Part shown: one piece after another, positions 1 through 56,086 of the stretch
Numbering within the stretch: position 1 is the stretch's first letter
Layout of the letters: each line of letters opens with the position of its first letter
Virus record (IMG/VR): IMGVR_UViG_3300010396_000051
Span: 1-56,086 of that record
Length of the DNA: 56,086 nt
DNA from: a virus
Strand: one strand, 5' to 3'
Notes under the pieces: model-generated
The model's input: the letters and a program-made list of their open reading frames with translations, nothing else
What the model was told of the DNA's origin: nothing
Database searches by the model: none
Made by a program: the position numbers and the translations under genes

Positions 1-123
1 ACAATGGCGCAGGCTGTGTCTGCTTCCCCGTCCATGTATTCGCATGACCCAGCGCAAGGTCGAGCGTCGTGTTGGTTGGTGTCCCGCCAACCGCGAGTGT
101 CCCGCCAGGGCTGGTAATAGTGT
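1..123. repeat. Terminal direct repeat, left copy
   Basis: Identical over 123 bp to 55964-56086. This is the usual overlap left when a circular or circularly permuted molecule is assembled, and the fibre reading frame runs through the join without a break. A true short terminal repeat of the packaged DNA is the alternative; nothing in the sequence decides between them. Confidence 0.97.
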
Positions 124-1672
124 CGCCACCACCCCCGCCGCCTCCTCCGTACGCCGTCCACGCAGAGCCATTCCAAGAACAGAGGACCGGGCTCGAACCT
201 CCACCGGTCGTACAATCTGTCCCGCTTGCGCCATCTCTCACGTAAGCAAGCTGGTAATACTCGCTCGCCACGCTGCCCAACTGAGAGACTGTGATGCCGT
301 TCAATCCCCACGGAAACGCGCCATCCACGCCGATGGTGTTGGTCGCCGTGTTGAGGCTGAGAGGATACTTGACGCCGAGCAAATTCGGATTAGGCACGAC
401 TGTTCCGGTGTACTCGACAATCAGCCCAATCGCATCCATTCTCGTTTCGGTAAATCCAGACTCCGGCGCGGATTGAGACACGTGCAACTGGCAGGTAGCT
501 GTTGAGATTGTCGAGCCAGTTATTCCGGTGAGGTTGGTCACCTGTTGCCCCGGCCACACGACGAGATTGGGAATGACGTTTTTCCCAACGCCACCGCATT
601 CGCCCGTATCGAACTGCATCGCAAATCCAGATGTCGAGGAAACGCCGAACGCATAGACATTCGTCACGTTACCGGCCGGGATGCCTGCGGGAAGAGCAAA
701 TCCCGAGTAGTTGACCGTTACCTGCGCTGGCGGAAAACCGAAAGCAAATGCCTGCTGAACAATATCCGCAGATGCCGATGTTCCGGTCGCCGAACAGGTA
801 CTGGAAATTCTGGGCGGCACGGTATCATGCGCGCAATCGGCAACAGTCGGATACAGGATGTAATACTGGTGCGTGTTGTCGGGAAGTTGAATGAGGGGCT
901 GGAGTTGCGCACTGGAACATCCAGGGCAGGAGATATTCGCCGTCCCGCTTGATACCGGACCATTCGCGCCATTCACCTTGATTGGATCAGTAGTGGTCAC
1001 TGACAGTCCGCTCGAAGTCGGAACGTCGAAGTTGATCGTGTTCGTGCCAACGTTGTAATTGCAACTCAATAGCCCTGTGCAGGTGTAGAGAGCGGAGAAG
1101 TACGCGCCGAGGGAGCCGGTAAAATTCCCCACCATCGACTGCGCCGGCTGGTTCGTCACTCCCCAGTGCAGTTGCGGGGTCGTCCCGCCGTTCGTCACAC
1201 TGCATCCCAGCAATGGCCCCATCGTCGGATCGCAGTTGACGCTGGTAACACCTGTCCCGCCGCCGCTGCCTCCCGGCTGGTAGGTTCTGGTTACCGGCTG
1301 CGTAAAGCAGTTGGGAGCGGTTGTGCAGGAGGGATTCGCTCCACCGCCCGTCATCACCACATCGTAGGTAAGACCCTGAGCCGCGTAGAAGATCCAAAGT
1401 CCCGGCGCCACAGAAGCACTATCGTTAGCCGTGAAGGGATTAGCAAGAACGGTCCCAGCCTGATCCGAATAGATCGTCGGCTTGCTGGTTGTTCCGTGTG
1501 TGTACACCGTGACTGTACAGGCCGGGATTGCTCCGACTTGCCAGTTGGTCGCGCTCAATCCTTGCGTAATCGAATGCCGGCCACCGTTGGAGCAGTAGTC
1601 ACTCACGGGGGCAAGCTGCGCCACCGCCGAAAGCGGGGTTAAAAGCAACGCCAACAGCAGTATTCTGCGCAT
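1..1672 (-). CDS. Modular tail fibre/tailspike with signal peptide, N-terminal part
   Basis: First 557 codons of a protein that continues in the same frame from the right edge (53268-56086), about 1455 residues in all. It starts at ATG 1672 behind AGGA at 9 nt spacing. Residues 1-18 form a textbook Sec signal peptide (MRRILLLALLLTPLSAVA, cleavage before Gln19). The mature start is rich in Gly/Ser/Thr with paired cysteines and beta-rich modules (such as NPFTANDSASV followed by GLWIFYA) that resemble repeat modules of phage tail fibres. The 3' part carries a parallel beta-helix domain. Role inferred: host-surface binding and possibly polysaccharide degradation. An export signal on a virion fibre is unusual, so a secreted lysogenic-conversion protein is the alternative. 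It is divergent from the glycosyltransferase cassette across a 114-bp gap. Confidence 0.8.
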   Translation of the reverse strand, partial: MRRILLLALLLTPLSAVAQLAPVSDYCSNGGRHSITQGLSATNWQVGAIPACTVTVYTHGTTSKPTIYSDQAGTVLANPFTANDSASVAPGLWIFYAAQGLTYDVVMTGGGANPSCTTAPNCFTQPVTRTYQPGGSGGGTGVTSVNCDPTMGPLLGCSVTNGGTTPQLHWGVTNQPAQSMVGNFTGSLGAYFSALYTCTGLLSCNYNVGTNTINFDVPTSSGLSVTTTDPIKVNGANGPVSSGTANISCPGCSSAQLQPLIQLPDNTHQYYILYPTVADCAHDTVPPRISSTCSATGTSASADIVQQAFAFGFPPAQVTVNYSGFALPAGIPAGNVTNVYAFGVSSTSGFAMQFDTGECGGVGKNVIPNLVVWPGQQVTNLTGITGSTISTATCQLHVSQSAPESGFTETRMDAIGLIVEYTGTVVPNPNLLGVKYPLSLNTATNTIGVDGAFPWGLNGITVSQLGSVASEYYQLAYVRDGASGTDCTTGGGSSPVLCSWNGSAWTAYGGGGGGGGDTITSPGGTLAVGGTPTNTTLDLALGHANTWTGKQTQPAPL

Positions 1673-1748
1673 CGTGTCAATTCCTAGGCCAATGGTAGGC
1701 GATTTGGAAATGACAAAGATTTTTATTCCGGTTATGCCAAGCGGATGC

Positions 1749-1757
1749 TGGTATGAT
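1749..1757 (+). promoter_or_regulatory. Candidate extended -10 promoter of glycosyltransferase cassette
   Basis: TGG followed by TATGAT (1752-1757) matches an extended -10 element (5 of 6 plus the TG). No good -35 is seen. Transcription would begin near 1764, just upstream of operator A1 and 23 nt before the ATG at 1787. Confidence 0.4.
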
Positions 1758-1769
1758 TAAGGGCGTTTA

Positions 1770-1784
1770 CTGCCAACTTGACAA
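1770..1784. promoter_or_regulatory. Motif A operator, copy A1
   Basis: CTGCCAACTTGACAA, an imperfect palindrome matching TTGYCAASTTGRCAA at 14 of 15. It lies between the divergent fibre gene and the glycosyltransferase cassette, 2 bp before ATG 1787, so a bound protein would block transcription or initiation of the cassette. On the minus strand it reads TAATTGTCAAGTTGGCAG, the same 18 bases as copy A3. Confidence 0.7.
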
Positions 1785-1786
1785 TT

Positions 1787-2932
1787 ATGAGACGAAAGAT
1801 TCTGTTTCTCAGCGATTCCGTATCCTCGACATCGGGGTTGGGTCGCATTGCCCGCGATCTTGCCTTGCGAGTCCACAAGCACCTTGGAGACGTGTACGAG
1901 GTAGCAACAGTGGGCTATGGAGGGCCGGGGTCCACTTCAATTCCCTTCACTGAATTTCACGTCCACGACATCAAGAACTGGCTCGTTCCCGAGCTACCCG
2001 GCATATGGAATGACTTCGTAGGTCAGGACGAAGGGATTCTGTTCTCCATATGGGACTTGAGCCGTCTCTACTGGCTTGGCATTCCGCAACTCTGCCCGGT
2101 TCCTTTCCTTCGCCAGTGGGTCGAGACAGCGAAGATGAAGAAGTACGTGTACCATGCGATCGACGCAGAGGGTCCGAATGGGAAACTGAGTACGCGCATT
2201 GCGGAGACCATGAAGGGCTTTGACCGGGTACTCGACTACTCGGCCTTTTCCTGCCGGATTACCGGGAATGAAGAGTACCTACCTCATGGGATTGACCGAA
2301 CAGTGTTCTATCCCCGCGATCATGCCCAGGCGCGTCAGAGTTTCATCGAGAAGGGATTTCAGGGACTCACCCCGGATTCGCTCCTCATCGGGATCGTGGC
2401 TACCAACCAGGCGCGGAAGAACTGGCAGCTTGGGATGGAGACAGCCCGCATACTCCTAGACCGCGGCCATGATGTGCGCGTATGGGCTCACACGGACGTT
2501 CTGGACCGTTACTGGTCAATGGGGAACCTCATCTCCGACTACGGGCTTGTCGGGCGCGTGGCGATGACTCTGGACCGCTTTACGGACGATCAGATGGCGT
2601 GGATGTACTCCGCGTGCGACGTCACCCTTGGAATCGCCCCCGAGGGCTTTGGATTTCCTCTGGCTGAGTCCTTGGCCTGCGGAGTGCCGTGCATCGCGGG
2701 AAGCTACGGAGCGCAGGCCGAGTTCGTTCCGAAGCCGATGCAGGTTGATCCCATCGGCTACTTCTACGAGGGAGCCTACTGCTCGAAGCGTCCTGTCCAT
2801 GAACCTGCAAAGTGGGCTCTCCGGGTTGAGATGGTGCTGGAAAAGAAGTATCAGGGGAACATGCTGCCGCCGTCTGTGGATTGGGAGACACTTTGGGGAG
2901 CGTGGGAATCGTGGTTCAGGGAGGGTCTATGA
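1787..2932 (+). CDS. Glycosyltransferase, GT-B fold (GT4-like)
   Basis: A 381-residue GT-B glycosyltransferase. The N-terminal domain begins with a beta strand and glycine-rich turn (ILFLSDSVSSTSGLGR). The C-terminal nucleotide-sugar domain has the GT4-type motif EGFGFPLAE followed by SLACGVPCI. It would transfer a sugar from an activated donor to a cell-surface or phage-component acceptor in the cytoplasm. ATG 1787 is chosen; an in-frame TTG at 1778 lies inside operator A1 and is less likely. No clear ribosome-binding site is seen. First gene of a cassette whose members overlap by 4 nt (ATGA), so it is cotranslated with the sugar and methyl transferases downstream. Donor and acceptor cannot be told from sequence. 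Confidence 0.85.
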   Translation: MRRKILFLSDSVSSTSGLGRIARDLALRVHKHLGDVYEVATVGYGGPGSTSIPFTEFHVHDIKNWLVPELPGIWNDFVGQDEGILFSIWDLSRLYWLGIPQLCPVPFLRQWVETAKMKKYVYHAIDAEGPNGKLSTRIAETMKGFDRVLDYSAFSCRITGNEEYLPHGIDRTVFYPRDHAQARQSFIEKGFQGLTPDSLLIGIVATNQARKNWQLGMETARILLDRGHDVRVWAHTDVLDRYWSMGNLISDYGLVGRVAMTLDRFTDDQMAWMYSACDVTLGIAPEGFGFPLAESLACGVPCIAGSYGAQAEFVPKPMQVDPIGYFYEGAYCSKRPVHEPAKWALRVEMVLEKKYQGNMLPPSVDWETLWGAWESWFREGL

Positions 2933-3141
2933 GTGAACGTGACTGTATTTCTTGCAAACGATTTCTATCCAACAAGGAAGCGCACACGATTGTGTGGAAA
3001 GTGGGCGGGGAGAGCCGATTTACCGATAGTTTCTATATCTCCTATCCGGCCCAAACCGATGGACCCGTCATCTGTGAAACCTGTATCCCATCCCAAATTC
3101 AGCGTTACCTTACGACAGTCAAAGAGAGGTTTTCGTTTTGA
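2929..3141 (+). CDS. Small CxxC protein of the glycosyltransferase cassette
   Basis: 70 residues, no family recognised. Two cysteine pairs (CISC near residue 6 and CETC near 49) could bind one zinc ion. It starts at ATG 2929, overlapping the upstream stop in ATGA, so it is translationally coupled to the GT4 gene. Function unknown; its position suggests an accessory role in the cassette. Confidence 0.75.
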   Translation: MSERDCISCKRFLSNKEAHTIVWKVGGESRFTDSFYISYPAQTDGPVICETCIPSQIQRYLTTVKERFSF

Positions 3142-3824
3142 AGCATCTGAACATGGACTACTGCATCGCCACTGTCTTCCAGCCGAAGTGGAAGGACTGT
3201 ATCAAGACTTGGTGGCTCACAGAAACCGCAGAGCACCCCATGAGGCTCGCTCAGAACATGGGCGTGGTGGATGCCTACCAGTGGTGCTTCGAGAGGTCCG
3301 ATGCTGACGTGCTGGCGTTCCTGCACGACGACGTAATCATCTCCGAGTTCGGATGGGATAAGCGCGTTCTGAAGGAGTTTGAAGATCCCACCGTGGGACT
3401 CGTCGGATTCTTCGGTGCCAAGGCTCACGGCGATCCCGAGATGTACAAGAAGCCCTACCAACTCTCTCAGCTTGGCCGCTCCGGGTGCCTGTCGAACATG
3501 GTAGACGCGGAGCACCATGGACAGCGGTTCACCGGAGAAACCGATGTGGCAGTCCTTGACGCCTTTTCGATGTTCGTTCGGCGCGAGGTGCTGGAGAAGG
3601 CGGGAGGATGGCCGGTCAACACGCCGGTTGATTACATATCGCCGGATTATTGGATTTCCTGCATGACACGCAGGTTGGGTTACAGGATTCGCGTGGTCGG
3701 GGTTGCCTGCCAGCACTTGAGTGGAGGATCAAATGGACGCAACGTCAAGCCCATCGACTTCGAGGGAGCGCACCGCTACATCTACGAAACCTTTAAAGAT
3801 TGCCTGCCAGCGAGGGTTCCATGA
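3138..3824 (+). CDS. Glycosyltransferase, GT-A fold (GT2-like)
   Basis: 228 residues. The central FLHDDVIIS carries a DxD-like acidic motif expected to bind the metal and nucleotide sugar, followed by strand and loop features typical of GT2-like phage glycosyltransferases (VGLVGFFGAKAHGD; a late YWISCMTRRLGYR helix). The start is probably TTG 3138, overlapping the previous stop and 8 nt after GAGAGG; ATG 3153 is the alternative. It overlaps the next gene by 4 nt. Likely adds a sugar to a surface glycan with its neighbours (inference). Confidence 0.75.
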   Translation: MKHLNMDYCIATVFQPKWKDCIKTWWLTETAEHPMRLAQNMGVVDAYQWCFERSDADVLAFLHDDVIISEFGWDKRVLKEFEDPTVGLVGFFGAKAHGDPEMYKKPYQLSQLGRSGCLSNMVDAEHHGQRFTGETDVAVLDAFSMFVRREVLEKAGGWPVNTPVDYISPDYWISCMTRRLGYRIRVVGVACQHLSGGSNGRNVKPIDFEGAHRYIYETFKDCLPARVP

Positions 3825-4516
3825 TCGTTAATTTTGTAATGCTTTTTCACGGAAGGCCGACCCTGCTAAAGCAGAGCCTTGAGTCGATCGGAGACACGTC
3901 AGGCATTATTTTCACGCTGCACGGAGAAGACCCTCAGCCTGAAGCATTGACAGTCGCTCGCGATTTCATGAGGGAAAACGACGGCTGTCTCAGCGCAACA
4001 GGCGAGAACCGAGGTACAGGGTTAGCGCGGAATGCTGCTATCGACATAGCCTCAAGTGTTCGCGGCGACTTCCTTTACCTGTCAGATGATGACGTGTTCT
4101 TTCTCCGTCCTGATTGGCTCGCAGTGCTGACGCAAATGTTTGAAGAAGTCGAGCAGTACGGATTCGCCGCTCTTGGAGCTTATAACCATCCCTATAATGG
4201 CCCGGTGACGATATTTCCTCCTGTCATCGACAACAAGTACATGGTTGGCGAGGTCTACGCGCTTGCTACTCAGTCCATGCTTCTCCGGTGGGAGACGTTC
4301 TACCGCTTCGGGCCTTTCTGCCAAACGCCGCCAGGGAGGGTCTGCCAGTCGGAGGATGTGGAGTTCAGCAACAAAATCCGTGCTGCCGGCCTGAAGGTGG
4401 GAACCATGATTCCGCCACTGCTGGCGAACACGGGCATCACGAACAGCTGTGGAGACAAGATACCGGGATGGGAGTTGGTTAAGTCTCAATGCCCTGAAGG
4501 AGTAATCTGCGAATGA
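3821..4516 (+). CDS. Glycosyltransferase, GT-A fold (GT2-like)
   Basis: 231 residues. It opens with a strand (IVNFVMLFHGRP) and has NRGTGLARNAAI followed by LYLSDDDVFF, the nucleotide-sugar-binding arrangement of GT2 enzymes with an acidic DDD metal site. A later SEDVEFSNKIRAAG resembles the catalytic ED-containing segment of the family. It starts at ATG 3821 in an ATGA overlap. It sits between another GT2-like enzyme and two methyltransferases, so it probably builds or decorates the same glycan. Confidence 0.8.
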   Translation: MIVNFVMLFHGRPTLLKQSLESIGDTSGIIFTLHGEDPQPEALTVARDFMRENDGCLSATGENRGTGLARNAAIDIASSVRGDFLYLSDDDVFFLRPDWLAVLTQMFEEVEQYGFAALGAYNHPYNGPVTIFPPVIDNKYMVGEVYALATQSMLLRWETFYRFGPFCQTPPGRVCQSEDVEFSNKIRAAGLKVGTMIPPLLANTGITNSCGDKIPGWELVKSQCPEGVICE

Positions 4517-5082
4517 CGTTTGCCGAGGCAATGATCGAGGTCCGTAAAACCTCATCCCATACCGCGCTTTCTGATGAAGAGGCGAGAGTTCTCTACGATG
4601 CGATGGCCGGATTGCAATCGCAAGACTTTGTGATTGAGATTGGTTCACAACTTGGAAGGTCTTCTGTGCTCATCACACAGATGGCCCTCTCCCGAGGCTT
4701 CCACTCCATCCACGTCGATCCATTCTGCGAACAGGACGTATGGGCTCACGACTTCATTAAGCGCATGTGTGAGGTACGCAGTGACCGGGACCGTGCATTC
4801 ACCTTCCTCTGCATGAGGACAGATCAGGCGCGAGACATTCTCGACCAACTGCATCCCATCCAACTCATCTACGTGGACGGTGACCACACCTATGCGGGAG
4901 TGAAGACGGACCTTGAGTTCGCCAGAGTAAACCTTGTAGAAGGCGGATACCTGCTCTGTCACGACTACGGCCGCGAGAGTCTGCCGGATGTGTACAAGGC
5001 TGTCTCGGAGTTCCTGTCAGTGAACCCGGATTTCACTCTCGTTGCCCATGAAGGCACGATGGGATGCTGGAGGCGTGGATGA
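4513..5082 (+). CDS. SAM-dependent methyltransferase (Methyltransf_24-like)
   Basis: 189 residues of class I methyltransferase fold. VIEIGSQLGRSS is the SAM-binding glycine-rich loop, and LIYVDGDHTYAGVKTDLE is the acidic post-motif characteristic of the Methyltransf_24 family, which often methylates sugars in polysaccharide clusters. ATG 4513 overlaps the upstream stop. In this setting O-methylation of a glycan is the likely job (inference). Confidence 0.8.
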   Translation: MTFAEAMIEVRKTSSHTALSDEEARVLYDAMAGLQSQDFVIEIGSQLGRSSVLITQMALSRGFHSIHVDPFCEQDVWAHDFIKRMCEVRSDRDRAFTFLCMRTDQARDILDQLHPIQLIYVDGDHTYAGVKTDLEFARVNLVEGGYLLCHDYGRESLPDVYKAVSEFLSVNPDFTLVAHEGTMGCWRRG

Positions 5083-5600
5083 TTGGAATCAACGTAGGCT
5101 CCGGTCAGCGTCCATTCGGAGAGAGTTGGATCAATGTCGATTCGGTTTGGCACGAGGGAATGCCGAAGCCGGACGTGATCTGCGATGGAGCACATTTGCC
5201 GTTCGAGAGTGGATACGCGGATTATGTTTGCCTTCATCACGTTCTTGAACATTTCGGCTGCGGTGAGGGCGAAGGATTGCTGCGTGAGGCGCATCGCGTT
5301 TTGACGCCGGGAGGTTCGCTGCTGGTGTTCGTTCCAGATCTGCGCAAGTTGGTTAAGTTGTGGTTTTCGGGTGAGATTTCGACACAGATTTACATGACGA
5401 ATCTCTATGGTGCCTACATGGGCCACGATGAGGACCGGCACAAATGGGGGTACGATCTCAACTCTCTCGTAGAGTTCATCGACCACTGCCCGCATGAGCC
5501 GCGCTGGAACACGATTAAGCAGTTCGACTGGACACCTATTCCCGGCGCAGACATCGCCCGAGATGACCGATGGATACTTGGAGTGGAGGCGATTAAGTGA
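5079..5600 (+). CDS. SAM-dependent methyltransferase (Methyltransf_11-like)
   Basis: 173 residues. INVGSGQRPFG is motif I for SAM binding. DGAHLPFESGYADYV followed by LHHVLEHF and a REAHRVLTPGGSLLVFVPD strand-turn is the usual pattern of Methyltransf_11 enzymes. It starts at ATG 5079 in an ATGA overlap. The second methyltransferase in the cassette implies two methylation events, or methylation of two different sugars. Confidence 0.8.
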   Translation: MIGINVGSGQRPFGESWINVDSVWHEGMPKPDVICDGAHLPFESGYADYVCLHHVLEHFGCGEGEGLLREAHRVLTPGGSLLVFVPDLRKLVKLWFSGEISTQIYMTNLYGAYMGHDEDRHKWGYDLNSLVEFIDHCPHEPRWNTIKQFDWTPIPGADIARDDRWILGVEAIK

Positions 5601-6298
5601 ACCCTGCTTGCCCTGTTCTTATTCTTGTCCGCAACTGCTTCGAACTGACCAAGCGGTGCATTGAGAGTGTTCGCGCTCAGGATGTCGATGATCTTGAGAT
5701 TTGGGTTGTAGACAATGGCTCGTCTGATGGTGTGAGCGAATGGCTGCACGATCAGGAAGACGTGTGCTCTTGGGAATTCCGAGAGAACTTGGGAGTCAGC
5801 AAGGGATGGAACTACGGCCTAGAAGAACAGTTTGCATTTCAAAAGTCGAAACACTGTCTCGTCATCAACAACGACGTGGTGCTTCCGCCGTGGTTCTACC
5901 GTACCCTGCTCTCCTATGACGCTCCCTTCGTGACCGGAGTCGCCATCGACACCATGCCGCTCGATGAGCCAGAGAGAATGCCGCTCACCCCTCACCCGGA
6001 CTTCAGCGCGTTCCTGATTCGGCGCGAGTGTTGGGAGAAAGTAGGCAAGTTCGATGAAGATATGGTGCTCTACGCATCCGACTGTTCGTACCACGTCCGC
6101 GCACATCGGCTTGGCGTTCCGCTGATGAAGGCGAATGTCCCCTTCTATCACGTAAATTCACAGACCATGAAACGCGCAAATACGGAGGAGAAGAGATGGA
6201 TTCAGGAACAAGCGAACAAGGACAGAGCGGTGTTCAAAGCGAAGTACGGATGCCTCCCAGGGACGCCCGAATACGCGAAACTATTCAGCACGCCTTAG
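5597..6298 (+). CDS. Glycosyltransferase, family 2
   Basis: 233 residues. VLILVRNCFELTKRCIESV is the GT2 N-terminal signature, followed by VVDNGSSDG (nucleotide binding) and LVINNDVVLP (DxD-like). It starts at GTG 5597, overlapping the previous stop as GTGA; there is no ATG option nearby. Fourth glycosyltransferase of the cassette. The family acts in the cytoplasm, commonly on lipid-linked or protein acceptors. Confidence 0.87.
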   Translation: MNPACPVLILVRNCFELTKRCIESVRAQDVDDLEIWVVDNGSSDGVSEWLHDQEDVCSWEFRENLGVSKGWNYGLEEQFAFQKSKHCLVINNDVVLPPWFYRTLLSYDAPFVTGVAIDTMPLDEPERMPLTPHPDFSAFLIRRECWEKVGKFDEDMVLYASDCSYHVRAHRLGVPLMKANVPFYHVNSQTMKRANTEEKRWIQEQANKDRAVFKAKYGCLPGTPEYAKLFSTP

Positions 6299-6399
6299 CG
6301 TTGGTAAGGGTTGCGAAATTGACTCACGCTCCAGAAATGTTGGAGCAATGCTTGAACGAGATTGAGAGGCTACTGGATGGCGCGACTGAAGCCAGGTGA
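6196..6399 (+). CDS. Small helical protein, unknown
   Basis: 67 residues if started at ATG 6196, which follows a strong GGAGGAGAAGAG ribosome-binding site but overlaps the glycosyltransferase by 103 nt. ATG 6250 would give 49 residues. The conserved-looking part is the helical second half (IRETIQHALALVRVAKLT and LEQCLNEIERLL). No family recognised. Confidence 0.55.
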   Translation: MDSGTSEQGQSGVQSEVRMPPRDARIRETIQHALALVRVAKLTHAPEMLEQCLNEIERLLDGATEAR

Positions 6400-6586
6400 G
6401 AAGCGGGTCCAGTTGTCCTTCCAGCGTCCCGAGGATGTGGCGCTGTTCAAGTATCTGGAGCCGCTTGCTTACAAGGCGAGACTCGGATTGCCCGACTTCA
6501 TCCTCGAATCGTTGCAACAGGCTTTTCAGGGGCAGTTCGCCGTATCTGAAACAGATGAGGCAAGTCCCCCGGTGTCGCCGGAGTAG
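6377..6586 (+). CDS. Small protein, unknown (RHH-like appearance)
   Basis: 69 residues from ATG 6377, 7 nt after GAGAGG. It starts with a basic strand (RVQLSFQRPEDVALFKYL) and a helix (LGLPDFILESLQQAFQG), loosely like ribbon-helix-helix DNA-binding proteins, but no family is assigned. It overlaps the previous gene by 23 nt. Its 3' end overlaps the convergent minus-strand gene by 89 nt. Confidence 0.55.
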   Translation: MARLKPGEKRVQLSFQRPEDVALFKYLEPLAYKARLGLPDFILESLQQAFQGQFAVSETDEASPPVSPE

Positions 6587-7451
6587 CTGAGAAGCAAACC
6601 GGTTGAAAAGGACAGGCTGCTCTTCCCATCTCATCGCAACTTGACCGCCGCATTGGTTCATCTGCCGATGCGGTTTCCATTCGATAAACCAACCGCTCCA
6701 TGTCGCTTCGCGCCTGCCTCATACGCTCATCTTCGGCGTTGAATTGGATCTTGCGCGTTACGATCAACTCGCCCAGAAGGTCATCATTCTCCATTTGCTT
6801 GAGCCACACGTCAGCCGAGTAGTTCGACTGCTCTCTCCAGACCGTCTTCCAGTTCTCCGTGAATCCTGAGTCCTTCTTTCGAGGAGCGAATCTGAGATTC
6901 TTCTGGATGGGATGCTGATATCCCTTCGCCCACGCCGAGTGCCGTCTTCCTCCCCGCTGCGCTCCGATCAGGACCACAAGCAGCGACATCGGCCGCTCCA
7001 GTGCAGCCAGTTCCCCGATGGTTCCCCATGAGTGCGCGTAGGATCGGAGAGTGTCGTCGTCCATGTGCGATGCCAGGATCACCCGGTAGAGCGTGCCGCG
7101 TGCCTCAAAGAGATTCGACTTCCACTCATGCTCCCCAAGCTTGGTCGGAGCCACACGCTCCATCAGTCCAAATTTGGACCGGAGAGCCAGCCCGATCACT
7201 TCGGCCATCGACTGAACATGTCGGACGACTGAGATAGAGCTAAGATCACCCGAAATTACGTCCACATGAGCCGCAAGGTGCTCGATGGAGGTCTGGGAAC
7301 CTACCACGGGGTCAGAATGCGTCAGCGAGCCCTCTACGCCAGCGTAAAGCAATCCCAGAGGGGATATGGTCCAGTGCTGGTAGTCCCGTTCGAAAGCGAA
7401 GCGCCGGGGGCAGCGGTCGAACACGTCAAGGAGTCGTGCGGTCAGGTTCAT
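6498..7451 (-). CDS. Cys-rich protein resembling RecB/Cas4-type nucleases
   Basis: 317 residues. Cys14 lies in FDRCPRRFAFERDY, and Cys272, Cys280 and Cys286 form a C-terminal cluster (C-x7-C-x5-C). One N-terminal and three C-terminal cysteines enclosing the chain is the layout of the Fe-S-bound PD-(D/E)XK nucleases of the Cas4/AddB type, but I cannot point to a convincing D-ExK active site, so this is only a structural hint. It is the last gene of the virion operon, overlapping the upstream gene by 26 nt. Motif B copy 7166-7179 lies inside it. Confidence 0.6.
   Translation of the reverse strand: MNLTARLLDVFDRCPRRFAFERDYQHWTISPLGLLYAGVEGSLTHSDPVVGSQTSIEHLAAHVDVISGDLSSISVVRHVQSMAEVIGLALRSKFGLMERVAPTKLGEHEWKSNLFEARGTLYRVILASHMDDDTLRSYAHSWGTIGELAALERPMSLLVVLIGAQRGGRRHSAWAKGYQHPIQKNLRFAPRKKDSGFTENWKTVWREQSNYSADVWLKQMENDDLLGELIVTRKIQFNAEDERMRQARSDMERLVYRMETASADEPMRRSSCDEMGRAACPFQPVCFSATPATPGDLPHLFQIRRTAPEKPVATIRG
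7166..7179. promoter_or_regulatory. Motif B palindrome, copy B1
   Basis: GTCCAAATTTGGAC, a perfect 14-bp palindrome inside the coding region of the Cys-rich protein. Being intragenic argues against a simple promoter operator at this copy. Confidence 0.5.
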
Positions 7452-8808
7452 CGGGATTAAACAATTCTCTCAGGGGCAGTGACATTATTTCCATACCGGG
7501 ACGTGTTCCGAGAATTTTCCCCACCTTAGATCGAGGGGTGTGCTCAAAGGCTTTTGCAACCTGCTTGTCAGCCTTGGCTGCAACGTCGGCAGGGCGAAGA
7601 ATGCCCGCCAGCCGGGTCGTAAATCCCGCATGGCCGGAACTCGACATATATCCGCGAACCGGGTCTGTCATCGGAGCGCCCTTTGCCTTGCGAGACTTTG
7701 CAGCAAGGTTTTCGACGTGCTCCTGCGTTTGATCTTCAATCGACATCAGGGCGCCACGCTTGCGCTGAAGTTGCTCGAAGTACCCGGATGGCTTCCCGGC
7801 CGCCTTGTCCATCTGCGGATAGACCACATCGCGGATCGCATCGGCTTCTGCTTTGTCGATCTCAAACTCGGGATGCTGGAAGAGGTATTGAGCCTGATCC
7901 GCTGGAGTCTTCATCGAATAGAAGCGGTTCAGTTCCCGGTTGAGAACGGTCCTGCGATCGTTCAGCCATGCGTAGGTCTTCGGTGTGGCGTAGAGCTTCG
8001 CAATGCGGTTCTTCACCGCTCCAATCTTCGCCGGATTCGCCAGAGCGTCTGAGGGGTGAGCAGCAGCAACCTTCTGAATCGAGTCCGCAATCGGCGTCAC
8101 GTCAGTTTTCACGCCTGAAAGCGGAACCATCTTTCCGCCAACGTCCACCTTGTTCATCAGGGCAGTATCGACTTCCGCGGCGATCTTCTTCTTCGCTTCC
8201 GTCACCACGTTAACGAAGTCGCCAACAGTCTTCGCTGGCTGCGTCTTCTCTATCGCTGAAATCTCAGGCATTACCGCGGCAAGGTCTGTCTTCGGGCCAA
8301 GGTCGCCAGCGAACCAGAGTTTGTTGATCGCGCTCTCAAGCGTCGGGCGAAATGCTCGTCCAAGCATCTGGCCTGTCGCTTCCGAGGCTCCCTGCCCCAC
8401 GGTCTGCGTAGCGATTCCGGTCAGAGCCTCTTTCGGAGTCATCTTCTTGTCTTCAGGATGGAAGTGCTCAGTGAGGGACTGGCGAAGAGTCTCCCCCAGA
8501 CCCCCGCCAGCACCCGCACCGGCAGCCGCTGTTGCAACGGCCCCCGGTCCTGTTTCAAGCCCCGCTCCTCCACCGACAATCCCGCCCGCAATTCCACCGA
8601 TGGTCGGAAGTTGGTTGATCGCCTTGTCTCGCAGCGTCATCAAGCTGGATTTGATCCCGGCAGGAGAAAATGGAGCGGGAGATGCGGAAACTGATGCTTC
8701 CGGTCCAATGAGCCGGTCGATTTTCTGCCTGCGCAAGTCTCCCTTTGGGAGTTTGGAACGAATCTCCGAGAGGTCTTTGCGGTCCTGGTCGCTTAGTTGG
8801 TCAGGCAT
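7426..8808 (-). CDS. Probable internal virion/DNA-ejection protein
   Basis: 460 residues. A charged N-terminus is followed by a long Gly/Ala-rich hydrophobic stretch (about residues 68-105, e.g. IGGIAGGIVGGGAGLETG) that could insert in a membrane, then a helical, lysine-rich remainder. Large helical proteins with such a segment at the end of podovirus structural operons are commonly ejection proteins that travel with the DNA; this is inference from position and composition. ATG 8808 overlaps the previous stop (TAATG). Confidence 0.6.
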   Translation of the reverse strand: MPDQLSDQDRKDLSEIRSKLPKGDLRRQKIDRLIGPEASVSASPAPFSPAGIKSSLMTLRDKAINQLPTIGGIAGGIVGGGAGLETGPGAVATAAAGAGAGGGLGETLRQSLTEHFHPEDKKMTPKEALTGIATQTVGQGASEATGQMLGRAFRPTLESAINKLWFAGDLGPKTDLAAVMPEISAIEKTQPAKTVGDFVNVVTEAKKKIAAEVDTALMNKVDVGGKMVPLSGVKTDVTPIADSIQKVAAAHPSDALANPAKIGAVKNRIAKLYATPKTYAWLNDRRTVLNRELNRFYSMKTPADQAQYLFQHPEFEIDKAEADAIRDVVYPQMDKAAGKPSGYFEQLQRKRGALMSIEDQTQEHVENLAAKSRKAKGAPMTDPVRGYMSSSGHAGFTTRLAGILRPADVAAKADKQVAKAFEHTPRSKVGKILGTRPGMEIMSLPLRELFNPDEPDRTTP

Positions 8809-10493
8809 TAGTGAACTCCGATAATTCTTCCACTCGCGTCTCGATCTATCTGCACAGATCCTCCAAGAGCACCGCCGACTCCAGATTCTCCAATCGGCGT
8901 GTTGCCGCGGAACTGCTCTGCTACCCGTACCTCTTGGAGCAACTGATCGAGCCGCTTCTTCGCGTCGTCGGCGCTGGCAGATTGGAGGACGTTTGGAAAC
9001 TCAATCATCAGCCTTCGGATTCCAGCCTCCGTAGGACGGTTTCCGCGTGTAATCGGCGCCAGACCCGCGACCACTCCAACCGCCGCGTTGTAGAGCCTCA
9101 CAAACTCCTGCTCGTCCTTGTTGAGCGTTCCCGCCGCGATAGGCGCTGCAAGCGAAGTCAACAGTCCCGGCTTCTCCTGAGATGCGGCGAGAATAGGTGC
9201 AATTTTCTCACGCGAAAGTGTCGAGTCGAGCACCTTTAGGGATGGCGAGTTCTGGAGCTGTACCAGTTTGGCCGTCGCCTCATTGATGAGCAGTTTTTCC
9301 TTGGGAGTAAATGCACCCTGCTCCCATCCGTACTTTCTCGCCAGGTCAGCGGCAGGAGCCTTTGCCCTCTGCGGAATGTCTTTGATGTCTTTGCCGTCGA
9401 GGAGTTGATTTGCAAACTCCCTTACCTGTGGATTAATCCCCGGAGCGTCGGGCACGTGACCCTCTGCGTCCAGCTTCGGAGGAGCGAGCGGAGTGCCGCC
9501 AACCTGCGAAGGCTGGACCGGCTTCGCTCCCGTAGTCGGTCGTTTGGGAAGGATGGCCGCAACACCCGTTCTTGGAGCGGCGTTGGGCTGCGACTGCGGG
9601 GCTGGAAGAGTCTGCGGAGTGGTCGTCGTGCGGTTGCCGTACTGATCTACTGAAACGTTCCCTACCCGAGCGGGACCGATCGAAGGGGCTTGCGGGTTCG
9701 GAGAGCCTACGGATGGCTCGTAGAGTCTCTGATTGCCCGCTGTCTGGTAGCGCCCCTTGTCAGTGCCAAGCTCAAAGTATTCCTGCCCATTCCCGGCAAA
9801 GATGGGAAGCAGAAACATGCCATCGGGAATCTGGCTGGCGTTGATCTGGTTTCCGTTTGCATCCTTGAAAACCTTCCCGGCCGCCTGCATCGCAACGGCG
9901 TTCTGCTTACCCACGGCTCCACTGAAGTACGGAACAGGCCGCGCCGTAGAAGTGCCGGAAACCGCATTCCACCCTTCCGGTTCTTCTCCCACTTGGAACC
10001 ACTGGCGAGACTTCCCATCGGGGCTCGTGTATTCCTTGTAGGGAGCCTTACCGCTCTGCCTTTGTACTGCTGCGTCGGTGTCAGCCTGAAGCGTTCCGCC
10101 TTCAGGAACAGGGTTTGGCAAAGAAGACATCGGAGCCTGCGGTCCCTGCGCAAACGCACCGTTTGGGTGAATTGCCTTGCGCAGTTTTTCCATCAACGTC
10201 GGAGCGTGGCGGGGGTGCGAGTAGAGGTCAGATATAGCCTGCGCGTACTGCTGCTGCTGATCATTTGTTAAGGTTCCGTATTTGATACCCGTGGCGAGTT
10301 GATCATCTAAAATCTTAGCCTTTGCGTTGATCTCCTCATCTTCGAGTTTTTCCTTCTGCTTGCGCTGTTCAGCGTCAATCTGTGGAGCTTGGCCGGACTC
10401 GACTTGCGCCACACGTTCGAGCACAGGGACGGCCGCTTTGCCCGCTCGGGCAACGCCGGTACCCACGTCCTTCAAAATGTCGCCAACGCCCAT
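8808..10493 (-). CDS. Large virion protein, probably internal/ejection
   Basis: 561 residues. It has a helical N-terminus (VGDILKDVGTGVARAGKAAV and a QRKQKEKLEDEEINAK coil), a Pro/Gln-rich low-complexity middle (about 290-350) and a helical C-terminus. No enzyme motif is visible. It is translated one base apart from the downstream ejection candidate. Unknown; placed as structural because it lies inside the virion operon. Confidence 0.6.
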   Translation of the reverse strand: MGVGDILKDVGTGVARAGKAAVPVLERVAQVESGQAPQIDAEQRKQKEKLEDEEINAKAKILDDQLATGIKYGTLTNDQQQQYAQAISDLYSHPRHAPTLMEKLRKAIHPNGAFAQGPQAPMSSLPNPVPEGGTLQADTDAAVQRQSGKAPYKEYTSPDGKSRQWFQVGEEPEGWNAVSGTSTARPVPYFSGAVGKQNAVAMQAAGKVFKDANGNQINASQIPDGMFLLPIFAGNGQEYFELGTDKGRYQTAGNQRLYEPSVGSPNPQAPSIGPARVGNVSVDQYGNRTTTTPQTLPAPQSQPNAAPRTGVAAILPKRPTTGAKPVQPSQVGGTPLAPPKLDAEGHVPDAPGINPQVREFANQLLDGKDIKDIPQRAKAPAADLARKYGWEQGAFTPKEKLLINEATAKLVQLQNSPSLKVLDSTLSREKIAPILAASQEKPGLLTSLAAPIAAGTLNKDEQEFVRLYNAAVGVVAGLAPITRGNRPTEAGIRRLMIEFPNVLQSASADDAKKRLDQLLQEVRVAEQFRGNTPIGESGVGGALGGSVQIDRDASGRIIGVH

Positions 10494-10494
10494 T

Positions 10495-10887
10495 TTAGCT
10501 ACTCGCGTCTACAAAGCTGATTGCCACCACGCACGCCGCGCTGCCGTCCACGTACCAGGCGTTCGCGTCAATCTCGCCCTCAGTGCAGCGGGAGTTCACC
10601 GGGAGAGCCACTGTGGTTCCCGACTGGATGATGAGCGCGGTGTTGTTCCCTTTGCCTGCCGAGGGTCCGTAGTTCACGTAGACTTCGCCGGAAGGCGTGG
10701 CGTCCACCGAGAACCCGATCTGCCGGCACGTCACCGTGTACGGAGGAGTCGCCGGAACGTTGAGCGACTGACTGCCGCTGGCGAGTTTGAGGTTCGCGGT
10801 GACTTTGATGGGAGTCGCCGGAGTGATCGTGATAACCCCTCCCGGTACAACCCCTCCAAACATCTTCTGAAAATTCGGAGCTACCAT
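10495..10887 (-). CDS. Small beta-rich virion protein, unknown
   Basis: 130 residues, dominated by Val/Ile/Thr strands (GGVITITPATPIKVTANLKL) with two cysteine-containing strands. It looks like a single beta-sandwich, as in decoration or minor tail proteins. No family recognised. It starts at ATG 10887 after a GGAGAT ribosome-binding site. Confidence 0.6.
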   Translation of the reverse strand: MVAPNFQKMFGGVVPGGVITITPATPIKVTANLKLASGSQSLNVPATPPYTVTCRQIGFSVDATPSGEVYVNYGPSAGKGNNTALIIQSGTTVALPVNSRCTEGEIDANAWYVDGSAACVVAISFVDASS

Positions 10888-10895
10888 AAATCTCC

Positions 10896-11537
10896 TTACT
10901 GAGTTGCGTCGAAAATGCTCATGTCTGGGCTGGTGGGCTGCCCAAAGTCCTCAAGTCCTGCCGTCGATGGAGCAGAACCCATATCAAGGTTCGTCAACTG
11001 CTCGGGCTGAAATCCGCCTGCCGCTGGAGCACCACCCAGAAACGGCTCCGCAATGCTCGCCACGCCCGACGCGATGCCGCCCACGTCACTCGTCTGCCGT
11101 TGCCGGTTAGCTGTTGCAAGGTCGGCTTGCTTCGAGAGGTTCGTTGATCCCTGCCCAAGCAGGTTTTCTCCGCCTGCTGTCAGGCTGTCGGCCGCGCCTT
11201 TTTGCAGTCCACCAATGAGGCTGATAATGTTTCCGCGCTCGTTCGTTTGCGCGTTTTGCGTGGACGAGTTCGTTCCGCCGCCACGGTTGCCGAATTGCGC
11301 ATTCGTCAAGGCTTGCTCATTGACCTGCTGCTGCCCCGCTTTGATCTCTGGAGCGAGAGCCTGCGCAATCTTGGTTGGATCGCCAGAGAGGATGTCAGAA
11401 TCAAATCCAAGCCCCTGAGAGACGGAGTTCTCGCCGAGCGGATTTTCAAACGAGGAGAGGCTTTGAAGCCCCTGCTCCTCTTTCTGGGTGGGGTCACCGG
11501 AAAACAGATCAAACAGTCCGCTCGCAATGCTTCCCAT
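10896..11537 (-). CDS. Virion protein, unknown, Gln/Asn/Gly-rich
   Basis: 213 residues from ATG 11537 (AGGAT upstream). N-terminal IASGLFDLFSGDPT is followed by low-complexity Gln/Asn/Gly sequence and a helical middle. It resembles small internal virion proteins, but no family is assigned. It lies between other structural genes in the same direction. Confidence 0.6.
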   Translation of the reverse strand: MGSIASGLFDLFSGDPTQKEEQGLQSLSSFENPLGENSVSQGLGFDSDILSGDPTKIAQALAPEIKAGQQQVNEQALTNAQFGNRGGGTNSSTQNAQTNERGNIISLIGGLQKGAADSLTAGGENLLGQGSTNLSKQADLATANRQRQTSDVGGIASGVASIAEPFLGGAPAAGGFQPEQLTNLDMGSAPSTAGLEDFGQPTSPDMSIFDATQ

Positions 11538-11557
11538 GTCAATTATCCTACCCTTCT

Positions 11558-12250
11558 TTAAGGCGTATGCACCCAATTAGTTATGATTCCGTCCGTGACG
11601 AACAAATCCGTGCTGCTTGAATCGAGGAACGGTCCCAAATGAATCGTCCCCGTTGCCCCGGCAGTCCTGAGAAGGCCGGAACCAGAGTCAACCGTGATGG
11701 TTTGATTATCCGGCTGGACGTAACCATAGCTTGAATTTGTCGCCAGTTTCGTTGCTCCACACCAGAAGTTCGCTCCATCGAAGTAGACAATGCCGAATCC
11801 GCCCGGAGGAATCGTGTTCTCGCCAAATACACTTCCCCCCACCGGGGCCAATGACACCATCGAGGATGAATCATTGTCGATGATCGTGAACCACGGGATG
11901 AGGACGGTGTTATCGAGGCTTACGATGACCGGCGATGCGTCACCAACGATGATCTTCGCGCCATTGTCGGCCTGCTGCGTCGTGTACGCCGTCACGCCGA
12001 GTTGATCGTTCACCACGCCGAGGCTGGAAATGATGGGAGGCGTAGACCCACCGCCACCCCCGGACGAACTGGAGGACGTGGAGGTGACAGTGGTCTTTTT
12101 GGCTTCCAACTGAGACTTGAGCGCAGCGATCGCCTGGTTGAGATCGACCACCCCTGAAGCCACGTAGCGATGCGCAGCAACTCTCCCCTCCGGTGATTCG
12201 AGGTCGAATGCGGGAAGGCGAACATTGATCGGATTGAGAGGAGAACTCAT
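11558..12250 (-). CDS. Structural protein with coiled coil and beta domain
   Basis: 230 residues. Residues 1-50 end in a short coiled coil (LNQAIAALKSQLEAKK), followed by a Ser/Gly linker of about 15 residues and a beta-rich C-terminal domain. A trimeric stalk plus head is the likely architecture (inference), as in minor tail or head-decoration proteins. ATG 12250 overlaps the upstream stop. Confidence 0.6.
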   Translation of the reverse strand: MSSPLNPINVRLPAFDLESPEGRVAAHRYVASGVVDLNQAIAALKSQLEAKKTTVTSTSSSSSGGGGGSTPPIISSLGVVNDQLGVTAYTTQQADNGAKIIVGDASPVIVSLDNTVLIPWFTIIDNDSSSMVSLAPVGGSVFGENTIPPGGFGIVYFDGANFWCGATKLATNSSYGYVQPDNQTITVDSGSGLLRTAGATGTIHLGPFLDSSSTDLFVTDGIITNWVHTP

Positions 12251-14955
12251 TCTTGTGGCCCTCTGCCGCCAGCAGGCCGGAACATCGGCAGCGGCTTGAA
12301 GGTTCCCTCATCGCCCCACGGCTTTGCAGAGAGCACGCATCCTTCGAGGTTTACGCGGAGAGTCGGGTCAGTGAAGTCGAACTTCGGCTGAAGCAGCTTC
12401 CATTTGTTTTGGGTCACTTTGGTCGTGAATTTAGTAATCTCACCACCGGTCGAGCCCAGAACAATCGGTTGCGGCGCGTAGCTACCGTTATTAGCGTCGG
12501 CAGCCGTGAATGAAACTGTGGCCCCGGAATCACATGCGTACTCAAATGTAGCTTCATAGGCGCTCATCCACCCCAATCCGCCGATGGCCGGTCCCGCTAC
12601 GATGCCTTCAATCGTCTCCCCGGAATTCGACAGCATCAGCCTCACGGTGCCGTCAGAACAGCCTACCAACGTTCCCTGCTGGCTCTCTCCTTCATTCGGA
12701 GCGTGGACGGTAGGCTGAGATCCTGCGTACTGATCCCATATCCATCCCTCTGCTCTTTCGTCAAAAACCCACTGATGTGGTGCCCCGTCCGTCCCGATGT
12801 GGTCGTAGTACATGTAGCCGTTCTGATAAGAGAACCGCTGCTTTTGCGGCTTCGAGTCGTCGGGCGGGAAGATCGTCACCCCGTTGCGCGTGATGGGCTG
12901 CGGAATGGATCCAGAGGCTCCAGTGCTCTCATGCGGGAACAGGGGGTAGAGGTCACCGTCTGTAATCGAGATCGAGGCTGCACCGCCGCGGCTCAAGTGG
13001 ATTCCGTCGTCTACCCGGAAATAGATTTTTCCCGACTTGGTGACCGCGAGGCACCGGGGCATAAATAGCCCTCTGTCGATGCTCGTCGCCTGAAGCGTCC
13101 ATGTCGAGCCAGAAGTACCCGTCACGGTCGCCAGGGCATTGAAGAAGTTGGGATAGATGAACCATGCTCTCTTAATCGAGAACAGTACACCCAAACCACC
13201 CGACATGGTTCCGTTCACCAGCGGCTCGCCCGGGTCGGTCACGTCCATCTGGTTTGTGTCCGGCCAGGAGTCAAGGTTTGAACCGGCACACCAGTAGAGC
13301 GTTCCCGGCCTGTTTGGGTCACCCACGCCAAAGACGTAGTTGACGTTATCGGTGACACCGAAGATGTACGCCACCGGCTGCGCTGCCAGGTCAGGTTCTG
13401 CGATGTTCCAGATGAGATTCGTACCGCCCGGAATCTTCGGGACGTTCACATCGTTGTTCGAGAAGTCCCAGAGGGTCGGAGACGATGGCCGGCGCACGGC
13501 AGTGTAGGCAATTTGTGTAGATGGTCCGATGATAATGATGGTCCCCGGCAGCCAGCGGGTGTTGAAGTGGTCCCCTGAGACGTAAGTCAACGTCTGCGTC
13601 GAGGAATCGACATTGATGACTCCCGAGCGGGGAAGGTCAATCGAAGGCACCGGCTCGTAATTGAAGAACTCGAGTTCCGGGTTGTTCGCCGCCGCAAGGT
13701 CAGAGAGGGTGTCGGTGAAGACTGTTGCCGTGTTTGGGCCTGTCCCGACGTAGGTCGGATTCGCCAGTCCTCCACCCTGCCGGAAGAAGTCGATTGCATC
13801 TACCTGCGGGTCAGGAGACGGCGCCGGAGTGATGTCGGCGTTCTGTGTCGAGTAGGAGACGATGACCTTCATAAAATTGATGAAGGAGCGGTCACTGCCT
13901 CCCGAGGACTGCGTGGTGATGGTGACGCCGAAGCCGAAGGACGGATCGTTGACGATGGCCGGGGTAAGACTCGCTCCCCACGGGTCGTTCGATCCGCCAA
14001 TGAACGTGTCCACAGCGAAAGACTGATTCTGCACGTCCGGAAACTTTGGGTTCCCGATGGGGTTGCCGAGATAGTAGAGCGAGACTCTTGAGAGAATGCC
14101 GGTCCCGGCAAACTGACCGAGCCAGTTCAAATCAGCCGTCACGCCGTCGATGGTGACGTTCGCAGGGACCGAGAGCGAGGGACCGAAGCCAACGGCAATG
14201 ATGGGGTCGGTGATGATGCCAACCGGAATACCCTTCGTCCTGATCTGAGCGCCGTTGCCTTCATACTGCGTAGCGTTGACGGAGATGTTCGGGTTGATGA
14301 CTCCGCCAGTGGCCGCAATTTCGGTCGCAGAGGGGCTGGACTGCGAGTTTGTCCCCGGAAACGATACAGGGGATGGATTCGACCTTGCTCCCGTCTCCTT
14401 GGCCCTGTAGCGGTAGAAGTAGAAAATCTGTGATGGACCGGAGCCTCCACCGGGGAACGTCACGACGGGAGCCTGCTGAGGCTCCGCAATGCCCATCTTC
14501 CGCGAGCGCCCGTCTGAGCGAACCTTAATCATCCCCGTGCAAGGGAATCCCAACGTCATGCCGGAATCGACAAGGACGTTCGGATACGGTGCGGAGTCTC
14601 CGATGTAAGCCCACGGCTGGACTGAAGTGTTTGGCCGGAACGGGACGATGGAGACAGGGTTCCCGCTCAAGCCTTCAGCCACCAAGGCTGAATCAGCGAA
14701 GATCGAGCCTGAGTCCGTCGAGATGATTCGAACGAATCCCGAAGGAGGTCCGGCAGGGGTCAGGTCGTTCATCCGGCAGATAGCATTCACGGAGGAGTCA
14801 ACCGTAACCACCGGATCACCAAGCCCATTGCGAAGAACGAAACCACCTTCTACGTATGCTCTCGTGTTAATCGCAAGCGCAGTTTTCCCCGGCTCTAATC
14901 TGTTGATCGGAGCTGTGAGGTTTATCCCCCTGAAGTTATCGGGTCGCTGGGCCAT
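12247..14955 (-). CDS. Tail nozzle/hub protein, beta-propeller-like
   Basis: 902 residues from ATG 14955 (GAGAAAG upstream; an in-frame TTG at 14967 is less likely). The opening FRGINLTAPINRLEPGKTAL followed by GGFVLRNGL matches the pattern seen at the start of podovirus tail proteins of the T7 gp12/P22 gp10 type (f.GiN...R..pG...). Blade-like repeats such as LYWCAGSNLDSW and VLFSIKRAWFIYP support a beta-propeller. It would form the tail tube below the adaptor. The assignment rests on pattern and gene order, not alignment. Confidence 0.65.
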   Translation of the reverse strand: MAQRPDNFRGINLTAPINRLEPGKTALAINTRAYVEGGFVLRNGLGDPVVTVDSSVNAICRMNDLTPAGPPSGFVRIISTDSGSIFADSALVAEGLSGNPVSIVPFRPNTSVQPWAYIGDSAPYPNVLVDSGMTLGFPCTGMIKVRSDGRSRKMGIAEPQQAPVVTFPGGGSGPSQIFYFYRYRAKETGARSNPSPVSFPGTNSQSSPSATEIAATGGVINPNISVNATQYEGNGAQIRTKGIPVGIITDPIIAVGFGPSLSVPANVTIDGVTADLNWLGQFAGTGILSRVSLYYLGNPIGNPKFPDVQNQSFAVDTFIGGSNDPWGASLTPAIVNDPSFGFGVTITTQSSGGSDRSFINFMKVIVSYSTQNADITPAPSPDPQVDAIDFFRQGGGLANPTYVGTGPNTATVFTDTLSDLAAANNPELEFFNYEPVPSIDLPRSGVINVDSSTQTLTYVSGDHFNTRWLPGTIIIIGPSTQIAYTAVRRPSSPTLWDFSNNDVNVPKIPGGTNLIWNIAEPDLAAQPVAYIFGVTDNVNYVFGVGDPNRPGTLYWCAGSNLDSWPDTNQMDVTDPGEPLVNGTMSGGLGVLFSIKRAWFIYPNFFNALATVTGTSGSTWTLQATSIDRGLFMPRCLAVTKSGKIYFRVDDGIHLSRGGAASISITDGDLYPLFPHESTGASGSIPQPITRNGVTIFPPDDSKPQKQRFSYQNGYMYYDHIGTDGAPHQWVFDERAEGWIWDQYAGSQPTVHAPNEGESQQGTLVGCSDGTVRLMLSNSGETIEGIVAGPAIGGLGWMSAYEATFEYACDSGATVSFTAADANNGSYAPQPIVLGSTGGEITKFTTKVTQNKWKLLQPKFDFTDPTLRVNLEGCVLSAKPWGDEGTFKPLPMFRPAGGRGPQE

Positions 14956-16285
14956 TGTCTTTCTCAAACCGGGGGTCTAATTCATCTCCTCTAAGACCTT
15001 CCATGAGGAGTTGAGGACGGAAGACACCGAGGGCTGCATACTGTCTGTTCTTCTGGCGGCAATAAGCCTCAAACTGATCGAGGAGCGGGATGGTCGCGGT
15101 GAAGTCGCGGCCGCCGAGTTTGAAGCTGGCGAGGTGTTGGGAGTAGTTCAGGACCGCATCGACGCCCGCCTGGTCGAGTTGCACGAAGTCGCCGTCCACT
15201 GAAGGCAAGGGAGCGTTCCCGACCACAGTCAGAACTGAGGAGACGGTAGCGCCGTTGAAGTTGGTTCCGGTGTTGAACGGCGCGAGTGCCACGTAGTCCA
15301 CCCCGCCGACTACGATGTTCGGATCGTCAACCGGCTGGCGCTGCTCCCAGTTCTGGAGCCATGCGTCGATTTCCTTGAACGATGGCGTGTCTACCGGGAT
15401 TGAAGCGATCGAAGACTCGATGAGCCACGGAAGATTCAGCATCGCCTTCTTACCCTGCTCGTATCGCTTGAGACAGTATTTAGCTCTCAGGGAGTCCCGG
15501 CCTTCAGGAGAGTTCGCCAGCACGTCCGCTAGAGCACCGTACATCGCAACCCATGTCCAGTCGTTCGGCAGGCCCACCACGGTCGCCGCGGGAGGCGCAA
15601 AGGCTGCTCCGGAGTTCAGAACAAGCATGTCCCACGTTCCCGGCTGGTTCGGAGGACAACTCACGTCAAACTCCAGCGGAGCGTTCGCGGTAATCATCCA
15701 CGAGTCCGGCTGGCCGAATTCGATGTTCAGCAAGGGACCGAAAGCGTTGGCTGTGCTCACATCCTCCCGGCCAAGCGCGTAAGGCATTCCGTAGGTCGAG
15801 TCCGCCTGAATCCAGCGCACCCGAAAAAGGTCGAGAACGTTGTTTGGCAGTGCGGAGCGGACTGAGGACGTCGGAGAGGATTGTGTAATCCGCTGCACAT
15901 TGGCGGCTGATTGGAGGAGCAGTTCATCCCGGCGATACTGAAGCGCCGCCGACAGGATGCCGATGTTGTACTGGTTTGTTCCAGTCCACGTCCCGCCGCT
16001 CATCGGCTCCATGAGCATTGCTTCCATCTGTTTGTAGATATCGTCGTCGGTGACGGTCCTTTGGCGTGGGGAACCCATGACGTCGAGGGATTTCCAGGTA
16101 TCCCCGGCGTTGAAGTCGAACTTATAATCGACGTTCCAGATGTTCGCCTGAGCATTCAGGACTTGCAATGCTTCCTTGACGTAAATTCCGGCCTCGGTGT
16201 TGGTCGTAAAAATGCCAGAGGGGTCTTGCAGGCGGGAGAGGAGTTCCGCCTTCAACGCGCCGAATGTGAGGTACGCATAACTCAC
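14936..16285 (-). CDS. Head-tail/tail tube structural protein
   Basis: 449 residues from GTG 16285 in a GTGA overlap. The N-terminus (LKAELLSRLQDPSG and VKEALQVLNAQANIW) resembles podovirus adaptor or tail-tube proteins, in which a helical bundle docks on the portal. It lies between the smaller adaptor-like gene and the propeller protein, the usual order of portal-proximal tail genes. Confidence 0.6.
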   Translation of the reverse strand: MSYAYLTFGALKAELLSRLQDPSGIFTTNTEAGIYVKEALQVLNAQANIWNVDYKFDFNAGDTWKSLDVMGSPRQRTVTDDDIYKQMEAMLMEPMSGGTWTGTNQYNIGILSAALQYRRDELLLQSAANVQRITQSSPTSSVRSALPNNVLDLFRVRWIQADSTYGMPYALGREDVSTANAFGPLLNIEFGQPDSWMITANAPLEFDVSCPPNQPGTWDMLVLNSGAAFAPPAATVVGLPNDWTWVAMYGALADVLANSPEGRDSLRAKYCLKRYEQGKKAMLNLPWLIESSIASIPVDTPSFKEIDAWLQNWEQRQPVDDPNIVVGGVDYVALAPFNTGTNFNGATVSSVLTVVGNAPLPSVDGDFVQLDQAGVDAVLNYSQHLASFKLGGRDFTATIPLLDQFEAYCRQKNRQYAALGVFRPQLLMEGLRGDELDPRFEKDNGPATR

Positions 16286-16542
16286 TTTGCCGCTCTTTTA
16301 CGCTGGCCTTTCTTTCTGGCTGTCTTCTTCGTGGACCCGAGTTTCGGGTTGGCGGAAGCCTTTGTTTGAGCCGCCTTGCGAAACGATTCGTTGGCTTCTT
16401 TAACCATGCCTTCGTCCGCACCCTTTGCTTGCTCCTTCGCCTCTTCCTTCTCGCCGCCCGTGTACTTGCGATATGCACGCTTGACTCTGCCTACGGTGCT
16501 GTCGAGAAGATCGTCAACAATCGCTGATCCAGTGCTGCTCAT
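16282..16542 (-). CDS. Small highly basic virion-operon protein
   Basis: 86 residues: an acidic/helical start, then a Lys/Arg-rich tail (GSTKKTARKKGQRKRAAK). ATG 16542 overlaps the upstream stop. One of three lysine/arginine-rich small proteins of the virion operon. DNA binding or condensation is plausible from charge alone. Confidence 0.65.
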   Translation of the reverse strand: MSSTGSAIVDDLLDSTVGRVKRAYRKYTGGEKEEAKEQAKGADEGMVKEANESFRKAAQTKASANPKLGSTKKTARKKGQRKRAAK

Positions 16543-16736
16543 CTCTTTTTCCTTCCTGCTCGCTTTCTAGCAATAGCTCTCATGTTTTGCGCGAATATGG
16601 CTTTCTTCTTCATCTTTCCGCCTAGCTTCTTGGCGCGTGCAATCTTCTTCGGAGTGGCTTTCCCGAAACTGCCGAGAGTGCCTTTGGCTTTCATGCGAGC
16701 CGTTGCTTTCTGAATGAAGTGGTTTTTCTTCTTCAT
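16539..16736 (-). CDS. Small Lys/Arg-rich virion-operon protein
   Basis: 65 residues from ATG 16736, 6 nt after GGGAGG. Roughly two in five residues are Lys or Arg (KKIARAKKLGGKMKKKAIF), with almost no acidic ones. It resembles small histone-like or protamine-like virion proteins in charge only. It overlaps neighbours on both sides (ATGA), so its stoichiometry is tied to the adaptor genes. Confidence 0.65.
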   Translation of the reverse strand: MKKKNHFIQKATARMKAKGTLGSFGKATPKKIARAKKLGGKMKKKAIFAQNMRAIARKRAGRKKR

Positions 16737-17740
16737 CGCCACCCTCCCATGTTTGCTTTCCCCGCCGTCGAGTTGAAATACGGCATTAGGCCGTTACAAT
16801 TCGCCTTCATTTGCACCATGTACGAATCCACTGCATCGCGGTCCATCAGGCGCAACGTCTTCAGGCGCGTGAGAAAGTCGGATTCGGAATCCTTTTTGAG
16901 TCCGAGGAAGTTCCCGACAGAGCCCTTCGCCGCCATGATGTCCCGGCGTGCTTCCGCATCGCGGTAGGCCCACGTCAGAGCCTTTTGCACCACCACCTCT
17001 TCATCAATCGGGTCGGGAAGGGTGTCGTTGTTGTTGACCAGATACGGCGCTTCGGCCACGTAGTAGGTCTGGTAAGAAATCTTCGTTTGAGGGTTCGGGT
17101 AGAGTTCGAACAACTGCTGGCCGAGAGTCGCGGAAGCGTTCGGTGTCCCCGCTCCGCGCTGATCCTGGCCAAGCCCCAAAACCATCGTCGGGTTCGAGGT
17201 GTAAAGCCGCGCCGGGTCCGCGAGGTCGATGGTTCTCCGAGGAGTCCAGATGTCGAGCGACCAGACGTTGAACATATCCGCAACCGTGAGCCAGCGTTTG
17301 AATCTGGGAGGTGCAGGGATGTACGCCTGAAACATCATGTATCCGACGTTCGAGAAGTTCGGCAGAGGGTCGATGAATGGACGGTCCAGCGTCAGAACCA
17401 CCGCGGCCGGGTTTGTCGTGTCCATCGCAATAATGGAGTAGATCGAGAACCCTTGAGCGCGAATTTGCTGGAGTGTAGGAGCCCAATAGAACGGAAGCGC
17501 CTGCCATGCCGCGGAAGCCGTCGCATCCCCAATCATCTGATTCGATCCAAGGAACGGCACGGAGATGGTCCCCGCATCGGTCAGCGCAGGCGTAGAGAAG
17601 CCTCCCTGCCCCAACTGGAATGACCAGAGACACGAGTCCTGCACGTACTTCCAAGCGCGGTTGATAAGCTCTCCGGCGCGGATTCTCGACCCTGCCGGGA
17701 TAAGTTGTGCCACCTCGGACTTCATATCAACGAAGGCCAT
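16733..17740 (-). CDS. Head-tail adaptor-like structural protein
   Basis: 335 residues. An N-terminal helical part (EVAQLIPAGSRIRAGELINR, then AWKYVQDSCLWSF) is followed by a beta domain and a C-terminal helical part (VVVQKALTWAYRDAEARRD) typical of podovirus adaptor proteins. ATG 17740 lies after GGAG, directly downstream of a strong terminator, so it is expressed by readthrough from the capsid genes or by a separate promoter that I do not see. Confidence 0.6.
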   Translation of the reverse strand: MAFVDMKSEVAQLIPAGSRIRAGELINRAWKYVQDSCLWSFQLGQGGFSTPALTDAGTISVPFLGSNQMIGDATASAAWQALPFYWAPTLQQIRAQGFSIYSIIAMDTTNPAAVVLTLDRPFIDPLPNFSNVGYMMFQAYIPAPPRFKRWLTVADMFNVWSLDIWTPRRTIDLADPARLYTSNPTMVLGLGQDQRGAGTPNASATLGQQLFELYPNPQTKISYQTYYVAEAPYLVNNNDTLPDPIDEEVVVQKALTWAYRDAEARRDIMAAKGSVGNFLGLKKDSESDFLTRLKTLRLMDRDAVDSYMVQMKANCNGLMPYFNSTAGKANMGGWR

Positions 17741-17750
17741 GTCGCTCCAT

Positions 17751-17787
17751 AAAAAAGGGGGCCGAGGCGATTTAAGCCTCTAGCCCC
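17751..17787 (-). terminator. Rho-independent terminator after capsid genes
   Basis: On the minus strand GGGGC..GAGGC TTAAATC GCCTC.GCCCC forms a two-part stem followed by CTTTTTT. It separates the scaffold-capsid transcript from the tail genes and ends just before the ribosome-binding site of the next gene, so it probably lowers tail-gene expression relative to capsid. Confidence 0.85.
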
Positions 17788-17809
17788 ATTAGGCCGCACG
17801 AAAACTCGG

Positions 17810-18148
17810 TCAGTAGCCGATTGCTGAAAGCCTCACTGTGAACGTTGAAAGATTCACTGCCGCGGCAACTTCGGCGCCAGTTGACTGCACGATCCAGACC
17901 AGACGCCACCCGGTCACACCGTTCTGCAACGGCAGAGGGCGAGTGACGTAGGTGTTGCCGTGGTCGCATGAACCGATGAGGGTCAGGATGGTATTCGGGA
18001 ACCCGAAAATCTTGGGGTCGATCGAATCGCCGCCCTGCACGTAAGACGTTGGGCCTTTGTAATCGACGGCCCCGAAAAGGTGACCGCCGAATACGTCCTG
18101 ATTGTTGAACGGCCCTTGATTGACCGTGCTACCTACGCCTTGCGCCAT
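17810..18148 (-). CDS. Small structural protein near capsid, unknown
   Basis: 112 residues, beta-rich with Gly and aromatic residues, no transmembrane segment. It begins 3 bp after the previous stop (ATG 18148). Its position directly downstream of the capsid and a second beta-rich protein suggests a head decoration or head-completion role. No family recognised. Confidence 0.6.
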   Translation of the reverse strand: MAQGVGSTVNQGPFNNQDVFGGHLFGAVDYKGPTSYVQGGDSIDPKIFGFPNTILTLIGSCDHGNTYVTRPLPLQNGVTGWRLVWIVQSTGAEVAAAVNLSTFTVRLSAIGY

Positions 18149-18151
18149 GAC

Positions 18152-18829
18152 TTAAACCCCCTGGTTGCCGACACGGATTCTCACCGCATCCACCCAGACC
18201 ACACAGCCGTTTGCAGTCGATGGAACCGTTGCCGCCACGCCAAGCGTAGTAGCGTCCACCGTGTTCGAGTTGTTCGACGTGAACCCGGAATTGGTCGAGC
18301 CGTTGTAGCTGACCGAGTTTCCGATTGTGGTTCCGGTTGCCGTCGCAATGTTGACCTTGACGCGCCCGCCGCCGACAAAGATGAAGCACCAGTTGCCGGG
18401 AGTCGGAGCCGTCGCCACGCCGCCAACCGTCGCCGGGTTGATGAACACACCCGCCGCGAGAGAGGCTGCCGACTGATTCGTCACCTGGTCGTAAGTCGTG
18501 ACGCTCAGATTGTCGTAATCGGACTCAGGAATGGATCCAACCGTCGCGCCGGAGTCAAGCCGGATGTACGCGGCCATGCCTGCCAGTGCATTCGCGGCTG
18601 TCGCGCCGGAGTCGAGAAGCACCCACTGGTACGCACCGTCGAAGAGAGTTGTGCCGGGAGCCGCGAGACTCTGCGCTTCCGAGGTGCCAAGCTGCACCAC
18701 TTTCCCCGGTGCAAGGCCGCTCGGATACACGTTGCCGTAGGCGTCCCCCTGTCCTGAAGGAGACGTGGAGTTGCACGTGTTAAGAAAACCGGGTACAAAA
18801 ACTCCCGCTGCTGTCGGTAAATTCGGCAT
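18152..18829 (-). CDS. Beta-rich structural protein, candidate head decoration
   Basis: 225 residues, Gly/Ala/Thr/Val-rich beta sequence (GRVKVNIATATGTTIGN) with no enzyme motif. It follows the major capsid gene with a 30-bp gap and a good ribosome-binding site (AGGAGACAGAA). Decoration proteins commonly sit here; inference from position. Confidence 0.6.
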   Translation of the reverse strand: MPNLPTAAGVFVPGFLNTCNSTSPSGQGDAYGNVYPSGLAPGKVVQLGTSEAQSLAAPGTTLFDGAYQWVLLDSGATAANALAGMAAYIRLDSGATVGSIPESDYDNLSVTTYDQVTNQSAASLAAGVFINPATVGGVATAPTPGNWCFIFVGGGRVKVNIATATGTTIGNSVSYNGSTNSGFTSNNSNTVDATTLGVAATVPSTANGCVVWVDAVRIRVGNQGV

Positions 18830-18859
18830 TTCTGTCTCCTAGCCAGTTCAAAACAAAAA

Positions 18860-20077
18860 CTATCCGCGAATTCCGTAACCCTGGAAGTGACGCCGCGGTG
18901 TTGGCGTGTAGAAATTGAGCGCGTGCCGCAAGAACTGCGTGTAAAGCGTCGGGTTCTGCGGATAGCGAATCGGGTCCATCATGTGATAGTTGAATGTCCC
19001 CGTGTTGGCCGGACGATACTTCCACGAATCGACGTCCAGACCGAAGATTGGTTCTCCGACAACGATGGTGTTCAATCCACCCGTCAGTGATGCAGTCGCG
19101 TTCGATGTGAACCCGAGGTTCGGGAGCAGCGAGGTCGCCTGGTTCACAAGCATGGCCTGCGTCAGCGTGAACTGGCCGGTCTGAATCGCGCCCGGTGCCG
19201 GAGCAGTGCCATCCGGCGACTGGAAGAGGTTTGCGATCGAAGGCTTCGGGCTGGACGACGGAACGATGTCATCCTCGAAGATCGTCGCATCCTCAAACTT
19301 GATGCCGGACCAGTTGATGTTCTGGTCATCGCGTGTCTCGTACCGCTGTTGGCGCTGGAATGCCGAAGCAATCGCGGAGTACCCGATCCACGAGGTCACC
19401 ATCAGGTCAACGCGGCCGATGGTGCTCATGTAGAGTTTGAGTAATTCCTGATAGTTCGGAGGAGCCGGGTTGCCGCTGGCGTCACCCAACCACACCGGAG
19501 TCGAGTTCATCGAAGCGGCGATGGCGCCGTTGCGTGTCTGCGAGGAGTACGTCGGGAAGACGTTGCCATCCCATGAGGGAGTTACGCCGTCATTCACCGC
19601 TTCCGAGATGCCGTTGATTGAGGCGAGACGGTCGTCCGAAACGCCTGTGCCTGCCGCCTGCCCGTGCCGGAACATATCGCCTTCCAACTGGAAGTCAATG
19701 CCTTCCTGCATCTGGTTGAGGTAGGCTTCGAGGATCGAGACGCGAGCTTCGGGGCCAGTGTTCTGCACCTCCAGCGAAAACTCTTCCACGAGGATGTGCT
19801 TCTCGTAGAGCTTTGGCTGGAAGAGGCCGGCAGTAATCATCTGCACGCGGTTGACCGAGACATCCTGGCCGGGGAAGATTGCCCCGCCCTGTGCGCCTTG
19901 GTACAACTGCGGGATCTGCATCGCCGCACCGCCGCCGAACGGGTCATACGCACCCGAGGCACGCATACGCCGCTGAAACGGGGTCGCGATGTAAGAATTT
20001 TGGAAGATTAAGCCGTCAATAATCTCATTAACGGTGACTGCCGGTACCTCAGGAAAAAGTGGTCCGAATGCGGGAAT
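18860..20077 (-). CDS. Major capsid protein, non-canonical start
   Basis: 405 residues if begun at ATT 20077; the first ATG (19966) would give 368. Between them lie 37 protein-like codons (PLFPEVPAVTVNEIIDGL, then ATPFQRRM) that read straight into the rest, with no ATG, GTG or TTG. GGGGG (20084-20088) lies 6 nt before ATT, an ideal Shine-Dalgarno spacing, so an AUU start as in infC is possible. The frame is also shared with the upstream LAGLIDADG gene across one TAG (20093-20095). Capsid assignment rests on its place after the scaffold, size, and segments such as LEAYLNQMQEGIDFQLEGD and VGEPIFGLDVDSWKY. It forms the icosahedral shell. Confidence 0.8.
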   Translation of the reverse strand: MPAFGPLFPEVPAVTVNEIIDGLIFQNSYIATPFQRRMRASGAYDPFGGGAAMQIPQLYQGAQGGAIFPGQDVSVNRVQMITAGLFQPKLYEKHILVEEFSLEVQNTGPEARVSILEAYLNQMQEGIDFQLEGDMFRHGQAAGTGVSDDRLASINGISEAVNDGVTPSWDGNVFPTYSSQTRNGAIAASMNSTPVWLGDASGNPAPPNYQELLKLYMSTIGRVDLMVTSWIGYSAIASAFQRQQRYETRDDQNINWSGIKFEDATIFEDDIVPSSSPKPSIANLFQSPDGTAPAPGAIQTGQFTLTQAMLVNQATSLLPNLGFTSNATASLTGGLNTIVVGEPIFGLDVDSWKYRPANTGTFNYHMMDPIRYPQNPTLYTQFLRHALNFYTPTPRRHFQGYGIRG

Positions 20078-20092
20078 AGCACACCCCCAAAA

Positions 20093-20686
20093 CTACTGAA
20101 CTGTCAACGTCTGTTCGGTAGCCTTTCTTGGCCGATAGCCAAATTTTTTACGCTGAAACTCGCGATCCTTTTGCCGGTTATGTTCGAGATGGAGCTTGCG
20201 ATTGTGCTCCTTGCTCTCCAGATACTTTTCGTGAGCGTCCATCGTGGCCCGCTTCGCAATCCGTTCTGGCGTGAGCTTCGGAGAAACGCGAGCTATCCTG
20301 TTCGACAACTTCAGCGAAACCTTGTCGATTTGCCCCTTACGGCGACTTGAAAGGTAGGGGTATATCGATTTCAAAAACACTCTCGCTCGGTCACCGCTTA
20401 TCTGCCATCTGTAGACAGGGTTGTTCCACGAGTCGTAGCCTTCAAAGGCTTCACTCGGACCAGAGGTGTTGACGCGAAAAGTAATGCTACCGCCCCATAG
20501 ATCACGAGCTTTGAATAGCAACTCGGGGTCTTTTTGGACCACATGGACAGATACGACGTTGTATCCCTTGCGCCCGCAGACGCTTCCCTCTCCGTCGTAG
20601 AAGCCAGCAAAGAACGCGGCGTCCAGTTCGCTCGGAGTGAGCGTCGGTTCAAGACTCTGACCGGGTTTTAGGGGCTCGTATGCCAT
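20093..20686 (-). CDS. LAGLIDADG homing endonuclease
   Basis: 197 residues. FFAGFYDGEGS (about residues 24-34) is a single LAGLIDADG helix; WQISGDRARVFLKSIYPYL is the matching second-half pattern of this family. A basic helical tail follows. With one motif it should act as a homodimer that cuts DNA and drives its own spread. It starts at ATG 20686 behind AAGGG, exactly where a capsid gene would be expected to start after the scaffold. Its stop TAG is in frame with the capsid. The first 10 or so residues (MAYEPLKPGQ) may be the displaced capsid N-terminus, or just the enzyme's own. No room exists for a group I intron core. Confidence 0.85.
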   Translation of the reverse strand: MAYEPLKPGQSLEPTLTPSELDAAFFAGFYDGEGSVCGRKGYNVVSVHVVQKDPELLFKARDLWGGSITFRVNTSGPSEAFEGYDSWNNPVYRWQISGDRARVFLKSIYPYLSSRRKGQIDKVSLKLSNRIARVSPKLTPERIAKRATMDAHEKYLESKEHNRKLHLEHNRQKDREFQRKKFGYRPRKATEQTLTVQ

Positions 20687-20693
20687 GTTTCCC

Positions 20694-21527
20694 TTATGCT
20701 GCTGTTGCTGCACGAACCTTCGCCACAGCGTTCTCACGCCATGAGCGATTTGCCTCCTGCTTGGACTTCGGAGCCTTCCAAGGTTCCTTGCCCGCGTCAG
20801 TGGCTTTGTACGTCGAAAATCTGCTCGGAACACCGGAGCGCACGTTGGGGTTCGCGCCCTGCGATTCGTTCCACTTCTTCTTCTCTGCGGCCACGGCAGC
20901 GTCGATGACCTTCTGCTGTTCCGCCTTCTGGAGTTCTTCGCGCTTGGCCGGGACGTTGTGCTTCCGCTCCCACGCCTGCTGTAAAGTAAATGATTTGTTG
21001 CCGAGAGTGTGTTCGCGGGTCACGTCGTCAACGAGTGCCTGCGTTTCGCCCAGGGGCGAACCGAACAACCGGAAGTGCTCCGCGTTGAGGTCGTTGAGCG
21101 CAATGATAGTGCGGGACTGTCTGTTTTCAAATCGGCCAAAATCGTCGCGGGAGATGGAATTGGGGTCCGGAGAGCCGGGAGCGCGGGGCGGTTCGTTGCT
21201 CGCAGCCGGGGGAGTCACTGCCTCAGGAACGATTCCATACTCACGCGCTTTTTCGAGTTCCGCTTTCAGTCGGGCATTCTCGCCAACAGCGTCGATGGCT
21301 TCCTTTGTAACCCTGCGGAGTTCAGGAACGACCTGATTCCTGTGGTTGTTCTCGTTGATGAGGAGATTTTCCTCTGCGGCCTTCCGCGCCGCTTCTGCGG
21401 CAGAGACGGATGCCTGAATCTTCTGGAGCATCGTGACAAACTTCGCACTGCCCATCACAGATTCAAATGCTTTGAGTTCGTCGTCCGTGTAACCTGACTG
21501 TTGCTTGAGCCATTCGAGTTCTGTCAT
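20694..21527 (-). CDS. Capsid scaffolding protein
   Basis: 277 residues, highly charged and helical, with coiled-coil segments (KIQASVSAAEAARKAAEENL; ARLKAELEKAREYG) and a basic C-terminus (WKAPKSKQEANRSWRENAV), the end that usually binds capsid subunits. It precedes the capsid gene, the standard order. It directs procapsid assembly and is then lost. ATG 21527. Confidence 0.75.
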   Translation of the reverse strand: MTELEWLKQQSGYTDDELKAFESVMGSAKFVTMLQKIQASVSAAEAARKAAEENLLINENNHRNQVVPELRRVTKEAIDAVGENARLKAELEKAREYGIVPEAVTPPAASNEPPRAPGSPDPNSISRDDFGRFENRQSRTIIALNDLNAEHFRLFGSPLGETQALVDDVTREHTLGNKSFTLQQAWERKHNVPAKREELQKAEQQKVIDAAVAAEKKKWNESQGANPNVRSGVPSRFSTYKATDAGKEPWKAPKSKQEANRSWRENAVAKVRAATAA

Positions 21528-21545
21528 CTCGTCTCCATGTCAGGA

Positions 21546-21797
21546 TTACCGGGGTGGCGCTGCGGGTTGCTGTGGTGCCGATCCCGCCGCCGCTGACGCC
21601 TGTACCATGCGCAAGCCCTTGAGCATCATCTGAATGCCCTGCTGGCCTTGCGGGAACTGCTGTGCAAGACCCTCAATCAACTGACCGAGCATGGTGAGCT
21701 TAATCGCTGGGCTTCCCCCACCGGACGCAGGAGCACCCCCAGGAGCGTTGCCGCCGTCCGGAGGTGCCTGTGTGACCGATGGAGGAAACGATCCCAT
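21546..21797 (-). CDS. Small Pro/Gly-rich protein, unknown
   Basis: 83 residues from ATG 21797, overlapping the previous stop by one base (TAATG). Low-complexity Pro/Gly/Ala ends flank a helix (LTMLGQLIEGLAQQFP and QQGIQMMLKGLRMV). No family recognised. It lies at the front of the capsid operon, so it is probably virion-related. Confidence 0.6.
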   Translation of the reverse strand: MGSFPPSVTQAPPDGGNAPGGAPASGGGSPAIKLTMLGQLIEGLAQQFPQGQQGIQMMLKGLRMVQASAAAGSAPQQPAAPPR

Positions 21798-21907
21798 TAG
21801 CGCTTTTTCCCACCGCGCTTGCGACCGCGACCCTTTTTGCCGCCGTGCTTGTGCCCGAGATGGGCGCCCTTCACACTCAGCTTTTTGTGACCCTTCTTGT
21901 GACGCAT
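21797..21907 (-). CDS. 36-residue Lys/Arg/His-rich protein
   Basis: Starts at ATG 21907, 8 nt after AGGAGAA. More than half the residues are Lys, Arg or His (MRHKKGHKKLSVKGAHLG; end GKKGRGRKRGGKKR). First gene of the capsid operon. Charge suggests nucleic-acid binding, perhaps a packaged DNA-neutralising peptide; no family match can be claimed. Confidence 0.65.
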   Translation of the reverse strand: MRHKKGHKKLSVKGAHLGHKHGGKKGRGRKRGGKKR

Positions 21908-21983
21908 GTGCGTATTCTCCTGTTTGGGATTTAGGAGCCGCTGACCGCATTCATACAGAAGGGAGCAGTAATCCGTTGCCCCA

Positions 21984-22012
21984 AACATAAGGCCACGAAA
22001 TTACTGCGTCAA
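21984..22012 (-). promoter_or_regulatory. Candidate promoter of capsid operon
   Basis: Minus strand: TTGACG (22007-22012), 17-bp spacer, TATGTT (21984-21989). Transcription would start near 21977, about 70 nt before the first ATG. Motif A copy A2 lies about 60 bp upstream. Confidence 0.45.
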
Positions 22013-22069
22013 TTGGAAATAGGGAAGTTGGCGCGTTTATTTCAATTGTTTAGGGTGAATGATAATCAA

Positions 22070-22084
22070 TTGCCAACTTGACAG
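22070..22084. promoter_or_regulatory. Motif A operator, copy A2
   Basis: TTGCCAACTTGACAG, flanked by AATTG as in the other copies, ending one base before the stop codon of the 22085-22336 gene and upstream of the capsid-operon promoter. A half-site (AAGTTGGC) lies at 22025-22032. Confidence 0.7.
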
Positions 22085-22336
22085 CTAGAGGTAGCGTTTT
22101 TCAGGCAACTTCTCCTCGACTTCGATCTCCGATTGTTTGATGCGTTCTGTCTCTACAAATTCGAGATGTGAGATCGATCCGCCAGGCCCAAACTGTGCTC
22201 GCATGGTGCCCACGCGCTTGTCGCTGTGAAGGTCGTCAAAGAGTTCCAAGAGAAGTTCGCGGCCACCATCGTTGCATTTGTGCTCCGACGTCACATTGGT
22301 CGTGTGCTGAGCGATTGTTACCGTCTTTGTGATCAT
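22085..22336 (-). CDS. Small protein, unknown
   Basis: 83 residues from ATG 22336 behind GGAGAAAG. Mixed alpha/beta, acidic and basic (VTIAQHTTNVTSEHK; RELLLELFDDLH). No family recognised. Motif B copy 22348-22361 directly abuts its ribosome-binding site. Confidence 0.6.
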   Translation of the reverse strand: MITKTVTIAQHTTNVTSEHKCNDGGRELLLELFDDLHSDKRVGTMRAQFGPGGSISHLEFVETERIKQSEIEVEEKLPEKRYL

Positions 22337-22347
22337 TTCTTTCTCCA

Positions 22348-22361
22348 GTCCGAATTTGGAC
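22348..22361. promoter_or_regulatory. Motif B palindrome, copy B2
   Basis: GTCCGAATTTGGAC, in the 24-bp gap between two minus-strand genes, touching the stop of one and the ribosome-binding site of the next. A bound protein or a folded mRNA here would affect translation of the 22085-22336 gene. Confidence 0.55.
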
Positions 22362-22528
22362 TACTTCTGGCAACTGCAATGCGGGCGTGGCTCCGGGTGA
22401 AAGTGCAACATCCATAGCTTCGATCCATAAGCGAACCACATAAAGACGTGGCCGTATCGCGGACCCATGTTCTCACCCTGAGTCGATTCCTGTTCGCCGA
22501 GTCTTTTGAATTCCCTGAGTGTCCACAT
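22361..22528 (-). CDS. Small protein with CxC end, unknown
   Basis: 55 residues from ATG 22528, four bases below the portal stop, with GGGGTAGAG upstream. Aromatic-rich (GHVFMWFAYGSKLWMLHF) ending in HCSCQK, a possible metal-binding tail. No family recognised. Too short for most gene callers, but spacing and ribosome-binding site support it. Confidence 0.6.
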   Translation of the reverse strand: MWTLREFKRLGEQESTQGENMGPRYGHVFMWFAYGSKLWMLHFHPEPRPHCSCQK

Positions 22529-22531
22529 ACT

Positions 22532-24655
22532 CTACCCCGATGTGCTGGCTACTGCCCTGCCGCCTGAAGCCAAGCCCTTCTGTTTTGCGCGAGGTGCCTG
22601 CTTGTTTGAAGCCGGACGGCCGCCATGCCCCGGCGCTGGCCCCGGCTTGCCGCCTTCCTCATCTTCTCCACCGAACCCAAGAGCTTTTGCCAGTTTCGCA
22701 ATCTCTGCCTTTTCGGTCAGTTGCTCTTTGGCCCAATTGAAAACCTTCTCTTTCACCGTCGAGCCTTCGATGGAGCCCCAATTCGGAATCTCAAAGGCGT
22801 TCGCCATCGTCTCGGGATCGACAATCACTCCCTTGCCCTGCGCTGCCAAGAGGTTCAGCTTGAACTTGTTCTGAGCGATGTAGTGCAGAGAGTGCGGAGT
22901 GATGTAGTAGCGGATATTCTTGGCGAAGTTCTCGGCGCGTTGCCCCTCATCGGCATTCGAGGGAACCGGCTTTCCTTCAGCGTCGATGGTCTGTTCGCCG
23001 GGGAGGTGCGAGGGAATCACCATGTCCGGCGCGTAGTCGAAGACTTCCGGCGCGATCGACTCCGGACCAACGTACTGCATGACCCTTGCCGTGGTGAGGT
23101 ATTGGAGGATGAGGTACTTCATCATCTCGCCCATGTCGCGCAATCCCTGCTCCATTGAGCGCGAAGTTCCCATGACCACCGGACCCTCTGCGTCGAGAGC
23201 CTTCTCGGGATCTTGAATGTTTGCCCTAAGCTTTTCGAGGGACTTGATCTGATCGAGCCCCATCTGGCGCATGATGGAGTTCTGCAAAAGTTCGATTACC
23301 TTGAATACCCACTCAGGGATGTTGTAGCACCACTCCGGCATTAGTGGACGCATCACTGGTTCTTTGTTGTCCCCGTCTACAGCGTAGGTCTGATCTGGAG
23401 AGAATGGATCAATCCCCTCTGCCTGTCGTGAGGTTAGCTTTGCGTTCTTGTCTCCGGTAGTGATATCGGCGTTATAGGATTTCCCAGGCTTCGCACGGGC
23501 CATCGCAACGCGGTAGATCGACCTTGCCAGGTCATCAATCGCATCCTGAAGCGGCCATGTCCCGTCGAAGAGGGAGTTCGCATCGCCCCATGCCCACTTG
23601 TCGAAGTAGAACGGAACCAGAGGCACCATGCCGTGCCGGTCGAAGGCGGGACCGTCGTACATCAGAGCAGAGTCACAGGAGATCATCAGCCTCCGGCGCG
23701 GGTAGACGCGGCAATCGTCCTCAGTCGCAGGACGTTCAACATTTCGACCTCCCTCAAAGCGGGTAATCGTCTGACCCACGTAGGGGACTTTGTAGTGCCA
23801 CGAGGTTCCCGGCTGGCCCATCTCCAGTTCTTTTCCGACCGGGTTCCCGTCTTCTCCGATGACCGGCTTCCCTTCCGCATCCATCTCTCCGAAGTTGATT
23901 CTCAGATCAAGGACGTAGGTGTAGTAGATGTCGCAGTATTGCTCCAACTGCCCACCGAGGCCGTGCATCTGCTGACGCGCCTTCTCCCACCGACCGCGAT
24001 TGACTTCCCCGCCCTTCGTCTTCCCGTACCGCTTTGCAGCGAATGGCTTGATGTACTGCTGATAGAGCGGGAACCGTGCATGAGCCTCTGCCACGCCAAA
24101 GGGGATCGCCAGCGTCACGATGTAGGCGCGTTGATAGTTCCGGTCACGTGGAAGCTGCACAGGGAGAACGTCGGGCTGTCCGAGAGCCATGAAGCGAAAC
24201 TCGCCCTCCCCCATGCCGAAGCAGCCACGCGAGTAGAAGGGATGGAGGAATCCACAGGAGGTAGCCGCGGCGAACTGCAAAGCCTCTTTCAGTTCTCGGT
24301 CAACGAAGTATTCGAGGTAGATCGCCTTCGCTGTCTTCGAGAGCATGTCCGCGTGTTTCTGGAATGCCTTGTTGTCCGTCGAGTATCCCCAGAAGGGACG
24401 GATGTCAGCCAGCGTCTCGACTGTCTCCGTCACAGCGCGTTTCAGGTCGCCGGTCGTGAAGGTTGACCATCCCCCGGAGCGTTCGCTGCCAGTCTTGCCG
24501 GCGAGAATGTCCATTGCCTTCTGAATGGAAGTCTGATCCAGATGGTCTTCGTTCCACTTGATTCCTTGCTCGATGGCCTGTTGAACGGATGCCAGCTTCT
24601 TGTCGTCCGGCTCCTCAAAGTTCGGAATTTGCCAATTTAGTTCATTGCTTGGCAA
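22532..24655 (-). CDS. Portal protein
   Basis: 707 residues. Helical and acidic N-terminus (KLASVQQAIEQGIKWNEDH), a long central domain with membrane-free mixed strands, and a C-terminal coil (KAEIAKLAKALGFGGEDEEG). Length and place between terminase and capsid fit the podovirus portal, the dodecameric DNA gate. It starts at TTG 24655, 5 nt after GAGGTG; the only nearby ATG is in another frame. The end of the HNH gene overlaps its start by 19 nt. Confidence 0.75.
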   Translation of the reverse strand: MPSNELNWQIPNFEEPDDKKLASVQQAIEQGIKWNEDHLDQTSIQKAMDILAGKTGSERSGGWSTFTTGDLKRAVTETVETLADIRPFWGYSTDNKAFQKHADMLSKTAKAIYLEYFVDRELKEALQFAAATSCGFLHPFYSRGCFGMGEGEFRFMALGQPDVLPVQLPRDRNYQRAYIVTLAIPFGVAEAHARFPLYQQYIKPFAAKRYGKTKGGEVNRGRWEKARQQMHGLGGQLEQYCDIYYTYVLDLRINFGEMDAEGKPVIGEDGNPVGKELEMGQPGTSWHYKVPYVGQTITRFEGGRNVERPATEDDCRVYPRRRLMISCDSALMYDGPAFDRHGMVPLVPFYFDKWAWGDANSLFDGTWPLQDAIDDLARSIYRVAMARAKPGKSYNADITTGDKNAKLTSRQAEGIDPFSPDQTYAVDGDNKEPVMRPLMPEWCYNIPEWVFKVIELLQNSIMRQMGLDQIKSLEKLRANIQDPEKALDAEGPVVMGTSRSMEQGLRDMGEMMKYLILQYLTTARVMQYVGPESIAPEVFDYAPDMVIPSHLPGEQTIDAEGKPVPSNADEGQRAENFAKNIRYYITPHSLHYIAQNKFKLNLLAAQGKGVIVDPETMANAFEIPNWGSIEGSTVKEKVFNWAKEQLTEKAEIAKLAKALGFGGEDEEGGKPGPAPGHGGRPASNKQAPRAKQKGLASGGRAVASTSG

Positions 24656-25254
24656 GGTGTCACCTCGTTCAAGATTGAGAACTGGCCAAACACTTGGTAA
24701 GCGTAGAAGTTATACGCGAGAGCAGCTAACTCTGCGGTTCGATATGTGCCGAGGCCGTGATTTTTCCCATCGTGCTGACATTGTGCCGAATATGGCTTTG
24801 AGCGGCAATTCTTCAGCCTGATTACTCCACGGTATCCATGCCGATTAGCATAGACACGATTAGAGGCGTTTTGGCTTGCTGTTGCGATGCGAATATTTGA
24901 TCGCCTGCAATCTAGACCGTTCCCGTTCGCGTGATCCACATGCAATCCTGCCGGAAAGCCAAGCAAGAGTCGATGAAGAGATATGACACTCTTCTGACCC
25001 GCGCAAACCAACTCGTCCTCTAACCTTTTCGCTTCGGCGTACATCTTCCCTTTGCAGCCCTTGTGAGCCCTGAGCCTCCACATGAACCTTTTCGCTAAAG
25101 GCTCATCGGCTTTGTCTATCAATGCTTCTTTTCCGTTCCTAAGTGGAATGTGAACCACGCCATCGTTGTCAGTAATCCATCCGTCGTTCATGAAACTACG
25201 ACGCCAATTGAAATACTGCTTACGACCAACAACGGTTCCTAGCTGAATGGCCAT
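24637..25254 (-). CDS. HNH homing endonuclease with AP2 domain
   Basis: 205 residues. HVDHANGNGLDCRRSNIRIA is the HNH core (about residues 113-132; HDH-type histidines), followed by a C-terminal AP2-like DNA-binding module (GYRGVIRL through GLGTYRTAELAALAYN). HNH-AP2 proteins are free-standing mobile endonucleases. Inserted between a small terminase-adjacent gene and the portal: it starts in a TAATG overlap with the former and overlaps the latter, a hallmark of recent gap invasion. Confidence 0.85.
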   Translation of the reverse strand: MAIQLGTVVGRKQYFNWRRSFMNDGWITDNDGVVHIPLRNGKEALIDKADEPLAKRFMWRLRAHKGCKGKMYAEAKRLEDELVCAGQKSVISLHRLLLGFPAGLHVDHANGNGLDCRRSNIRIATASQNASNRVYANRHGYRGVIRLKNCRSKPYSAQCQHDGKNHGLGTYRTAELAALAYNFYAYQVFGQFSILNEVTPCQAMN

Positions 25255-25700
25255 TACATGATCCTCGTTCTCGTCGGCTCAAGCGGAGCCTCTGATTCCT
25301 GCATCGCGCTCACACCGTACACCGTGTTCTGCTGCATCTTCGAGTCCCGCTCGTCCATCAACTTCAGCGAGGCGCGGATGATGTTCTTCTCTGCGTCCGA
25401 TACCCCGGCAGACTGGAGGCGCGTGCGCAGCGCCGAGCGGAGGCGGTCATAGTGCTCCCGGCCACGAGTCAGGATGCCTTCGATGACTTGCTCGTTCTTG
25501 GCGCGTTCCTGTTCGTGCATCCGGTTGAATAGCCGGTCCATCTCCTTAGGATTCTTGGTGCAGTGGCGAACATAGCCGTGAGGTACGGGAGACAAGGGAG
25601 ACGTGAAGAAGATGCGCTTGGTCTGGTAGTGCTCCGCGTACCAAAGCACTTCCTTGCCGTTCTCGAAGGAGTAGTCCCGCTCTTTCAGTTGAACTTTCAT
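25254..25700 (-). CDS. Helical protein between terminase and portal, unknown
   Basis: 148 residues. A beta-rich start (VLWYAEHYQTKRIFF) is followed by a long charged helical region (EMDRLFNRMHEQERAKNE; HYDRLRSALRTRLQSAG). It overlaps terminase by 4 nt, so it is expressed with packaging genes. No family recognised; a packaging or head-assembly accessory is possible. Confidence 0.65.
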   Translation of the reverse strand: MKVQLKERDYSFENGKEVLWYAEHYQTKRIFFTSPLSPVPHGYVRHCTKNPKEMDRLFNRMHEQERAKNEQVIEGILTRGREHYDRLRSALRTRLQSAGVSDAEKNIIRASLKLMDERDSKMQQNTVYGVSAMQESEAPLEPTRTRIM

Positions 25701-27847
25701 ATCAGGTTCAATTCCTGTGACAATTCATCGTAACTCACGTTGTATCCAACAGGGAACGCATAATTTGTCTCCGCTTTTACGTCCTCTTCCTCAAATGGCT
25801 TCTCCAGCCTGCGGGTCATCGACTCGGTATCGTTCAGGATTGTGAACGCAATCCCCGAAGCGAAGATGCGGTCATCCTTCTTTCCCTGCTCGTGCTCAAA
25901 CTTCGTCTTTCCGCCTTCGGTCTGGTCAGCCTGAAATGAGGGAATCTCCTGCTTTATGAGGAATGGATCGTTCAACTTCAGCCAGTGATTCTCGACCGCG
26001 TTTTTGTAGAGCGAGAGCATGAAGTTGCGGGACCAGTCGTAGGTGTACCAGCCAAGTTTCTTCGACCGCTTTTTGTCCTTGTTCGGGTTCAGGCCGTCCA
26101 GACGGGAGAACTTGTAAAACCGCTTGTACCCCATCCCGATCATCTGGGTCTGCATCACGTCACCCATGCCGTAAACCTGCTCAATCGCTACCAGGGGCTC
26201 GCCATAAGGCAAGCCGTCCACCTTGTAGAGCGCAGCCAGCGCGAGGCCGTAGGTGTGCATCATGGCAGGGTTAATGGTGTTCGAGGCGAACATCGCGCAC
26301 ACTTCATCGGGCTCGTTACGAATCAGGCAATGCCGGACGACGCAAAGAATGGAGTTGTCCTGCTTGGTTCCTCCGGAGTTGTCTACGCCAATCCCGTAGT
26401 CATACCCCTCTTCCGGCCACTGGTAAATCAGGAGTTTGTTGTTGCCGTTGAAGAGTTCGACTCCCCTCTCCTGCGGCTGCTTCAAGGGGACAAACTCCCA
26501 TTCGAAAGTCTTGTTCGATCGTCCCCTCAAGTCATGAACGTGTCCGTCATAGGTGATCTTGAACCGCTCCCGGTCATAGTTGATGTCGTAGGGGTCGGGA
26601 TGGAGTTTTTCGGGGATCTGCTCACCGACAATCGCCCATGCCGAGTACGTCTCCCGCGAGTTGTCCTGCTTTTCATTCTCTGAGAGCGAGAAGTAAAGTT
26701 CCTTTTCCGGCCGGAGACCATCGATGTCGTCGCAAGGCATCTCCTGTAGCCAACCATTCTCGTTGTCCTTGCGTCGGTACTCCAGCAACTTTTGTTCCCA
26801 GAAGTAGGACTGCCAGTTCGGCATCCTCCACGCATCGCCCATAAAGCGCCGTAGAAGCGGCGTCTGGTGTACGTAGGACGCTCCCTTGTCCATCATGCGC
26901 TGCGTCTCAGGGAGTGGCATCCAGCCACCGGGAACGGGATGTTCCTTACGCCATGTGATTGTAGGGAAGAGATCGTCAGCTAGGAACCACGGGAAAAAGA
27001 TTGGCTGAAGTCGGGCGCCGCCAGATGCCCAGAAGTCCCGCGATGAGTACCACGTCTTCGCCCACCAGTTTGTGTTCCCGTTCCCTGTGGATTCAAGGAT
27101 CATGAAGGTATTCGGCGTGGGATGGACTGACTGGAAAAGTGAGTTTTCGATGATCTCGTCAGCCTTGGGAAAGACTGAAACTTCGGAGATGTGGATGACA
27201 GAGGGGGTGTCGCCGCGGGCGATGCCGGAAGCCTTTTTTCCTGAGTAGAGCGTCAGGCGAGTGTTGTTGCCAGCGAAGGCCATCAGTGATCCGGCGCGGT
27301 CTGACGTGGGGTTAGCTCGCATCCATGACGGCATTTCGTTGTACGCGAGCTGCATCATTCCGCCCATTCGCTCACAGGCGTCTGAGTCATAGGAGGCGAT
27401 TGCCGCCTTGACTCCAATTCCAAAATTAACGAGGTAGGTGATAGCGAGTTCAACAGCGGTGGAAAGACCCTGCTGGCGAGCTTTCATAACCTGCTGCTCA
27501 ATGGCTAGACTCGCTTCATTCCGTTCCGCCCAGAGTTCGAGGAGCATCTTCTGAGTGGCGCGAGGCTGGTAGCGAACAATCTTTCCGTTTGCATTGATCC
27601 ATGCGTAGTTCTCAGACCAGTAGCGGTAGTCGGCCGCACAGATGCGATATTCATTGTCGATAAACTTCATCTCATCGAAGCCGAGCAAATCTTCTAGGTC
27701 TTTGCCGTGACCATCAGCCTTCTTGCCGAGTTCGACAAAATGAGAATGGAAAGACTCTATTTGCGAGAGGGTATGGTACTCGGGAATCCATCCTGTCCGA
27801 GCGGAAACAGATTCGAGTTTCGCGTATGCCATCTGCTGGCTAAACAC
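25697..27847 (-). CDS. terL: Terminase large subunit
   Basis: 716 residues. The ATPase domain has the deviant Walker A ARQQGLST (123-130) and a Walker B-like VIHISEVS (about 217-224). The C-terminal RNase H-like nuclease has GIGVDNSGG (Asp), VAIEQVYG (Glu) and DDRIFASG (Asp). It pumps and cuts phage DNA at the portal. It starts at GTG 27847 overlapping the upstream stop (TAGTG). High confidence from motif set and context. Confidence 0.93.
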   Translation of the reverse strand: MFSQQMAYAKLESVSARTGWIPEYHTLSQIESFHSHFVELGKKADGHGKDLEDLLGFDEMKFIDNEYRICAADYRYWSENYAWINANGKIVRYQPRATQKMLLELWAERNEASLAIEQQVMKARQQGLSTAVELAITYLVNFGIGVKAAIASYDSDACERMGGMMQLAYNEMPSWMRANPTSDRAGSLMAFAGNNTRLTLYSGKKASGIARGDTPSVIHISEVSVFPKADEIIENSLFQSVHPTPNTFMILESTGNGNTNWWAKTWYSSRDFWASGGARLQPIFFPWFLADDLFPTITWRKEHPVPGGWMPLPETQRMMDKGASYVHQTPLLRRFMGDAWRMPNWQSYFWEQKLLEYRRKDNENGWLQEMPCDDIDGLRPEKELYFSLSENEKQDNSRETYSAWAIVGEQIPEKLHPDPYDINYDRERFKITYDGHVHDLRGRSNKTFEWEFVPLKQPQERGVELFNGNNKLLIYQWPEEGYDYGIGVDNSGGTKQDNSILCVVRHCLIRNEPDEVCAMFASNTINPAMMHTYGLALAALYKVDGLPYGEPLVAIEQVYGMGDVMQTQMIGMGYKRFYKFSRLDGLNPNKDKKRSKKLGWYTYDWSRNFMLSLYKNAVENHWLKLNDPFLIKQEIPSFQADQTEGGKTKFEHEQGKKDDRIFASGIAFTILNDTESMTRRLEKPFEEEDVKAETNYAFPVGYNVSYDELSQELNLI

Positions 27848-28542
27848 TAGTCCCTCATAATTTCGACAGTCTCGGACTGCATCTGATCGATATGCCCGCC
27901 AATGGTGACAGGTGGTGTTGCGGGGGATGGAAGTCTCTTCGGATCGGTCATCGCATGGAATTCATGGAGTCGATCTTCAGCGTCACGCCACGCAGGAGTG
28001 CTGCTTTCCGGCTTCTCTTCCTTGTCCGCAAAGACGTTCTGGATGGCGACCTGTGCGCCCTTGGGGATGGGGAGAATCTTTCCTGCCTTCAGCATCCACT
28101 CGCGGTCGATGAATCCCTTCGCTTTCTTTGCTTCTTTGAGGGACCGTTCCACGATGCCGGGAAGGTGTGAGGACATCAGGAGATTGGTCTTCAGTTGTCC
28201 GTGAAGGAAGAGGGCGGTTTGCGCCAATTCGGCAAGGCGTAGGCTGCCGATTCCCGATACAAACGCCAGCGTTTCAAGAGGGAGGTTTCGACGGTCCCCC
28301 AATCCGGTAGAGTCGTAGACTCCAAGAAATTCTCTGGCGTCATCGTCGTCGTGGGCTCTGAGGGCTTCGATGACACGCTCAATTCCACCATCCACCGCCC
28401 GAAGCATAGGCGTAATGATCGGCTCCGATTGCGGATCCCACTCTTCGCTTTCATGCCCCTTCTCCCATCGCATACGAAGCCGCGCAATAGCTTCGGCCTT
28501 GCGGTCGCGCTTCTGCTTCGGCTTGAATTTCTTAGGCGGCAT
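27847..28542 (-). CDS. Candidate small terminase/packaging protein
   Basis: 231 residues from ATG 28542. The N-terminus is very basic (PPKKFKPKQKRDRKAEAI); the rest is helical with a segment reminiscent of DNA-binding and oligomerising helices. Its position immediately upstream of the large terminase is the basis for calling it a small-subunit candidate; no motif proves it. Confidence 0.5.
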   Translation of the reverse strand: MPPKKFKPKQKRDRKAEAIARLRMRWEKGHESEEWDPQSEPIITPMLRAVDGGIERVIEALRAHDDDDAREFLGVYDSTGLGDRRNLPLETLAFVSGIGSLRLAELAQTALFLHGQLKTNLLMSSHLPGIVERSLKEAKKAKGFIDREWMLKAGKILPIPKGAQVAIQNVFADKEEKPESSTPAWRDAEDRLHEFHAMTDPKRLPSPATPPVTIGGHIDQMQSETVEIMRD

Positions 28543-28774
28543 CGTAAGTGGCTGCGAAGATGTCAGGCTTGCAGGGATAAAACTCTCCCTTGACACCCTT
28601 GATAATCCAGTCGCCGGGAAGCGCCTTGTGGTTTCCCTCTAGCGTCGGAATGATGAGGGAGGGACCACGATCTTCCGGGTCTACGGCGATGGGACAGAAC
28701 GCCATCACTTCAGCATCATTGCGTCCTGTGAATTGAACAGCCTCGATAACGACTGGCTTCTTTCGGAATTTCAC
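28532..28774 (-). CDS. Conserved phage protein (PGDWIIKGVKGEFYPCKPDIF type)
   Basis: 80 residues. It opens with KFRKKPVVIEAVQF and ends with LPGDWIIKGVKGEFYPCKP, a pairing I recognise from a widespread but functionally unassigned phage protein family. GTG 28774 overlaps the previous stop. Overlaps the terminase candidate by 11 nt. Confidence 0.8.
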   Translation of the reverse strand: MKFRKKPVVIEAVQFTGRNDAEVMAFCPIAVDPEDRGPSLIIPTLEGNHKALPGDWIIKGVKGEFYPCKPDIFAATYDAA

Positions 28775-29244
28775 GCGGTAACCTCTTCCTTCCCTACAGG
28801 GATCGCTGTCGGGACCATCGTCACCTCCGGCTCACCGCCGTGGACGTGACCGCCCTTGACTTTGTTCTTCGGCACCCTGCCGGAACGCTTAACCCACTTC
28901 TCGACGTTGTTTCCCTGTTCGTCCTGCGTGAGCACGGGAGTGGGCATGTCGCTCTCTTCGCGCACCTGGTTGGGAGGACGTACCGGAATCTCCACCGTTT
29001 CCTCCACGGTCGCCGTCTGGCTCACCACGGAGCCCTCAGGAGCGGTGTCGAGTTCGACGGTCTGCTCGATCGCCGGAATGAAGCTGGCAGCCGGGTAGTA
29101 TTCAAGAGTGACTCTGGCCCTGTAGCCGGGGTAGGCCATGTGAGGCTGGAACCTGCCGTTCATGCGCCACTTTTTGCGGAGTTCGAACAGGATCGACTCC
29201 AGAGCTTCCGGGCCGGACAGTTGCTTGGGAAGGGATACTTCCAT
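28771..29244 (-). CDS. Phage protein of unknown function
   Basis: 157 residues from ATG 29244, which follows a strong GAGGAGAA ribosome-binding site. It starts with a helix (GPEALESILFELRKKW), then strands and a Pro/Val-rich region, then a basic stretch (KWVKRSGRVPKNKVKGG). Its first 143 nt overlap the XRE gene in another frame. Confidence 0.65.
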   Translation of the reverse strand: MEVSLPKQLSGPEALESILFELRKKWRMNGRFQPHMAYPGYRARVTLEYYPAASFIPAIEQTVELDTAPEGSVVSQTATVEETVEIPVRPPNQVREESDMPTPVLTQDEQGNNVEKWVKRSGRVPKNKVKGGHVHGGEPEVTMVPTAIPVGKEEVTA

Positions 29245-29470
29245 TGGGATTCTCCTCAAAGACTTTTTCGACGTTGTTCCAGTACTGGATCTTCATTGCG
29301 TAGAGGTTCAGGAGCTTTTGGAGGGTGTTGGTCTGCGCCTTGCGAGTGCCTCGCTCCAGATAGCAGAGCGTGGCTTCTGAGATTCCGGTGAGCTTGAGGA
29401 CTTCGGCCTGAGTCAGCCTGGATCTCTTCCTCAACGACCGAAGGCGCTCTCCTGAGTAATCGTGAATCAT
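29102..29470 (-). CDS. XRE-family helix-turn-helix regulator
   Basis: 122 residues. Residues 5-60 are an XRE helix-turn-helix (ERLRSLRKRSRLTQAEVLKL; recognition part SEATLCYLERGTRKAQ). The last 48 or so residues overlap the next gene in another frame and look like out-of-frame reading, so the real product may be shorter than annotated or the site may be frameshifted. Operator A3 lies 27 bp upstream, which fits autoregulation. Candidate lysogeny repressor or antirepressor; which role is unknown. Confidence 0.75.
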   Translation of the reverse strand: MIHDYSGERLRSLRKRSRLTQAEVLKLTGISEATLCYLERGTRKAQTNTLQKLLNLYAMKIQYWNNVEKVFEENPNGSIPSQATVRPGSSGVDPVRTPQKVAHERQVPASHGLPRLQGQSHS

Positions 29471-29496
29471 CTGCCCACAACTTTACCACAAGCTAA

Positions 29497-29511
29497 TTGT
29501 CAAGTTGGCAG
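29497..29511. promoter_or_regulatory. Motif A operator, copy A3
   Basis: TTGTCAAGTTGGCAG, 27 bp upstream of the XRE regulator ATG. The flanked form TAATTGTCAAGTTGGCAG is the same sequence as the reverse of A1. Confidence 0.75.
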
Positions 29512-29519
29512 TAGACACC

Positions 29520-29935
29520 AGAAACACCAAACCCCCACCGGGCGGTGAGGGTCAGTGCGTGGGACTTTGTCAGGAGTGACCACGGGTGCCGGGCAACTGG
29601 CTAATTGACACCTTACCTCATTTGATGCATTATTGCAATTGTCAGGTTGTGACTTTGGAAAAACTCTCGAACAATTCGACTTGTTTATCCCCGTCAAACC
29701 GGATACGTGTATCCGTGCAAGGGGAATAGTCACCCCAAGCTGATCCGGCAGCCCTGCGCGTGGTGCGCGTGGTCCTGGTCGATAGGGCACAGACTTCTGC
29801 GGGAGCCTGCGTAAGTGGACCTTTGCACCCGTTGATGGGACCCATACTGACGGACGGCGTACCCCTGATGCGAAAGGATTTGTGCCCTGCCTTTCGTGTC
29901 TCCCACCTAACCCCGGCGTAGTCTTTAGAAGGGAT
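29520..29935. other. Gene-poor, hairpin-rich spacer, possible structured RNA
   Basis: No convincing gene. Perfect or near-perfect hairpins follow one another: CGGATAC/GTATCCG (29700-29715), GGGG/CCCC (29721-29736), GCTG/CAGC (29739-29752), and CGAAAGG/CCTTTCG (29871-29896). A degenerate motif A-like site lies at 29639-29653. It leads into the PAPS-reductase-like gene, so an upstream regulatory RNA is possible. A minus-strand frame of 67 codons (29642-29845) is the coding alternative; its composition and lack of start context make it weak. Confidence 0.4.
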
Positions 29936-29939
29936 CTCA

Positions 29940-30716
29940 ATGGAAACTAAGAGGGAAAATAGGATAGTCTGCCAATTCTCATGCGGTGCAGCATCGGCGG
30001 TGGCGACGAAGTTAACTCTGGCTCATTACGGCCATGAGAACGTCATCATCGTTAATGCTTTCCTGAAGGAAGAAGACTCCGACAATCGACGTTTCGCTGC
30101 TGACTGTGAGAAGTGGTTCGACCATCCCATCACAACCCTGCGTGACGAGAAGTACGGAGCATCGGCCCGTGAGGTATGGACGCGGGTTCGGTTCATTAAG
30201 GGGCCACACGGAGCTCCATGCTCTCTCAAGCTGAAGCGTGAACTGCTTGCGGAGATTGCGCAGGATGGCGACATTAACATTCTGGGATTCACTGCCGAGG
30301 AGTGGGACCGTCTCGAAGACTTTAGAGAGAACTTCCCATCAAAGAACGCGCAGTCTCCGCTAGTGGAAAAGGGGCTCACGAAAGCGGACTGCCTTTCGAT
30401 GGTCGAACGCGCAGGGATTGAACTTCCGCACATGTATCGACTTGGGTATCAGAATACCAACTGTATCGGCTGCCCTAAGGGTGGTCAGAACTACTGGATG
30501 AATATTCGTGAAGACTTCCCGCAGGATTTCGTGCAAATCAAGGCGATTCAGGAAGACATCGGAGAGGGAGCGTACTTCCTCCAGTTCCGCAGCGGTCCCC
30601 GTAAGGGTGAGCGCATGAGCCTTTCCGATCTTCCTCCTGGACGTGGGAACATGGCACTGGACCCGAACTTCTCATGCTCGTTTTACTGCGAACTGGCAGA
30701 GCGAGAATACCGATAG
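29940..30716 (+). CDS. PAPS reductase-like/PP-loop ATPase family protein
   Basis: 258 residues. FSCGAASA (13-20) is the PP-loop that binds ATP alpha/beta phosphates in the PAPS reductase/N-type ATPase superfamily. GAPCSLKLKR (Cys94) and a late cysteine set (Cys175, Cys178, Cys246, Cys250) could hold zinc or an iron-sulfur cluster, as in DndC-like and thiolation enzymes. Phage members are widespread; proposed roles are sulfur metabolism or modification of nucleic acid, unproven here. ATG 29940 follows AAGGGA. No dnd partner genes are present. Confidence 0.8.
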   Translation: METKRENRIVCQFSCGAASAVATKLTLAHYGHENVIIVNAFLKEEDSDNRRFAADCEKWFDHPITTLRDEKYGASAREVWTRVRFIKGPHGAPCSLKLKRELLAEIAQDGDINILGFTAEEWDRLEDFRENFPSKNAQSPLVEKGLTKADCLSMVERAGIELPHMYRLGYQNTNCIGCPKGGQNYWMNIREDFPQDFVQIKAIQEDIGEGAYFLQFRSGPRKGERMSLSDLPPGRGNMALDPNFSCSFYCELAEREYR

Positions 30717-30721
30717 AATCG

Positions 30722-30735
30722 GTCCAAATTCGGAC
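30722..30735. promoter_or_regulatory. Motif B palindrome, copy B3
   Basis: GTCCAAATTCGGAC, 5 bp after the stop of the PAPS-reductase-like gene and 38 bp before the small membrane protein. No T-run follows it, so not a terminator. Confidence 0.55.
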
Positions 30736-30773
30736 CAGTAGCTATCCTGCATCCAAGTCCTGAGAGGTGACAA

Positions 30774-30950
30774 ATGCCGCTTGGGATACTTTTTTGGGTG
30801 ATCTACGTGGTAGCCATCATCTTTGGCGTGTGGTCGAACTACGAACCTGCTCAACCGGCGTGGTTCCGGCGAGCGGGAGCTTACCTGGTTCTCTGGATCC
30901 TAGTGGGGATTATGGGATGGGAAGTGTTTGGACCTGTCGTGAGAAGGTGA
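30774..30950 (+). CDS. Small two-helix membrane protein
   Basis: 58 residues from ATG 30774 (GAGAGGTGACAA upstream). Two hydrophobic segments (GILFWVIYVVAIIFGVW and GAYLVLWILVGIMGWEVF) are joined by a polar turn, with a basic end. Small phage membrane proteins opening MPLG..FW are common and of unknown role; a holin-like activity cannot be excluded. Confidence 0.75.
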   Translation: MPLGILFWVIYVVAIIFGVWSNYEPAQPAWFRRAGAYLVLWILVGIMGWEVFGPVVRR

Positions 30951-31181
30951 ATTGCAGCGGGCAGGGCTTGATACCTGCTTGGCAAGTTGCGGCTATCCTC
31001 GGTCCCGCGGCAGGAAACTAAGAGAATTTCGGCAAAGACCGCTTGCCTGCTTCTCTCGCCCCATCTTTACCCACCTGGCTGTGTCCCTTTCGGGGCGCCT
31101 GTAGCTCCGTCGAGGTCCTACGCGATGAATCTGCCTTGACCGTCGTCAGCGTGTCCTTCCACGCCGCCGCTGCAAACTGGT
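30951..31181. other. Spacer between convergent units
   Basis: 231 bp between the small membrane protein (plus) and the Ig-like gene (minus). It holds a hairpin GCAGG/CCTGC at 30961-30978 without a T-run. A minus-strand open frame (31018-31245) with a basic C-terminus exists, but its only ATG lies inside the neighbouring gene, so I do not call it. Confidence 0.4.
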
Positions 31182-31715
31182 TTACTTCTCTCCGATCGAC
31201 AGCGTGAACGTCACAGGGACCGTGGCCGCGATGCTCCCTGAACACGCCGACGGAATCGGGGAGATGGTGACTGCCAGGGACGCCGTGACGGTCTGCGGAG
31301 TCGAGGATGTGTTCGACGTTACAGAGGCCGATGCTGAGAGGTTGAAGGTGGTAGCGGTGTCCGAGGCCGGCACGGTGACCGTGAAGGTGTTGCCGGAGGT
31401 GTCAGAGGTGTCATGGGCGATTGTGACGTTGGTATCGTCAGCGGTGAGGGTTTGGGCGCTCAGTACCGGCGTCGAGTTGTCTGACGCGGTGGCTGAAAGA
31501 AAGAAGGTTCCCGATGAACCTGCGGTGATGGCTGGCATTGTTTTTACGCTCCAGAATTCTGATTTATTTCCATCGCCCCACTCCACAACAGTGCATTCCT
31601 TCTGTTGGATGCGAAGCGTAAATCTTGGTTCGAGTTTACGTCGAATCTGGCGCAACTCGTGCAAAATGTCACGCAAAATCTCGTCAGTGGTTCCCAGGAA
31701 TAGATCGTGACTCAT
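31182..31715 (-). CDS. Ig-like domain protein
   Basis: 177 residues from ATG 31715 behind GAGGAAAC. N-terminal 50 residues are helical and charged (TDEILRDILHELRQIRRKLE), ending in a short strand region. Residues 85-177 are Thr/Ser/Val-rich beta strands of an Ig-like or bacterial repeat type (FTVTVPASDTATTFNLSASA). There is no signal peptide, so it may be a virion accessory protein that sticks to surfaces or carbohydrates, like the Ig domains of other phage capsids and tails (inference). Confidence 0.65.
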   Translation of the reverse strand: MSHDLFLGTTDEILRDILHELRQIRRKLEPRFTLRIQQKECTVVEWGDGNKSEFWSVKTMPAITAGSSGTFFLSATASDNSTPVLSAQTLTADDTNVTIAHDTSDTSGNTFTVTVPASDTATTFNLSASASVTSNTSSTPQTVTASLAVTISPIPSACSGSIAATVPVTFTLSIGEK

Positions 31716-31740
31716 TGTTTCCTCGCAGGCCGGGGTGCCT

Positions 31741-31917
31741 TTAGCTTCTCGGCTCCGGTAGACGTATAGCAATCTGCGTGAGAAGTTCAATGATTCCTGC
31801 CATCATCAACACCTCTCCGCCTTCTCGTGTTCCATCGTCCTTGAGCATCTGAGACAGCTTTTGATAGTAATCCCAGATTTCGTCGTTGGTCGATCCGACT
31901 ATATGCGGCCTACTCAT
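31741..31917 (-). CDS. Small acidic helical protein, unknown
   Basis: 58 residues from ATG 31917 behind GGGAGAGAA. Helical (EIWDYYQKLSQMLKDDG; VLMMAGIIELLTQIAIR). Its start overlaps the stop of the upstream small gene (ATGA). No family recognised. Confidence 0.65.
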   Translation of the reverse strand: MSRPHIVGSTNDEIWDYYQKLSQMLKDDGTREGGEVLMMAGIIELLTQIAIRLPEPRS

Positions 31918-32039
31918 CGTTCTCTCCCACTCACGTTATCCAGCACAATCGTGTACGCACAGTGAGCGCACTGGTACATCGACTCACCTTTGCCGATGTC
32001 GCCTACCTTCCACCACACTGTCCAAATCTGAGGAAACAC
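31914..32039 (-). CDS. Small CxxC protein, unknown
   Basis: 41 residues from GTG 32039; the only plausible start after an in-frame stop. WTVWWKVGDIGKGE is followed by YQCAHCAYT, a zinc-knuckle half. Its stop overlaps the ATG of the next gene, supporting a real gene. Confidence 0.5.
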   Translation of the reverse strand: MFPQIWTVWWKVGDIGKGESMYQCAHCAYTIVLDNVSGRER

Positions 32040-32049
32040 AGGAACCGCT

Positions 32050-32265
32050 TCATCGCTTCACATCGCTCTCTGTTTCGATGAGCTTGTCGATGTAGTGTCG
32101 AGCCTTCTTCAGATCCTCAACGCCGCCCTTCTCTCTCCAGCGAGCGATGTACTTGATAGCGTTGCCTTCGAGAAATCCGATGCCGTTGGCAATGATGAAG
32201 TCCCACGGTTGGATCGGCTTGCTGCGGTAGTGGTCACCGCCAACCTGTTCATCGTTCGCGCTCAT
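32050..32265 (-). CDS. DUF3310 family protein (T7 gp1.7-like)
   Basis: 71 residues. GGDHYRSKPIQPWDFI, then GNAIKYIARWREKGGVEDL and KARHYIDKLIE is the DUF3310 signature. In T7 the relative gp1.7 is a nucleoside monophosphate kinase that phosphorylates dTMP; whether the activity holds here is unproven. ATG 32265 after GGAGGGACG. Confidence 0.85.
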   Translation of the reverse strand: MSANDEQVGGDHYRSKPIQPWDFIIANGIGFLEGNAIKYIARWREKGGVEDLKKARHYIDKLIETESDVKR

Positions 32266-32296
32266 CGTCCCTCCCGGTACTAGTCCAAATCAATCA

Positions 32297-32310
32297 GTCC
32301 AAATTCGGAC
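32297..32310. promoter_or_regulatory. Motif B palindrome, copy B4
   Basis: GTCCAAATTCGGAC, 32 bp upstream of the DUF3310 gene, preceded by an extra half-site (GTCCAAAT, 32283-32290). It overlaps neither gene. Confidence 0.55.
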
Positions 32311-32313
32311 CGG

Positions 32314-32424
32314 CTAGCATTTGCAAAACAGGTAGCAGCAAGCGAAGAACACGAGCCATCCGAAGTATCCTGTCGCTCTGCGAATCGTCGCGAGACGTTC
32401 TGCTCTGTACTCTTCCTCGGTCAT
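32314..32424 (-). CDS. 36-residue membrane protein
   Basis: ATG 32424, 8 nt after GGAAGGTG. Charged N-terminus (MTEEEYRAERLATIRRA) and one hydrophobic helix with cysteines (GYFGWLVFFACCYLFCKC). Unknown function. Confidence 0.6.
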   Translation of the reverse strand: MTEEEYRAERLATIRRATGYFGWLVFFACCYLFCKC

Positions 32425-32442
32425 TTTCAATTCACCTTCCGC

Positions 32443-32793
32443 TTACAGCCCTTCACTCTGACTTCCAGTTTCCGTGCCTGGTTCGGTTGGAGTGTCTGGG
32501 GAGCCTGCAATAAACGAATTCTCCCAACTCTCCTGAGTATTCCCGGTATCCGCAAGTGTCCTCGGGTCCACCCACCTCTGTACCGGAAGCGGAACCGCCT
32601 CCAGCATCTCCACGAACTTCCGTCTTCGCGGAGTGGTTATCACGTACCCCGGCTTTCCCGGCCAGTCCTGAACCAGACCGGAGTTCTCCAATGCCCTGTA
32701 TGCTCTCTCGTGCAATATCCGCCCTTGACCGTGTGCCACCATCAGGCACTCGATCGTCAACGGGCACGGCCAATACTCCTCCGGTAACGGCAT
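32443..32793 (-). CDS. Winged-helix-like protein, unknown
   Basis: 116 residues from ATG 32793, after a strong GGAGGTGGAGCG site. A helical core with LVQDWPGKPGYVITTPRRRKF, loosely like a winged helix, and an acidic/Thr-rich tail. It lies almost wholly inside the frame of the zinc-ribbon gene. No family assigned. Confidence 0.55.
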   Translation of the reverse strand: MPLPEEYWPCPLTIECLMVAHGQGRILHERAYRALENSGLVQDWPGKPGYVITTPRRRKFVEMLEAVPLPVQRWVDPRTLADTGNTQESWENSFIAGSPDTPTEPGTETGSQSEGL

Positions 32794-32893
32794 CGCTCCA
32801 CCTCCGACTCTTACAGGATGGGCACTCCTTCGGCCGCACATGCGCCTGCTTCTGACGCCACTCATACCCACATCGGCCACACTTGAGTTCCAT
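32453..32893 (-). CDS. Zinc-ribbon protein
   Basis: 146 codons open; only the first 40 residues look like a domain: CGRCGYEW and CPSCKSRRW, a four-cysteine zinc ribbon. The rest is overlapped by the 32443-32793 gene in another frame. Related zinc-ribbon phage proteins are usually 40-60 residues, so the tail may be incidental. ATG 32893 lies 7 nt after a -10, so the mRNA is probably leaderless. Confidence 0.65.
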   Translation of the reverse strand: MELKCGRCGYEWRQKQAHVRPKECPSCKSRRWSDAVTGGVLAVPVDDRVPDGGTRSRADIARESIQGIGELRSGSGLAGKAGVRDNHSAKTEVRGDAGGGSASGTEVGGPEDTCGYREYSGELGEFVYCRLPRHSNRTRHGNWKSE

Positions 32894-32900
32894 GGTGACT

Positions 32901-32938
32901 ATTATGATGATTATGATTATGAATTGTCAAGTTGGCAA
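32901..32938 (-). promoter_or_regulatory. Promoter with overlapping operator A4
   Basis: Minus strand TTGACA (32925-32930), 18 bp, CATAAT (32901-32906), then 7 nt to ATG 32893. Motif A (TTGTCAAGTTGGCAA, 32924-32938) covers the -35 box, so a bound repressor would shut the promoter. Confidence 0.75.
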
Positions 32939-33129
32939 TTGCGGTATTTTTGGGATGAGTGGTTTGGGACGTCAAAGCCGTCGCGCCGGCCTATGCCGGA
33001 CAAGTCCGGGCCATCACCTCAGCTCTGGACAGGACTACCGCTCTAGTTGTGTCATTAGATGTGTCAAGGTTTATGTATCGCCTTCAGAATGAGTAACGAT
33101 CCTAGGCTTGAATACCCTAGCGCATCGAA
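32939..33129. other. Spacer without recognisable gene
   Basis: 191 bp between the promoter of the minus unit and the HTH gene. No ORF with a supported start on either strand; no terminator seen. Confidence 0.4.
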
Positions 33130-33390
33130 CTACTCGCCAATTGCCGGCCAATCCTGCGCGGATCGACTGCGCATTGACACCAGGATGGCCACGGGACGCG
33201 ATATAACCCGCGTTCCTGCGATCCATTGGCTCACAAGCGGCACAGATACCCCCAAGTCGGCCGCGATAGCTCCTAGCGGCTCCCCGTTGGCATGACGACC
33301 ACGAATATAGGCAAGGGGACCGACGGCAGAAACGTGCTCAACATCGTGACTCACGTTTGCAGTGTAAACCCGCTGTCTAATTGCCAACAT
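33130..33390 (-). CDS. Helix-turn-helix regulator (Cro/XRE-like)
   Basis: Up to 86 residues. GAIAADLGVSVPLVSQWIAG is a clear helix-turn-helix. The start is either ATG 33390, inside operator A5, or GTG 33354. Divergent from a ribbon-helix-helix gene with operator A5 between them, the arrangement of lysis-lysogeny switches. Likely one of the proteins that reads motif A (inference). Confidence 0.7.
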   Translation of the reverse strand: MLAIRQRVYTANVSHDVEHVSAVGPLAYIRGRHANGEPLGAIAADLGVSVPLVSQWIAGTRVISRPVAILVSMRSRSAQDWPAIGE

Positions 33391-33395
33391 GACAA
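33381..33395. promoter_or_regulatory. Motif A operator, copy A5
   Basis: TTGCCAACATGACAA, in the divergent switch region. It covers the possible start and -35 (TTGGCA on the minus strand) of the HTH gene. Confidence 0.7.
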
Positions 33396-33430
33396 TAGAC
33401 GTGAAGTAACAAAATAATTTGCGTACACTA

Positions 33431-33459
33431 TTGACACGAGTGTTATTCAGTGTCATTAT
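33431..33459 (+). promoter_or_regulatory. Strong promoter of RHH regulator
   Basis: TTGACA (33431-33436), 17 bp, CATTAT (33454-33459), then 7 nt to ATG 33467. Near-consensus sigma70-type. The start codon falls at the predicted transcription start, so leaderless. Confidence 0.8.
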
Positions 33460-33466
33460 CACCTGC

Positions 33467-33601
33467 ATGAAACATCTACGTGTCAATAACGTTGATCCCA
33501 AGTTGCTTTCGGAGTTGAAGATTCAGGCTATTAAGTCTGGAACGACGCTCCGTGAGTATGTCATTTCAATCCTTCAGATCGCGGTGAAGAAGGTCGCATG
33601 A
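33467..33601 (+). CDS. Ribbon-helix-helix (Arc/CopG-like) regulator
   Basis: 44 residues. A strand (LRVNNVDPKL), a helix (LSELKIQAIKSGT) and TLREYVISILQIAV form the ribbon-helix-helix DNA-binding fold. Driven by the promoter immediately upstream; no ribosome-binding site. Divergent to the HTH gene. Partner in the switch, target unknown. Confidence 0.75.
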   Translation: MKHLRVNNVDPKLLSELKIQAIKSGTTLREYVISILQIAVKKVA

Positions 33602-33798
33602 GGCCAGTGCAAGGCTCTCGCATTATTCCAAAGACTCTTCCAAAGGTGTGCTGCGTTTATGCGCTGTACTCCGAGGGAAAGATGATCGAGCTGTTCGACT
33701 GGGCAACCGAAACGACGCTCGCGAAGATGGGAACCGAGGAGCAGAAAGCCTCCATCCGGTCGCTGGTCGTTTCAGTTAAAGAAGATGTCCTACGTTGA
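33598..33798 (+). CDS. Small protein, unknown
   Basis: 66 residues, in ATGA overlap with the RHH gene. A strand region (VCCVYALYSEGKMIELF) followed by helices. No family recognised; coexpressed with the regulator. Confidence 0.65.
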   Translation: MRPVQGSRIIPKTLPKVCCVYALYSEGKMIELFDWATETTLAKMGTEEQKASIRSLVVSVKEDVLR

Positions 33799-33868
33799 AA
33801 AGCACTTCAAAGCGATGGTTGATCTTTCGATGAGGTTAGCGGCATGGCCTACTCCAACCCAAGAATGA
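33785..33868 (+). CDS. Possible 27-residue peptide
   Basis: ATG 33785 after AAAGAAG; helical (KHFKAMVDLSMRLAAW). It overlaps both neighbours, and nothing else supports it. Confidence 0.25.
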   Translation: MSYVEKHFKAMVDLSMRLAAWPTPTQE

Positions 33869-34161
33869 GCGCAGTGATTGAGAACTGGCCGAGCGAGAAA
33901 CACCGTGTTACGGCTCGGTTTGAGATTGAACAGGACGCCAAGCGCGGCGAGCGCGGAACCCGCGTTACTGACGGCGCAACCAAAAAACTGACCTACGCGA
34001 AGATGGCGCGGATTGTAGACGGTGACGACGGCCGCACATACATCGCAGAGCTGACCATCTACGGGACCATCTCCATCATGCAGGGAAATATGAAGTTTCA
34101 GCAGGAATCAATCCACGACCGTGATCCGCGTTATGCTGCCGCGCTCGAACTCTTCGCGTAA
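33844..34161 (+). CDS. Phage protein, unknown
   Basis: 105 residues. Beta-rich start and a middle with YAKMARIVDGDDGRTYIAEL. Small DNA-associated phage proteins with this appearance are common in early operons, but I do not name the family. ATG 33844. Confidence 0.65.
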   Translation: MAYSNPRMSAVIENWPSEKHRVTARFEIEQDAKRGERGTRVTDGATKKLTYAKMARIVDGDDGRTYIAELTIYGTISIMQGNMKFQQESIHDRDPRYAAALELFA

Positions 34162-34179
34162 CCCCGGCCTGATGGCCGC

Positions 34180-34223
34180 AATGCAGCCGTGGACGGTGAC
34201 AAGCCCGTGTAAATGCAGAGTCA
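34180..34223 (+). repeat. Intergenic repeat, copy 1
   Basis: 44 bp nearly identical to 34858-34902 (AATGCAGCCG, then GACGGTGAC.AGCCCGTG, then AAATGCAGAGTCA). It is preceded by hairpin CGGCC tgat GGCCG. Both copies lie in gaps before a small gene. Confidence 0.7.
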
Positions 34224-34264
34224 AGGCAGTGAATACCTTGTATTTGCAAGTGAGGAGAGACGAG

Positions 34265-34522
34265 ATGAAAATGACGCGAGCACAAGAAGCATATCTTTCG
34301 GTGGCAAAGTCTTCTGATGTTCCTAAGCTGATGGAAGAATACGGTTTCGAGTTTGCAGGACCGTCATTCAAGGATGCGTGGATGTTCCGTGATGGCGACG
34401 GTAATGCGTGGCTCCTCACAGACTTTCGTGGCAAGGTTGCACCGTGCCGAATGATGCTTCCCTCGCTGTGGTGCCACGCTAATATTCTTGCACTGCTTAA
34501 GCCTCAAGGGGGTGCGCAATGA
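34265..34522 (+). CDS. Small phage protein, unknown
   Basis: 85 residues from ATG 34265 after GGAGAG. Helical start (RAQEAYLSVAKSSDVPKL), then a small beta unit (KDAWMFRDGDGNAWLLTDF). No family recognised. Confidence 0.65.
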   Translation: MKMTRAQEAYLSVAKSSDVPKLMEEYGFEFAGPSFKDAWMFRDGDGNAWLLTDFRGKVAPCRMMLPSLWCHANILALLKPQGGAQ

Positions 34523-34614
34523 AGTTCTGGCGGGAGTGGTGGTTTTCAATAATCATCCTTGGGCTGATGTTTTTGAGTGCTGCCATTGTGGTTATTCGTC
34601 AAGGGGGACGCTAA
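34519..34614 (+). CDS. 31-residue membrane protein
   Basis: ATG 34519 overlaps the upstream stop. Basic/aromatic start (MKFWREWWF) and one hydrophobic helix (SIIILGLMFLSAAIVVI). Translation-coupled, adjacent to the next gene. Confidence 0.6.
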   Translation: MKFWREWWFSIIILGLMFLSAAIVVIRQGGR

Positions 34615-34824
34615 ATGGGGCGCGTTACATGGTCACGATCTAAAGCAGAAGCGAGACGGAGAATCCTACTCAAGGGTTGTCTGACCTGTGGAAGCGTCAT
34701 CTGCAAGTGTAAGGACGATCCCGAGGTTGGGTATATTCACGATCGTTTCTGTGTTGATTGCGGATTGCCACTAAAGGTTGGGGAGATTTGCCCTAATTGT
34801 GCTCGGCATGGAATTGTTCGATGA
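34615..34824 (+). CDS. Zinc-finger protein
   Basis: 69 residues, directly adjacent to the previous stop. CLTCGSVICKC, CVDCGLP and CPNCARH give enough cysteines for two zinc ions. Basic N-terminus (TWSRSKAEARRRILLKG) suggests nucleic-acid contact. No family named. Confidence 0.65.
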   Translation: MGRVTWSRSKAEARRRILLKGCLTCGSVICKCKDDPEVGYIHDRFCVDCGLPLKVGEICPNCARHGIVR

Positions 34825-34859
34825 ACTGCCCCCACTGCGGTAAGCCCTCGGGGCCTTAA
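34821..34859 (+). CDS. 12-residue Cys peptide, possible
   Basis: MNCPHCGKPSGP, in ATGA overlap with the previous gene and ending in TAATG with the next tiny frame. A lone zinc-knuckle half; it could simply be a coupling device. Confidence 0.3.
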   Translation: MNCPHCGKPSGP

Positions 34860-34902
34860 TGCAGCCGATAGACGGTGACCAGCCCGTGAAAATGCAGAGT
34901 CA
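34858..34902 (+). repeat. Intergenic repeat, copy 2
   Basis: 45 bp, see copy 1 (34180-34223). Preceded by a GCCC tcg GGGC hairpin. A 21-codon frame (ATG 34859 to TGA 34924) runs through it and overlaps the next ATG; whether it is translated is unknown. Confidence 0.7.
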
Positions 34903-34920
34903 GCCGAAAGGAAACACCGC

Positions 34921-35154
34921 ATGAGCTACATCATTGATAAATACGCCGACCTTCCCCTGATTCAACACGCATCAGCTAAGGACGGCGAGACACTCTGGAT
35001 TTACGCGATGGGCAAACGGTTTCAGGTTCGCGCCATCACTACCACGGTTAACTCAGCCAATGAGTTCATGGATAAGCATGAGGAAACGGCGCTCATTGCC
35101 TGCTTTGGACCGTTCAACATCATCGCAAACAAATACGAAGGCGTTAGAGATTGA
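34921..35154 (+). CDS. Small protein, unknown
   Basis: 77 residues. Alternating strands and helices (LWIYAMGKRFQVRAITTTV; ANEFMDKHEETALIACF). ATG 34921 follows GAAAGGAAACACC. No family recognised. Confidence 0.65.
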   Translation: MSYIIDKYADLPLIQHASAKDGETLWIYAMGKRFQVRAITTTVNSANEFMDKHEETALIACFGPFNIIANKYEGVRD

Positions 35155-35165
35155 AAGGAACGACC

Positions 35166-35474
35166 ATGTACATGCCAGATCCCGCCGTACTCCGAAGACT
35201 CAGCAAAGAAAGACTCCTCCGGGCTGAAGAGATTCGCAAATCAGCCTGGCTCAACGATGACACCCTGTTACGCGCACAGGCCGCACAGTACCGCGTTGCA
35301 GCCAACGAGACGGTGTACGAGACCACCAACCGCGTCTGCGACCGTCACGAGATGCCCACGAAGGATTACCCCTTTAGCGGCATTCTCAAGCCTTCCAAGG
35401 TAGAACTGAATTACACCGCGGCCGCTCTCCTGATTGCATCGACTCTTTACCTGGCTGTGGAGGTGTTGAAATGA
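35166..35474 (+). CDS. Helical protein with C-terminal membrane segment
   Basis: 102 residues from ATG 35166 (AAGGAA upstream; an in-frame TTG at 35151 is less likely). N-terminal charged helices (RRLSKERLLRAEEIRKSAW); residues 88-102 are hydrophobic (YTAAALLIASTLYLAVEV). Unknown. Confidence 0.6.
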   Translation: MYMPDPAVLRRLSKERLLRAEEIRKSAWLNDDTLLRAQAAQYRVAANETVYETTNRVCDRHEMPTKDYPFSGILKPSKVELNYTAAALLIASTLYLAVEVLK

Positions 35475-35656
35475 ACGCCGTCAAGGATGACGAACTCGCC
35501 AACTTCTTCGCCTCTGCCGATGAGGAAGCGGAAGCCTACACCCGACTCGTCCAGTTCAATGCCTACCAGACCGGACTGGTTCGAGGATTCTTTAAGGGAT
35601 TCGGGATCGCCGCTCTCATTGCTGTCGCGGTATGGCTCTGCTGGCGGTTCCTGTGA
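35471..35656 (+). CDS. Small protein with C-terminal membrane helix
   Basis: 61 residues, ATGA overlap. Acidic front (DDELANFFASADEEAEAYTR) and one hydrophobic helix (GFGIAALIAVAVWLCWRFL). Unknown. Confidence 0.6.
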   Translation: MNAVKDDELANFFASADEEAEAYTRLVQFNAYQTGLVRGFFKGFGIAALIAVAVWLCWRFL

Positions 35657-35805
35657 ACTGGATACGCTGTCTGCTGTCGCATCCCTTCCGCTCTCTCACG
35701 TCTGCCCGCGAACTCATGCAGGCTCACCGGGCGATGTATGGAACCAAAAGCGTAGTTGAAAACTGCCCCTGCTGTGGGCACTGGCATATCAAGCAAAGGA
35801 ACTAA
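35653..35805 (+). CDS. Small Cys/His protein, unknown
   Basis: 50 residues from GTG 35653, overlapping the upstream stop as GTGA. It ends in CPCCGHWHIKQRN, with four possible zinc ligands. Two basic residues flank an Arg-rich helix. No family. Confidence 0.6.
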   Translation: MNWIRCLLSHPFRSLTSARELMQAHRAMYGTKSVVENCPCCGHWHIKQRN

Positions 35806-35806
35806 A

Positions 35807-36082
35807 ATGAACAATTTTGAATGGGGTTCACGCTGCGCCGAATGCGGCAGAATCATGAAAGGTGGGCGGTCTTACCAATGCCCTAAAGGTGGACAGTGTA
35901 GCTGGCATGTTCCCGCCGCTGCCCGTGAAACGATGAGCGAACTCGTGGATGCTTTAACGTCTTTCACGACGTTGGTGTGTAACATGCGCGACCTCTACAA
36001 CGTTCCCGCCGCCAAATGGTTCGCCGAATCAGAGACGTGGAAGAAGTCCACCAAAGCACTCCAGAAAGCAGGGATTGAATGA
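35807..36082 (+). CDS. Cys-rich small protein, unknown
   Basis: 91 residues from ATG 35807 after AAAGGAA. CAECGRIMKGGRSYQCPKGG supplies four cysteines; a helical remainder follows. Probably one zinc ion. No family recognised. Confidence 0.65.
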   Translation: MNNFEWGSRCAECGRIMKGGRSYQCPKGGQCSWHVPAAARETMSELVDALTSFTTLVCNMRDLYNVPAAKWFAESETWKKSTKALQKAGIE

Positions 36083-36291
36083 ACTCCGCACCGATCACTC
36101 ACGAATGGCTCACGCGAGCGCAAGCCGCGGAGAAGTTGCAAGTCACATCGCGCACGATCGATACCTACATCAAGGATGGAAGGCTGAAGGCTGCGAAGTT
36201 TGGCAAACCAGGTGGACGCGGAAACGTCCGCATCTCTGCCGCGAGTCTCAATGCACTGCTTGAGCCAGAACCTCTCGCACCTCGTCAATAG
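36079..36291 (+). CDS. Excisionase-family helix-turn-helix protein
   Basis: 70 residues. WLTRAQAAEKLQVTSRTIDT then YIKDGRLKAAKFG is the HTH_17/MerR-like pattern of Xis-type proteins. ATGA overlap with the previous gene; its 3' end overlaps the convergent nuclease gene by 44 bp. It could direct excision with the integrase at 42200, although it is not adjacent to it (inference). Confidence 0.75.
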   Translation: MNSAPITHEWLTRAQAAEKLQVTSRTIDTYIKDGRLKAAKFGKPGGRGNVRISAASLNALLEPEPLAPRQ

Positions 36292-36595
36292 CTTGCCCGG
36301 AGATGACCATCTCCGTCGAATATCGCAGGAGGCGGTAACCAAGCCGAGTCAGTGAATTGTACTTGGCAAGATCCGCGCTATAACCCGCCCCACGAACGTG
36401 GCGACCGCCCGACCACGTACCGCCTTCCACTTCTACGGCCAGATCCTTCCCGACTAGAAAATCCACTCTCCACTTCCGGGCAGGATCGAAGCGGAATTCC
36501 CGCGTGTAGGGCAGTTTGTGGATGCCAAGGTGGAGAGCTAATGTTTCCTCCCCTTCGGAGGCTACACGGGGCACTGTGGGCTTACGGCGTGGCAT
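36248..36595 (-). CDS. DUF559/Vsr-like endonuclease
   Basis: 115 residues from ATG 36595. WRVDFLVGKDLAVEVEGG fits the D..ExE core of the PD-(D/E)XK DUF559 group, with RLGYRLLRYST as the later strand. It nicks or cuts DNA in mismatch repair or restriction settings; biological role here unknown. Probably coexpressed with the HNH gene. Confidence 0.75.
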   Translation of the reverse strand: MPRRKPTVPRVASEGEETLALHLGIHKLPYTREFRFDPARKWRVDFLVGKDLAVEVEGGTWSGGRHVRGAGYSADLAKYNSLTRLGYRLLRYSTEMVISGQAIDEVREVLAQAVH

Positions 36596-36932
36596 TGTAG
36601 TTAATCCTCCGCGATCCCTTGAGGCGATTGCAGTGGCCATGTGCCGCTCCGTTGTAGGGCTTCCCGTCTTTTATAATCCTGTCGTCTCGATAAGACCCAT
36701 TAAATCCGCGGCCGTCCTGATGCTCAAACGTTGCTTCCGACGACGAAAGAGGCAACCCACACAGACAGCACTTCCCTTTTTGCCGCTCCAGCATCGCCAG
36801 GACTCGGAACTTATATTCCAGTTTACCGGCCTTGCACATCTTGTTGCAGACCTCCCGACCCCCACGGTATACATGAACAGTGACCGGATCGCGCTTAATA
36901 TCCTTTGGCTTTGGAAAGGCGTAGTCGCTCAA
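36582..36932 (-). CDS. HNH endonuclease
   Basis: 116 residues from TTG 36932, in a TTGA overlap with the previous stop and 6 nt after GAGGAG (ATG 36980 is the longer alternative). CCLCGLPL, FEHQDGRG and GAAHGHCNRLKGSR form a CxxC-H-H core of the HNH type, close to phage HNH nucleases that occur near small terminases or recombination genes. Not obviously a homing insert. Confidence 0.75.
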   Translation of the reverse strand: MSDYAFPKPKDIKRDPVTVHVYRGGREVCNKMCKAGKLEYKFRVLAMLERQKGKCCLCGLPLSSSEATFEHQDGRGFNGSYRDDRIIKDGKPYNGAAHGHCNRLKGSRRINYNATP

Positions 36933-37120
36933 TGCTTGCTCCTCGCCCCTATATTGCTGAAGACTCCGTGGATGCGGCATCCGCTGTCAGTGTAGATAAA
37001 ACCATCCAGAGGCTTGTGATCGTTTCGGCAGCAGCACACCGGTCCATGCTCCACCGTTACATTGACACTCACGCCGGATTCAGCGACAGCCTGCAACCAC
37101 TTTTCGTCAAGGTCGGTCAT
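36929..37120 (-). CDS. Small protein with CCC motif, unknown
   Basis: 63 residues. VTVEHGPVCCCRNDHK with further Cys/His residues; might bind metal. ATG 37120 overlaps the previous stop. No family recognised. Confidence 0.6.
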   Translation of the reverse strand: MTDLDEKWLQAVAESGVSVNVTVEHGPVCCCRNDHKPLDGFIYTDSGCRIHGVFSNIGARSKH

Positions 37121-37383
37121 ACGATCCCCACCAGGCTCATCATTTTGTCGATGTATTCCCGTGACTCAGGCTCCAGGTAAACCCGCTGGACCGGCTTCTT
37201 ATGTCTCGCCTTCCACTCTGCTTTGGTGAGGTTTCTGATCCCCTCAGTCTGCTGCCTGCGATTCACTACGCACCGCTGGCAAAGGTTCGTTCCGGGGTTT
37301 GGCTCATCAGCACAGTCCTGACACAGCCCTTCAGCCTTCAAACGCACCCGGCGCCGTTTCATGTACTCCGATGCGTAGCTCAT
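37117..37383 (-). CDS. Zinc-finger protein, unknown
   Basis: 88 residues. CQDCADEPNPGTNLCQRC is a tight four-cysteine knuckle; the N-terminus is basic (MKRRRVRLKAEGL), the rest helical. Frequent type in phage early operons, function unknown. ATGA overlap. Confidence 0.7.
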   Translation of the reverse strand: MSYASEYMKRRRVRLKAEGLCQDCADEPNPGTNLCQRCVVNRRQQTEGIRNLTKAEWKARHKKPVQRVYLEPESREYIDKMMSLVGIV

Positions 37384-38030
37384 GCCGTTCTCTGACCCTC
37401 GTACTCTTCGTCGTGCTCTTGGATAAACTCAACCGCGATCGCTTCCAGTGCTTCCTCTCGCGTTTTGCAGTCAAATATGACTCTTGCCATCTCGATGGCC
37501 TGCTCGATCTTTGCCGACTGAGACTTTTCAGGATTCAGGTGTAAGGGCTTGGTTGTCTCGATGCACTGGTTTGGGTAGTTCACTTCGATGTACTGCCGGA
37601 AAACCTCTTCCTTGCCCCGTGCAGCCTCCAGAACTTCCGGCTCCTTGCGCACCGCGGAGGATAGCTTCTGCATGGTTATCAACACGCCGCGGCTCATTTG
37701 GATCTTGTCCGAGGCTGGCACGTCTGCAAGTTCCTTCCAGCGTCGTTTCGCGTCGAACCAGGTAGACCGGGAACGAGGACAGAACTTCTGGATCCACTCG
37801 TTCTGAGAGTCGCACCCTACATGCTTCCAGAGCTGGCGCTTCTCGATGTACTCAGAGAGCATCCCGATTTCAGCGAAGGTGCGCTCCCATGCCGTGTCGA
37901 TGAAACAGGCCCTCTCTGTGATGATCCTTGCCGCTTCCCCCTCGCGGAGGAGATCAAACTCAACAAGGTCAGTCGGACCGATAGGTTGCCAGTCCATCCA
38001 GTCCAAATTTGGACCACTTGCGGTCGTCAT
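37380..38030 (-). CDS. Phage protein, possible DNA-binding, unknown
   Basis: 216 residues from ATG 38030. Helical throughout; SQNEWIQKFCPRSRSTWFDA resembles a helix-turn-helix, but no family is assigned. Motif B copy at 38001-38014 encodes residues GPNLD near the N-terminus. Confidence 0.6.
   Translation of the reverse strand: MTTASGPNLDWMDWQPIGPTDLVEFDLLREGEAARIITERACFIDTAWERTFAEIGMLSEYIEKRQLWKHVGCDSQNEWIQKFCPRSRSTWFDAKRRWKELADVPASDKIQMSRGVLITMQKLSSAVRKEPEVLEAARGKEEVFRQYIEVNYPNQCIETTKPLHLNPEKSQSAKIEQAIEMARVIFDCKTREEALEAIAVEFIQEHDEEYEGQRTA
38001..38014. promoter_or_regulatory. Motif B palindrome, copy B5
   Basis: GTCCAAATTTGGAC, a perfect palindrome overlapping codons 6-10 of the 37380-38030 gene, just after its start. 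Confidence 0.5.
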
Positions 38031-38278
38031 AGATCTTTCTCCGTGATCCACGGAACATCGTGCGTGTTCGATTCGTAGGCCAGAATCCTCTTGAAGCACC
38101 CGTCTAGAATCCGCTGCATGTGGTTTGATTCCCCTTGGACGGCCATGATTTGAGCTATGGCAATACAAGACTTCCAATCTTCTTCATACTGCTCCTGGCG
38201 GTACTTCATGTGCCGCCGCATCAGGGAGAGCTCGACGGAGCGGTAGTACTCTTCGTCGCGCATATGACTGGTGATCAA
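38027..38278 (-). CDS. Helical protein, unknown
   Basis: 83 residues from TTG 38278, overlapping the previous stop as TTGA and 8 nt after GGAGGG; ATG 38263 is the shorter option. Charged helices (RRHMKYRQEQYEEDW). No family. Confidence 0.6.
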   Translation of the reverse strand: MITSHMRDEEYYRSVELSLMRRHMKYRQEQYEEDWKSCIAIAQIMAVQGESNHMQRILDGCFKRILAYESNTHDVPWITEKDL

Positions 38279-38538
38279 AACTGAATCCCTCCCACGTCAG
38301 GGAAGGATTGATTCTCGGAGCATTCCTTGCGGGGATAGCGCGGACCAGCCAATCCCTTGTTGCGCCCGATGTAGCACTCGCATTTACACGCTGCCACCGG
38401 GCAAGCCCCGCGAGGATGGGAACCATTCCAGCAATCCTGGCACATCTCCACTCCAGTTACCGGGTCTTTCACGGTCGCCACTGGATCTCCATGACGATCC
38501 CTCGGCCAAACAAATCCGCCTGTATCAAACATCATCAT
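38275..38538 (-). CDS. Cys-rich zinc protein, unknown
   Basis: 87 residues. CQDCWNGSHPRGACPVAACKCEC has five cysteines and a His, enough for one or two metal ions. ATG 38538 overlaps the previous stop. Unknown. Confidence 0.6.
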   Translation of the reverse strand: MMMFDTGGFVWPRDRHGDPVATVKDPVTGVEMCQDCWNGSHPRGACPVAACKCECYIGRNKGLAGPRYPRKECSENQSFPDVGGIQF

Positions 38539-38780
38539 CCCTCCGGCAAGTACATCCTGAGTAACTGATTCATCGTCCCTTCCGGGTTTGGCTCAAACAA
38601 CAGCCTATTAAAAAACTGCTTTGGAACCTGCTGGAGACGGTAGGACTCAACCTCTGTCTTCGAGTGGTGAATCTCCATCGTCAACAACCCATGTGGAACC
38701 CCGTCCACTGGCTTCCACCCCACTAAAAGCTGCCGGCAGTGCTTCGCCGGCCTAAGCGCAGTCAAATAACGCGGTCGCAT
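38535..38780 (-). CDS. Small protein, unknown
   Basis: 81 residues from ATG 38780 after AAGGAAAG. Basic front, mixed core. Overlaps the upstream gene by 29 nt. No family recognised. Confidence 0.55.
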   Translation of the reverse strand: MRPRYLTALRPAKHCRQLLVGWKPVDGVPHGLLTMEIHHSKTEVESYRLQQVPKQFFNRLLFEPNPEGTMNQLLRMYLPEG

Positions 38781-39186
38781 TCACTTTCCTTATCTCCTCA
38801 ACCACAAACTGTCCTGGCGCCAGAGTCCCTTCGACCTTGACCGGCGTAAAGTCCCCAAAGAACGCATTGAAGAACACATCCCCCCACTCAGCCCTCAACC
38901 CATCCCAGAACGAAGCGCCCAGGGGCATCTCCGCTCCAGCACGGGCGGGTTCAGCAGGCATCGCAATCTTCTTTTTGATTTTCTTTGCGGGAGGTAGCAA
39001 GGCGCGTTCCACGACGGCATGAGCGTGCCACTCCTGATCGTCGTCCATAAATTTCAAGGCATCTACTTCTACGTGGAGTTCCTTTGCCAGCCACTTCCAA
39101 GAGCGGTCTACCGCCTCATGCCGGGAGTAGCCCTTGGCTTCGATGGCCTTGACAACCAAGGGCTCAAGCAATGCGCCAATGTTCAT
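38752..39186 (-). CDS. Protein cotranslated with Sak4-like ATPase, unknown
   Basis: 144 residues. Helical front (VKAIEAKGYSRHEAVDRSWK), a basic Lys run (KKIKKKI), and a C-terminal half with GDFTPVKVEGTL. Overlaps the recombinase by 4 nt, so a partner in recombination is plausible; no motif proves it. Confidence 0.55.
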   Translation of the reverse strand: MNIGALLEPLVVKAIEAKGYSRHEAVDRSWKWLAKELHVEVDALKFMDDDQEWHAHAVVERALLPPAKKIKKKIAMPAEPARAGAEMPLGASFWDGLRAEWGDVFFNAFFGDFTPVKVEGTLAPGQFVVEEIRKVNATALFDCA

Positions 39187-40304
39187 GCGACTGGCTTCCC
39201 GTCTTTGTAGTCTTCGCCGCTAATGTTGAACACGTCGGTAACCTTGACGTACCCCCTCGCATCCACGTCGAACTCGAACAGGCATTTCTGATCGACGCAG
39301 TTCTTCAAAGCATCGAAGAGTTTCGTATCCCAGCAGGAAGCAAACGTAGCCTTACCGACCGGCGTAGGCACTTCGCCGTTCAGGGTCACGTGAATAAACG
39401 GCTTCCCTTTGTTGCTGCTGGTCTTCTCAAAGACCTCGACAGGAATACAACTCAGCCGATCGCCAACGATGGTAAAAAAATCCGAAGCGACTGGCGGCGG
39501 TGCGGGAGCCTGCTTCGCCTCCTCGACAGCAACGGATGCTTCGAGCCTTTGTACTAAGGACGGTCCTGCCACTGGAACTTGCTCGTCTTCTTTGCCCTTC
39601 GACAGCCATCCTGCGATGCTTTCCGCAATCTTCGGGTCTTGGAGGTCGATAGTCTTGTCGTTGAAGAGGCCGGTACGATCCTTCGAGACTTGCCCCATGT
39701 GATTGATGTTCAGGTCGAACACGAGGGTGAATTCGTAGTCGATCTGATCTCGCTGAATCGGAGCAAGGCCCATCTTTACCGGAACCTGCTTGCCCTTGTC
39801 GTTTGTCTGGAGCGCGTATTCCTGCTTCGAGCGCATCGTGGCGATGACGTGGATGGGAGCCTGAAGCATTACTTGCTTGAACGCCTCATGCTCTGGAGTG
39901 AACCGAGCCCAGAGCGTGTACCCGTTGACTCCAGGGTTCCGGCGCTCCATCTCTTCCTTGCGTCGGAGAATGCCGCCCTCACCGTCCCACTGCGCCGTGA
40001 TGGTGTCGATGATGAGCACGTCGTACTTTTCTCTGACTGCCTCATCAATGGCCCACACGTAGCGTTCTGTGGTGAATGGAGGACCGAGCGGGATCGTGTC
40101 GAAGTCGAACTGGTCAGCGTAGAGGCTGGCAGATTCGTTCTCTGTGTCGATCAGGCAAACTTTCGCATCCGGCCAGAGGTTCTTTGCAAGCGACAATGCT
40201 CCCCACGTCTTACCGGACCCAGACGGTCCCTGCACTGCCATCTTCAACTTGACTCTTTTCTTTTCAGCCTTGCGAGGCTTAGGTATAGCGGCAGATGTTG
40301 CCAT
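39183..40304 (-). CDS. Sak4-like RecA-fold recombination ATPase
   Basis: 373 residues. Walker A GPSGSGKT (26-33) and Walker B YDVLIIDT (94-101) within a RecA-like core that matches the phage AAA_24/Sak4 group of single-strand annealing ATPases. A C-terminal strand-rich domain (about 275-373) might be an SSB-like OB domain. It would act on phage DNA during recombination and replication. ATG 40304; operon with the small genes above. Confidence 0.8.
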   Translation of the reverse strand: MATSAAIPKPRKAEKKRVKLKMAVQGPSGSGKTWGALSLAKNLWPDAKVCLIDTENESASLYADQFDFDTIPLGPPFTTERYVWAIDEAVREKYDVLIIDTITAQWDGEGGILRRKEEMERRNPGVNGYTLWARFTPEHEAFKQVMLQAPIHVIATMRSKQEYALQTNDKGKQVPVKMGLAPIQRDQIDYEFTLVFDLNINHMGQVSKDRTGLFNDKTIDLQDPKIAESIAGWLSKGKEDEQVPVAGPSLVQRLEASVAVEEAKQAPAPPPVASDFFTIVGDRLSCIPVEVFEKTSSNKGKPFIHVTLNGEVPTPVGKATFASCWDTKLFDALKNCVDQKCLFEFDVDARGYVKVTDVFNISGEDYKDGKPVA

Positions 40305-40313
40305 TAAATCCTC

Positions 40314-40520
40314 TCAGTTCTCAGGTGGTCCCCACGGCCAGCGGTCGAGGGAGTAAATCTTCTCAGCCTCTTCGGGGTAGAGGAAGCGCATCGCCTCTTC
40401 CATCGTCAGGTCGCCGTGATGAATCATGTCGAGCATCATGGCGCTCACTCGATGAGGTATGGTGCGTATCGGTGGAGGCTGATCCACATTGGCGTCCATC
40501 ATGTCGAGGTCGGAGTCCAT
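40314..40520 (-). CDS. Small acidic protein, unknown
   Basis: 68 residues from ATG 40520, overlapping the previous stop (TGATG). Met/Asp-rich start, then a helical segment (LTMEEAMRFLYPEEAEKI). No family. Confidence 0.6.
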   Translation of the reverse strand: MDSDLDMMDANVDQPPPIRTIPHRVSAMMLDMIHHGDLTMEEAMRFLYPEEAEKIYSLDRWPWGPPEN

Positions 40521-40870
40521 CAGAGGCCCGATCCTTCCAGTGAAGACTCTTCTTCCAGCGTCAACAGGGGTTCGCAATCATAGACGGCAGGCACGGCGGG
40601 CTTGATGACCCTACAGGCGACGCTCCGAGGTGCAAGCGCCCAGATGCGAACAGCTTCCGATTCGTAATCTAGTTCGATCGATGGCGTCCCGCACCAATCT
40701 CTGTACGTCTTTTTGAATGGTCTCGGCATCAGTCGGGCGATAGCCAAAAACTCATCCTTCTCGTCGCTGCCAGCGGAGATCAGGGGCTTTTTAATCTCCG
40801 CTTCAGGTTCCCGGTCGAGCAAATCAGCCACCTTGCGGAGTTCCGCTGCGACTTCAGAGGCTTTTGGCAT
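40520..40870 (-). CDS. Small protein, unknown
   Basis: 116 residues. Helical front (KASEVAAELRKVADLLDREP), then a mixed, acidic end. No family recognised. Second gene of the early-type operon. Confidence 0.6.
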   Translation of the reverse strand: MPKASEVAAELRKVADLLDREPEAEIKKPLISAGSDEKDEFLAIARLMPRPFKKTYRDWCGTPSIELDYESEAVRIWALAPRSVACRVIKPAVPAVYDCEPLLTLEEESSLEGSGL

Positions 40871-41051
40871 CGGCTTCCTCGAATCCCAGCGCCTTGAGTG
40901 CTGCGGTCAGTTCAAGAACTTCCTGTTTTGCCTTCTCCAGCGCCAGGACTGCTTTGGTCCGTTGTGCGAGGAGGTGTCTGGTTGCTACGACGATGTGCCG
41001 AGGCTGCTTCGCCTTCGGCTCCGCTTCCAAAATGAGCGTTTCTTGAGTCAT
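40854..41051 (-). CDS. Small coiled-coil protein, unknown
   Basis: 65 residues from ATG 41051 after AAGGA. Coiled coil (KAVLALEKAKQEVLELTAAL). First gene of the early-type operon, controlled by the promoter at 41106-41134 and operator A6. Confidence 0.65.
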   Translation of the reverse strand: MTQETLILEAEPKAKQPRHIVVATRHLLAQRTKAVLALEKAKQEVLELTAALKALGFEEADAKSL

Positions 41052-41071
41052 GGGGTTCCTTCGTGGGCTAA

Positions 41072-41086
41072 TTGCCAAGTTGACAA
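41072..41086. promoter_or_regulatory. Motif A operator, copy A6
   Basis: TTGCCAAGTTGACAA, in the untranslated leader of the early-type minus operon, just downstream of its promoter: a bound protein would act as a roadblock. Confidence 0.75.
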
Positions 41087-41105
41087 TGGAAGTGATTCGG
41101 AGATG

Positions 41106-41134
41106 ACTATAGAAAACGCAGTGTCAATTGTCAA
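41106..41134 (-). promoter_or_regulatory. Strong promoter of early-type minus operon
   Basis: Minus strand TTGACA (41129-41134), 17 bp, TATAGT (41106-41111). Start near 41099, leader about 48 nt. Near-consensus and divergent from the next promoter. Confidence 0.8.
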
Positions 41135-41149
41135 GACCGAATTTATCGT

Positions 41150-41178
41150 TTGACACGAGACGGATTATTCGTTACATT
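41150..41178 (+). promoter_or_regulatory. Promoter of integrase-side operon
   Basis: TTGACA (41150-41155), 17 bp, TACATT (41173-41178); ATG 41189 lies 10 nt on, so the transcript has almost no leader. It shares TTGACACGAG with the RHH promoter at 33431. Confidence 0.7.
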
Positions 41179-41188
41179 TGCAGCCATT

Positions 41189-41335
41189 ATGGGTGCATTG
41201 AAAAGCATAAAATGCGCGAAAGGCCACCCGATGAGAGGTAAAAACCTCTACATCCGAGCCAATGGTACGCGGGAGTGTAAAGCCTGCTCTTTGGCGCGGA
41301 ATCGGAAGTGGCGCAAAAGGAGACTTGCGGCATGA
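41189..41335 (+). CDS. Small zinc-finger protein
   Basis: 48 residues. CAKGHPM and CKACSLARNRKW form a Cys/His knuckle with a basic end (RKWRKRRLAA). No ribosome-binding site; probably leaderless. Common phage type, function unknown. Confidence 0.65.
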   Translation: MGALKSIKCAKGHPMRGKNLYIRANGTRECKACSLARNRKWRKRRLAA

Positions 41336-41745
41336 GTCTCAGGTCGGACTGTTATCGCGAACTTCGCCACGCTCTTGCCGATGGCCGAGTTGTACGGACA
41401 GGCGTTTGCTCTTGCTGTGGATACGAGAGCGAGTCTAAAGACATCCACCCTCACCATCCGAACTACTATGAGCCGCTGAATATCATGTGGCTCTGTGTCG
41501 GATGTCACCAGAAGTGGCACCACGAGCACGGTCCAGCGGTCGGGGGTGATCTCTCAAGCCTCGCACTTAGGATCGAGCATTGGGGAACAACCGAGAAATT
41601 AGTCCGCTCATTCGTCGCAGAGCTATCCCGTCAAGTACGAGAGACGGGAAGGTTTATGGGAGAGAGTGGGATGGTAACAGCTTCACAGCAGTTGAAGCGC
41701 ATACTAGGATACCGCCGCATCGTGCAGTTCGAGCGGGTCCGTTAA
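41332..41745 (+). CDS. HNH-like zinc protein
   Basis: 137 residues from ATG 41332 in ATGA overlap. CSCCGYES, HPHHPNYYEPLNIMWLC and CHQKWHHEHG form a Cys/His core like phage HNH-related proteins that often lack a clear activity. A helical C-terminal half follows. Could be an active nuclease; not determinable. Confidence 0.7.
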   Translation: MSLRSDCYRELRHALADGRVVRTGVCSCCGYESESKDIHPHHPNYYEPLNIMWLCVGCHQKWHHEHGPAVGGDLSSLALRIEHWGTTEKLVRSFVAELSRQVRETGRFMGESGMVTASQQLKRILGYRRIVQFERVR

Positions 41746-41760
41746 TTGCCAACTTGGCAT
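41746..41760. promoter_or_regulatory. Motif A operator, copy A7
   Basis: TTGCCAACTTGGCAT, between co-directional genes and overlapping ATG 41759. Its location inside an operon, rather than at a promoter, recalls stoperator sites that block elongation. Confidence 0.7.
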
Positions 41761-42004
41761 GAAAGGCTGCATCGGAATGGAAACGCAAGAGCGCAAGCCG
41801 CCCAAGGAACCCCCTTACGCATATGTGAATCGCTTTTACGGTCTTGCCGTGAAGCCAGGTATGCGCGTGACCATGCCGGGACACCGTCCAACAGAGGAAG
41901 GCGTAGTCGTTCGCAAGCAGTCCTATGATCACTACGTTCACGTTCGCTTTTCGGGTCAGACCTTTGACGTTCCAGTGTATCCGCTGGAGTTGAAGTATGA
42001 GTAA
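41759..42004 (+). CDS. Small protein with SH3-like appearance, unknown
   Basis: 81 residues from ATG 41759, or 75 from ATG 41777. Strands with a turn pattern (KPGMRVTMPGHRPTEEGVVV and HYVHVRFSGQTFDVPVYPL) suggest a small beta-barrel. No ribosome-binding site is clear. No family assigned. Confidence 0.6.
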   Translation: MKGCIGMETQERKPPKEPPYAYVNRFYGLAVKPGMRVTMPGHRPTEEGVVVRKQSYDHYVHVRFSGQTFDVPVYPLELKYE

Positions 42005-42203
42005 CTACCCGAGAGTTCTTGAGCGCGACAGGAACGGCAGGGAAACGCTGTGGGAGTGCTCTGATTGCGGAAAGCCCTTCACGAAGGGATGGGGATCGCG
42101 CTGTAACGCCTGTATCCTTGCCGCCGAGCGCCATGCTGAACTGATTGCCGCAGTGAAGGCTTTCAGGGATGGGGAAGAGTTTCATGGAGAGGGACGCTCA
42201 TGA
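41997..42203 (+). CDS. Small zinc-ribbon protein
   Basis: 68 residues. CSDCGKPFTKGWGSRCNAC is a four-cysteine ribbon, followed by a helix. ATG 41997 overlaps the previous stop by 8 nt; its stop overlaps the integrase ATG. Unknown function. Confidence 0.65.
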   Translation: MSNYPRVLERDRNGRETLWECSDCGKPFTKGWGSRCNACILAAERHAELIAAVKAFRDGEEFHGEGRS

Positions 42204-43387
42204 ACGATCTGTCGAGACGTCGTTACCAGAGAGGATCGCTATCGAAAGATGGCTCCCGGTGGCGTGCAAGGTGGAGAGAGGATGTAATCGTCCCCGCTGG
42301 CATCCCTCCCCTCAAGGGGGACAAGCCACTCGGGAACGGAACCATCCTTCGCCGCGTCTCCCGCAACCGGGAGATAGGCTCGCTCAAAGAGTTCCCCACC
42401 AAACGGCTTGCTGAGCGGGAACTGGAGCGCATCCTTCAGGACATCAACCGGGAGGATTACAAGCCTGTCGTCTCCTCCACCTTCGAGTCATTCGCGGAGA
42501 AGTGGCAGAAGAACGTCATGGTTCACCACAAGCCCTCTACACAGCACGGAGAGCGGTCGGTGATCCAGAACCATCTCCTGCCTGCCTTCGGCCGCATGTC
42601 GTGGCGGGAAATCACGGCTGAGTGCCTTCAGGCGTGGGTGTCCAGACAGACTGACGCTCCCAACTCCGTCCGCAACCGCATCACGACGCTACGCGAGATG
42701 TGGGTATCAGCGAAGGCGTGGGGGTACACGACGCTGAATCCTTTCGAGGGACTGAAGCAGCCGAGCGTGGTCAAGGGTCATTCCTACTTCTTCTCCATCG
42801 AAGAGTCGCTGGCGATCCTGAATGAGTTGACCGGATGGCAGCACACCCTTGTGCGGATTCTCGTAGAGACGGGAATGCGACCTGGCGAAGCTGCCGGCCT
42901 GCGGACTCAGGACTTGGTTGGACGAGTGCTCAAAGTCTCGCAGTCAGTGTTTAATGGGAAGATCCAGACGCCGAAGACCACGAACGCTGTGCGGGAGTTC
43001 GCCATCTCTACCGAGCTTGCCGAGGAGATTGAACGGCTCACGCCGCGGAATGGCTTGCTGTTCACCACGTCCACCGGCCGTCCTATCTGCATGAAGAACT
43101 TCCTGAAGTGGACGCTCGATCCCGTACTCGACAAGTTGGGCATCAAGGCTAAGGCGAAGGCGATGGGATTGAAGTGCGGTTCCTACGCTTTCCGGCATGG
43201 CAACGTGACGGAGATGCGGCGCCGGGGAGTTCCGCTGAAGACGATTCAGAAGCGCGTTGGGCATTCAGCAGGGAGCGGAATCACAGACGAGTTCTACACT
43301 CACGCCGTCGATGCGGATGATATGGCAGCGGCGGATATGTGGGGAGAGTTGTTGAGGCCAACGGCAGAGGGAGAACCAATTCAGTGA
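42200..43387 (+). CDS. int: Tyrosine-type integrase
   Basis: 395 residues. Arm/core-binding domains lie in 1-190, the catalytic domain after that: Arg227 (ETGMRPGEAAGL), Lys259 (TPKT), Arg332 in YAFRH (Tyr329 at the usual first His), His355 (RVGHS) and nucleophile Tyr366 (EFYTHA). It recombines phage and host attachment sites. ATGA overlap with the upstream gene. Clear evidence of a temperate life style. Confidence 0.93.
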   Translation: MNDLSRRRYQRGSLSKDGSRWRARWREDVIVPAGIPPLKGDKPLGNGTILRRVSRNREIGSLKEFPTKRLAERELERILQDINREDYKPVVSSTFESFAEKWQKNVMVHHKPSTQHGERSVIQNHLLPAFGRMSWREITAECLQAWVSRQTDAPNSVRNRITTLREMWVSAKAWGYTTLNPFEGLKQPSVVKGHSYFFSIEESLAILNELTGWQHTLVRILVETGMRPGEAAGLRTQDLVGRVLKVSQSVFNGKIQTPKTTNAVREFAISTELAEEIERLTPRNGLLFTTSTGRPICMKNFLKWTLDPVLDKLGIKAKAKAMGLKCGSYAFRHGNVTEMRRRGVPLKTIQKRVGHSAGSGITDEFYTHAVDADDMAAADMWGELLRPTAEGEPIQ

Positions 43388-43674
43388 GGGAGCGTAATCC
43401 TTCTTGCGCTTGCGGGTGCGGTAAAGAGGTGCGCTTCCCGTGGAATATGTTCATACATGGTCACTTTCAATCGTGGAACCCAGAGCACAGAGCCTTAGCT
43501 AAATCTAGAAAGGGATACCCCTATACCTACTCTGGGCGCGATTTAGTAAAGGGTCGCAGTCATATGACGCGATCTGATTTCCAAGAATTCGAATCCAAGA
43601 AACAGGAAGAGCGTAATTTTATGACAACTCGGAAGCTAATCAAAAAAATCAAACGGGAGATTTGCAAAAAATGA
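43384..43674 (+). CDS. HNH-like Cys/His protein, unknown
   Basis: 96 residues from GTG 43384 in GTGA overlap with integrase. CACGCGKEV with following His residues (MFIHGHFQSW) recalls phage zinc proteins that carry a degenerate HNH core. Lys-rich end. Confidence 0.6.
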   Translation: MRERNPSCACGCGKEVRFPWNMFIHGHFQSWNPEHRALAKSRKGYPYTYSGRDLVKGRSHMTRSDFQEFESKKQEERNFMTTRKLIKKIKREICKK

Positions 43675-43943
43675 GCGATGGACGCGAGCAGCCAACTTCG
43701 GCAATGGTTTCGAGTAGAGGCATCAAAACCTCCAAAGATTTCGTAGATTTCTTCGGTGCCCTGATGGATGACTTAGTTTCATCGCGCATTGACGCGGAAA
43801 CCGCGAAGGCTGCTTGTGGTGCTGGAGAGGTCATGCTTAAAGCGGTGAAGATGCAGCGCGAGTATAGTGCTTCAGAAGCATTGACGCTAAGCCCCGCTCC
43901 GAAACTCAAACAACTGCCGAAGAGCGAAGAGGAAGGAAAATAG
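43671..43943 (+). CDS. Small helical protein, unknown
   Basis: 90 residues from ATG 43671. Helical (FVDFFGALMDDLVSSRIDAE) with a Pro/Lys-rich end. No family recognised; same operon as integrase. Confidence 0.65.
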   Translation: MSDGREQPTSAMVSSRGIKTSKDFVDFFGALMDDLVSSRIDAETAKAACGAGEVMLKAVKMQREYSASEALTLSPAPKLKQLPKSEEEGK

Positions 43944-44241
43944 AACTTTGTACCACCAGATGTACCAAAATCCTGATGTCTCGTGGCAATGGATCGGAAG
44001 TCTAATATAATCTATAACTTACTTACGCTTCAAATTCACATTCTAGGCCTCAGTCACTCATCGTCTTTACAGACTCTAAACGACTTAACCTAATTGACAC
44101 GCCCAAACCTACCCTTTCTTTGTACCGCACCTGAACCATTGCCTAACTAGTTGCAGCAGAGCACAGTGGGAAAATTGACATGACAAGACTCCCCGAAAGT
44201 GTCGTTCCCGGTTGCGTCATGGGATGTGTCGCAATGGTCAT
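43944..44241. other. AT-rich spacer, candidate attP region
   Basis: 298 bp with no supported gene. It has TATAAT (44006-44011) with GTGGCA 17 bp upstream, and TTTGTACC twice (near 43949 and 44121). Its place downstream of the integrase operon makes it a candidate for the phage attachment site. A 34-codon plus-strand frame (44180-44284) exists but is unsupported. Confidence 0.35.
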
Positions 44242-45090
44242 TCAGTTTGCCGCCATGCTAGATGCTATATGGAGTGTGTGGTAGAGCCACCATGCGCCCA
44301 GCGGACTTGCTCCGATCGCCAGAATGACCGCAGCCTTGCCGAGCCTGTTCTTCTTGGGTTTGGGTCCACGGCGAGTCACAAAGCCCTCTGGGATGTCCTG
44401 CCGGCCAGTGTGAACCGATCCTGGGATGGCACGGGCCTGCATGACGTACCCCACGCCGGTCTGGAGCCATTCCCTGAGTTGTTCGGTGTTTCTGATCTTG
44501 GCTTGCTTCATAATGCGGAGAGTGGTGTTGAACCAGATGCGGAGAGCGAGATTCTTTTCAAGTGGTTCCGGCTTTGACTTCGACGTTCTTTCCTGACGTC
44601 TCTCCCTCAGCTTTGGTCTGATCTTCTTTTCGATGAACCCTTCAATCACCTTCGGGTCTTTGGTCTTCGGTATCTCAGACTTGAGCGCCGAGAACGCTCC
44701 GATGAGTTCCTTCATTCCTCCCCCGGCCGCACCGCGGAGCAGCATGGCGCCCTTCTCTGCCAGCGTCTTTGTGATCTGTTCCGAGTTCTCTTTGGGCAGG
44801 ATGGCCAGAAACTCTCTGAAATCGGCCTTGCGTCTCCATGCCGTCCTAAAGCCTTGCTTGAATACGGTCTGGGTGTAGTCGGTGATGTTCATTGGCTCCC
44901 CTTCTAGCTCCCTGTCTGCGTTTTCGAGCTCCACACACTGTCCTACGACTCCCAGCCCTTCCATGCTTTGAAACTGGAGCAGCCGCGAAGTGATCTCCAG
45001 CATCCGGTCCTGCTTCTCCCGACTCAATTCGTTCCAACCCGGAGTGTTCGGTAGCTCCGGAGAAAACGCTACAATCGACTTCTCTTTCAT
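44242..45090 (-). CDS. C-terminally anchored membrane protein, unknown
   Basis: 282 residues from ATG 45090 after GGAGGG. Soluble helical N-terminus and a central basic region (RERRQERTSKSKPEPLEK); residues about 255-275 (AAVILAIGASPLGAWWLY) form one membrane helix near the C-terminus, flanked by KPKKNR. Alone on the minus strand between plus-strand units, which is typical of a moron gene expressed in the lysogen. Function unknown. Confidence 0.65.
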   Translation of the reverse strand: MKEKSIVAFSPELPNTPGWNELSREKQDRMLEITSRLLQFQSMEGLGVVGQCVELENADRELEGEPMNITDYTQTVFKQGFRTAWRRKADFREFLAILPKENSEQITKTLAEKGAMLLRGAAGGGMKELIGAFSALKSEIPKTKDPKVIEGFIEKKIRPKLRERRQERTSKSKPEPLEKNLALRIWFNTTLRIMKQAKIRNTEQLREWLQTGVGYVMQARAIPGSVHTGRQDIPEGFVTRRGPKPKKNRLGKAAVILAIGASPLGAWWLYHTLHIASSMAAN

Positions 45091-45224
45091 TACAGCCAAC
45101 CCTCCCTTTCGTTATCAACCACAAGTAAGAAAGATATTGCCACTTTTGCCACTGTAGTTGCAATACCTAAATTGGGTACTTTTGCGAAAGTTGGTAAATT
45201 TGTTAAAAATTCCGTGTTCGTCAA

Positions 45225-45253
45225 TTGACATACGAAAGTGGCGGGAGCAGAAT
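45225..45253 (+). promoter_or_regulatory. Promoter of 45299 operon
   Basis: TTGACA (45225-45230), 17 bp, CAGAAT (45248-45253). Start near 45260, leader about 40 nt to GTG 45299 with an AAGGAA site. Confidence 0.65.
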
Positions 45254-45298
45254 ACCCGTAGCAAATCCCCCGATACGGGCCAGAAAGGAATCGCGCCA

Positions 45299-45502
45299 GT
45301 GAAAGCTAAACCAGTGGCGGTTCAAAAATCTTCCTCAGTACGACTCACCCCAACCCAGTACGACAAACTCCACCAGCTTTCAGTGGCGACCAACAGCAGC
45401 ATCAATAAATGGGCGCAGAAGTGGGTCCAAAACGGGATCGACGACGAGTGGCAGGCCCGGATGGATGCAGCGGCAAAACTGGATAAAGCCCTGCGGTCGT
45501 AA
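45299..45502 (+). CDS. Ribbon-helix-helix-like protein
   Basis: 67 residues from GTG 45299, 8 nt after AAGGAA. SSVRLTPTQYDKLHQLSVA then NSSINKWAQKWVQNGI resembles the ribbon and helices of CopG/HicB-like DNA-binding proteins. Preceded by a promoter, followed by operators A8 and B6. Confidence 0.6.
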   Translation: MKAKPVAVQKSSSVRLTPTQYDKLHQLSVATNSSINKWAQKWVQNGIDDEWQARMDAAAKLDKALRS

Positions 45503-45517
45503 TTGCCAAGTTGGCAA
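45503..45517. promoter_or_regulatory. Motif A operator, copy A8
   Basis: TTGCCAAGTTGGCAA, the only perfect palindrome of the family, 3 bp before motif B copy B6. It lies between two co-directional genes. Confidence 0.8.
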
Positions 45518-45520
45518 CTG

Positions 45521-45534
45521 GTCCGAATTTGGAC
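45521..45534. promoter_or_regulatory. Motif B palindrome, copy B6
   Basis: GTCCGAATTTGGAC, adjacent to A8 in the same 65-bp gap: the only place where the two motif families lie side by side. Confidence 0.6.
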
Positions 45535-45567
45535 CGACGACGCGGCATAACCAGGGAAGGAGCCAAG

Positions 45568-45996
45568 ATGGAGAGCGTGAAGGTAGAGAAGCGCGGAATT
45601 TCAATAGATGAAGCCATAGAAGAACTGCGCGAGATATTCAAAGAGTTGCAAGATAATCCCGATACTCACGATACATGGGATTGGCTCAATGCAGATTTCT
45701 ACGTCGAAGTGATGCATACGTGCTACCTCACAGAGCAACGCCGAGCGGAGGAAGCGGAAGAGAGCCACAAATACTTCGTGGAACTAGCCTCCAAGCATCG
45801 AGATGAGCTTGATGCGCAGGTCGCCGATCTAACCGCCCAGTTGCAGAGGGCGAGGGAAGCGCTGCAAGGGGTGAAGGATTTGATAGGCGATAGCCAGGGC
45901 GTGGCAGGCTTCCATCTAAACGGCGATATAGCCGAATGGGGCGAATTTGATGTAGTTAATCAGATCGACGCCGCTCTCACGGAGGTTCCGAAGTGA
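45568..45996 (+). CDS. Coiled-coil protein, unknown
   Basis: 142 residues from ATG 45568 behind GGGAAGGAGCC. Acidic N-terminus and a long coiled coil (DELDAQVADLTAQLQRAREA). No family. Cotranslated with the homing endonuclease below. Confidence 0.65.
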   Translation: MESVKVEKRGISIDEAIEELREIFKELQDNPDTHDTWDWLNADFYVEVMHTCYLTEQRRAEEAEESHKYFVELASKHRDELDAQVADLTAQLQRAREALQGVKDLIGDSQGVAGFHLNGDIAEWGEFDVVNQIDAALTEVPK

Positions 45997-46505
45997 AGGA
46001 AATCCAGCTTACCCAAGGACAGGTGGCTTTCGTCGATGACGAGGACTATGAGCGCATCAGCGCCCACAAGTGGTGTGCGGCGTGGCACGAAAGAACGCAT
46101 GGCTTTTATGCGACTCGAAAGACCCCGCGAAATGAGGGGAAGCATACCATCCTCATGCACCGGGAAGTAATGGGACTAGAGATCGGGGACCCGCGTCAAG
46201 TAGACCACCGCACACCGAGTGAAACCCTCAACAACTGCAAGTCGAACTTGCGCATCGCCACGCACGCCCAGCAGCAGTACAACACTCGAATTCCGCGCAA
46301 CAATACCTCTGGATTCAAGGGCGTTACAAGGCGCGGCCCGAATGAATGGGCGACTTACATTGCCGTCAACAAGAAAGGCATCTATCTCGGGTCTTTTCGG
46401 ACGGGAGAGTTGGCAGCGGAGGCTTACAAAGCGGCTTCTGCTAAGTATCACGGCGAATTTGGACGCACCGACTCCGCGCCCCGGATAGAGGAGCAAGGGG
46501 AATGA
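45993..46505 (+). CDS. HNH homing endonuclease with AP2 domain
   Basis: 170 residues from GTG 45993 (GTGA overlap). QVDHRTPSETLNNCKSNLRI is the HNH core; SGFKGVTRR to YLGSFRTGELAAEAYKAA is the AP2-like DNA-binding part. It matches the second family member at 24637-25254 in order and motifs. A mobile, free-standing endonuclease. Confidence 0.85.
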   Translation: MKEIQLTQGQVAFVDDEDYERISAHKWCAAWHERTHGFYATRKTPRNEGKHTILMHREVMGLEIGDPRQVDHRTPSETLNNCKSNLRIATHAQQQYNTRIPRNNTSGFKGVTRRGPNEWATYIAVNKKGIYLGSFRTGELAAEAYKAASAKYHGEFGRTDSAPRIEEQGE

Positions 46506-46669
46506 CGTGTCCAAATTGCAAAGCAGCGATGGATTACATAGATCATGGCTACTGCTCAAAATGTAAGCAGTATTGCGGATGCTCATTTTCGCCATGCAGT
46601 AGAAACGATTTCTGCGCTCATCATCTTTTTGAATTGAGGCGCTCATCCCAAAAGGAGGGATCGAAATGA
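46502..46669 (+). CDS. Cysteine-rich small protein
   Basis: 55 residues, ATG 46502 overlapping the previous stop. CPNCKAAM, CSKCKQYCGCSFSPC and CAHHLF give nine cysteines, likely two zinc sites. No family; ends in a KEGSK tail. Its stop overlaps the next ATG. Confidence 0.7.
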   Translation: MTCPNCKAAMDYIDHGYCSKCKQYCGCSFSPCSRNDFCAHHLFELRRSSQKEGSK

Positions 46670-46905
46670 CATGGATTAGCGTGAAAGAGCGTAAGCCAAC
46701 CACCGGAGCGCCTTGCTGGATTATCTGGAGCGGCGTGGTGCAGTTGGTGTCATACAGGCGTGCGGGAATTGGATTTGCGTGCGCAGATGGCTATGAATGG
46801 GAGCAGGCCATTGATATCGGATGCGATGCTATACCCGACAAGGAAGTGACGCACTGGCAGTATATTCCCGCCCCACCCGAGGAGAAACCCAAACATGGCG
46901 AGTGA
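46666..46905 (+). CDS. DUF551 domain protein
   Basis: 79 residues. TWISVKERKPTTGAPCWIIW and VTHWQYIPAPPEEKP match the DUF551 pattern (WI.v..r.P, then HW..lP.pP). A small phage protein of unknown function. ATG 46666, ATGA overlap, after AAAGGAGGG. Confidence 0.8.
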   Translation: MTWISVKERKPTTGAPCWIIWSGVVQLVSYRRAGIGFACADGYEWEQAIDIGCDAIPDKEVTHWQYIPAPPEEKPKHGE

Positions 46906-47125
46906 ACTGAAACCCTGCAAGTGTGGCGAGCCGCATGATAACTGGCCGGGTAACGATGGCGGTCAGCTCTGCCAAATGTGCTGGGAGCATGAATGCGATG
47001 CCTCATGGTGGCAAATGGTGCAGGCGCTAGATGAGGCTGTAAATGGGAACCGCCGCTCAGGATCGAGCGCAAAGAGTGAGCCGCCCGAAGATGGCTCTTG
47101 TCGTACCAGTCCAAATTCGGACTAG
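46895..47125 (+). CDS. Zinc-ribbon protein, unknown
   Basis: 76 residues. CKCGEPHDNW and CQMCWEHEC provide cysteines for a zinc ion; the end is polar. It terminates inside motif B copy B7, overlapping the convergent gene by 4 bp. Confidence 0.6.
   Translation: MASELKPCKCGEPHDNWPGNDGGQLCQMCWEHECDASWWQMVQALDEAVNGNRRSGSSAKSEPPEDGSCRTSPNSD
47109..47122. promoter_or_regulatory. Motif B palindrome, copy B7
   Basis: GTCCAAATTCGGAC at the meeting point of two convergent genes. No T-run on either side, so not a terminator. Confidence 0.5.
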
Positions 47126-47508
47126 GCGATCGGCTCAACGGGTTTGTAATTGTTCGGATCAAATCCGCTCTGCGCCTGAATGTATCCCGAAGTCCCCGCC
47201 TGCGCCGCAACCACATACCCGTCAATCTCCGCCAGAGTCGCCGCTGGAAGCCCCGGAGTGGCCTTTAGGGTCGTCAGCACGCCAATGATGGTGGCGTAGA
47301 TGGTCAGGATGGTAGTCGAGGCTGTCTGCGGGGTTCCTATGCTCTGGAGCGCGGGGTTTACCGCGGCTTCGAGGGATGCGACAAGGGGTTCAAAGGGAGC
47401 GCCGACGCCCGACGCTAAGAGAGCCACATTGCCGGCAAGTTCGATGGCGGGGAGAAGCTGCTTCAGGTGAGCCCAGAATCCGGTGACTGGAACGGGTGTG
47501 GTCGCCAT
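47122..47508 (-). CDS. Hydrophobic lysis-region protein, unknown
   Basis: 128 residues from ATG 47508. Alternating helices with hydrophobic faces (PAIELAGNVALLASGVG; TTILTIYATIIGVLTTL) and no clear signal peptide. The lysis-cassette location suggests a role at the envelope. Confidence 0.6.
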   Translation of the reverse strand: MATTPVPVTGFWAHLKQLLPAIELAGNVALLASGVGAPFEPLVASLEAAVNPALQSIGTPQTASTTILTIYATIIGVLTTLKATPGLPAATLAEIDGYVVAAQAGTSGYIQAQSGFDPNNYKPVEPIA

Positions 47509-47879
47509 TATTTTGCTCCCGGCAGCGGCAAGGCTGCTTGTTGAGACTGCACCTGGTTGACGGCGGTCTGCGCTGCCGCCTGGGTCGCCTGACCGTTGTG
47601 GTAGGCCAGATAGACCGTTTCGGCCGCATTGAGAGTCACGCCAAATTGGTTGAAGGCTTGCTTCACGGCCGGCTGGAGCACCAGCGTCCCCGCTTCCGAC
47701 TGGGACTTGATCGAACTGTAGAAATCTCGCGCTCCCTTGAGGATCTGGCCCATACTCTGATCGGCTGGGTTTATGTATCCTTGCCCCACTACAGGCGGAG
47801 CTGTCGGGGGAGATACCATCGATTTTTGGCAGGCCGCCAGCGGAAGGCACAGCGCGATTGCGAGGATGAGACATTTCAT
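47508..47879 (-). CDS. Putative lipoprotein of the lysis region
   Basis: 123 residues from ATG 47879. MKCLILAIALCLPLAAC is a lipoprotein signal with lipobox LAAC and lipid-bearing Cys17. The mature part has helical, Gln/Ala-rich segments. Phage lipoproteins in lysis cassettes can be outer-membrane spanins (Rz1), but this one is longer than usual. Translation coupled (TAATG) to the next gene. Confidence 0.75.
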   Translation of the reverse strand: MKCLILAIALCLPLAACQKSMVSPPTAPPVVGQGYINPADQSMGQILKGARDFYSSIKSQSEAGTLVLQPAVKQAFNQFGVTLNAAETVYLAYHNGQATQAAAQTAVNQVQSQQAALPLPGAK

Positions 47880-47882
47880 CGC

Positions 47883-48146
47883 TTATTCCTTGGGCGGGGC
47901 TGCCGCCGGAGTAGGGTTTATCGTCACCGAAGTGGTGGAAGCCGGATCTGGATTAAGCGGAACCTGCACAGACTTCTCTCCAGCCTTCTTGCCCTGAATG
48001 TAGCCAAATGCGCCAGTGATGATCGACGAGGCCATTGTGATGACAGCCCCGGCGCCGGGATGAGTACTGAACATCGCCAGCGAGGCTAGAATGCTTGCGT
48101 CGACGATGAACAGCATGGCCCAAAAGGAATCAGGATAGTCTTTCAC
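47883..48146 (-). CDS. Putative holin
   Basis: 87 residues from GTG 48146. Two hydrophobic segments (FWAMLFIVDASILASLAMF and AVITMASSIITGAFGYIQG) followed by a charged, Pro-rich tail (GKKAGEKS). Adjacent to the endolysin and a second small membrane protein, the expected setting of a holin that permeabilises the inner membrane. Confidence 0.65.
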   Translation of the reverse strand: MKDYPDSFWAMLFIVDASILASLAMFSTHPGAGAVITMASSIITGAFGYIQGKKAGEKSVQVPLNPDPASTTSVTINPTPAAAPPKE

Positions 48147-48250
48147 TTATCCTCCAGACCCGGGCCGGATGCGCCCTTGAAGAAGGCGACGACAATCACC
48201 AGCGCGAATAACTCCACCAAACACGCCGCACATGCCCAAATCCAGATCAT
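48143..48250 (-). CDS. 35-residue membrane protein
   Basis: ATG 48250. One hydrophobic helix (IWACAACLVELFALVIVVAF) and a polar tail, with its stop in GTGA overlap with the holin candidate. Could be a second holin or antiholin; inference only. Confidence 0.65.
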   Translation of the reverse strand: MIWIWACAACLVELFALVIVVAFFKGASGPGLEDK

Positions 48251-48283
48251 CACAGTGCCTCTTGTCAATTGCTACTTACAACG

Positions 48284-48718
48284 CTACGACGCTTTCTGCC
48301 ATAAATCAATCTCCTTCTTGCGTCTAGCGACTAGACCTGCAAGAACTTGGCCTCCAGCGTAGACCCATTTTGCCAATTGAGCTGGGACCTGATCATACTG
48401 CCCCATATTCAGCAGCCGTAGGAGGGTCGATGTTTTGAGCGCCCCGGAGCCCATATTGAACGTGAAGTCCGTCAGTGCATCCGTCTGCCCCTGCGTGAGC
48501 GGAACCTTGACCAGCGCCTGCATTTGTTCGCAGTGGATTTGGAGATCGACGGCGAGTTGAGCGTCGGCCTGCTCTTGGGTCCAGACAAGCCCGTCGTGGA
48601 CTTCCGGACCGGTGTGGCCATAGGCAATTGTCCAGACGCCCACAGGGTCTTGGTAGGCGCGCAGTTTTTCGCCTTCCGACTCCTTGGCCAAATCAACACA
48701 GTCTTGAGAGTAAGTCAT
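48284..48718 (-). CDS. Endolysin, GH24 lysozyme
   Basis: 144 residues. The E-x8-D-x5-T catalytic triad of T4-type lysozymes is present as Glu15, Asp24 and Thr30 (AKESEG, AYQDPVG, WTIAYGHT), with later family features (LTDFTFNMGSGAL). It cuts the glycan backbone of peptidoglycan. No signal peptide, so it needs the holin. Confidence 0.92.
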   Translation of the reverse strand: MTYSQDCVDLAKESEGEKLRAYQDPVGVWTIAYGHTGPEVHDGLVWTQEQADAQLAVDLQIHCEQMQALVKVPLTQGQTDALTDFTFNMGSGALKTSTLLRLLNMGQYDQVPAQLAKWVYAGGQVLAGLVARRKKEIDLWQKAS

Positions 48719-48885
48719 AGGATCACCGATCCATTACATTCTGCTCGATACACCTGTTCCGCTACATCCACCGCATTGCATAGATTGAAGTGTGAGAGAA
48801 ATTCATATCCCTTCGCTTCAAGGAATGCGCAGGCTAAGATAACGTCATCCGGCAAGTCCTCTTCGCACTCATAAAAGTGCGTCAT
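48715..48885 (-). CDS. Small acidic protein, unknown
   Basis: 56 residues from ATG 48885 after GGAG. Acidic with several cysteines (FYECEEDLPDDVILACAF). Its stop overlaps the endolysin start. No family recognised. Confidence 0.55.
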   Translation of the reverse strand: MTHFYECEEDLPDDVILACAFLEAKGYEFLSHFNLCNAVDVAEQVYRAECNGSVIL

Positions 48886-48887
48886 GC

Positions 48888-49535
48888 TTACACACTCCAA
48901 GGAATCGGATTTGCGCTTGCCATGACCCAGACTCGCGTGTAGATCGATCGCAGGAACCACGGTGCATTCTGGCATTCAGTCTGAAGTTGCGGGTGCAGGC
49001 CAGCACTCCAGTTAGTAGAGATCATAGGGAGGTTTTGGAATTGGGTAGGAGGGGTAAAGGTTTGATTGTTGAGGGACAACCCCAACACCGACCACTTGCT
49101 CCCGTCCGACTGTAGTCTCAGTTGAAAAGTGTTTGAACCCACAGACGGGGCATTGGTAAAGCTCGTGTCTACCCACGCTGTCCCGGTCGGATCCAGTTGC
49201 CACAACTTCTTCGTCGCGTTCCATTGACAGCTCCCATTCGCCTGCTTGCCACCGGAGAAGGTGACTTTCAGGTCATTCTCCCTGCGTCCGACATGCGGTA
49301 AGTCTTCGTTGGTTTCCCACCAGTCCACGTCAAGTCCGAAGTAGCCGGGACCGGGATTGGGATAGTCCGCGGAAATCAGACCGCCGCCCATCTCCGCTCC
49401 GGGTCCGGAGTCATTCAGCACCACCACGCCGCCCTTGACGGTGTAGGACTTGTACGAGGTCGGAGCGACAGGATTGATCGTGCTGCCGGTGTTGGCGCGC
49501 CACGGATCGCTGGTGGCGTCATAGACGGTAATCAC
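48888..49535 (-). CDS. Beta-rich protein, possible tail or lectin-like
   Basis: 215 residues from GTG 49535, 5 nt after AGGAG. Beta-strand-rich with many Trp and Asn (YFGLDVDWWETN; KWSVLGLSLNNQTF), like carbohydrate-binding or fibre-associated domains. No signal peptide. Function unknown. Confidence 0.6.
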   Translation of the reverse strand: MITVYDATSDPWRANTGSTINPVAPTSYKSYTVKGGVVVLNDSGPGAEMGGGLISADYPNPGPGYFGLDVDWWETNEDLPHVGRRENDLKVTFSGGKQANGSCQWNATKKLWQLDPTGTAWVDTSFTNAPSVGSNTFQLRLQSDGSKWSVLGLSLNNQTFTPPTQFQNLPMISTNWSAGLHPQLQTECQNAPWFLRSIYTRVWVMASANPIPWSV

Positions 49536-49537
49536 GG

Positions 49538-49693
49538 TTACTCCTGTTCATCCTCGGTGAAGTGGTATTGCCCATTCTCCTTGTGCGCCGTGCCCTTCAG
49601 CACGGTGCCGTCAACGAGAGTGAGGGTTGCGGGTGTAGGCGGGCATGGCGGCTGATTCGCTCCGCCGCAGTCTCCAATGATTGGCTTGGGCAT
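49538..49693 (-). CDS. Small protein, unknown
   Basis: 51 residues from ATG 49693 after GGAAAGG. Pro/Cys-rich start (GDCGGANQPPCPPTP) and a compact strand part. Overlaps the upstream gene by 83 nt in another frame. Confidence 0.5.
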   Translation of the reverse strand: MPKPIIGDCGGANQPPCPPTPATLTLVDGTVLKGTAHKENGQYHFTEDEQE

Positions 49694-50099
49694 TGTCTTG
49701 CCTTTCCGCGATCGTAGGATCGCTGGTGAATAAATGAGTGGGATCAAGTTTGGCGTGATGAGCGCCAGCTTGATAACCGATGTAAAGCATGGCGATAGCG
49801 ACAATCAATCCCAAGGCAGCAATAATGAGATTACTGATCCCGATGCGGGAGTTTAGATTGTCGAGTTTGTCCTGATTTTCCTGATGGCGTAGCGATTGCT
49901 GCTTATCTCGTTCCGTCTCCACCGCTTTGAAGGAAGCCACGAAGTTGCTCATTTGTTTGTGAAACTCCTTGCTCTCTTCTACCCACTGCGAGTGATCCGA
50001 AACGGTTTTTTGCAAAACGGCCATATCGCGTTCAATGTCGCCGAATCGCTGGTCGTCGCTGCGTCTCTCCCATCCCTGACCGACTCGGTTTGCCGTCAT
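49611..50099 (-). CDS. Coiled-coil protein with one membrane helix
   Basis: 162 residues from ATG 50099 behind GGGGGA. Coiled coil about 20-85 (RDKQQSLRHQENQDKLDN) then a membrane helix (LIIAALGLIVAIAMLYIGY, about 90-110) and a periplasmic or cytoplasmic tail. Spanin-like inner-membrane subunits have this shape, but orientation is not clear. Confidence 0.6.
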   Translation of the reverse strand: MTANRVGQGWERRSDDQRFGDIERDMAVLQKTVSDHSQWVEESKEFHKQMSNFVASFKAVETERDKQQSLRHQENQDKLDNLNSRIGISNLIIAALGLIVAIAMLYIGYQAGAHHAKLDPTHLFTSDPTIAERQDNAQANHWRLRRSESAAMPAYTRNPHSR

Positions 50100-50162
50100 T
50101 CCCCCAACCTTGGCCCTAAAAATACCCGCGCCTGTCAGCTTGCGGTATTACTCCGCAGCGGG

Positions 50163-50519
50163 TTATTGCGAAATCACAGTGACAATCGTACCTTTAAATC
50201 CAGTCAATCCACCAGGTAAAGCCGGGATGGTTCCGCTCCAACAGACTGCCGTCGATGGAGATCCTGTCGGGTAACCCCACCAGCTATAAACCTGAACTGC
50301 GCTGGTCTGAGTCAGACTGGTGTCAGTCCACGGCCCCTGTGCGCTGGCGGTCGTGGTCAGACTCTTGCCGCCCGTTGTCGGCATGGTCAGAGTGCAGGTG
50401 CCGGGGAAGCGGATGAGAGTAACGGCGGTTGAAGTTGAATTCGTCCACGTCAGCGATACCTGCACGGAAGCCCAGAGCGGAGAGGTGAGAAGAAACAAGA
50501 TGGGGAGAAGGTGTCTCAT
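50163..50519 (-). CDS. Small secreted protein
   Basis: 118 residues from ATG 50519. MRHLLPILFLLTSPLWA is a Sec signal peptide; the mature part is beta-rich with paired Trp/Cys and ends in LTGFKGTIVTVISQ, close to the ending of the larger protein beside it (LANFKGTVTIK). ATGA overlap links translation to that protein. Function unknown, exported. Confidence 0.7.
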   Translation of the reverse strand: MRHLLPILFLLTSPLWASVQVSLTWTNSTSTAVTLIRFPGTCTLTMPTTGGKSLTTTASAQGPWTDTSLTQTSAVQVYSWWGYPTGSPSTAVCWSGTIPALPGGLTGFKGTIVTVISQ

Positions 50520-53041
50520 TTGATTGTCACCGTGCCTTTGAAGTTCGCGAGGCCTGTGATCTGGACCGAGGGCGTGACCGGGATCAGCGCAAAATTCGCC
50601 GTCATGGTCGAGTTCGCCGTCAGGGTACAGGAGGCCGTGCCAGTGCCAGAGATCGCAGAGCAAGCCCCGGTTCCACTCCACCCGCTGAAGGAATACCCCG
50701 CATTCGGCGTAGCAGTGCAGGCACCGATCGCGGTGTTGTAGTTGTAGGTTCCGGCGGTGCAATTGGACCCACTCACCGAACCATTCGTCGCCGTGATCCC
50801 GAGCGTGTACGTGTTGATGGTCATCGTTGCGGTTAGCGAGGTGTTGGCGGTGATCGTGAAGGGGCCGCAGGTTCCGGTGCCCGTACATGACGCCGATCCT
50901 GTCGTAGCCCATCCCGTGAAGGTGTAGCCGGTGTTTGCTGTCGCTGTACAAGCTCCGACGGAGGTTCCTAATGCGTAAGACCCCGCCATACAGTTCGAGC
51001 CCGTCACGGTGCCATTGGTGGCCGTTACGGATAGGCTGACGGCGCCGGAGTAACAACTTGCGCTGTCAAACGTCCCAGCAAGTGATGTGGTTGAGCCGTT
51101 TGTCAATCCACCCAGTACGTTCAGATAGCAATTCGCCGCCGGGTTGAGCCATGCGTGACCCGCTGTGCTCGCGATATTTCCGCCTGTCACTTCAGGGCCA
51201 ATCCCCGGCCACGGGGCAGTAGATCCCGATGGAAACACCCACCACGATGGTGACGCGGAAAGGTAGAGCGATGGGTAAGATGTCCACATGATTGACGGCA
51301 CGGCTAGGCCAGGATAGGTCGATGCGCTTGACCCGGATTCTCCAGTGTTTGTCCTTACCGCTCCACTAACAGCATCCCAGTTTCCCCAGCGCATCGAGGA
51401 AGCATTTGAACCTGCGTTTGTCACTACGTCATTCGGAACCGGGCCGGGAGGCGAAAGCGTACCGCCGTAGCAGGTCGATGAATACTCAGACCCGATCTGG
51501 CCTGAGTCGCCGAATAGAAACACCATGCCTGAGTTTCCAATGCCGCAATCTGTGGTCGAGGTCATGGCATATTGATAAGTCGCTGCATGGCCTCCATATC
51601 CGAGCACGTTGGCCACAAAGTTCAGATAGCGCGAATACGCCATATCGTTGATGGTGAGAAGATTCTGACTCTTCGCCGCCGTAGATGTCGATGGGTCGAA
51701 GCCGCTCAGGGCGTTTCGGAAAACGGTGTTCGCAAAAGCCGTGCCATGAATCGAGTCTTCGGTATGGCAGATGCCAATGTTTCCCTCCCATAGGTTGTAA
51801 TAATCTCCAGCGTTGTGGTGGAACTGATCGCACTGCTGCCATTGCGGATCGCCGTTGTCGTAGTAGTTGTCCACGGCGTAGTGATAGCCGAAGACGTTTC
51901 CTTCGCCGCCTTCCATGATTTCGCAGGTGGCGATTTTCTGGCAGATATTATTCTGTGCCAGGTTATCCCCGGACTGCCAGAAGTCCACGCCATACGCCTC
52001 GCTCGATGGCGACGATCCGTACTCGTAATTATTCTGAATCGTGATGTGCGAAGACGACGCAACCCACACATGCTTGTGCATGGAGGTGGAGGTTGAAAGG
52101 CTATTGACGAGCGAGACATTCTGAATCCAAGAATTTGTAGCCCAGATAAACTGAACCATCGCGGCGGCATTGGTTACGGTTGAGCCTGTCGTGTTGATTT
52201 GCAGATTCTCCAACCCAAATCCTGTCATTGGCAGGGACGAGGAAAAGGTTGCGAGGGGAGATTTGCCGCTGGACCAGTTCGGCGCGTAGAGGGCAGGCGT
52301 GAAGGTTACGGTCGAGCCTGAAATGCCGGTCACGGTCACTACCTGAATCTGCGACCGGCCCGGGAATGCATTTCCTCCATCGCCTTGTTGTGAATAGGTG
52401 GTTGATCCGTTGAAAAACGCATTTCCTGTATCCGAGGCGTCGTCTAGTTGGTTGAAGATAAGCAATGAACCTGCGTGAAGATTAGCGATGCTCCCTGAAC
52501 ACGCCGACGGAATTGTGACGCTCCCGCAAATATTTCCGCTGGGAACCGCGCCTAGGACGACGCTCGTAGACCCCTGCGTCATGCCGCTGGAGACAGTCAG
52601 AACATTCGCCGTGAATCCGATCGATCCTGAGTCCCCGTTGTAAAGGCATACCGGCACCGGACCGATGCCGAGGCAGTTTGAGGAGGTGTTGGTGAAATTG
52701 AGAATGGTGCTCGTCGGGCCTGCACCGCGGAGCGTCACGTTCGATGCGGTCGAGACGAGCGACGATGACCAGTTGTAGGTTCCAGCGCCCAGCAGAACGG
52801 TTTCGCCGGCAGGGCAGGCTGTGAGCGCTGAGGCGACGGATGATGGCGTAGCTGAGGAGGTGAGTGTTGTGCAGACCGTTGTGCGCGCGGGAATTGAGCC
52901 GGCACCCGCCCCGCTCCAGTCAACGGCCCTGCTCGGTGCGAGCAGCCCCGTTGAGGACTGCCCGTAAAGTACCGTTGCCCCGAGAAGGAGCAGGGGGATA
53001 TACTTCAGCGCGAGGTTGCTTATGAGTTTGATTATCGCCAT
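50516..53041 (-). CDS. Secreted parallel beta-helix protein with C-terminal repeats
   Basis: 841 residues from ATG 53041. Signal peptide (MAIIKLISNLALKYIPLLLL, ending about residue 25-28). Residues about 60-620 are pectate-lyase-like beta-helix (ETVLLGAGTYNW; SNVTLRGAGPTSTILNF; NSWIQNVSLVNS). Two tandem repeats of about 80 residues follow (about 660-820; TATNGTVTGSNC and TATNGSVSGSNC), of the bacterial surface-repeat type. It could be a secreted or surface depolymerase. No clear catalytic residues identified. Confidence 0.8.
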   Translation of the reverse strand: MAIIKLISNLALKYIPLLLLGATVLYGQSSTGLLAPSRAVDWSGAGAGSIPARTTVCTTLTSSATPSSVASALTACPAGETVLLGAGTYNWSSSLVSTASNVTLRGAGPTSTILNFTNTSSNCLGIGPVPVCLYNGDSGSIGFTANVLTVSSGMTQGSTSVVLGAVPSGNICGSVTIPSACSGSIANLHAGSLLIFNQLDDASDTGNAFFNGSTTYSQQGDGGNAFPGRSQIQVVTVTGISGSTVTFTPALYAPNWSSGKSPLATFSSSLPMTGFGLENLQINTTGSTVTNAAAMVQFIWATNSWIQNVSLVNSLSTSTSMHKHVWVASSSHITIQNNYEYGSSPSSEAYGVDFWQSGDNLAQNNICQKIATCEIMEGGEGNVFGYHYAVDNYYDNGDPQWQQCDQFHHNAGDYYNLWEGNIGICHTEDSIHGTAFANTVFRNALSGFDPSTSTAAKSQNLLTINDMAYSRYLNFVANVLGYGGHAATYQYAMTSTTDCGIGNSGMVFLFGDSGQIGSEYSSTCYGGTLSPPGPVPNDVVTNAGSNASSMRWGNWDAVSGAVRTNTGESGSSASTYPGLAVPSIMWTSYPSLYLSASPSWWVFPSGSTAPWPGIGPEVTGGNIASTAGHAWLNPAANCYLNVLGGLTNGSTTSLAGTFDSASCYSGAVSLSVTATNGTVTGSNCMAGSYALGTSVGACTATANTGYTFTGWATTGSASCTGTGTCGPFTITANTSLTATMTINTYTLGITATNGSVSGSNCTAGTYNYNTAIGACTATPNAGYSFSGWSGTGACSAISGTGTASCTLTANSTMTANFALIPVTPSVQITGLANFKGTVTIK
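52975..53004 (+). promoter_or_regulatory. Candidate plus-strand promoter inside beta-helix gene
   Basis: TTGCCC (52975-52980), 18 bp, TATACT (52999-53004, 5 of 6). It points to the tiny membrane gene at 53022, antisense to the beta-helix gene start. Confidence 0.45.
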
Positions 53042-53138
53042 TGTAGCCGTGAGCTGTTTTATCGCCGGGGTTGTGGTAGGGACATGGCTCGGAGCTTCAA
53101 TCTTTGCCGACTGGCTGGAGGCCACGCGCAAGCCGTGA
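53022..53138 (+). CDS. 38-residue membrane protein
   Basis: ATG 53022, 6 nt after GAGG. One hydrophobic helix (SLIIAIVAVSCFIAGVVVGT) then ADWLEATRKP. On the opposite strand to its neighbours and overlapping their 5' end by 20 bp. Confidence 0.55.
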   Translation: MSLIIAIVAVSCFIAGVVVGTWLGASIFADWLEATRKP

Positions 53139-53218
53139 CCAAAGACGAAGCCCTCGCCTACTACATCCCGCTTATCGCGTGGAGCTTGGGGTCGCTTTGG
53201 CTTGCCCTTCATCGCTAG
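53135..53218 (+). CDS. 27-residue membrane peptide
   Basis: GTG 53135 in GTGA overlap with the previous frame. MTKDEALAYYIPLIAWSLGS then LWLALHR is a single hydrophobic helix with a charged start. Coupled translation supports it. Unknown. Confidence 0.5.
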   Translation: MTKDEALAYYIPLIAWSLGSLWLALHR

Positions 53219-53267
53219 CCTCATTGCTCTCCAATCAGCGTGCAACTAGTGATGGTGGGCTGCTGCA

Positions 53268-56086
53268 TCACAGCACCCCGTATATCGTGATAGTTGACCC
53301 CGCCGCAAAATGGCCGCCGCCACTATCAGTTAGAGAGATAGAATTAATCGCGGCAGATGTATTTGCCCATTCTCCGGTGTAATAAAACCCCATGTTTGTT
53401 GGATCAGGGGAACCATTACCGCGATTACTCGAAGAACTCCAATTGCGATTGAATGTTGTATTTGCATAATCGTCAATCCATACTGTCGCCTGGCCAGCTT
53501 GGCCGCTAGGAGCCCCGGCCGCGGCTAGAGATGCAAATATGGCGCTTGTGATCGTTCCGCTCTGCCCACCAGGCGTCGTTGCCCCGCCAAAAATCAGTGC
53601 TCTTGTGTAGTTTGATCCCGTGTCGCCATTGAACCGAGCTAATACATCTACAGCCTCGGCCCCTGCATCATCAAAACGTGCATGAATCATAATGACAAGA
53701 TGGTTATAGGTAGACGGGATAGAAGAAAATGTTACCGTTGACGTGCTGCTTCCTGAGATTACGCACTTCCCGCCCGATGTTGAGCCGCAGCCTGTATTGG
53801 TCACCGTTCCGGTGATGTTAGTCCATGCGCCGGAACTACCTCCGCCACCACAGGGGGCTCCTGAATCCGCAATTTGCCCCGTAGTGCCAGAAAATTGCGC
53901 GCAATCGAGGTTAGTGCTTGTCGTGGGGCCAGTAGTTAATCCCGCACCACTTCCCGCGAGGGCCTTGCTGCTGGTCGCCGTAGTCGAGCTTCCGGCAATC
54001 AATGCCTGCCCCGTTGTGGCGCCCGAAATACCCCCGGTTGCAATCTGATTATCTGTGCCCGCATCTGCGATCTTCGTTGCCAGATTCGCGCCGAAGCTAT
54101 TGTTTGTTGCGTAGTGGTTCCCATTGCTTGTTGAATCGATGTTGATGCCGGTTCCAGTGGGACTGCCTGCTGAACTGAAAAGTCCGTTTCCGCTTAGGGC
54201 ATTGGTCCCGCTGCTCGAAATCACATTGATATCGGCCTGGGTCCCAGATCCGGTAATGATGTTGTTGGTGAGGACGATCCCATTCGAGGCGCTTAACTGA
54301 ATGCCGTACCCGACACCAGACCCCGTAGCTTTGATATTCAAGCCCTGAACCACTGTGGCGTTTGAGTTAGTGATGTTCACTGACCCAGAGTTGATGACCA
54401 TATTCGTCAGGTTTGCATTGAACATATGGTCAAGGGTGATAGCAACATTCCCCGTCGCAGTACACCACCCATCCCCGCCATTAATCATTACCTGCGTCTG
54501 GGAAGATGCGCCGGTAAGATTGATGCACGTTCCGACACTATCTAGAATCGGGCTGTCGATATGGACATCTGTCATCGTGCAGCCCGTAGCAACACATCCA
54601 ATACCCGTCTTGGCCTGTGCCACCTCGAAGTGATCGATCATGTAGTCAACCGCATTCCCAGGCCAATACAGACCCCAGGTATCGGGGCCGGTTCCACACA
54701 GGTTACCAAACTCATTTCGCAACAAACGTGTGCTCACGCCGTCCTGTCCCAGATACCATCCGTACTGTGTAGTCGAATACGTGAACCCTTCGGTGCAGTT
54801 CAACACCTTGTTGTTGGAAAATATTCCGCCACCTCCCGACGGAGTGTATTCCAGATCAAATCCTCTGACTTCATCGAACCACTGCGTTTGATCGACGATC
54901 TGTCCAACAGTGAAGTGCGCGAGCATTCCCGTAGCTGTTCCGGTTGGGGCAACCGAACGATAGAATGCGAAGTTGGTGAACTTATTTCCGCTGATCAGGC
55001 TTAAAGAGTTAGCACCTTGCACTTCGATCTTGTTGGCGCTGGCAGATGTGAGCACAAACGCGGTCTGCGGCTGGTTTACCGAAGTTCCGTTGACAGACCC
55101 CTGCACGCCACCGATGCCGACCCCCGATTTCGCAATGGAGATAGCCGCAGTGGTGCGGTAGAAGCCAATGCTGGCCGTGCACTGTCCGGCATTTAGAGCA
55201 TTGACGCAGGCCTGAATTGCCGCGAGTGAGTCAGTTCCGGCGATAGCCGCAGCCTTGCTCGAATAGGAGATCGCGCCAAACCATTCGATTGGCGCGGTTG
55301 GCCCCGGAAGGACGACTGTCCCCGATCCAGCGAAATGTTGATTCGGACCGCCATCCGTTTCTTTCGGGTTCTGAGTAAACGTGACGGTCTGCCCGCTTGC
55401 AATTGTCCATAGGCCCGCCTTCGAGAACTGCACAGGCACTGTAATGGTCCCGCCGGTCGCAATGGAAAGAGGGGTTGTGGCGTAATAGGTGCCTGACCCG
55501 CCAGCCGTGTTGATCTGCGCGACCGTAGTCTCCGCTACTGATCCGGTGACGTTGGTGTACCCACCCCCGCCAGCCCCGCAGATTCCGTTGGCTGCTGTGC
55601 AGATTCGAGCTTGGGCTGCTCCATTTTCCGAAACTTCAGCATTCCCTGAAGCGTCTACGGCATAAATTGCCGATCCGGCCAAGGTCGTTGGCGTGTGAGT
55701 GTCAGGAGTCAGAACAATTTGCGATGGGTCGGCGGTGGAAGAAACCGCAATAGGCTCGGTGGAAGTCACAACTCCAGCCGTCGTCGCCCCATCATCGACA
55801 TGTGAATTTCCAACCGTCGTCGTCGTCGCGAAAGCTGGCAGGAATCCAACCGTCCCCGGTCCGACACCTCCACCGCCAGCTCCGCACGCCGCGCCTGTCC
55901 CTGCAACCTGCCCCGTATTGTCTACATCGAGGCATTGCGTTCCGCCGCCAGCGAGATTTGGCAACAATGGCGCAGGCTGTGTCTGCTTCCCCGTCCATGT
56001 ATTCGCATGACCCAGCGCAAGGTCGAGCGTCGTGTTGGTTGGTGTCCCGCCAACCGCGAGTGTCCCGCCAGGGCTGGTAATAGTGT
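53268..56086 (-). CDS. Modular tail fibre/tailspike, C-terminal part
   Basis: Continuation of the gene starting at 1672 (the window is circular; 55964-56086 repeats 1-123). About 900 codons. A Gly-rich linker is followed by a parallel beta-helix (SLAAIQACVNALNAGQCTAS is the pectate-lyase_3-like entry; NKVLNCTEGF, NMVINSGSVNITNSN and TNNIITGSG are rungs) and a C-terminal beta domain ending STITIYGVL, perhaps for trimerisation. It would bind or digest a surface glycan, fitting the neighbouring glycan-modifying cassette. Catalytic residues not identified. Confidence 0.8.
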   Translation of the reverse strand, partial: TITSPGGTLAVGGTPTNTTLDLALGHANTWTGKQTQPAPLLPNLAGGGTQCLDVDNTGQVAGTGAACGAGGGGVGPGTVGFLPAFATTTTVGNSHVDDGATTAGVVTSTEPIAVSSTADPSQIVLTPDTHTPTTLAGSAIYAVDASGNAEVSENGAAQARICTAANGICGAGGGGYTNVTGSVAETTVAQINTAGGSGTYYATTPLSIATGGTITVPVQFSKAGLWTIASGQTVTFTQNPKETDGGPNQHFAGSGTVVLPGPTAPIEWFGAISYSSKAAAIAGTDSLAAIQACVNALNAGQCTASIGFYRTTAAISIAKSGVGIGGVQGSVNGTSVNQPQTAFVLTSASANKIEVQGANSLSLISGNKFTNFAFYRSVAPTGTATGMLAHFTVGQIVDQTQWFDEVRGFDLEYTPSGGGGIFSNNKVLNCTEGFTYSTTQYGWYLGQDGVSTRLLRNEFGNLCGTGPDTWGLYWPGNAVDYMIDHFEVAQAKTGIGCVATGCTMTDVHIDSPILDSVGTCINLTGASSQTQVMINGGDGWCTATGNVAITLDHMFNANLTNMVINSGSVNITNSNATVVQGLNIKATGSGVGYGIQLSASNGIVLTNNIITGSGTQADINVISSSGTNALSGNGLFSSAGSPTGTGINIDSTSNGNHYATNNSFGANLATKIADAGTDNQIATGGISGATTGQALIAGSSTTATSSKALAGSGAGLTTGPTTSTNLDCAQFSGTTGQIADSGAPCGGGGSSGAWTNITGTVTNTGCGSTSGGKCVISGSSTSTVTFSSIPSTYNHLVIMIHARFDDAGAEAVDVLARFNGDTGSNYTRALIFGGATTPGGQSGTITSAIFASLAAAGAPSGQAGQATVWIDDYANTTFNRNWSSSSNRGNGSPDPTNMGFYYTGEWANTSAAINSISLTDSGGGHFAAGSTITIYGVL
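55964..56086. repeat. Terminal direct repeat, right copy
   Basis: Identical to bases 1-123; see the left copy. Should be counted once when the molecule is treated as circular. Confidence 0.97.

Follow-up and report, generated by a model that had tools for sequence, protein, structure and literature searches.

Eight near-identical copies of a 15-bp palindrome (motif A) lie scattered along the phage genome recorded as IMGVR_UViG_3300010396_000051, which raises the question of what might bind them and to what effect. The sequence that we analyzed, here called the window, is the whole 56,086-nt IMG/VR record (positions 1-56,086); a 123-bp end repeat indicates that the contig is circularly closed. 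The phage is predicted from its integrase to be temperate, and its nearest named relatives have an acidobacterium as host. We found no relatives of the integrase or of the recombination ATPase (39183-40304) in the viral_contigs collection, no match for the head protein in an alignment search of genome_contigs, and no Rfam family at the gathering threshold in the phage genome. Judged by eye, its genes form units for structure, replication/recombination, integration, and glycosyl transfer, plus a rightward early operon.

Number, symmetry, and placement of motif A

Each copy listed in the initial annotation was found at its coordinate: the pattern TTGYCAASTTGRCAA occurs exactly at 32924, 41072, and 45503, and the other five copies have one mismatch. 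At ≤1 mismatch, the eight copies compare with a mean of 0.01 and a maximum of 1 in 300 trinucleotide-preserving resamplings, and the reversed pattern has no place at ≤2 mismatches; at ≤3 mismatches, a weak test, there are nine places versus 3.77 expected, a count reached in 3 of 100 shuffles. Because the pattern was fitted to these very sites, more weight belongs to tests made without it. In one of these, a pattern-free search for recurrent inverted repeats (arms of 7 bp, spacer of 0 to 8), motif A ranked first, with nine places (the eight plus a weak intragenic one at 22687), and a different palindrome, motif B, second, with seven; each of 12 resamplings peaked at 4 or 5. A narrow blind search (14 to 17 bp, near-perfect) recovered four of the eight motif A copies and six motif B copies, with no clusters in three resamplings per setting. 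A maximum-copy test over all 15-mers scored motifs A and B at 18 and 17 versus null maxima of 12 to 15 (22 resamplings), figures that we do not take as a probability since a palindrome is counted twice at shifted registers; a looser 12-mer search (eight motif A copies versus null maxima of 5 to 7) was left out of the evidence.

In a weight-matrix scan of the genome, the eight sites score 21 to 25 bits and the next best place 11 bits, a gap of about 10 bits below the eighth site, and in leave-one-out matrices every held-out site ranked in the genome's top eight. The intergenic placement first claimed for the copies is borne out, with no equal density in coding sequence: all eight lie outside called genes (one overlaps the following start codon by 2 bp), compared with 6.9% of 15-bp windows. 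The corresponding binomial value, ∼5e-10, is approximate because the gene list was partly completed by hand. What the sequence shows is a nonrandom number of sites, their symmetry, and their intergenic placement. Chance, to which the modest count at three mismatches lends something, has a negligible claim: it is refuted by the count at ≤1 mismatch, and the weight-matrix gap, the placement, and the pattern-free rank also speak against it. Motif A in its spelled forms had no match in literature text.

The putative binding-site consensus of the eight copies is TTGYCAA-S-TTGRCAA, a palindrome centered on one base, and such palindromy is what a dimeric regulator needs, which counts for reading the copies as operators. 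The weight matrix shows both arms and the center conserved. That the copies might be by-products of strong −35 boxes (TTGACA plus its complement) is suggested by their TTGACA-like arms and by the enrichment of AATTGACA in the phage (8 versus 1.19 expected); we consider this extremely unlikely, given that conservation, the several arms that read TTGGCA or TTGCCA, and the promoter geometry described below. Most copies had been described as flanked by TAATT, and six of eight are (on the left of 29497, 33381, 41072, 41746, and 45503 and on the right of 1770), the exceptions being 22070 (CAATT) and 32924 (GAATT), both on the left side. Seven of eight do point the same way if judged by an AATT flank on the plus strand, but not if judged by the core asymmetry (positions 4/12), which is plus in four copies, minus in two, and absent in two; gene direction is followed by neither. 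An RNA hairpin formed by motif A was considered and dropped by eye, because copies in which position 4 is C and position 12 is A lose that pair in the transcribed strand.

Settings of the copies and candidate binders

Table 1. Motif A copies, integrase, and candidate DNA-binding proteins in the window
Feature	Position	Strand	Remarks
Motif A copy CTGCCAACTTGACAA	1770..1784	.	2 bp 5' of ATG 1787, glycosyltransferase-led operon
Motif A copy TTGCCAACTTGACAG	22070..22084	.	Abuts stop codon of minus-strand gene 22085-22336, within structural operon
Motif A copy TTGTCAAGTTGGCAG	29497..29511	.	26 bp 5' of ATG of XRE gene heading structural operon
Motif A copy TTGTCAAGTTGGCAA	32924..32938	.	On −35 box (TTGACA-18-CATAAT) of minus-strand gene 32453-32893
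Motif A copy TTGCCAACATGACAA	33381..33395	.	Lowest score; 26 bp 5' of GTG of XRE-like gene 33130-33354
Motif A copy TTGCCAAGTTGACAA	41072..41086	.	Between predicted minus-strand promoter and ATG 41051 (first gene of replication/recombination operon)
Motif A copy TTGCCAACTTGGCAT	41746..41760	.	Fills gap from TAA stop to ATG 41759, integrase operon
Motif A copy TTGCCAAGTTGGCAA	45503..45517	.	Perfect palindrome; abuts TAA of probable ribbon-helix-helix gene
Tyrosine integrase	42200..43387	+	Sole tyrosine recombinase seen, taken as the integrase
XRE-family protein (HTH_31), 122 aa	29102..29470	-	First gene of structural operon; second candidate binder; family match above cutoff
XRE/Cro-like helix-turn-helix protein, 74 aa	33130..33354	-	Preferred candidate repressor; Pfam matches below cutoff
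Ribbon-helix-helix protein, 44 aa	33467..33601	+	First gene of rightward early operon; Cro-like position
Probable ribbon-helix-helix protein, 67 aa	45299..45502	+	Directly 5' of motif A and motif B copies

The −35 overlap originally reported for copy 32924 is confirmed, as the sole clear case among the eight (Table 1). Copy 33381 has a weaker one (ATGACA-18-AATAAT), and the other six showed no 5/6 or 6/6 match to a −10 box at 16 to 18 bp in four readings each; by-products of −35 boxes should not so often lack a good −10 at that distance. Copy 1770 follows an extended −10, TGGTATGAT, at 1749-1757, seen by eye but not reported by the scan, and copy 41072 lies downstream of a predicted minus-strand promoter (TTGACA-17-TATAGT, 41134-41106). 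Six of the eight copies are placed past a presumed promoter, whose position is a prediction, or between operon genes; copies 22070, 41746, and 45503 occupy operon-internal junctions, which, beside copies at promoters, is a feature shared with the stoperators of mycobacteriophage L5. A motif B copy, at 45520, begins 2 bp past copy 45503. Copy 33381 separates a leftward helix-turn-helix gene (33130-33354) from the divergent rightward early operon in a region of opposed, overlapping promoter-like places, a layout resembling the common arrangement of repressor regions. Two units, 44242-45090 and 29940-30950, lack a clear motif A copy, a point against reading the copies as operators.

We think it probable that a single dimeric DNA-binding protein encoded by the phage, most likely the lysogeny repressor, has the eight copies as its operators and would silence the prophage unit by unit; we infer the binding and the repression, along with promoter positions and the identity of the binder. 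Bound to TTGYCAA-S-TTGRCAA, the repressor would cover the −35 box at 32924, whereas at 1770, at 41072, and, for the leftward gene, at 33381 it would sit just past the presumed start, where it would stop the polymerase from leaving the promoter or in the first steps of elongation. Between operon genes, at 22070, 41746, and 45503, it might act as a roadblock or over an internal promoter. Most copies do not overlap a recognizable promoter, so that repression there is assumed. Alternatively, the sites could be targets of a lytic-cycle activator or timing regulator, possibly a ribbon-helix-helix protein: they serve late and early units alike, and ribbon-helix-helix proteins are encoded beside 33381 and 45503. 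Six of eight sites past the presumed start or within operons is not the usual upstream place for an activator, however, and this alternative seems to us rather improbable.

As for the binder of the proposed operators, the initial annotation named three regulators, and all remain candidates, one of them (29102-29470) with reduced standing. We somewhat favor the XRE-like protein 33130-33354, which may be the binder although the odds are slightly against this assignment. Its Pfam matches (HTH_23, 0.0074; HTH_3, 0.029) are both below the cutoff; its single-sequence model has four helices at moderate confidence (mean pLDDT, 65.5), and the best fold match of that model is DdrO (probability 0.92; E = 0.28). 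It has no second domain. Searched as 33130-33390, it had no relative in viral_contigs and no convincing homologue in the phage records G040, G001, G002, and G010 or in Tunturi_1, and named phages gave weak matches alone, the best with an E value of 0.1 over half its length. It would regulate itself through copy 33381, its presumptive own site, which is the weakest of the eight.

The XRE protein 29102-29470 could instead act on its own gene via 29497 and, in trans, on the remaining units; its family match and the good site 26 bp 5' of its start codon (Table 1) favor this. We nevertheless regard it as unlikely. Among G040, G001, G002, G010, and Tunturi_1, homologues were found in G001 and G002 only, in both of which the gene lies near the terminase and so looks like part of a structural cassette. 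In the G002 orthologue, several positions of the recognition helix are changed, which leaves G001 as the one fair test: there the helix is identical (SEATLCYLERG), but motif A is not enriched (one place at ≤2 mismatches; at 3 mismatches, three versus five for the reversed control). This identical helix in a motif-free phage is why we prefer 33130-33354. The two ribbon-helix-helix proteins complete the list of candidates: 33467-33601 matches FitA-like_RHH below the cutoff (0.0013) and has a model with a mean pLDDT of 83.0 and ribbon-helix-helix fold matches (probability 0.99; E = 0.22), and 45299-45502 was judged by eye from its sequence and a weak match to RHH_3 (0.088).

Palindromes in related and unrelated phages

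Our relatives were 15 IMG/VR records retrieved via the terminase, XRE, or head protein, some of them distant and some fragments. The conservation in relatives that the initial annotation had looked to did not materialize: at ≤2 mismatches, motif A has one place each in G001 and G006, none in the other 13 records, and none in Tunturi_1. The narrow blind search gave no clusters in 13 of the 15 records. To read this as "none in relatives" is too strong, as the looser 12-mer search had picked up a palindrome with repeated copies in both G006 and G009. At ≤1 mismatch, TGCRATATYGCA has 9 copies in G006, 4 in G007, 3 in G008, and 10 in G009 (null means, <0.4; maxima, 2) and at most one in each of the other 12 records tested. 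The pattern-free search exceeded its null for the present phage (9 and 7 places versus 5), G006 (9 versus 5), G009 (7 versus 4), G040 (17 and 12 versus 5), and Tunturi_1 (12 versus 5); G008 (4 versus 0) and G005 (6 versus 5) were marginal, G004 reflected tandem repeats, and the remaining eight records were not above their null. Different dispersed palindromes in some relatives would fit an exchange of specificity.

Motif B is outside genes at four of its seven places, as are 4 of 9 sites in G006, 3 of 12 in Tunturi_1, and 8 of 10 in G009; being partly in coding sequence, these sets indicate that dispersed palindromes in such phages need not all be operators. Dispersed palindromes can also be centromere-like or packaging signals, and the partly intragenic motif B of the same genome lends some weight to a role for motif A in replication, partition, or packaging rather than transcription. 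We judge that role highly unlikely, because motif A keeps strictly to operon heads and gene junctions genome-wide and because no partition protein was found among the proteins scanned, which were part of the proteome. Nothing apparently related to motif B-type sequences was found in literature text. That motif B is an inserted element was rejected: the G001 homologue of gene 6498-7451 aligns without a gap through the site, so the copy in that gene is no insertion.

Patterns of the motif A type occurred in 36 and 14 stretches of viral_contigs. One record, G040 (IMGVR 3300050821_001994, of which G018, 3300021559_000019, is a fragment), carries ten palindromes that fit the motif A pattern at ≤2 mismatches, mostly TTGTCAASTTGACAA, and eight copies at ≤1 mismatch versus 0.05 expected; the other records with the pattern have one to three copies each. 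G040 has no protein similar to one of the present phage at 1e-4; that an unrelated phage has this kind of palindrome counts toward reading motif A as operators. Ten of its proteins were compared with Pfam, yielding RecA, primase-helicase, SSB, Acb2-like, six without a match, and no regulator. Eight of its ten TTGACA-17-(≥4/6 TATAAT) places coincide with such palindromes; 8 of its 10 sites are on promoter-like −35 boxes, in contrast to a minority of the copies in the present phage. Three of the ten lie wholly within called genes. The pattern-free search of G040 gave 17 places with TTTGTCA arms and a spacer of 3, 10 of them outside genes.

Some phages use host operators, which would allow a host regulator to bind motif A. 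We found TAATTGYCAASTTGRCA in at least 118 stretches of the species-genome collection, with one match each in the best 80, but no acidobacterium is among the matches listed, and we hold a host regulator to be very unlikely. Two of the at least 118 genome_contigs stretches fall in one Enterococcus assembly.

Comparison with known dispersed operators

If clearly established in a soil phage whose relatives infect an acidobacterium, silencing by dispersed operators would reach a further group, one for which a full-text literature search found nothing related on phage repressors, operators, or lysogeny. With its eight sites and four candidate binders, the system lends itself to testing, and G040 allows an independent look at how palindromes are combined with −35 boxes. 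More speculatively, and with the odds clearly against it, an Acidobacteriota phage might be silenced genome-wide by a symmetric, orientation-independent stoperator, at which a small single-domain XRE-like dimer would halt RNA polymerase past the promoter or at gene junctions within an operon. Dispersed palindromes of changing sequence would then be typical of these soil phages (this genome and G040 having two sets each and G006, G009, and Tunturi_1 one each), and G040 would have reached, or would share, nearly the same operator, built into −35 boxes.

Dispersed repressor operators remain the best reading of motif A, as initially proposed, without the support of conservation or of XRE 29102-29470 as binder and with the parallel to L5 upheld in part. 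The L5 stoperator consensus ends in TGTCAAG, which the motif A arm TTGTCAAG resembles; repressor sites of phiC31 are inverted repeats. The string TGTCAAG does not appear in the available portions of PMC9283540 and PMC6550527. As those portions describe them, stoperators of L5 and cluster A occur genome-wide, like motif A, both at promoters and in narrow gaps between genes, but they are asymmetric 13-mers, more than 20 in number and oriented with transcription, bound by a repressor that is a monomer with two DNA-binding domains. Motif A, in contrast, is a nearly perfect palindrome with eight copies whose orientation does not follow transcription, which brings BPs and SPbeta closer to it than L5. 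The L5 repressor family is not named among the family hits of the scanned regulators, which were compared by those hits alone.

In the part of PMC4557955 available, gp33 of phage BPs has operators that control several promoters of one temperate phage; as here, a palindromic core recurs in several small intergenic regions and the repressor gene is divergent from an early gene. The BPs palindrome differs in being even, 12 bp long, of other sequence, and in five intergenic regions, compared with 15 bp and eight sites here, and in a full BPs site a spacing of 5 or 8 bp separates two half sites (PMC4557955). For motif A, the top 40 matrix hits, a search that would miss very degenerate half sites, contain no second half site 5 to 8 bp away; they give 33373 alone, which overlaps 33381. 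The same partial text credits phiC31 and L5 jointly with 18 to 30 repressor sites dispersed over the phage genome (PMC4557955); phiC31 resembles the present phage in having many such sites, a likeness drawn by description rather than by sequence comparison. In SPbeta, according to the available part of PMC10516654, a single prophage likewise has a 15-bp element in many of its intergenic regions; the element, recognized in silico well before the protein that binds it, is the target of one master repressor, the recombinase-like MrpR, and its copies are in promoter regions and differ in sequence from motif A. The strategy is therefore already known in phages (L5, BPs, phiC31, and SPbeta), with other sequences.

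Number and placement of motif A

The initial annotation had counted eight copies of motif A, a 15-bp palindrome centered on an odd base, and this number was borne out: eight places in the window match at ≤1 mismatch, against a mean of 0.01 and a maximum of 1 in 300 trinucleotide-preserving resamplings. With a symmetric weight matrix, the check it had proposed, the eight copies score 21.4 to 25.2 bits and the next best place 11.2, and in leave-one-out matrices every held-out site still ranks in the best eight. A pattern-free inverted-repeat search also puts motif A on top (9 places, of which 22687 is a weak ninth), followed by a second dispersed palindrome, motif B (7 places); 12 resamplings give at most 5. 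Matching at 3 mismatches is a far weaker test (9 places versus 3.77 expected; 3 of 100 shuffles reach 9). AATTGACA is enriched in the window as a whole, with 8 occurrences versus 1.19 expected (at most 4 in any of 300 resamplings); these may mark a −35 context that the phage favors, or they may be motif A half sites.

Gene calls, an automatic set completed by hand, give a coding share of 92%, with 6.9% of 15-bp windows wholly outside genes. All eight motif A copies lie outside called genes (overlap ≤2 bp), which agrees with their described location between genes or at gene starts; the two copies placed inside operons, 41746 and 45503, are joined there by 22070.

Dispersed palindromes and candidate DNA-binding proteins
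Feature	Position	Remarks
Motif A	1770	2 bp upstream of rightward start
Motif A	22070, 41746, 45503	each directly after a stop codon, inside operons
Motif A	29497	26 bp upstream of start of HTH gene
Motif A	32924	30 bp upstream of leftward start
Motif A	33381	26 bp upstream of start of HTH gene 33130-33354
Motif A	41072	20 bp upstream of leftward start
Motif B, about GGTCCAAATTYGGACC	7165, 22347, 30721, 32296, 38000, 45520, 47108	7 clear copies
GTCCAAT-ATTGGAC (14 bp), Tunturi_1 (L089/L090, PP887698)	3568, 9301, 23625, 24364, 32845, 33039, 37653, 40698, 52830, 53731, 55458, 62511	
XRE protein	29102-29470	HTH_31, 8e-10
XRE-like protein	33130-33354	subthreshold family matches; four-helix model, mean pLDDT 65.5
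Ribbon-helix-helix protein	33467-33601	subthreshold profile match; model and fold matches
Excisionase-like HTH_17 protein	36079-36291	
Ribbon-helix-helix protein	45299-45502	weak profile match

Promoter geometry and candidate binders

A σ70-like consensus scan of 28000-47500 found 18 places versus 9.6 expected, and single matches are therefore weak evidence. The best two, at 11/12 each, are TTGACA-17-TATAGT (41134-41106) and TTGACA-18-CATAAT (32930-32901). Site 32924 contains the −35 box of the latter, as had been noted from the sequence. Sites 41072 and 1770 had both been put just below a promoter; this held for 41072, which lies between the predicted promoter at 41134-41106 and the start codon at 41051 (roughly +13 to +27), but at 1770 there is only an extended −10 (1749-1757) seen by eye, and the consensus scan gives none there. 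Site 33381 would likewise lie downstream of the predicted start for the leftward HTH gene. Two promoter-like places, one for each direction, face and overlap each other at 33427-33459, where inverted TGACAC/GTGTCA repeats are also present; the region might act as a bistable switch, with the HTH gene on one side and the ribbon-helix-helix gene on the other. With four possible −35 readings per site, a −10 of ≥5/6 is found only at 32924 and 33381; on this geometry, we read most motif A copies as placed where a bound protein would impede escape from the promoter, or elongation, and not where it would mask a promoter. Upstream of the XRE gene is a terminator-like hairpin (29530-29553), and ∼300 bp without a called gene (29640-29939) precede a PAPS reductase-like gene (29940-30716); an Rfam search of the window gave no match at gathering threshold.

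Five small DNA-binding candidates were found among the proteins scanned. The XRE protein has orthologues in two related records, G001 and G002. Because G001 keeps the same recognition helix, yet has motif A within two mismatches at one place only (at three, 3 places versus 5 for the reversed control), the XRE protein would not be the binder, provided that identical helices recognize identical bases. Our preferred candidate is the XRE-like protein 33130-33354, put forward tentatively and at somewhat less than an even chance, because its gene is placed as that of a lysogeny repressor would be, a motif A site stands in front of it, and it lacks convincing homologues in G001, G002, a further relative (G010) and the Tunturiibacter phage Tunturi_1, all without motif A. 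The best fold match of its model, DdrO, has a probability of 0.92 but an E value of 0.28. What chance is left for the binder falls to the XRE protein, to the ribbon-helix-helix proteins and to unknowns.

Related phages and other dispersed palindromes

The first and last 123 bases of the 56,086-base IMG/VR record (1-123 and 55964-56086) are identical, and the genome is therefore circularly closed, at ∼55,963 bp. Among its products are a tyrosine integrase, terminase large subunit, major head protein, portal (weak match), lysozyme and Sak4-like recombination ATPase. By eye, a gene read leftward, whose signal-like start is near 1672, seems to cross the junction into 53268-55964. An exact 29-bp repeat lies at 31228-31256 and 52485-52513, 21 kb apart, and the two copies of a 32-bp repeat, at 34192 and 34871, are 94% identical. 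Tunturi_1 and Tunturi_2 are the only named-phage matches of the head protein (28.8% identity) and the best named match of the terminase (27.8%; 36 records compared). Since both infect Tunturiibacter, an acidobacterium according to PMC11924767, the host of the window phage likely belongs to Acidobacteriota. Nearer relatives share 62 to 63% identity in the terminase and, in nine records, 70 to 85% in the head protein.

The suggested look for the same sites in relatives found motif A absent and, in some, other palindromes. TGCRATATYGCA, often flanked by TAG/CTA, is dispersed in G006, G007, G008 and G009 (9, 4, 3 and 10 copies at ≤1 mismatch; null maxima, 1 to 2), with 4/9 copies outside genes in G006 and 8/10 in G009. 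The Tunturi_1 palindrome, whose arms resemble motif B, has 12 copies (null maximum, 5), 9 inside annotated genes and 3 outside. Motif B, with a further partial copy at 46454, is outside genes at 4 of 7 places; its copy at 45520 is 2 bp from the motif A copy at 45503 and directly follows a ribbon-helix-helix gene. We take motif B to resemble the operator bound by Mnt, a ribbon-helix-helix repressor of phage P22. Motif A is stricter in intergenic placement than these other sets. Since relatives without motif A carry other sets, dispersed palindromes are a recurrent feature of these phages while their sequence changes; the operator-like placement is that of motif A. The recurrence supports a real, if putative, binding site for motif A, but sets like motif B may have another function.

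Two exact-pattern scans of viral contigs returned 36 and 14 stretches, and copies were counted in 35 and 9 further records. Among these, only G040 (67.8 kb; 8 copies at ≤1 mismatch versus 0.05 expected) and G018 (40 kb; 5 copies), which identical flanks mark as a piece of the same virus, stand out. No G040 protein is similar to the window's at 1e-4. Eight of its 10 TTGACA-17-(≥4/6 TATAAT) places coincide with such palindromes, and 3 of its 10 palindromes at ≤2 mismatches are inside called genes. We read G040 as a second phage with dispersed putative operators, which share the symmetry of motif A and have almost identical arms. Either a related regulator diverged past detection or convergence would account for the likeness; convergence is conceivable because TTGACAA-like arms are expected of a repressor that has the −35 hexamer as its half site. 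Scanning genome contigs gave at least 118 stretches, with one match apiece among the 80 listed. G040 (pieces L091-L094) also has a palindrome with GTACGGA arms and spacer 1 (12 places versus a null maximum of 5; 5/12 outside genes). Near one of its operator-promoters (54555), the gene L093:14161-14532 (3300050821_001994) encodes an Acb2/Tad1 hairpin domain protein (1.6e-06), a probable antidefense sponge.

Comparison with known dispersed operators

A full-text literature search found no occurrence of six spelled-out forms of motif A. The likeness to L5 stoperators drawn in the initial annotation holds for dispersal, but L5 sites are asymmetric and oriented with transcription (PMC9283540, PMC6550527), and motif A differs in both features. 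In symmetry, its closest counterpart is BPs, where several intergenic regions carry a 12-bp palindrome (PMC4557955); the paired half sites of BPs were not seen at motif A in a weight-matrix search of the window. Dispersed repressor sites are already documented for L5 and phiC31 (18 to 30 sites; PMC4557955), BPs, and SPbeta, where MrpR binds a 15-bp element (PMC10516654). What is new is this instance: judged by sequence, motif A makes a convincing addition to this documented kind of phage operator, with a putative binder.

Follow-up and report, generated by a model that had tools for sequence, protein, structure and literature searches.

A predicted LAGLIDADG endonuclease gene in the scaffold-capsid gap of a soil phage, and a putative AUU start codon of the major capsid gene

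Introduction

The AUU start of gene 26* of phage T4 is an internal one, located within gene 26. In Escherichia coli, initiation at AUU is documented for infC, where it is repressed by IF3 (PMC5472188). Reinitiation after a nearby stop codon is known in phage operons, and it also drops when the level of IF3 is raised (PMC2268962). With infC and phage-operon reinitiation as precedents, the use of an AUU codon in combination with translational coupling is plausible.

Free-standing homing endonuclease genes occur in T4-like phages, for example segD, which lies beside the major capsid gene 23, as well as mobE and segF (PMC2988022). It has also been found that endonuclease genes, mostly of the T5orf172 and HNH types, are clustered near essential phage genes, including the capsid gene (PMC10448857).

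Here, a capsid locus is described that combines an endonuclease gene with a missing canonical start codon. It is found in the IMG/VR virus record IMGVR_UViG_3300010396_000051, of which the whole stretch of 56,086 nucleotides, referred to as the window, has been analyzed. The source is a soil phage, probably with an Acidobacteria host; it is the kinship with the Tunturiibacter phage Tunturi_1 that points to a host from the Acidobacteriota.

Results

The features of the locus are as follows.

20694..21527, minus strand: scaffold-like gene (277 aa), an ORF directly upstream of the endonuclease gene, with a homologue at the same place in the related loci L001, L003, and L017
20093..20686, minus strand: predicted free-standing homing endonuclease gene of the single-motif LAGLIDADG type (197 aa, from an ATG to a TAG), assigned from Pfam LAGLIDADG_3, I-CreI-like fold matches, and 18 related alleles
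20084..20088, minus strand: Shine-Dalgarno-like GGGGG (extended to GGGGGUG by the two bases that follow), 6 nt before the ATT, assigned from the duplex energy
20075..20077, minus strand: AUU, proposed capsid start codon, assigned from the alignment with the ATG of relatives and from the start contexts
18860..20077, minus strand: predicted major capsid protein gene (405 aa if ATT 20077 is the start), assigned from PHROG, NCBIfam, Tunturi_1 homology, alignment, and fold
19964..19966, minus strand: first ATG of the capsid frame, an internal Met38 and not the start (Phe in L001, no Shine-Dalgarno sequence, constrained upstream codons)

The scaffold stop codon (TAA 20696-20694) is followed by GGGAAAC and then by the ATG of the endonuclease gene at 20686, when read along the minus strand. 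The TAG of this gene (20095-20093) is followed in the same frame by TTT TGG GGG TGT GCT ATT(20077) CCC GCA TTC GGA, such that the capsid frame begins 15 nt past the TAG and is open to the TAG at 18860. Translation of the frame 20686-18860 with TAG as X gives the 197-aa LAGLIDADG protein, followed by F W G C A I P A F G P L F P E V and the remainder of the capsid sequence. Going in frame from the TAG to ATG 19966, the first codon that is one base from ATG is ATT 20077; counted from this ATT, exactly 37 codons precede ATG 19966, with no ATG, GTG, or TTG among them. This agrees with the original prediction, made from the letters of the window, that the capsid gene has no canonical start in the 37 codons before ATG 19966, that it shares its frame with a LAGLIDADG gene across one TAG, and that this endonuclease gene lies behind the scaffold gene.

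The endonuclease ORF matches Pfam LAGLIDADG_3 with an E-value of 1.3e-6 (29 bits, cut-off 22.5). It has a single motif, AGFYDGEG, of which the acidic residue, E33, is invariant among 13 aligned family members. Its sequence profile matches I-HjeMI and I-AniI, and the best fold matches of the structure model are structures of I-CreI. The gene has its own ORF, with a start and a stop codon, and is found outside any intron or intein. The downstream ORF is, by homology, the major capsid protein: it matches PHROG 9953 ("major head protein") with an E-value of 2e-8 and NCBIfam capsid_maj_Podo with 49.9 bits, under the curated cut-off of 80, and the protein annotated as major head protein in phage Tunturi_1 (PMC11924767) is 29% identical to it (E 3e-40). 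The structure model of the capsid protein is of low confidence (pLDDT 55) and is taken as supporting evidence only; its best fold matches, which are weak, are HK97-type capsids and encapsulins.

Elsewhere in the window, an HNH_3 endonuclease gene (24637-25254, minus strand) is located directly before the portal gene and overlaps its TTG start (24655), being a second free-standing endonuclease gene ahead of a structural gene. Relatives of this HNH gene are found in L031 (6841-7341, minus strand) and L034 (8768-9217, minus strand), on the opposite strand and downstream of the capsid gene. The portal proteins of L004/L029 (L029:2191-3018), L003, and L007 are 970 to 974 aa long, as compared with about 707; the additional in-frame segment of about 250 aa after residue 240 is at an intein-like position and has no Pfam or NCBIfam match.

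The relatives of the capsid gene comprise 15 close or moderately close IMG/VR loci, three further contigs found by profile, and 80 more found with a sister-clade profile. Among 52 distinct related start contexts, the capsid gene starts with ATG in 48 and with GTG in four; AUU is conserved in none of the 52. Within the clade of the window, the ATG of the relatives aligns with ATT 20077, as seen when L006 (MPGFGPLFPE) is compared with the window (IPAFGPLFPE). The capsid protein of the nearest relative, L001, which is 84 to 85% identical to that of the window overall, starts at an ATG with MAAPFGPLFPEV, and the other N termini of this clade, all with ATG, are MPALAPLFPEL (L002), MPTPFGPLFPEV (L003), MPFGPLFPEL (L005), MPGFGPLFPEL (L006), and MAFGPLFPEL (L007); in the window, the N terminus is IPAFGPLFPEV, with ATT replacing ATG. 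The uninterrupted homologues have the PAFGPLF-like N terminus that was one of the two types anticipated. The original prediction had also regarded a homologue with this N terminus, an ATG at the equivalent of 20077, and no endonuclease gene as evidence against it. Seven distinct close homologues of this kind are found, which makes readthrough, a split gene, and splicing unneeded and leaves the choice between AUU and AUG.

The comparison of codons 4-37 of the capsid gene with those of L001 shows 5, 5, and 22 differences at codon positions 1, 2, and 3, respectively, with a dN of 0.18 and a saturated dS. By this measure, the region is under protein-level constraint and is not a chance open frame. 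This pattern implies that codons 4-37 are translated in the capsid frame and that ATG 19966 is not the start. That the capsid protein starts at ATG 19966, the preceding 37 codons being untranslated remains, has a negligible probability: this ATG is the first canonical start in the frame, but it is not conserved (the equivalent residue of L001 is Phe), it lacks a Shine-Dalgarno sequence (−1.7 kcal/mol), and the region before it is as constrained as coding sequence. The peptide stretch PAFGPLFPEVPAVTVNEIIDG, if present in virions, would tell against such a start, and the N-terminal peptide predicted for a start at 20077 is (M)PAFGPLFPEVPAVTVNEIIDGLIFQ....

Further readings of the start can be set aside. 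The GTG at 20082, in another frame, opens an ORF of only 24 codons and is ruled out by the way in which differences are distributed over the codon positions of the capsid frame. It was also considered that the endonuclease gene had taken over the ATG of the capsid gene, as TAAGGGAAACATGGCA resembles TAAGGAGAAACACCAATGGCA of L001; the N termini of the endonuclease family, however, align from Met1, and occupied alleles keep a capsid ATG. L017 appeared to be a second AUU case, with an ATT at the place equivalent to the start, but an ATG with a Shine-Dalgarno sequence is present 20 codons upstream. N-terminal extensions of about 20 to 30 aa, of two types, one of them hydrophobic, are seen in the capsid proteins of L017:5568, L033:5568, L073, L078, L079, and L143; these start at an ATG with a Shine-Dalgarno sequence, and the endonuclease gene is present in some of these loci and absent in others.

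The scan with the endonuclease alignment identified 30 loci, of which the best 17 are all located in the scaffold-capsid gap of this phage group. In 18 other occupied alleles, the frame of the endonuclease gene relative to the capsid gene is 0, 1, or 2 in eight, six, and four cases, respectively, and the endonuclease stop codon usually lies 6 to 22 nt before the capsid start, with one overlap. The capsid gene has its own ATG in all 18; a complete capsid ORF starts after the endonuclease gene in 17, and the 18th is the overlapping one. Since all three relative frames occur and the capsid gene keeps its own ATG, readthrough and splicing are unnecessary and not conserved, and it is by coincidence that the two genes of the window share a frame.

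The insertion itself is seen most directly in L133 and L136, where 28 bp and 689 bp, respectively, are present between flanks that are about 95% identical, corresponding to an empty and an occupied site. The pairs L091/L092, L145/L147, and L083/L087 agree with this, the insert being wholly between the genes. On comparison of these alleles, the insertion is intergenic, with no predicted loss from the capsid protein. In a capsid protein tree with 53 entries, 18 are occupied (L141, which has a weak endonuclease match away from the junction, is not counted), and 14 presence/absence changes are required, at least nine of which are forced by well-supported branches. The presence of the endonuclease gene is not clustered on this tree, with changes no fewer than with shuffled labels. 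The gene is thus best described as a predicted free-standing homing endonuclease gene at a favored site, belonging to a family that has repeatedly entered and left the scaffold-capsid gap.

Some occupied loci have features of their own. In L097 (about 2361-2477), a deletion remnant of the endonuclease gene, consisting of its last 39 codons, precedes the capsid gene, and between L045/L106 and L046, there is an apparent small indel near the 3' end of the endonuclease gene; in one of these alleles, the endonuclease reading frame extends 67 nt into the capsid gene. In L087, L090, and L092, the capsid ATG behind the endonuclease stop has little or no Shine-Dalgarno sequence (+0.7, +0.4, and −2.9 kcal/mol, respectively), which suggests translational coupling to the endonuclease gene.

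These comparisons bear on the other three explanations that were originally offered besides an AUU start. It is very improbable that ribosomes read through the amber codon (TAG) of the endonuclease gene to give a capsid fusion protein, or that the capsid protein arises by programmed frameshifting. The single TAG within one frame would allow readthrough, but the homologous pairs occur in all three frames, usually with a separate, normal ATG 6 to 22 nt from the stop. The fusion would moreover add about 200 residues to every capsid subunit, the normal-size virion capsid protein being about 43 kDa, and a tRNA scan of the window finds no tRNA and hence no suppressor tRNA gene. Even less probable is an intron or intein, with splicing joining ATG 20686 to the capsid frame. 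Capsid introns carrying LAGLIDADG genes do exist, as in mycobacteriophage LittleE (PMC3706429), but only about 7 + 15 nt (about 22 nt) of the insert is noncoding, and the occupied relatives have the complete, unspliced capsid ORFs with their own ATG described above. The Rfam scan of 18000-22500 reveals no intron RNA and no match at E<1 except a spurious miRNA, no group I catalytic core is found around the ORF, in agreement with the original observation that none fits, and no gene is interrupted. An intein is barred by the stop codon between the ORFs, TAG 20095-20093, and by the variable frames in relatives. Nor has the endonuclease gene displaced the capsid N terminus and left a split gene, the capsid N terminus being complete and the start and N terminus of the endonuclease being its own and conserved. 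Of the original interpretation, the AUU start at 20077 with GGGGG 6 nt before it therefore stands, and the other three options are not supported.

The duplex of GGGGGUG with the 16S tail has an energy of −9.7 kcal/mol at a spacing of 6 nt before ATT 20077, and of all ATT triplets that the window contains, only 1.2% are preceded by a Shine-Dalgarno sequence as strong. This value exceeds those of all other occupied alleles (−9.3 to +0.7, median −5.6 kcal/mol) and is similar to those of the unoccupied alleles of the clade (−8.5 to −9.3 kcal/mol). AAGGAG-like ribosome-binding sites are present in most unoccupied start contexts; the site of the window is not this ancestral AAGGAG, so the ribosome-binding site was rebuilt or kept after the insertion. 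The strong Shine-Dalgarno sequence supports initiation at 20077, being equally expected for ATG as for ATT. Two features of a gene with an AUU start, of the infC kind, are observed, namely, the absence of a canonical start at the conserved N terminus and a well-placed Shine-Dalgarno sequence; conservation of the AUU is seen in 0 of the 52 relatives.

Whether the codon of the phage is AUU depends on one base. An unlikely, albeit serious, alternative is that the base was wrongly sequenced or assembled, or comes from a rare variant among the reads, in which case the real codon would be ATG, the gene would be ordinary, and only the endonuclease insertion would be real. The start contexts (ATG or GTG in all 52 distinct relatives) favor this, as does the one-base difference: no second copy of the allele is found in IMG/VR by the relative search, the exact junction pattern, or the profile, and as the allele is known from one contig, one erroneous base at 20075, T in place of G, would be enough to explain the observation. 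Against this, about 33 genes of the window, when compared with the L001 genome, have no frameshifts, and the capsid gene is the only one with homology clearly reaching above its first canonical start. A contig this clean favors a real base at 20075, and a stray error falling on a start codon would be improbable. The search of 84,980 genomes for prophages with the capsid profile found none. If the base is real, the allele could also be defective or attenuated, having lost its start codon, with the capsid protein being produced at a low level or supplied by a helper or a mixed population. AUU is usually a poor initiator and the capsid protein is needed in large amounts, so that poor initiation would be costly for the most abundant virion protein. 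This alternative is nevertheless improbable, as the capsid gene has an uninterrupted frame of 405 codons and a Shine-Dalgarno sequence at a suitable position, and the constraint on codons 4-37 is not relaxed. Rather doubtful, though less so than a defective allele, is the proposal that the AUU start is real and adaptive, with capsid translation coupled to the endonuclease gene once the gap was occupied; terminating ribosomes would open a GGGGGUG/UAUUCCC hairpin that masks the ribosome-binding site and the AUU, and output would depend on reinitiation and the IF3 level. The evidence for this hairpin is weak: an equally good fold is obtained with 26 of 200 shuffled sequences, and the 40-nt fold lacks the hairpin.

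Discussion

We are highly confident of a free-standing LAGLIDADG gene in the scaffold-capsid gap, an intact capsid gene, and a start codon at 20077. The comparison with relatives shows, for the genes as predicted, the intergenic insertion, the intact N terminus, and the position of the start; that the AUU is really present in the phage and really used, and that there is coupling, is what we infer. The use of AUU by the phage is moderately probable, and the best explanation overall, which is a likely one on balance, is a mobile free-standing endonuclease gene in the gap together with a full-length capsid protein initiated at AUU 20077. In this explanation, the mobile LAGLIDADG gene occupies the scaffold-capsid gap without being part of the capsid gene, and the ancestral ATG at 20077 would have changed to ATT in a capsid gene that is otherwise normal and full length. 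The initiator tRNA would read the AUU, aided by GGGGGUG 6 nt upstream, and ribosomes finishing the endonuclease 15 nt earlier would probably help capsid initiation.

Provided that the base is real, a start codon that gene finders reject and bacteria hardly use would serve for the most abundant virion protein of the phage, and automatic annotation would drop 37 conserved capsid residues. The firmer result is that one LAGLIDADG family enters and leaves, repeatedly, a single gap before the capsid gene in this phage group, and pairs of empty and occupied alleles are at hand for studying homing without introns.

The arrangement resembles that of segD, mobE, and segF of the T4-like phages (PMC2988022), with an endonuclease gene between essential phage genes, a patchy presence, and no intron or intein. 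The T4-like endonucleases are of the GIY-YIG or HNH type, whereas that of the window is a single-motif, I-CreI-like LAGLIDADG protein for which homing is predicted; unlike the T4-like cases, its gene has the orientation of the capsid gene and lies directly before it. The unstable nuclease content at fixed places beside essential genes is shared with the clusters described previously (PMC10448857), but here a single junction in Tunturi_1-related phages harbors one LAGLIDADG family. A LAGLIDADG gene at a capsid gene is also present in mycobacteriophage LittleE (PMC3706429), where it belongs to a spliced intron inside the capsid gene and lies on the opposite strand, whereas in the window it is a free-standing gene between genes. 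The AUU initiation codon is shared with E. coli infC, which encodes IF3 and is autoregulated by it (PMC5472188). Unlike infC and T4 gene 26*, the window has this codon, one base from the ATG of its relatives, in a gene that encodes a major structural protein and has to be highly expressed, and the AUU is a putative one known from one metagenomic contig. The combination of a LAGLIDADG insertion with an apparent AUU start is unusual but of a known kind.
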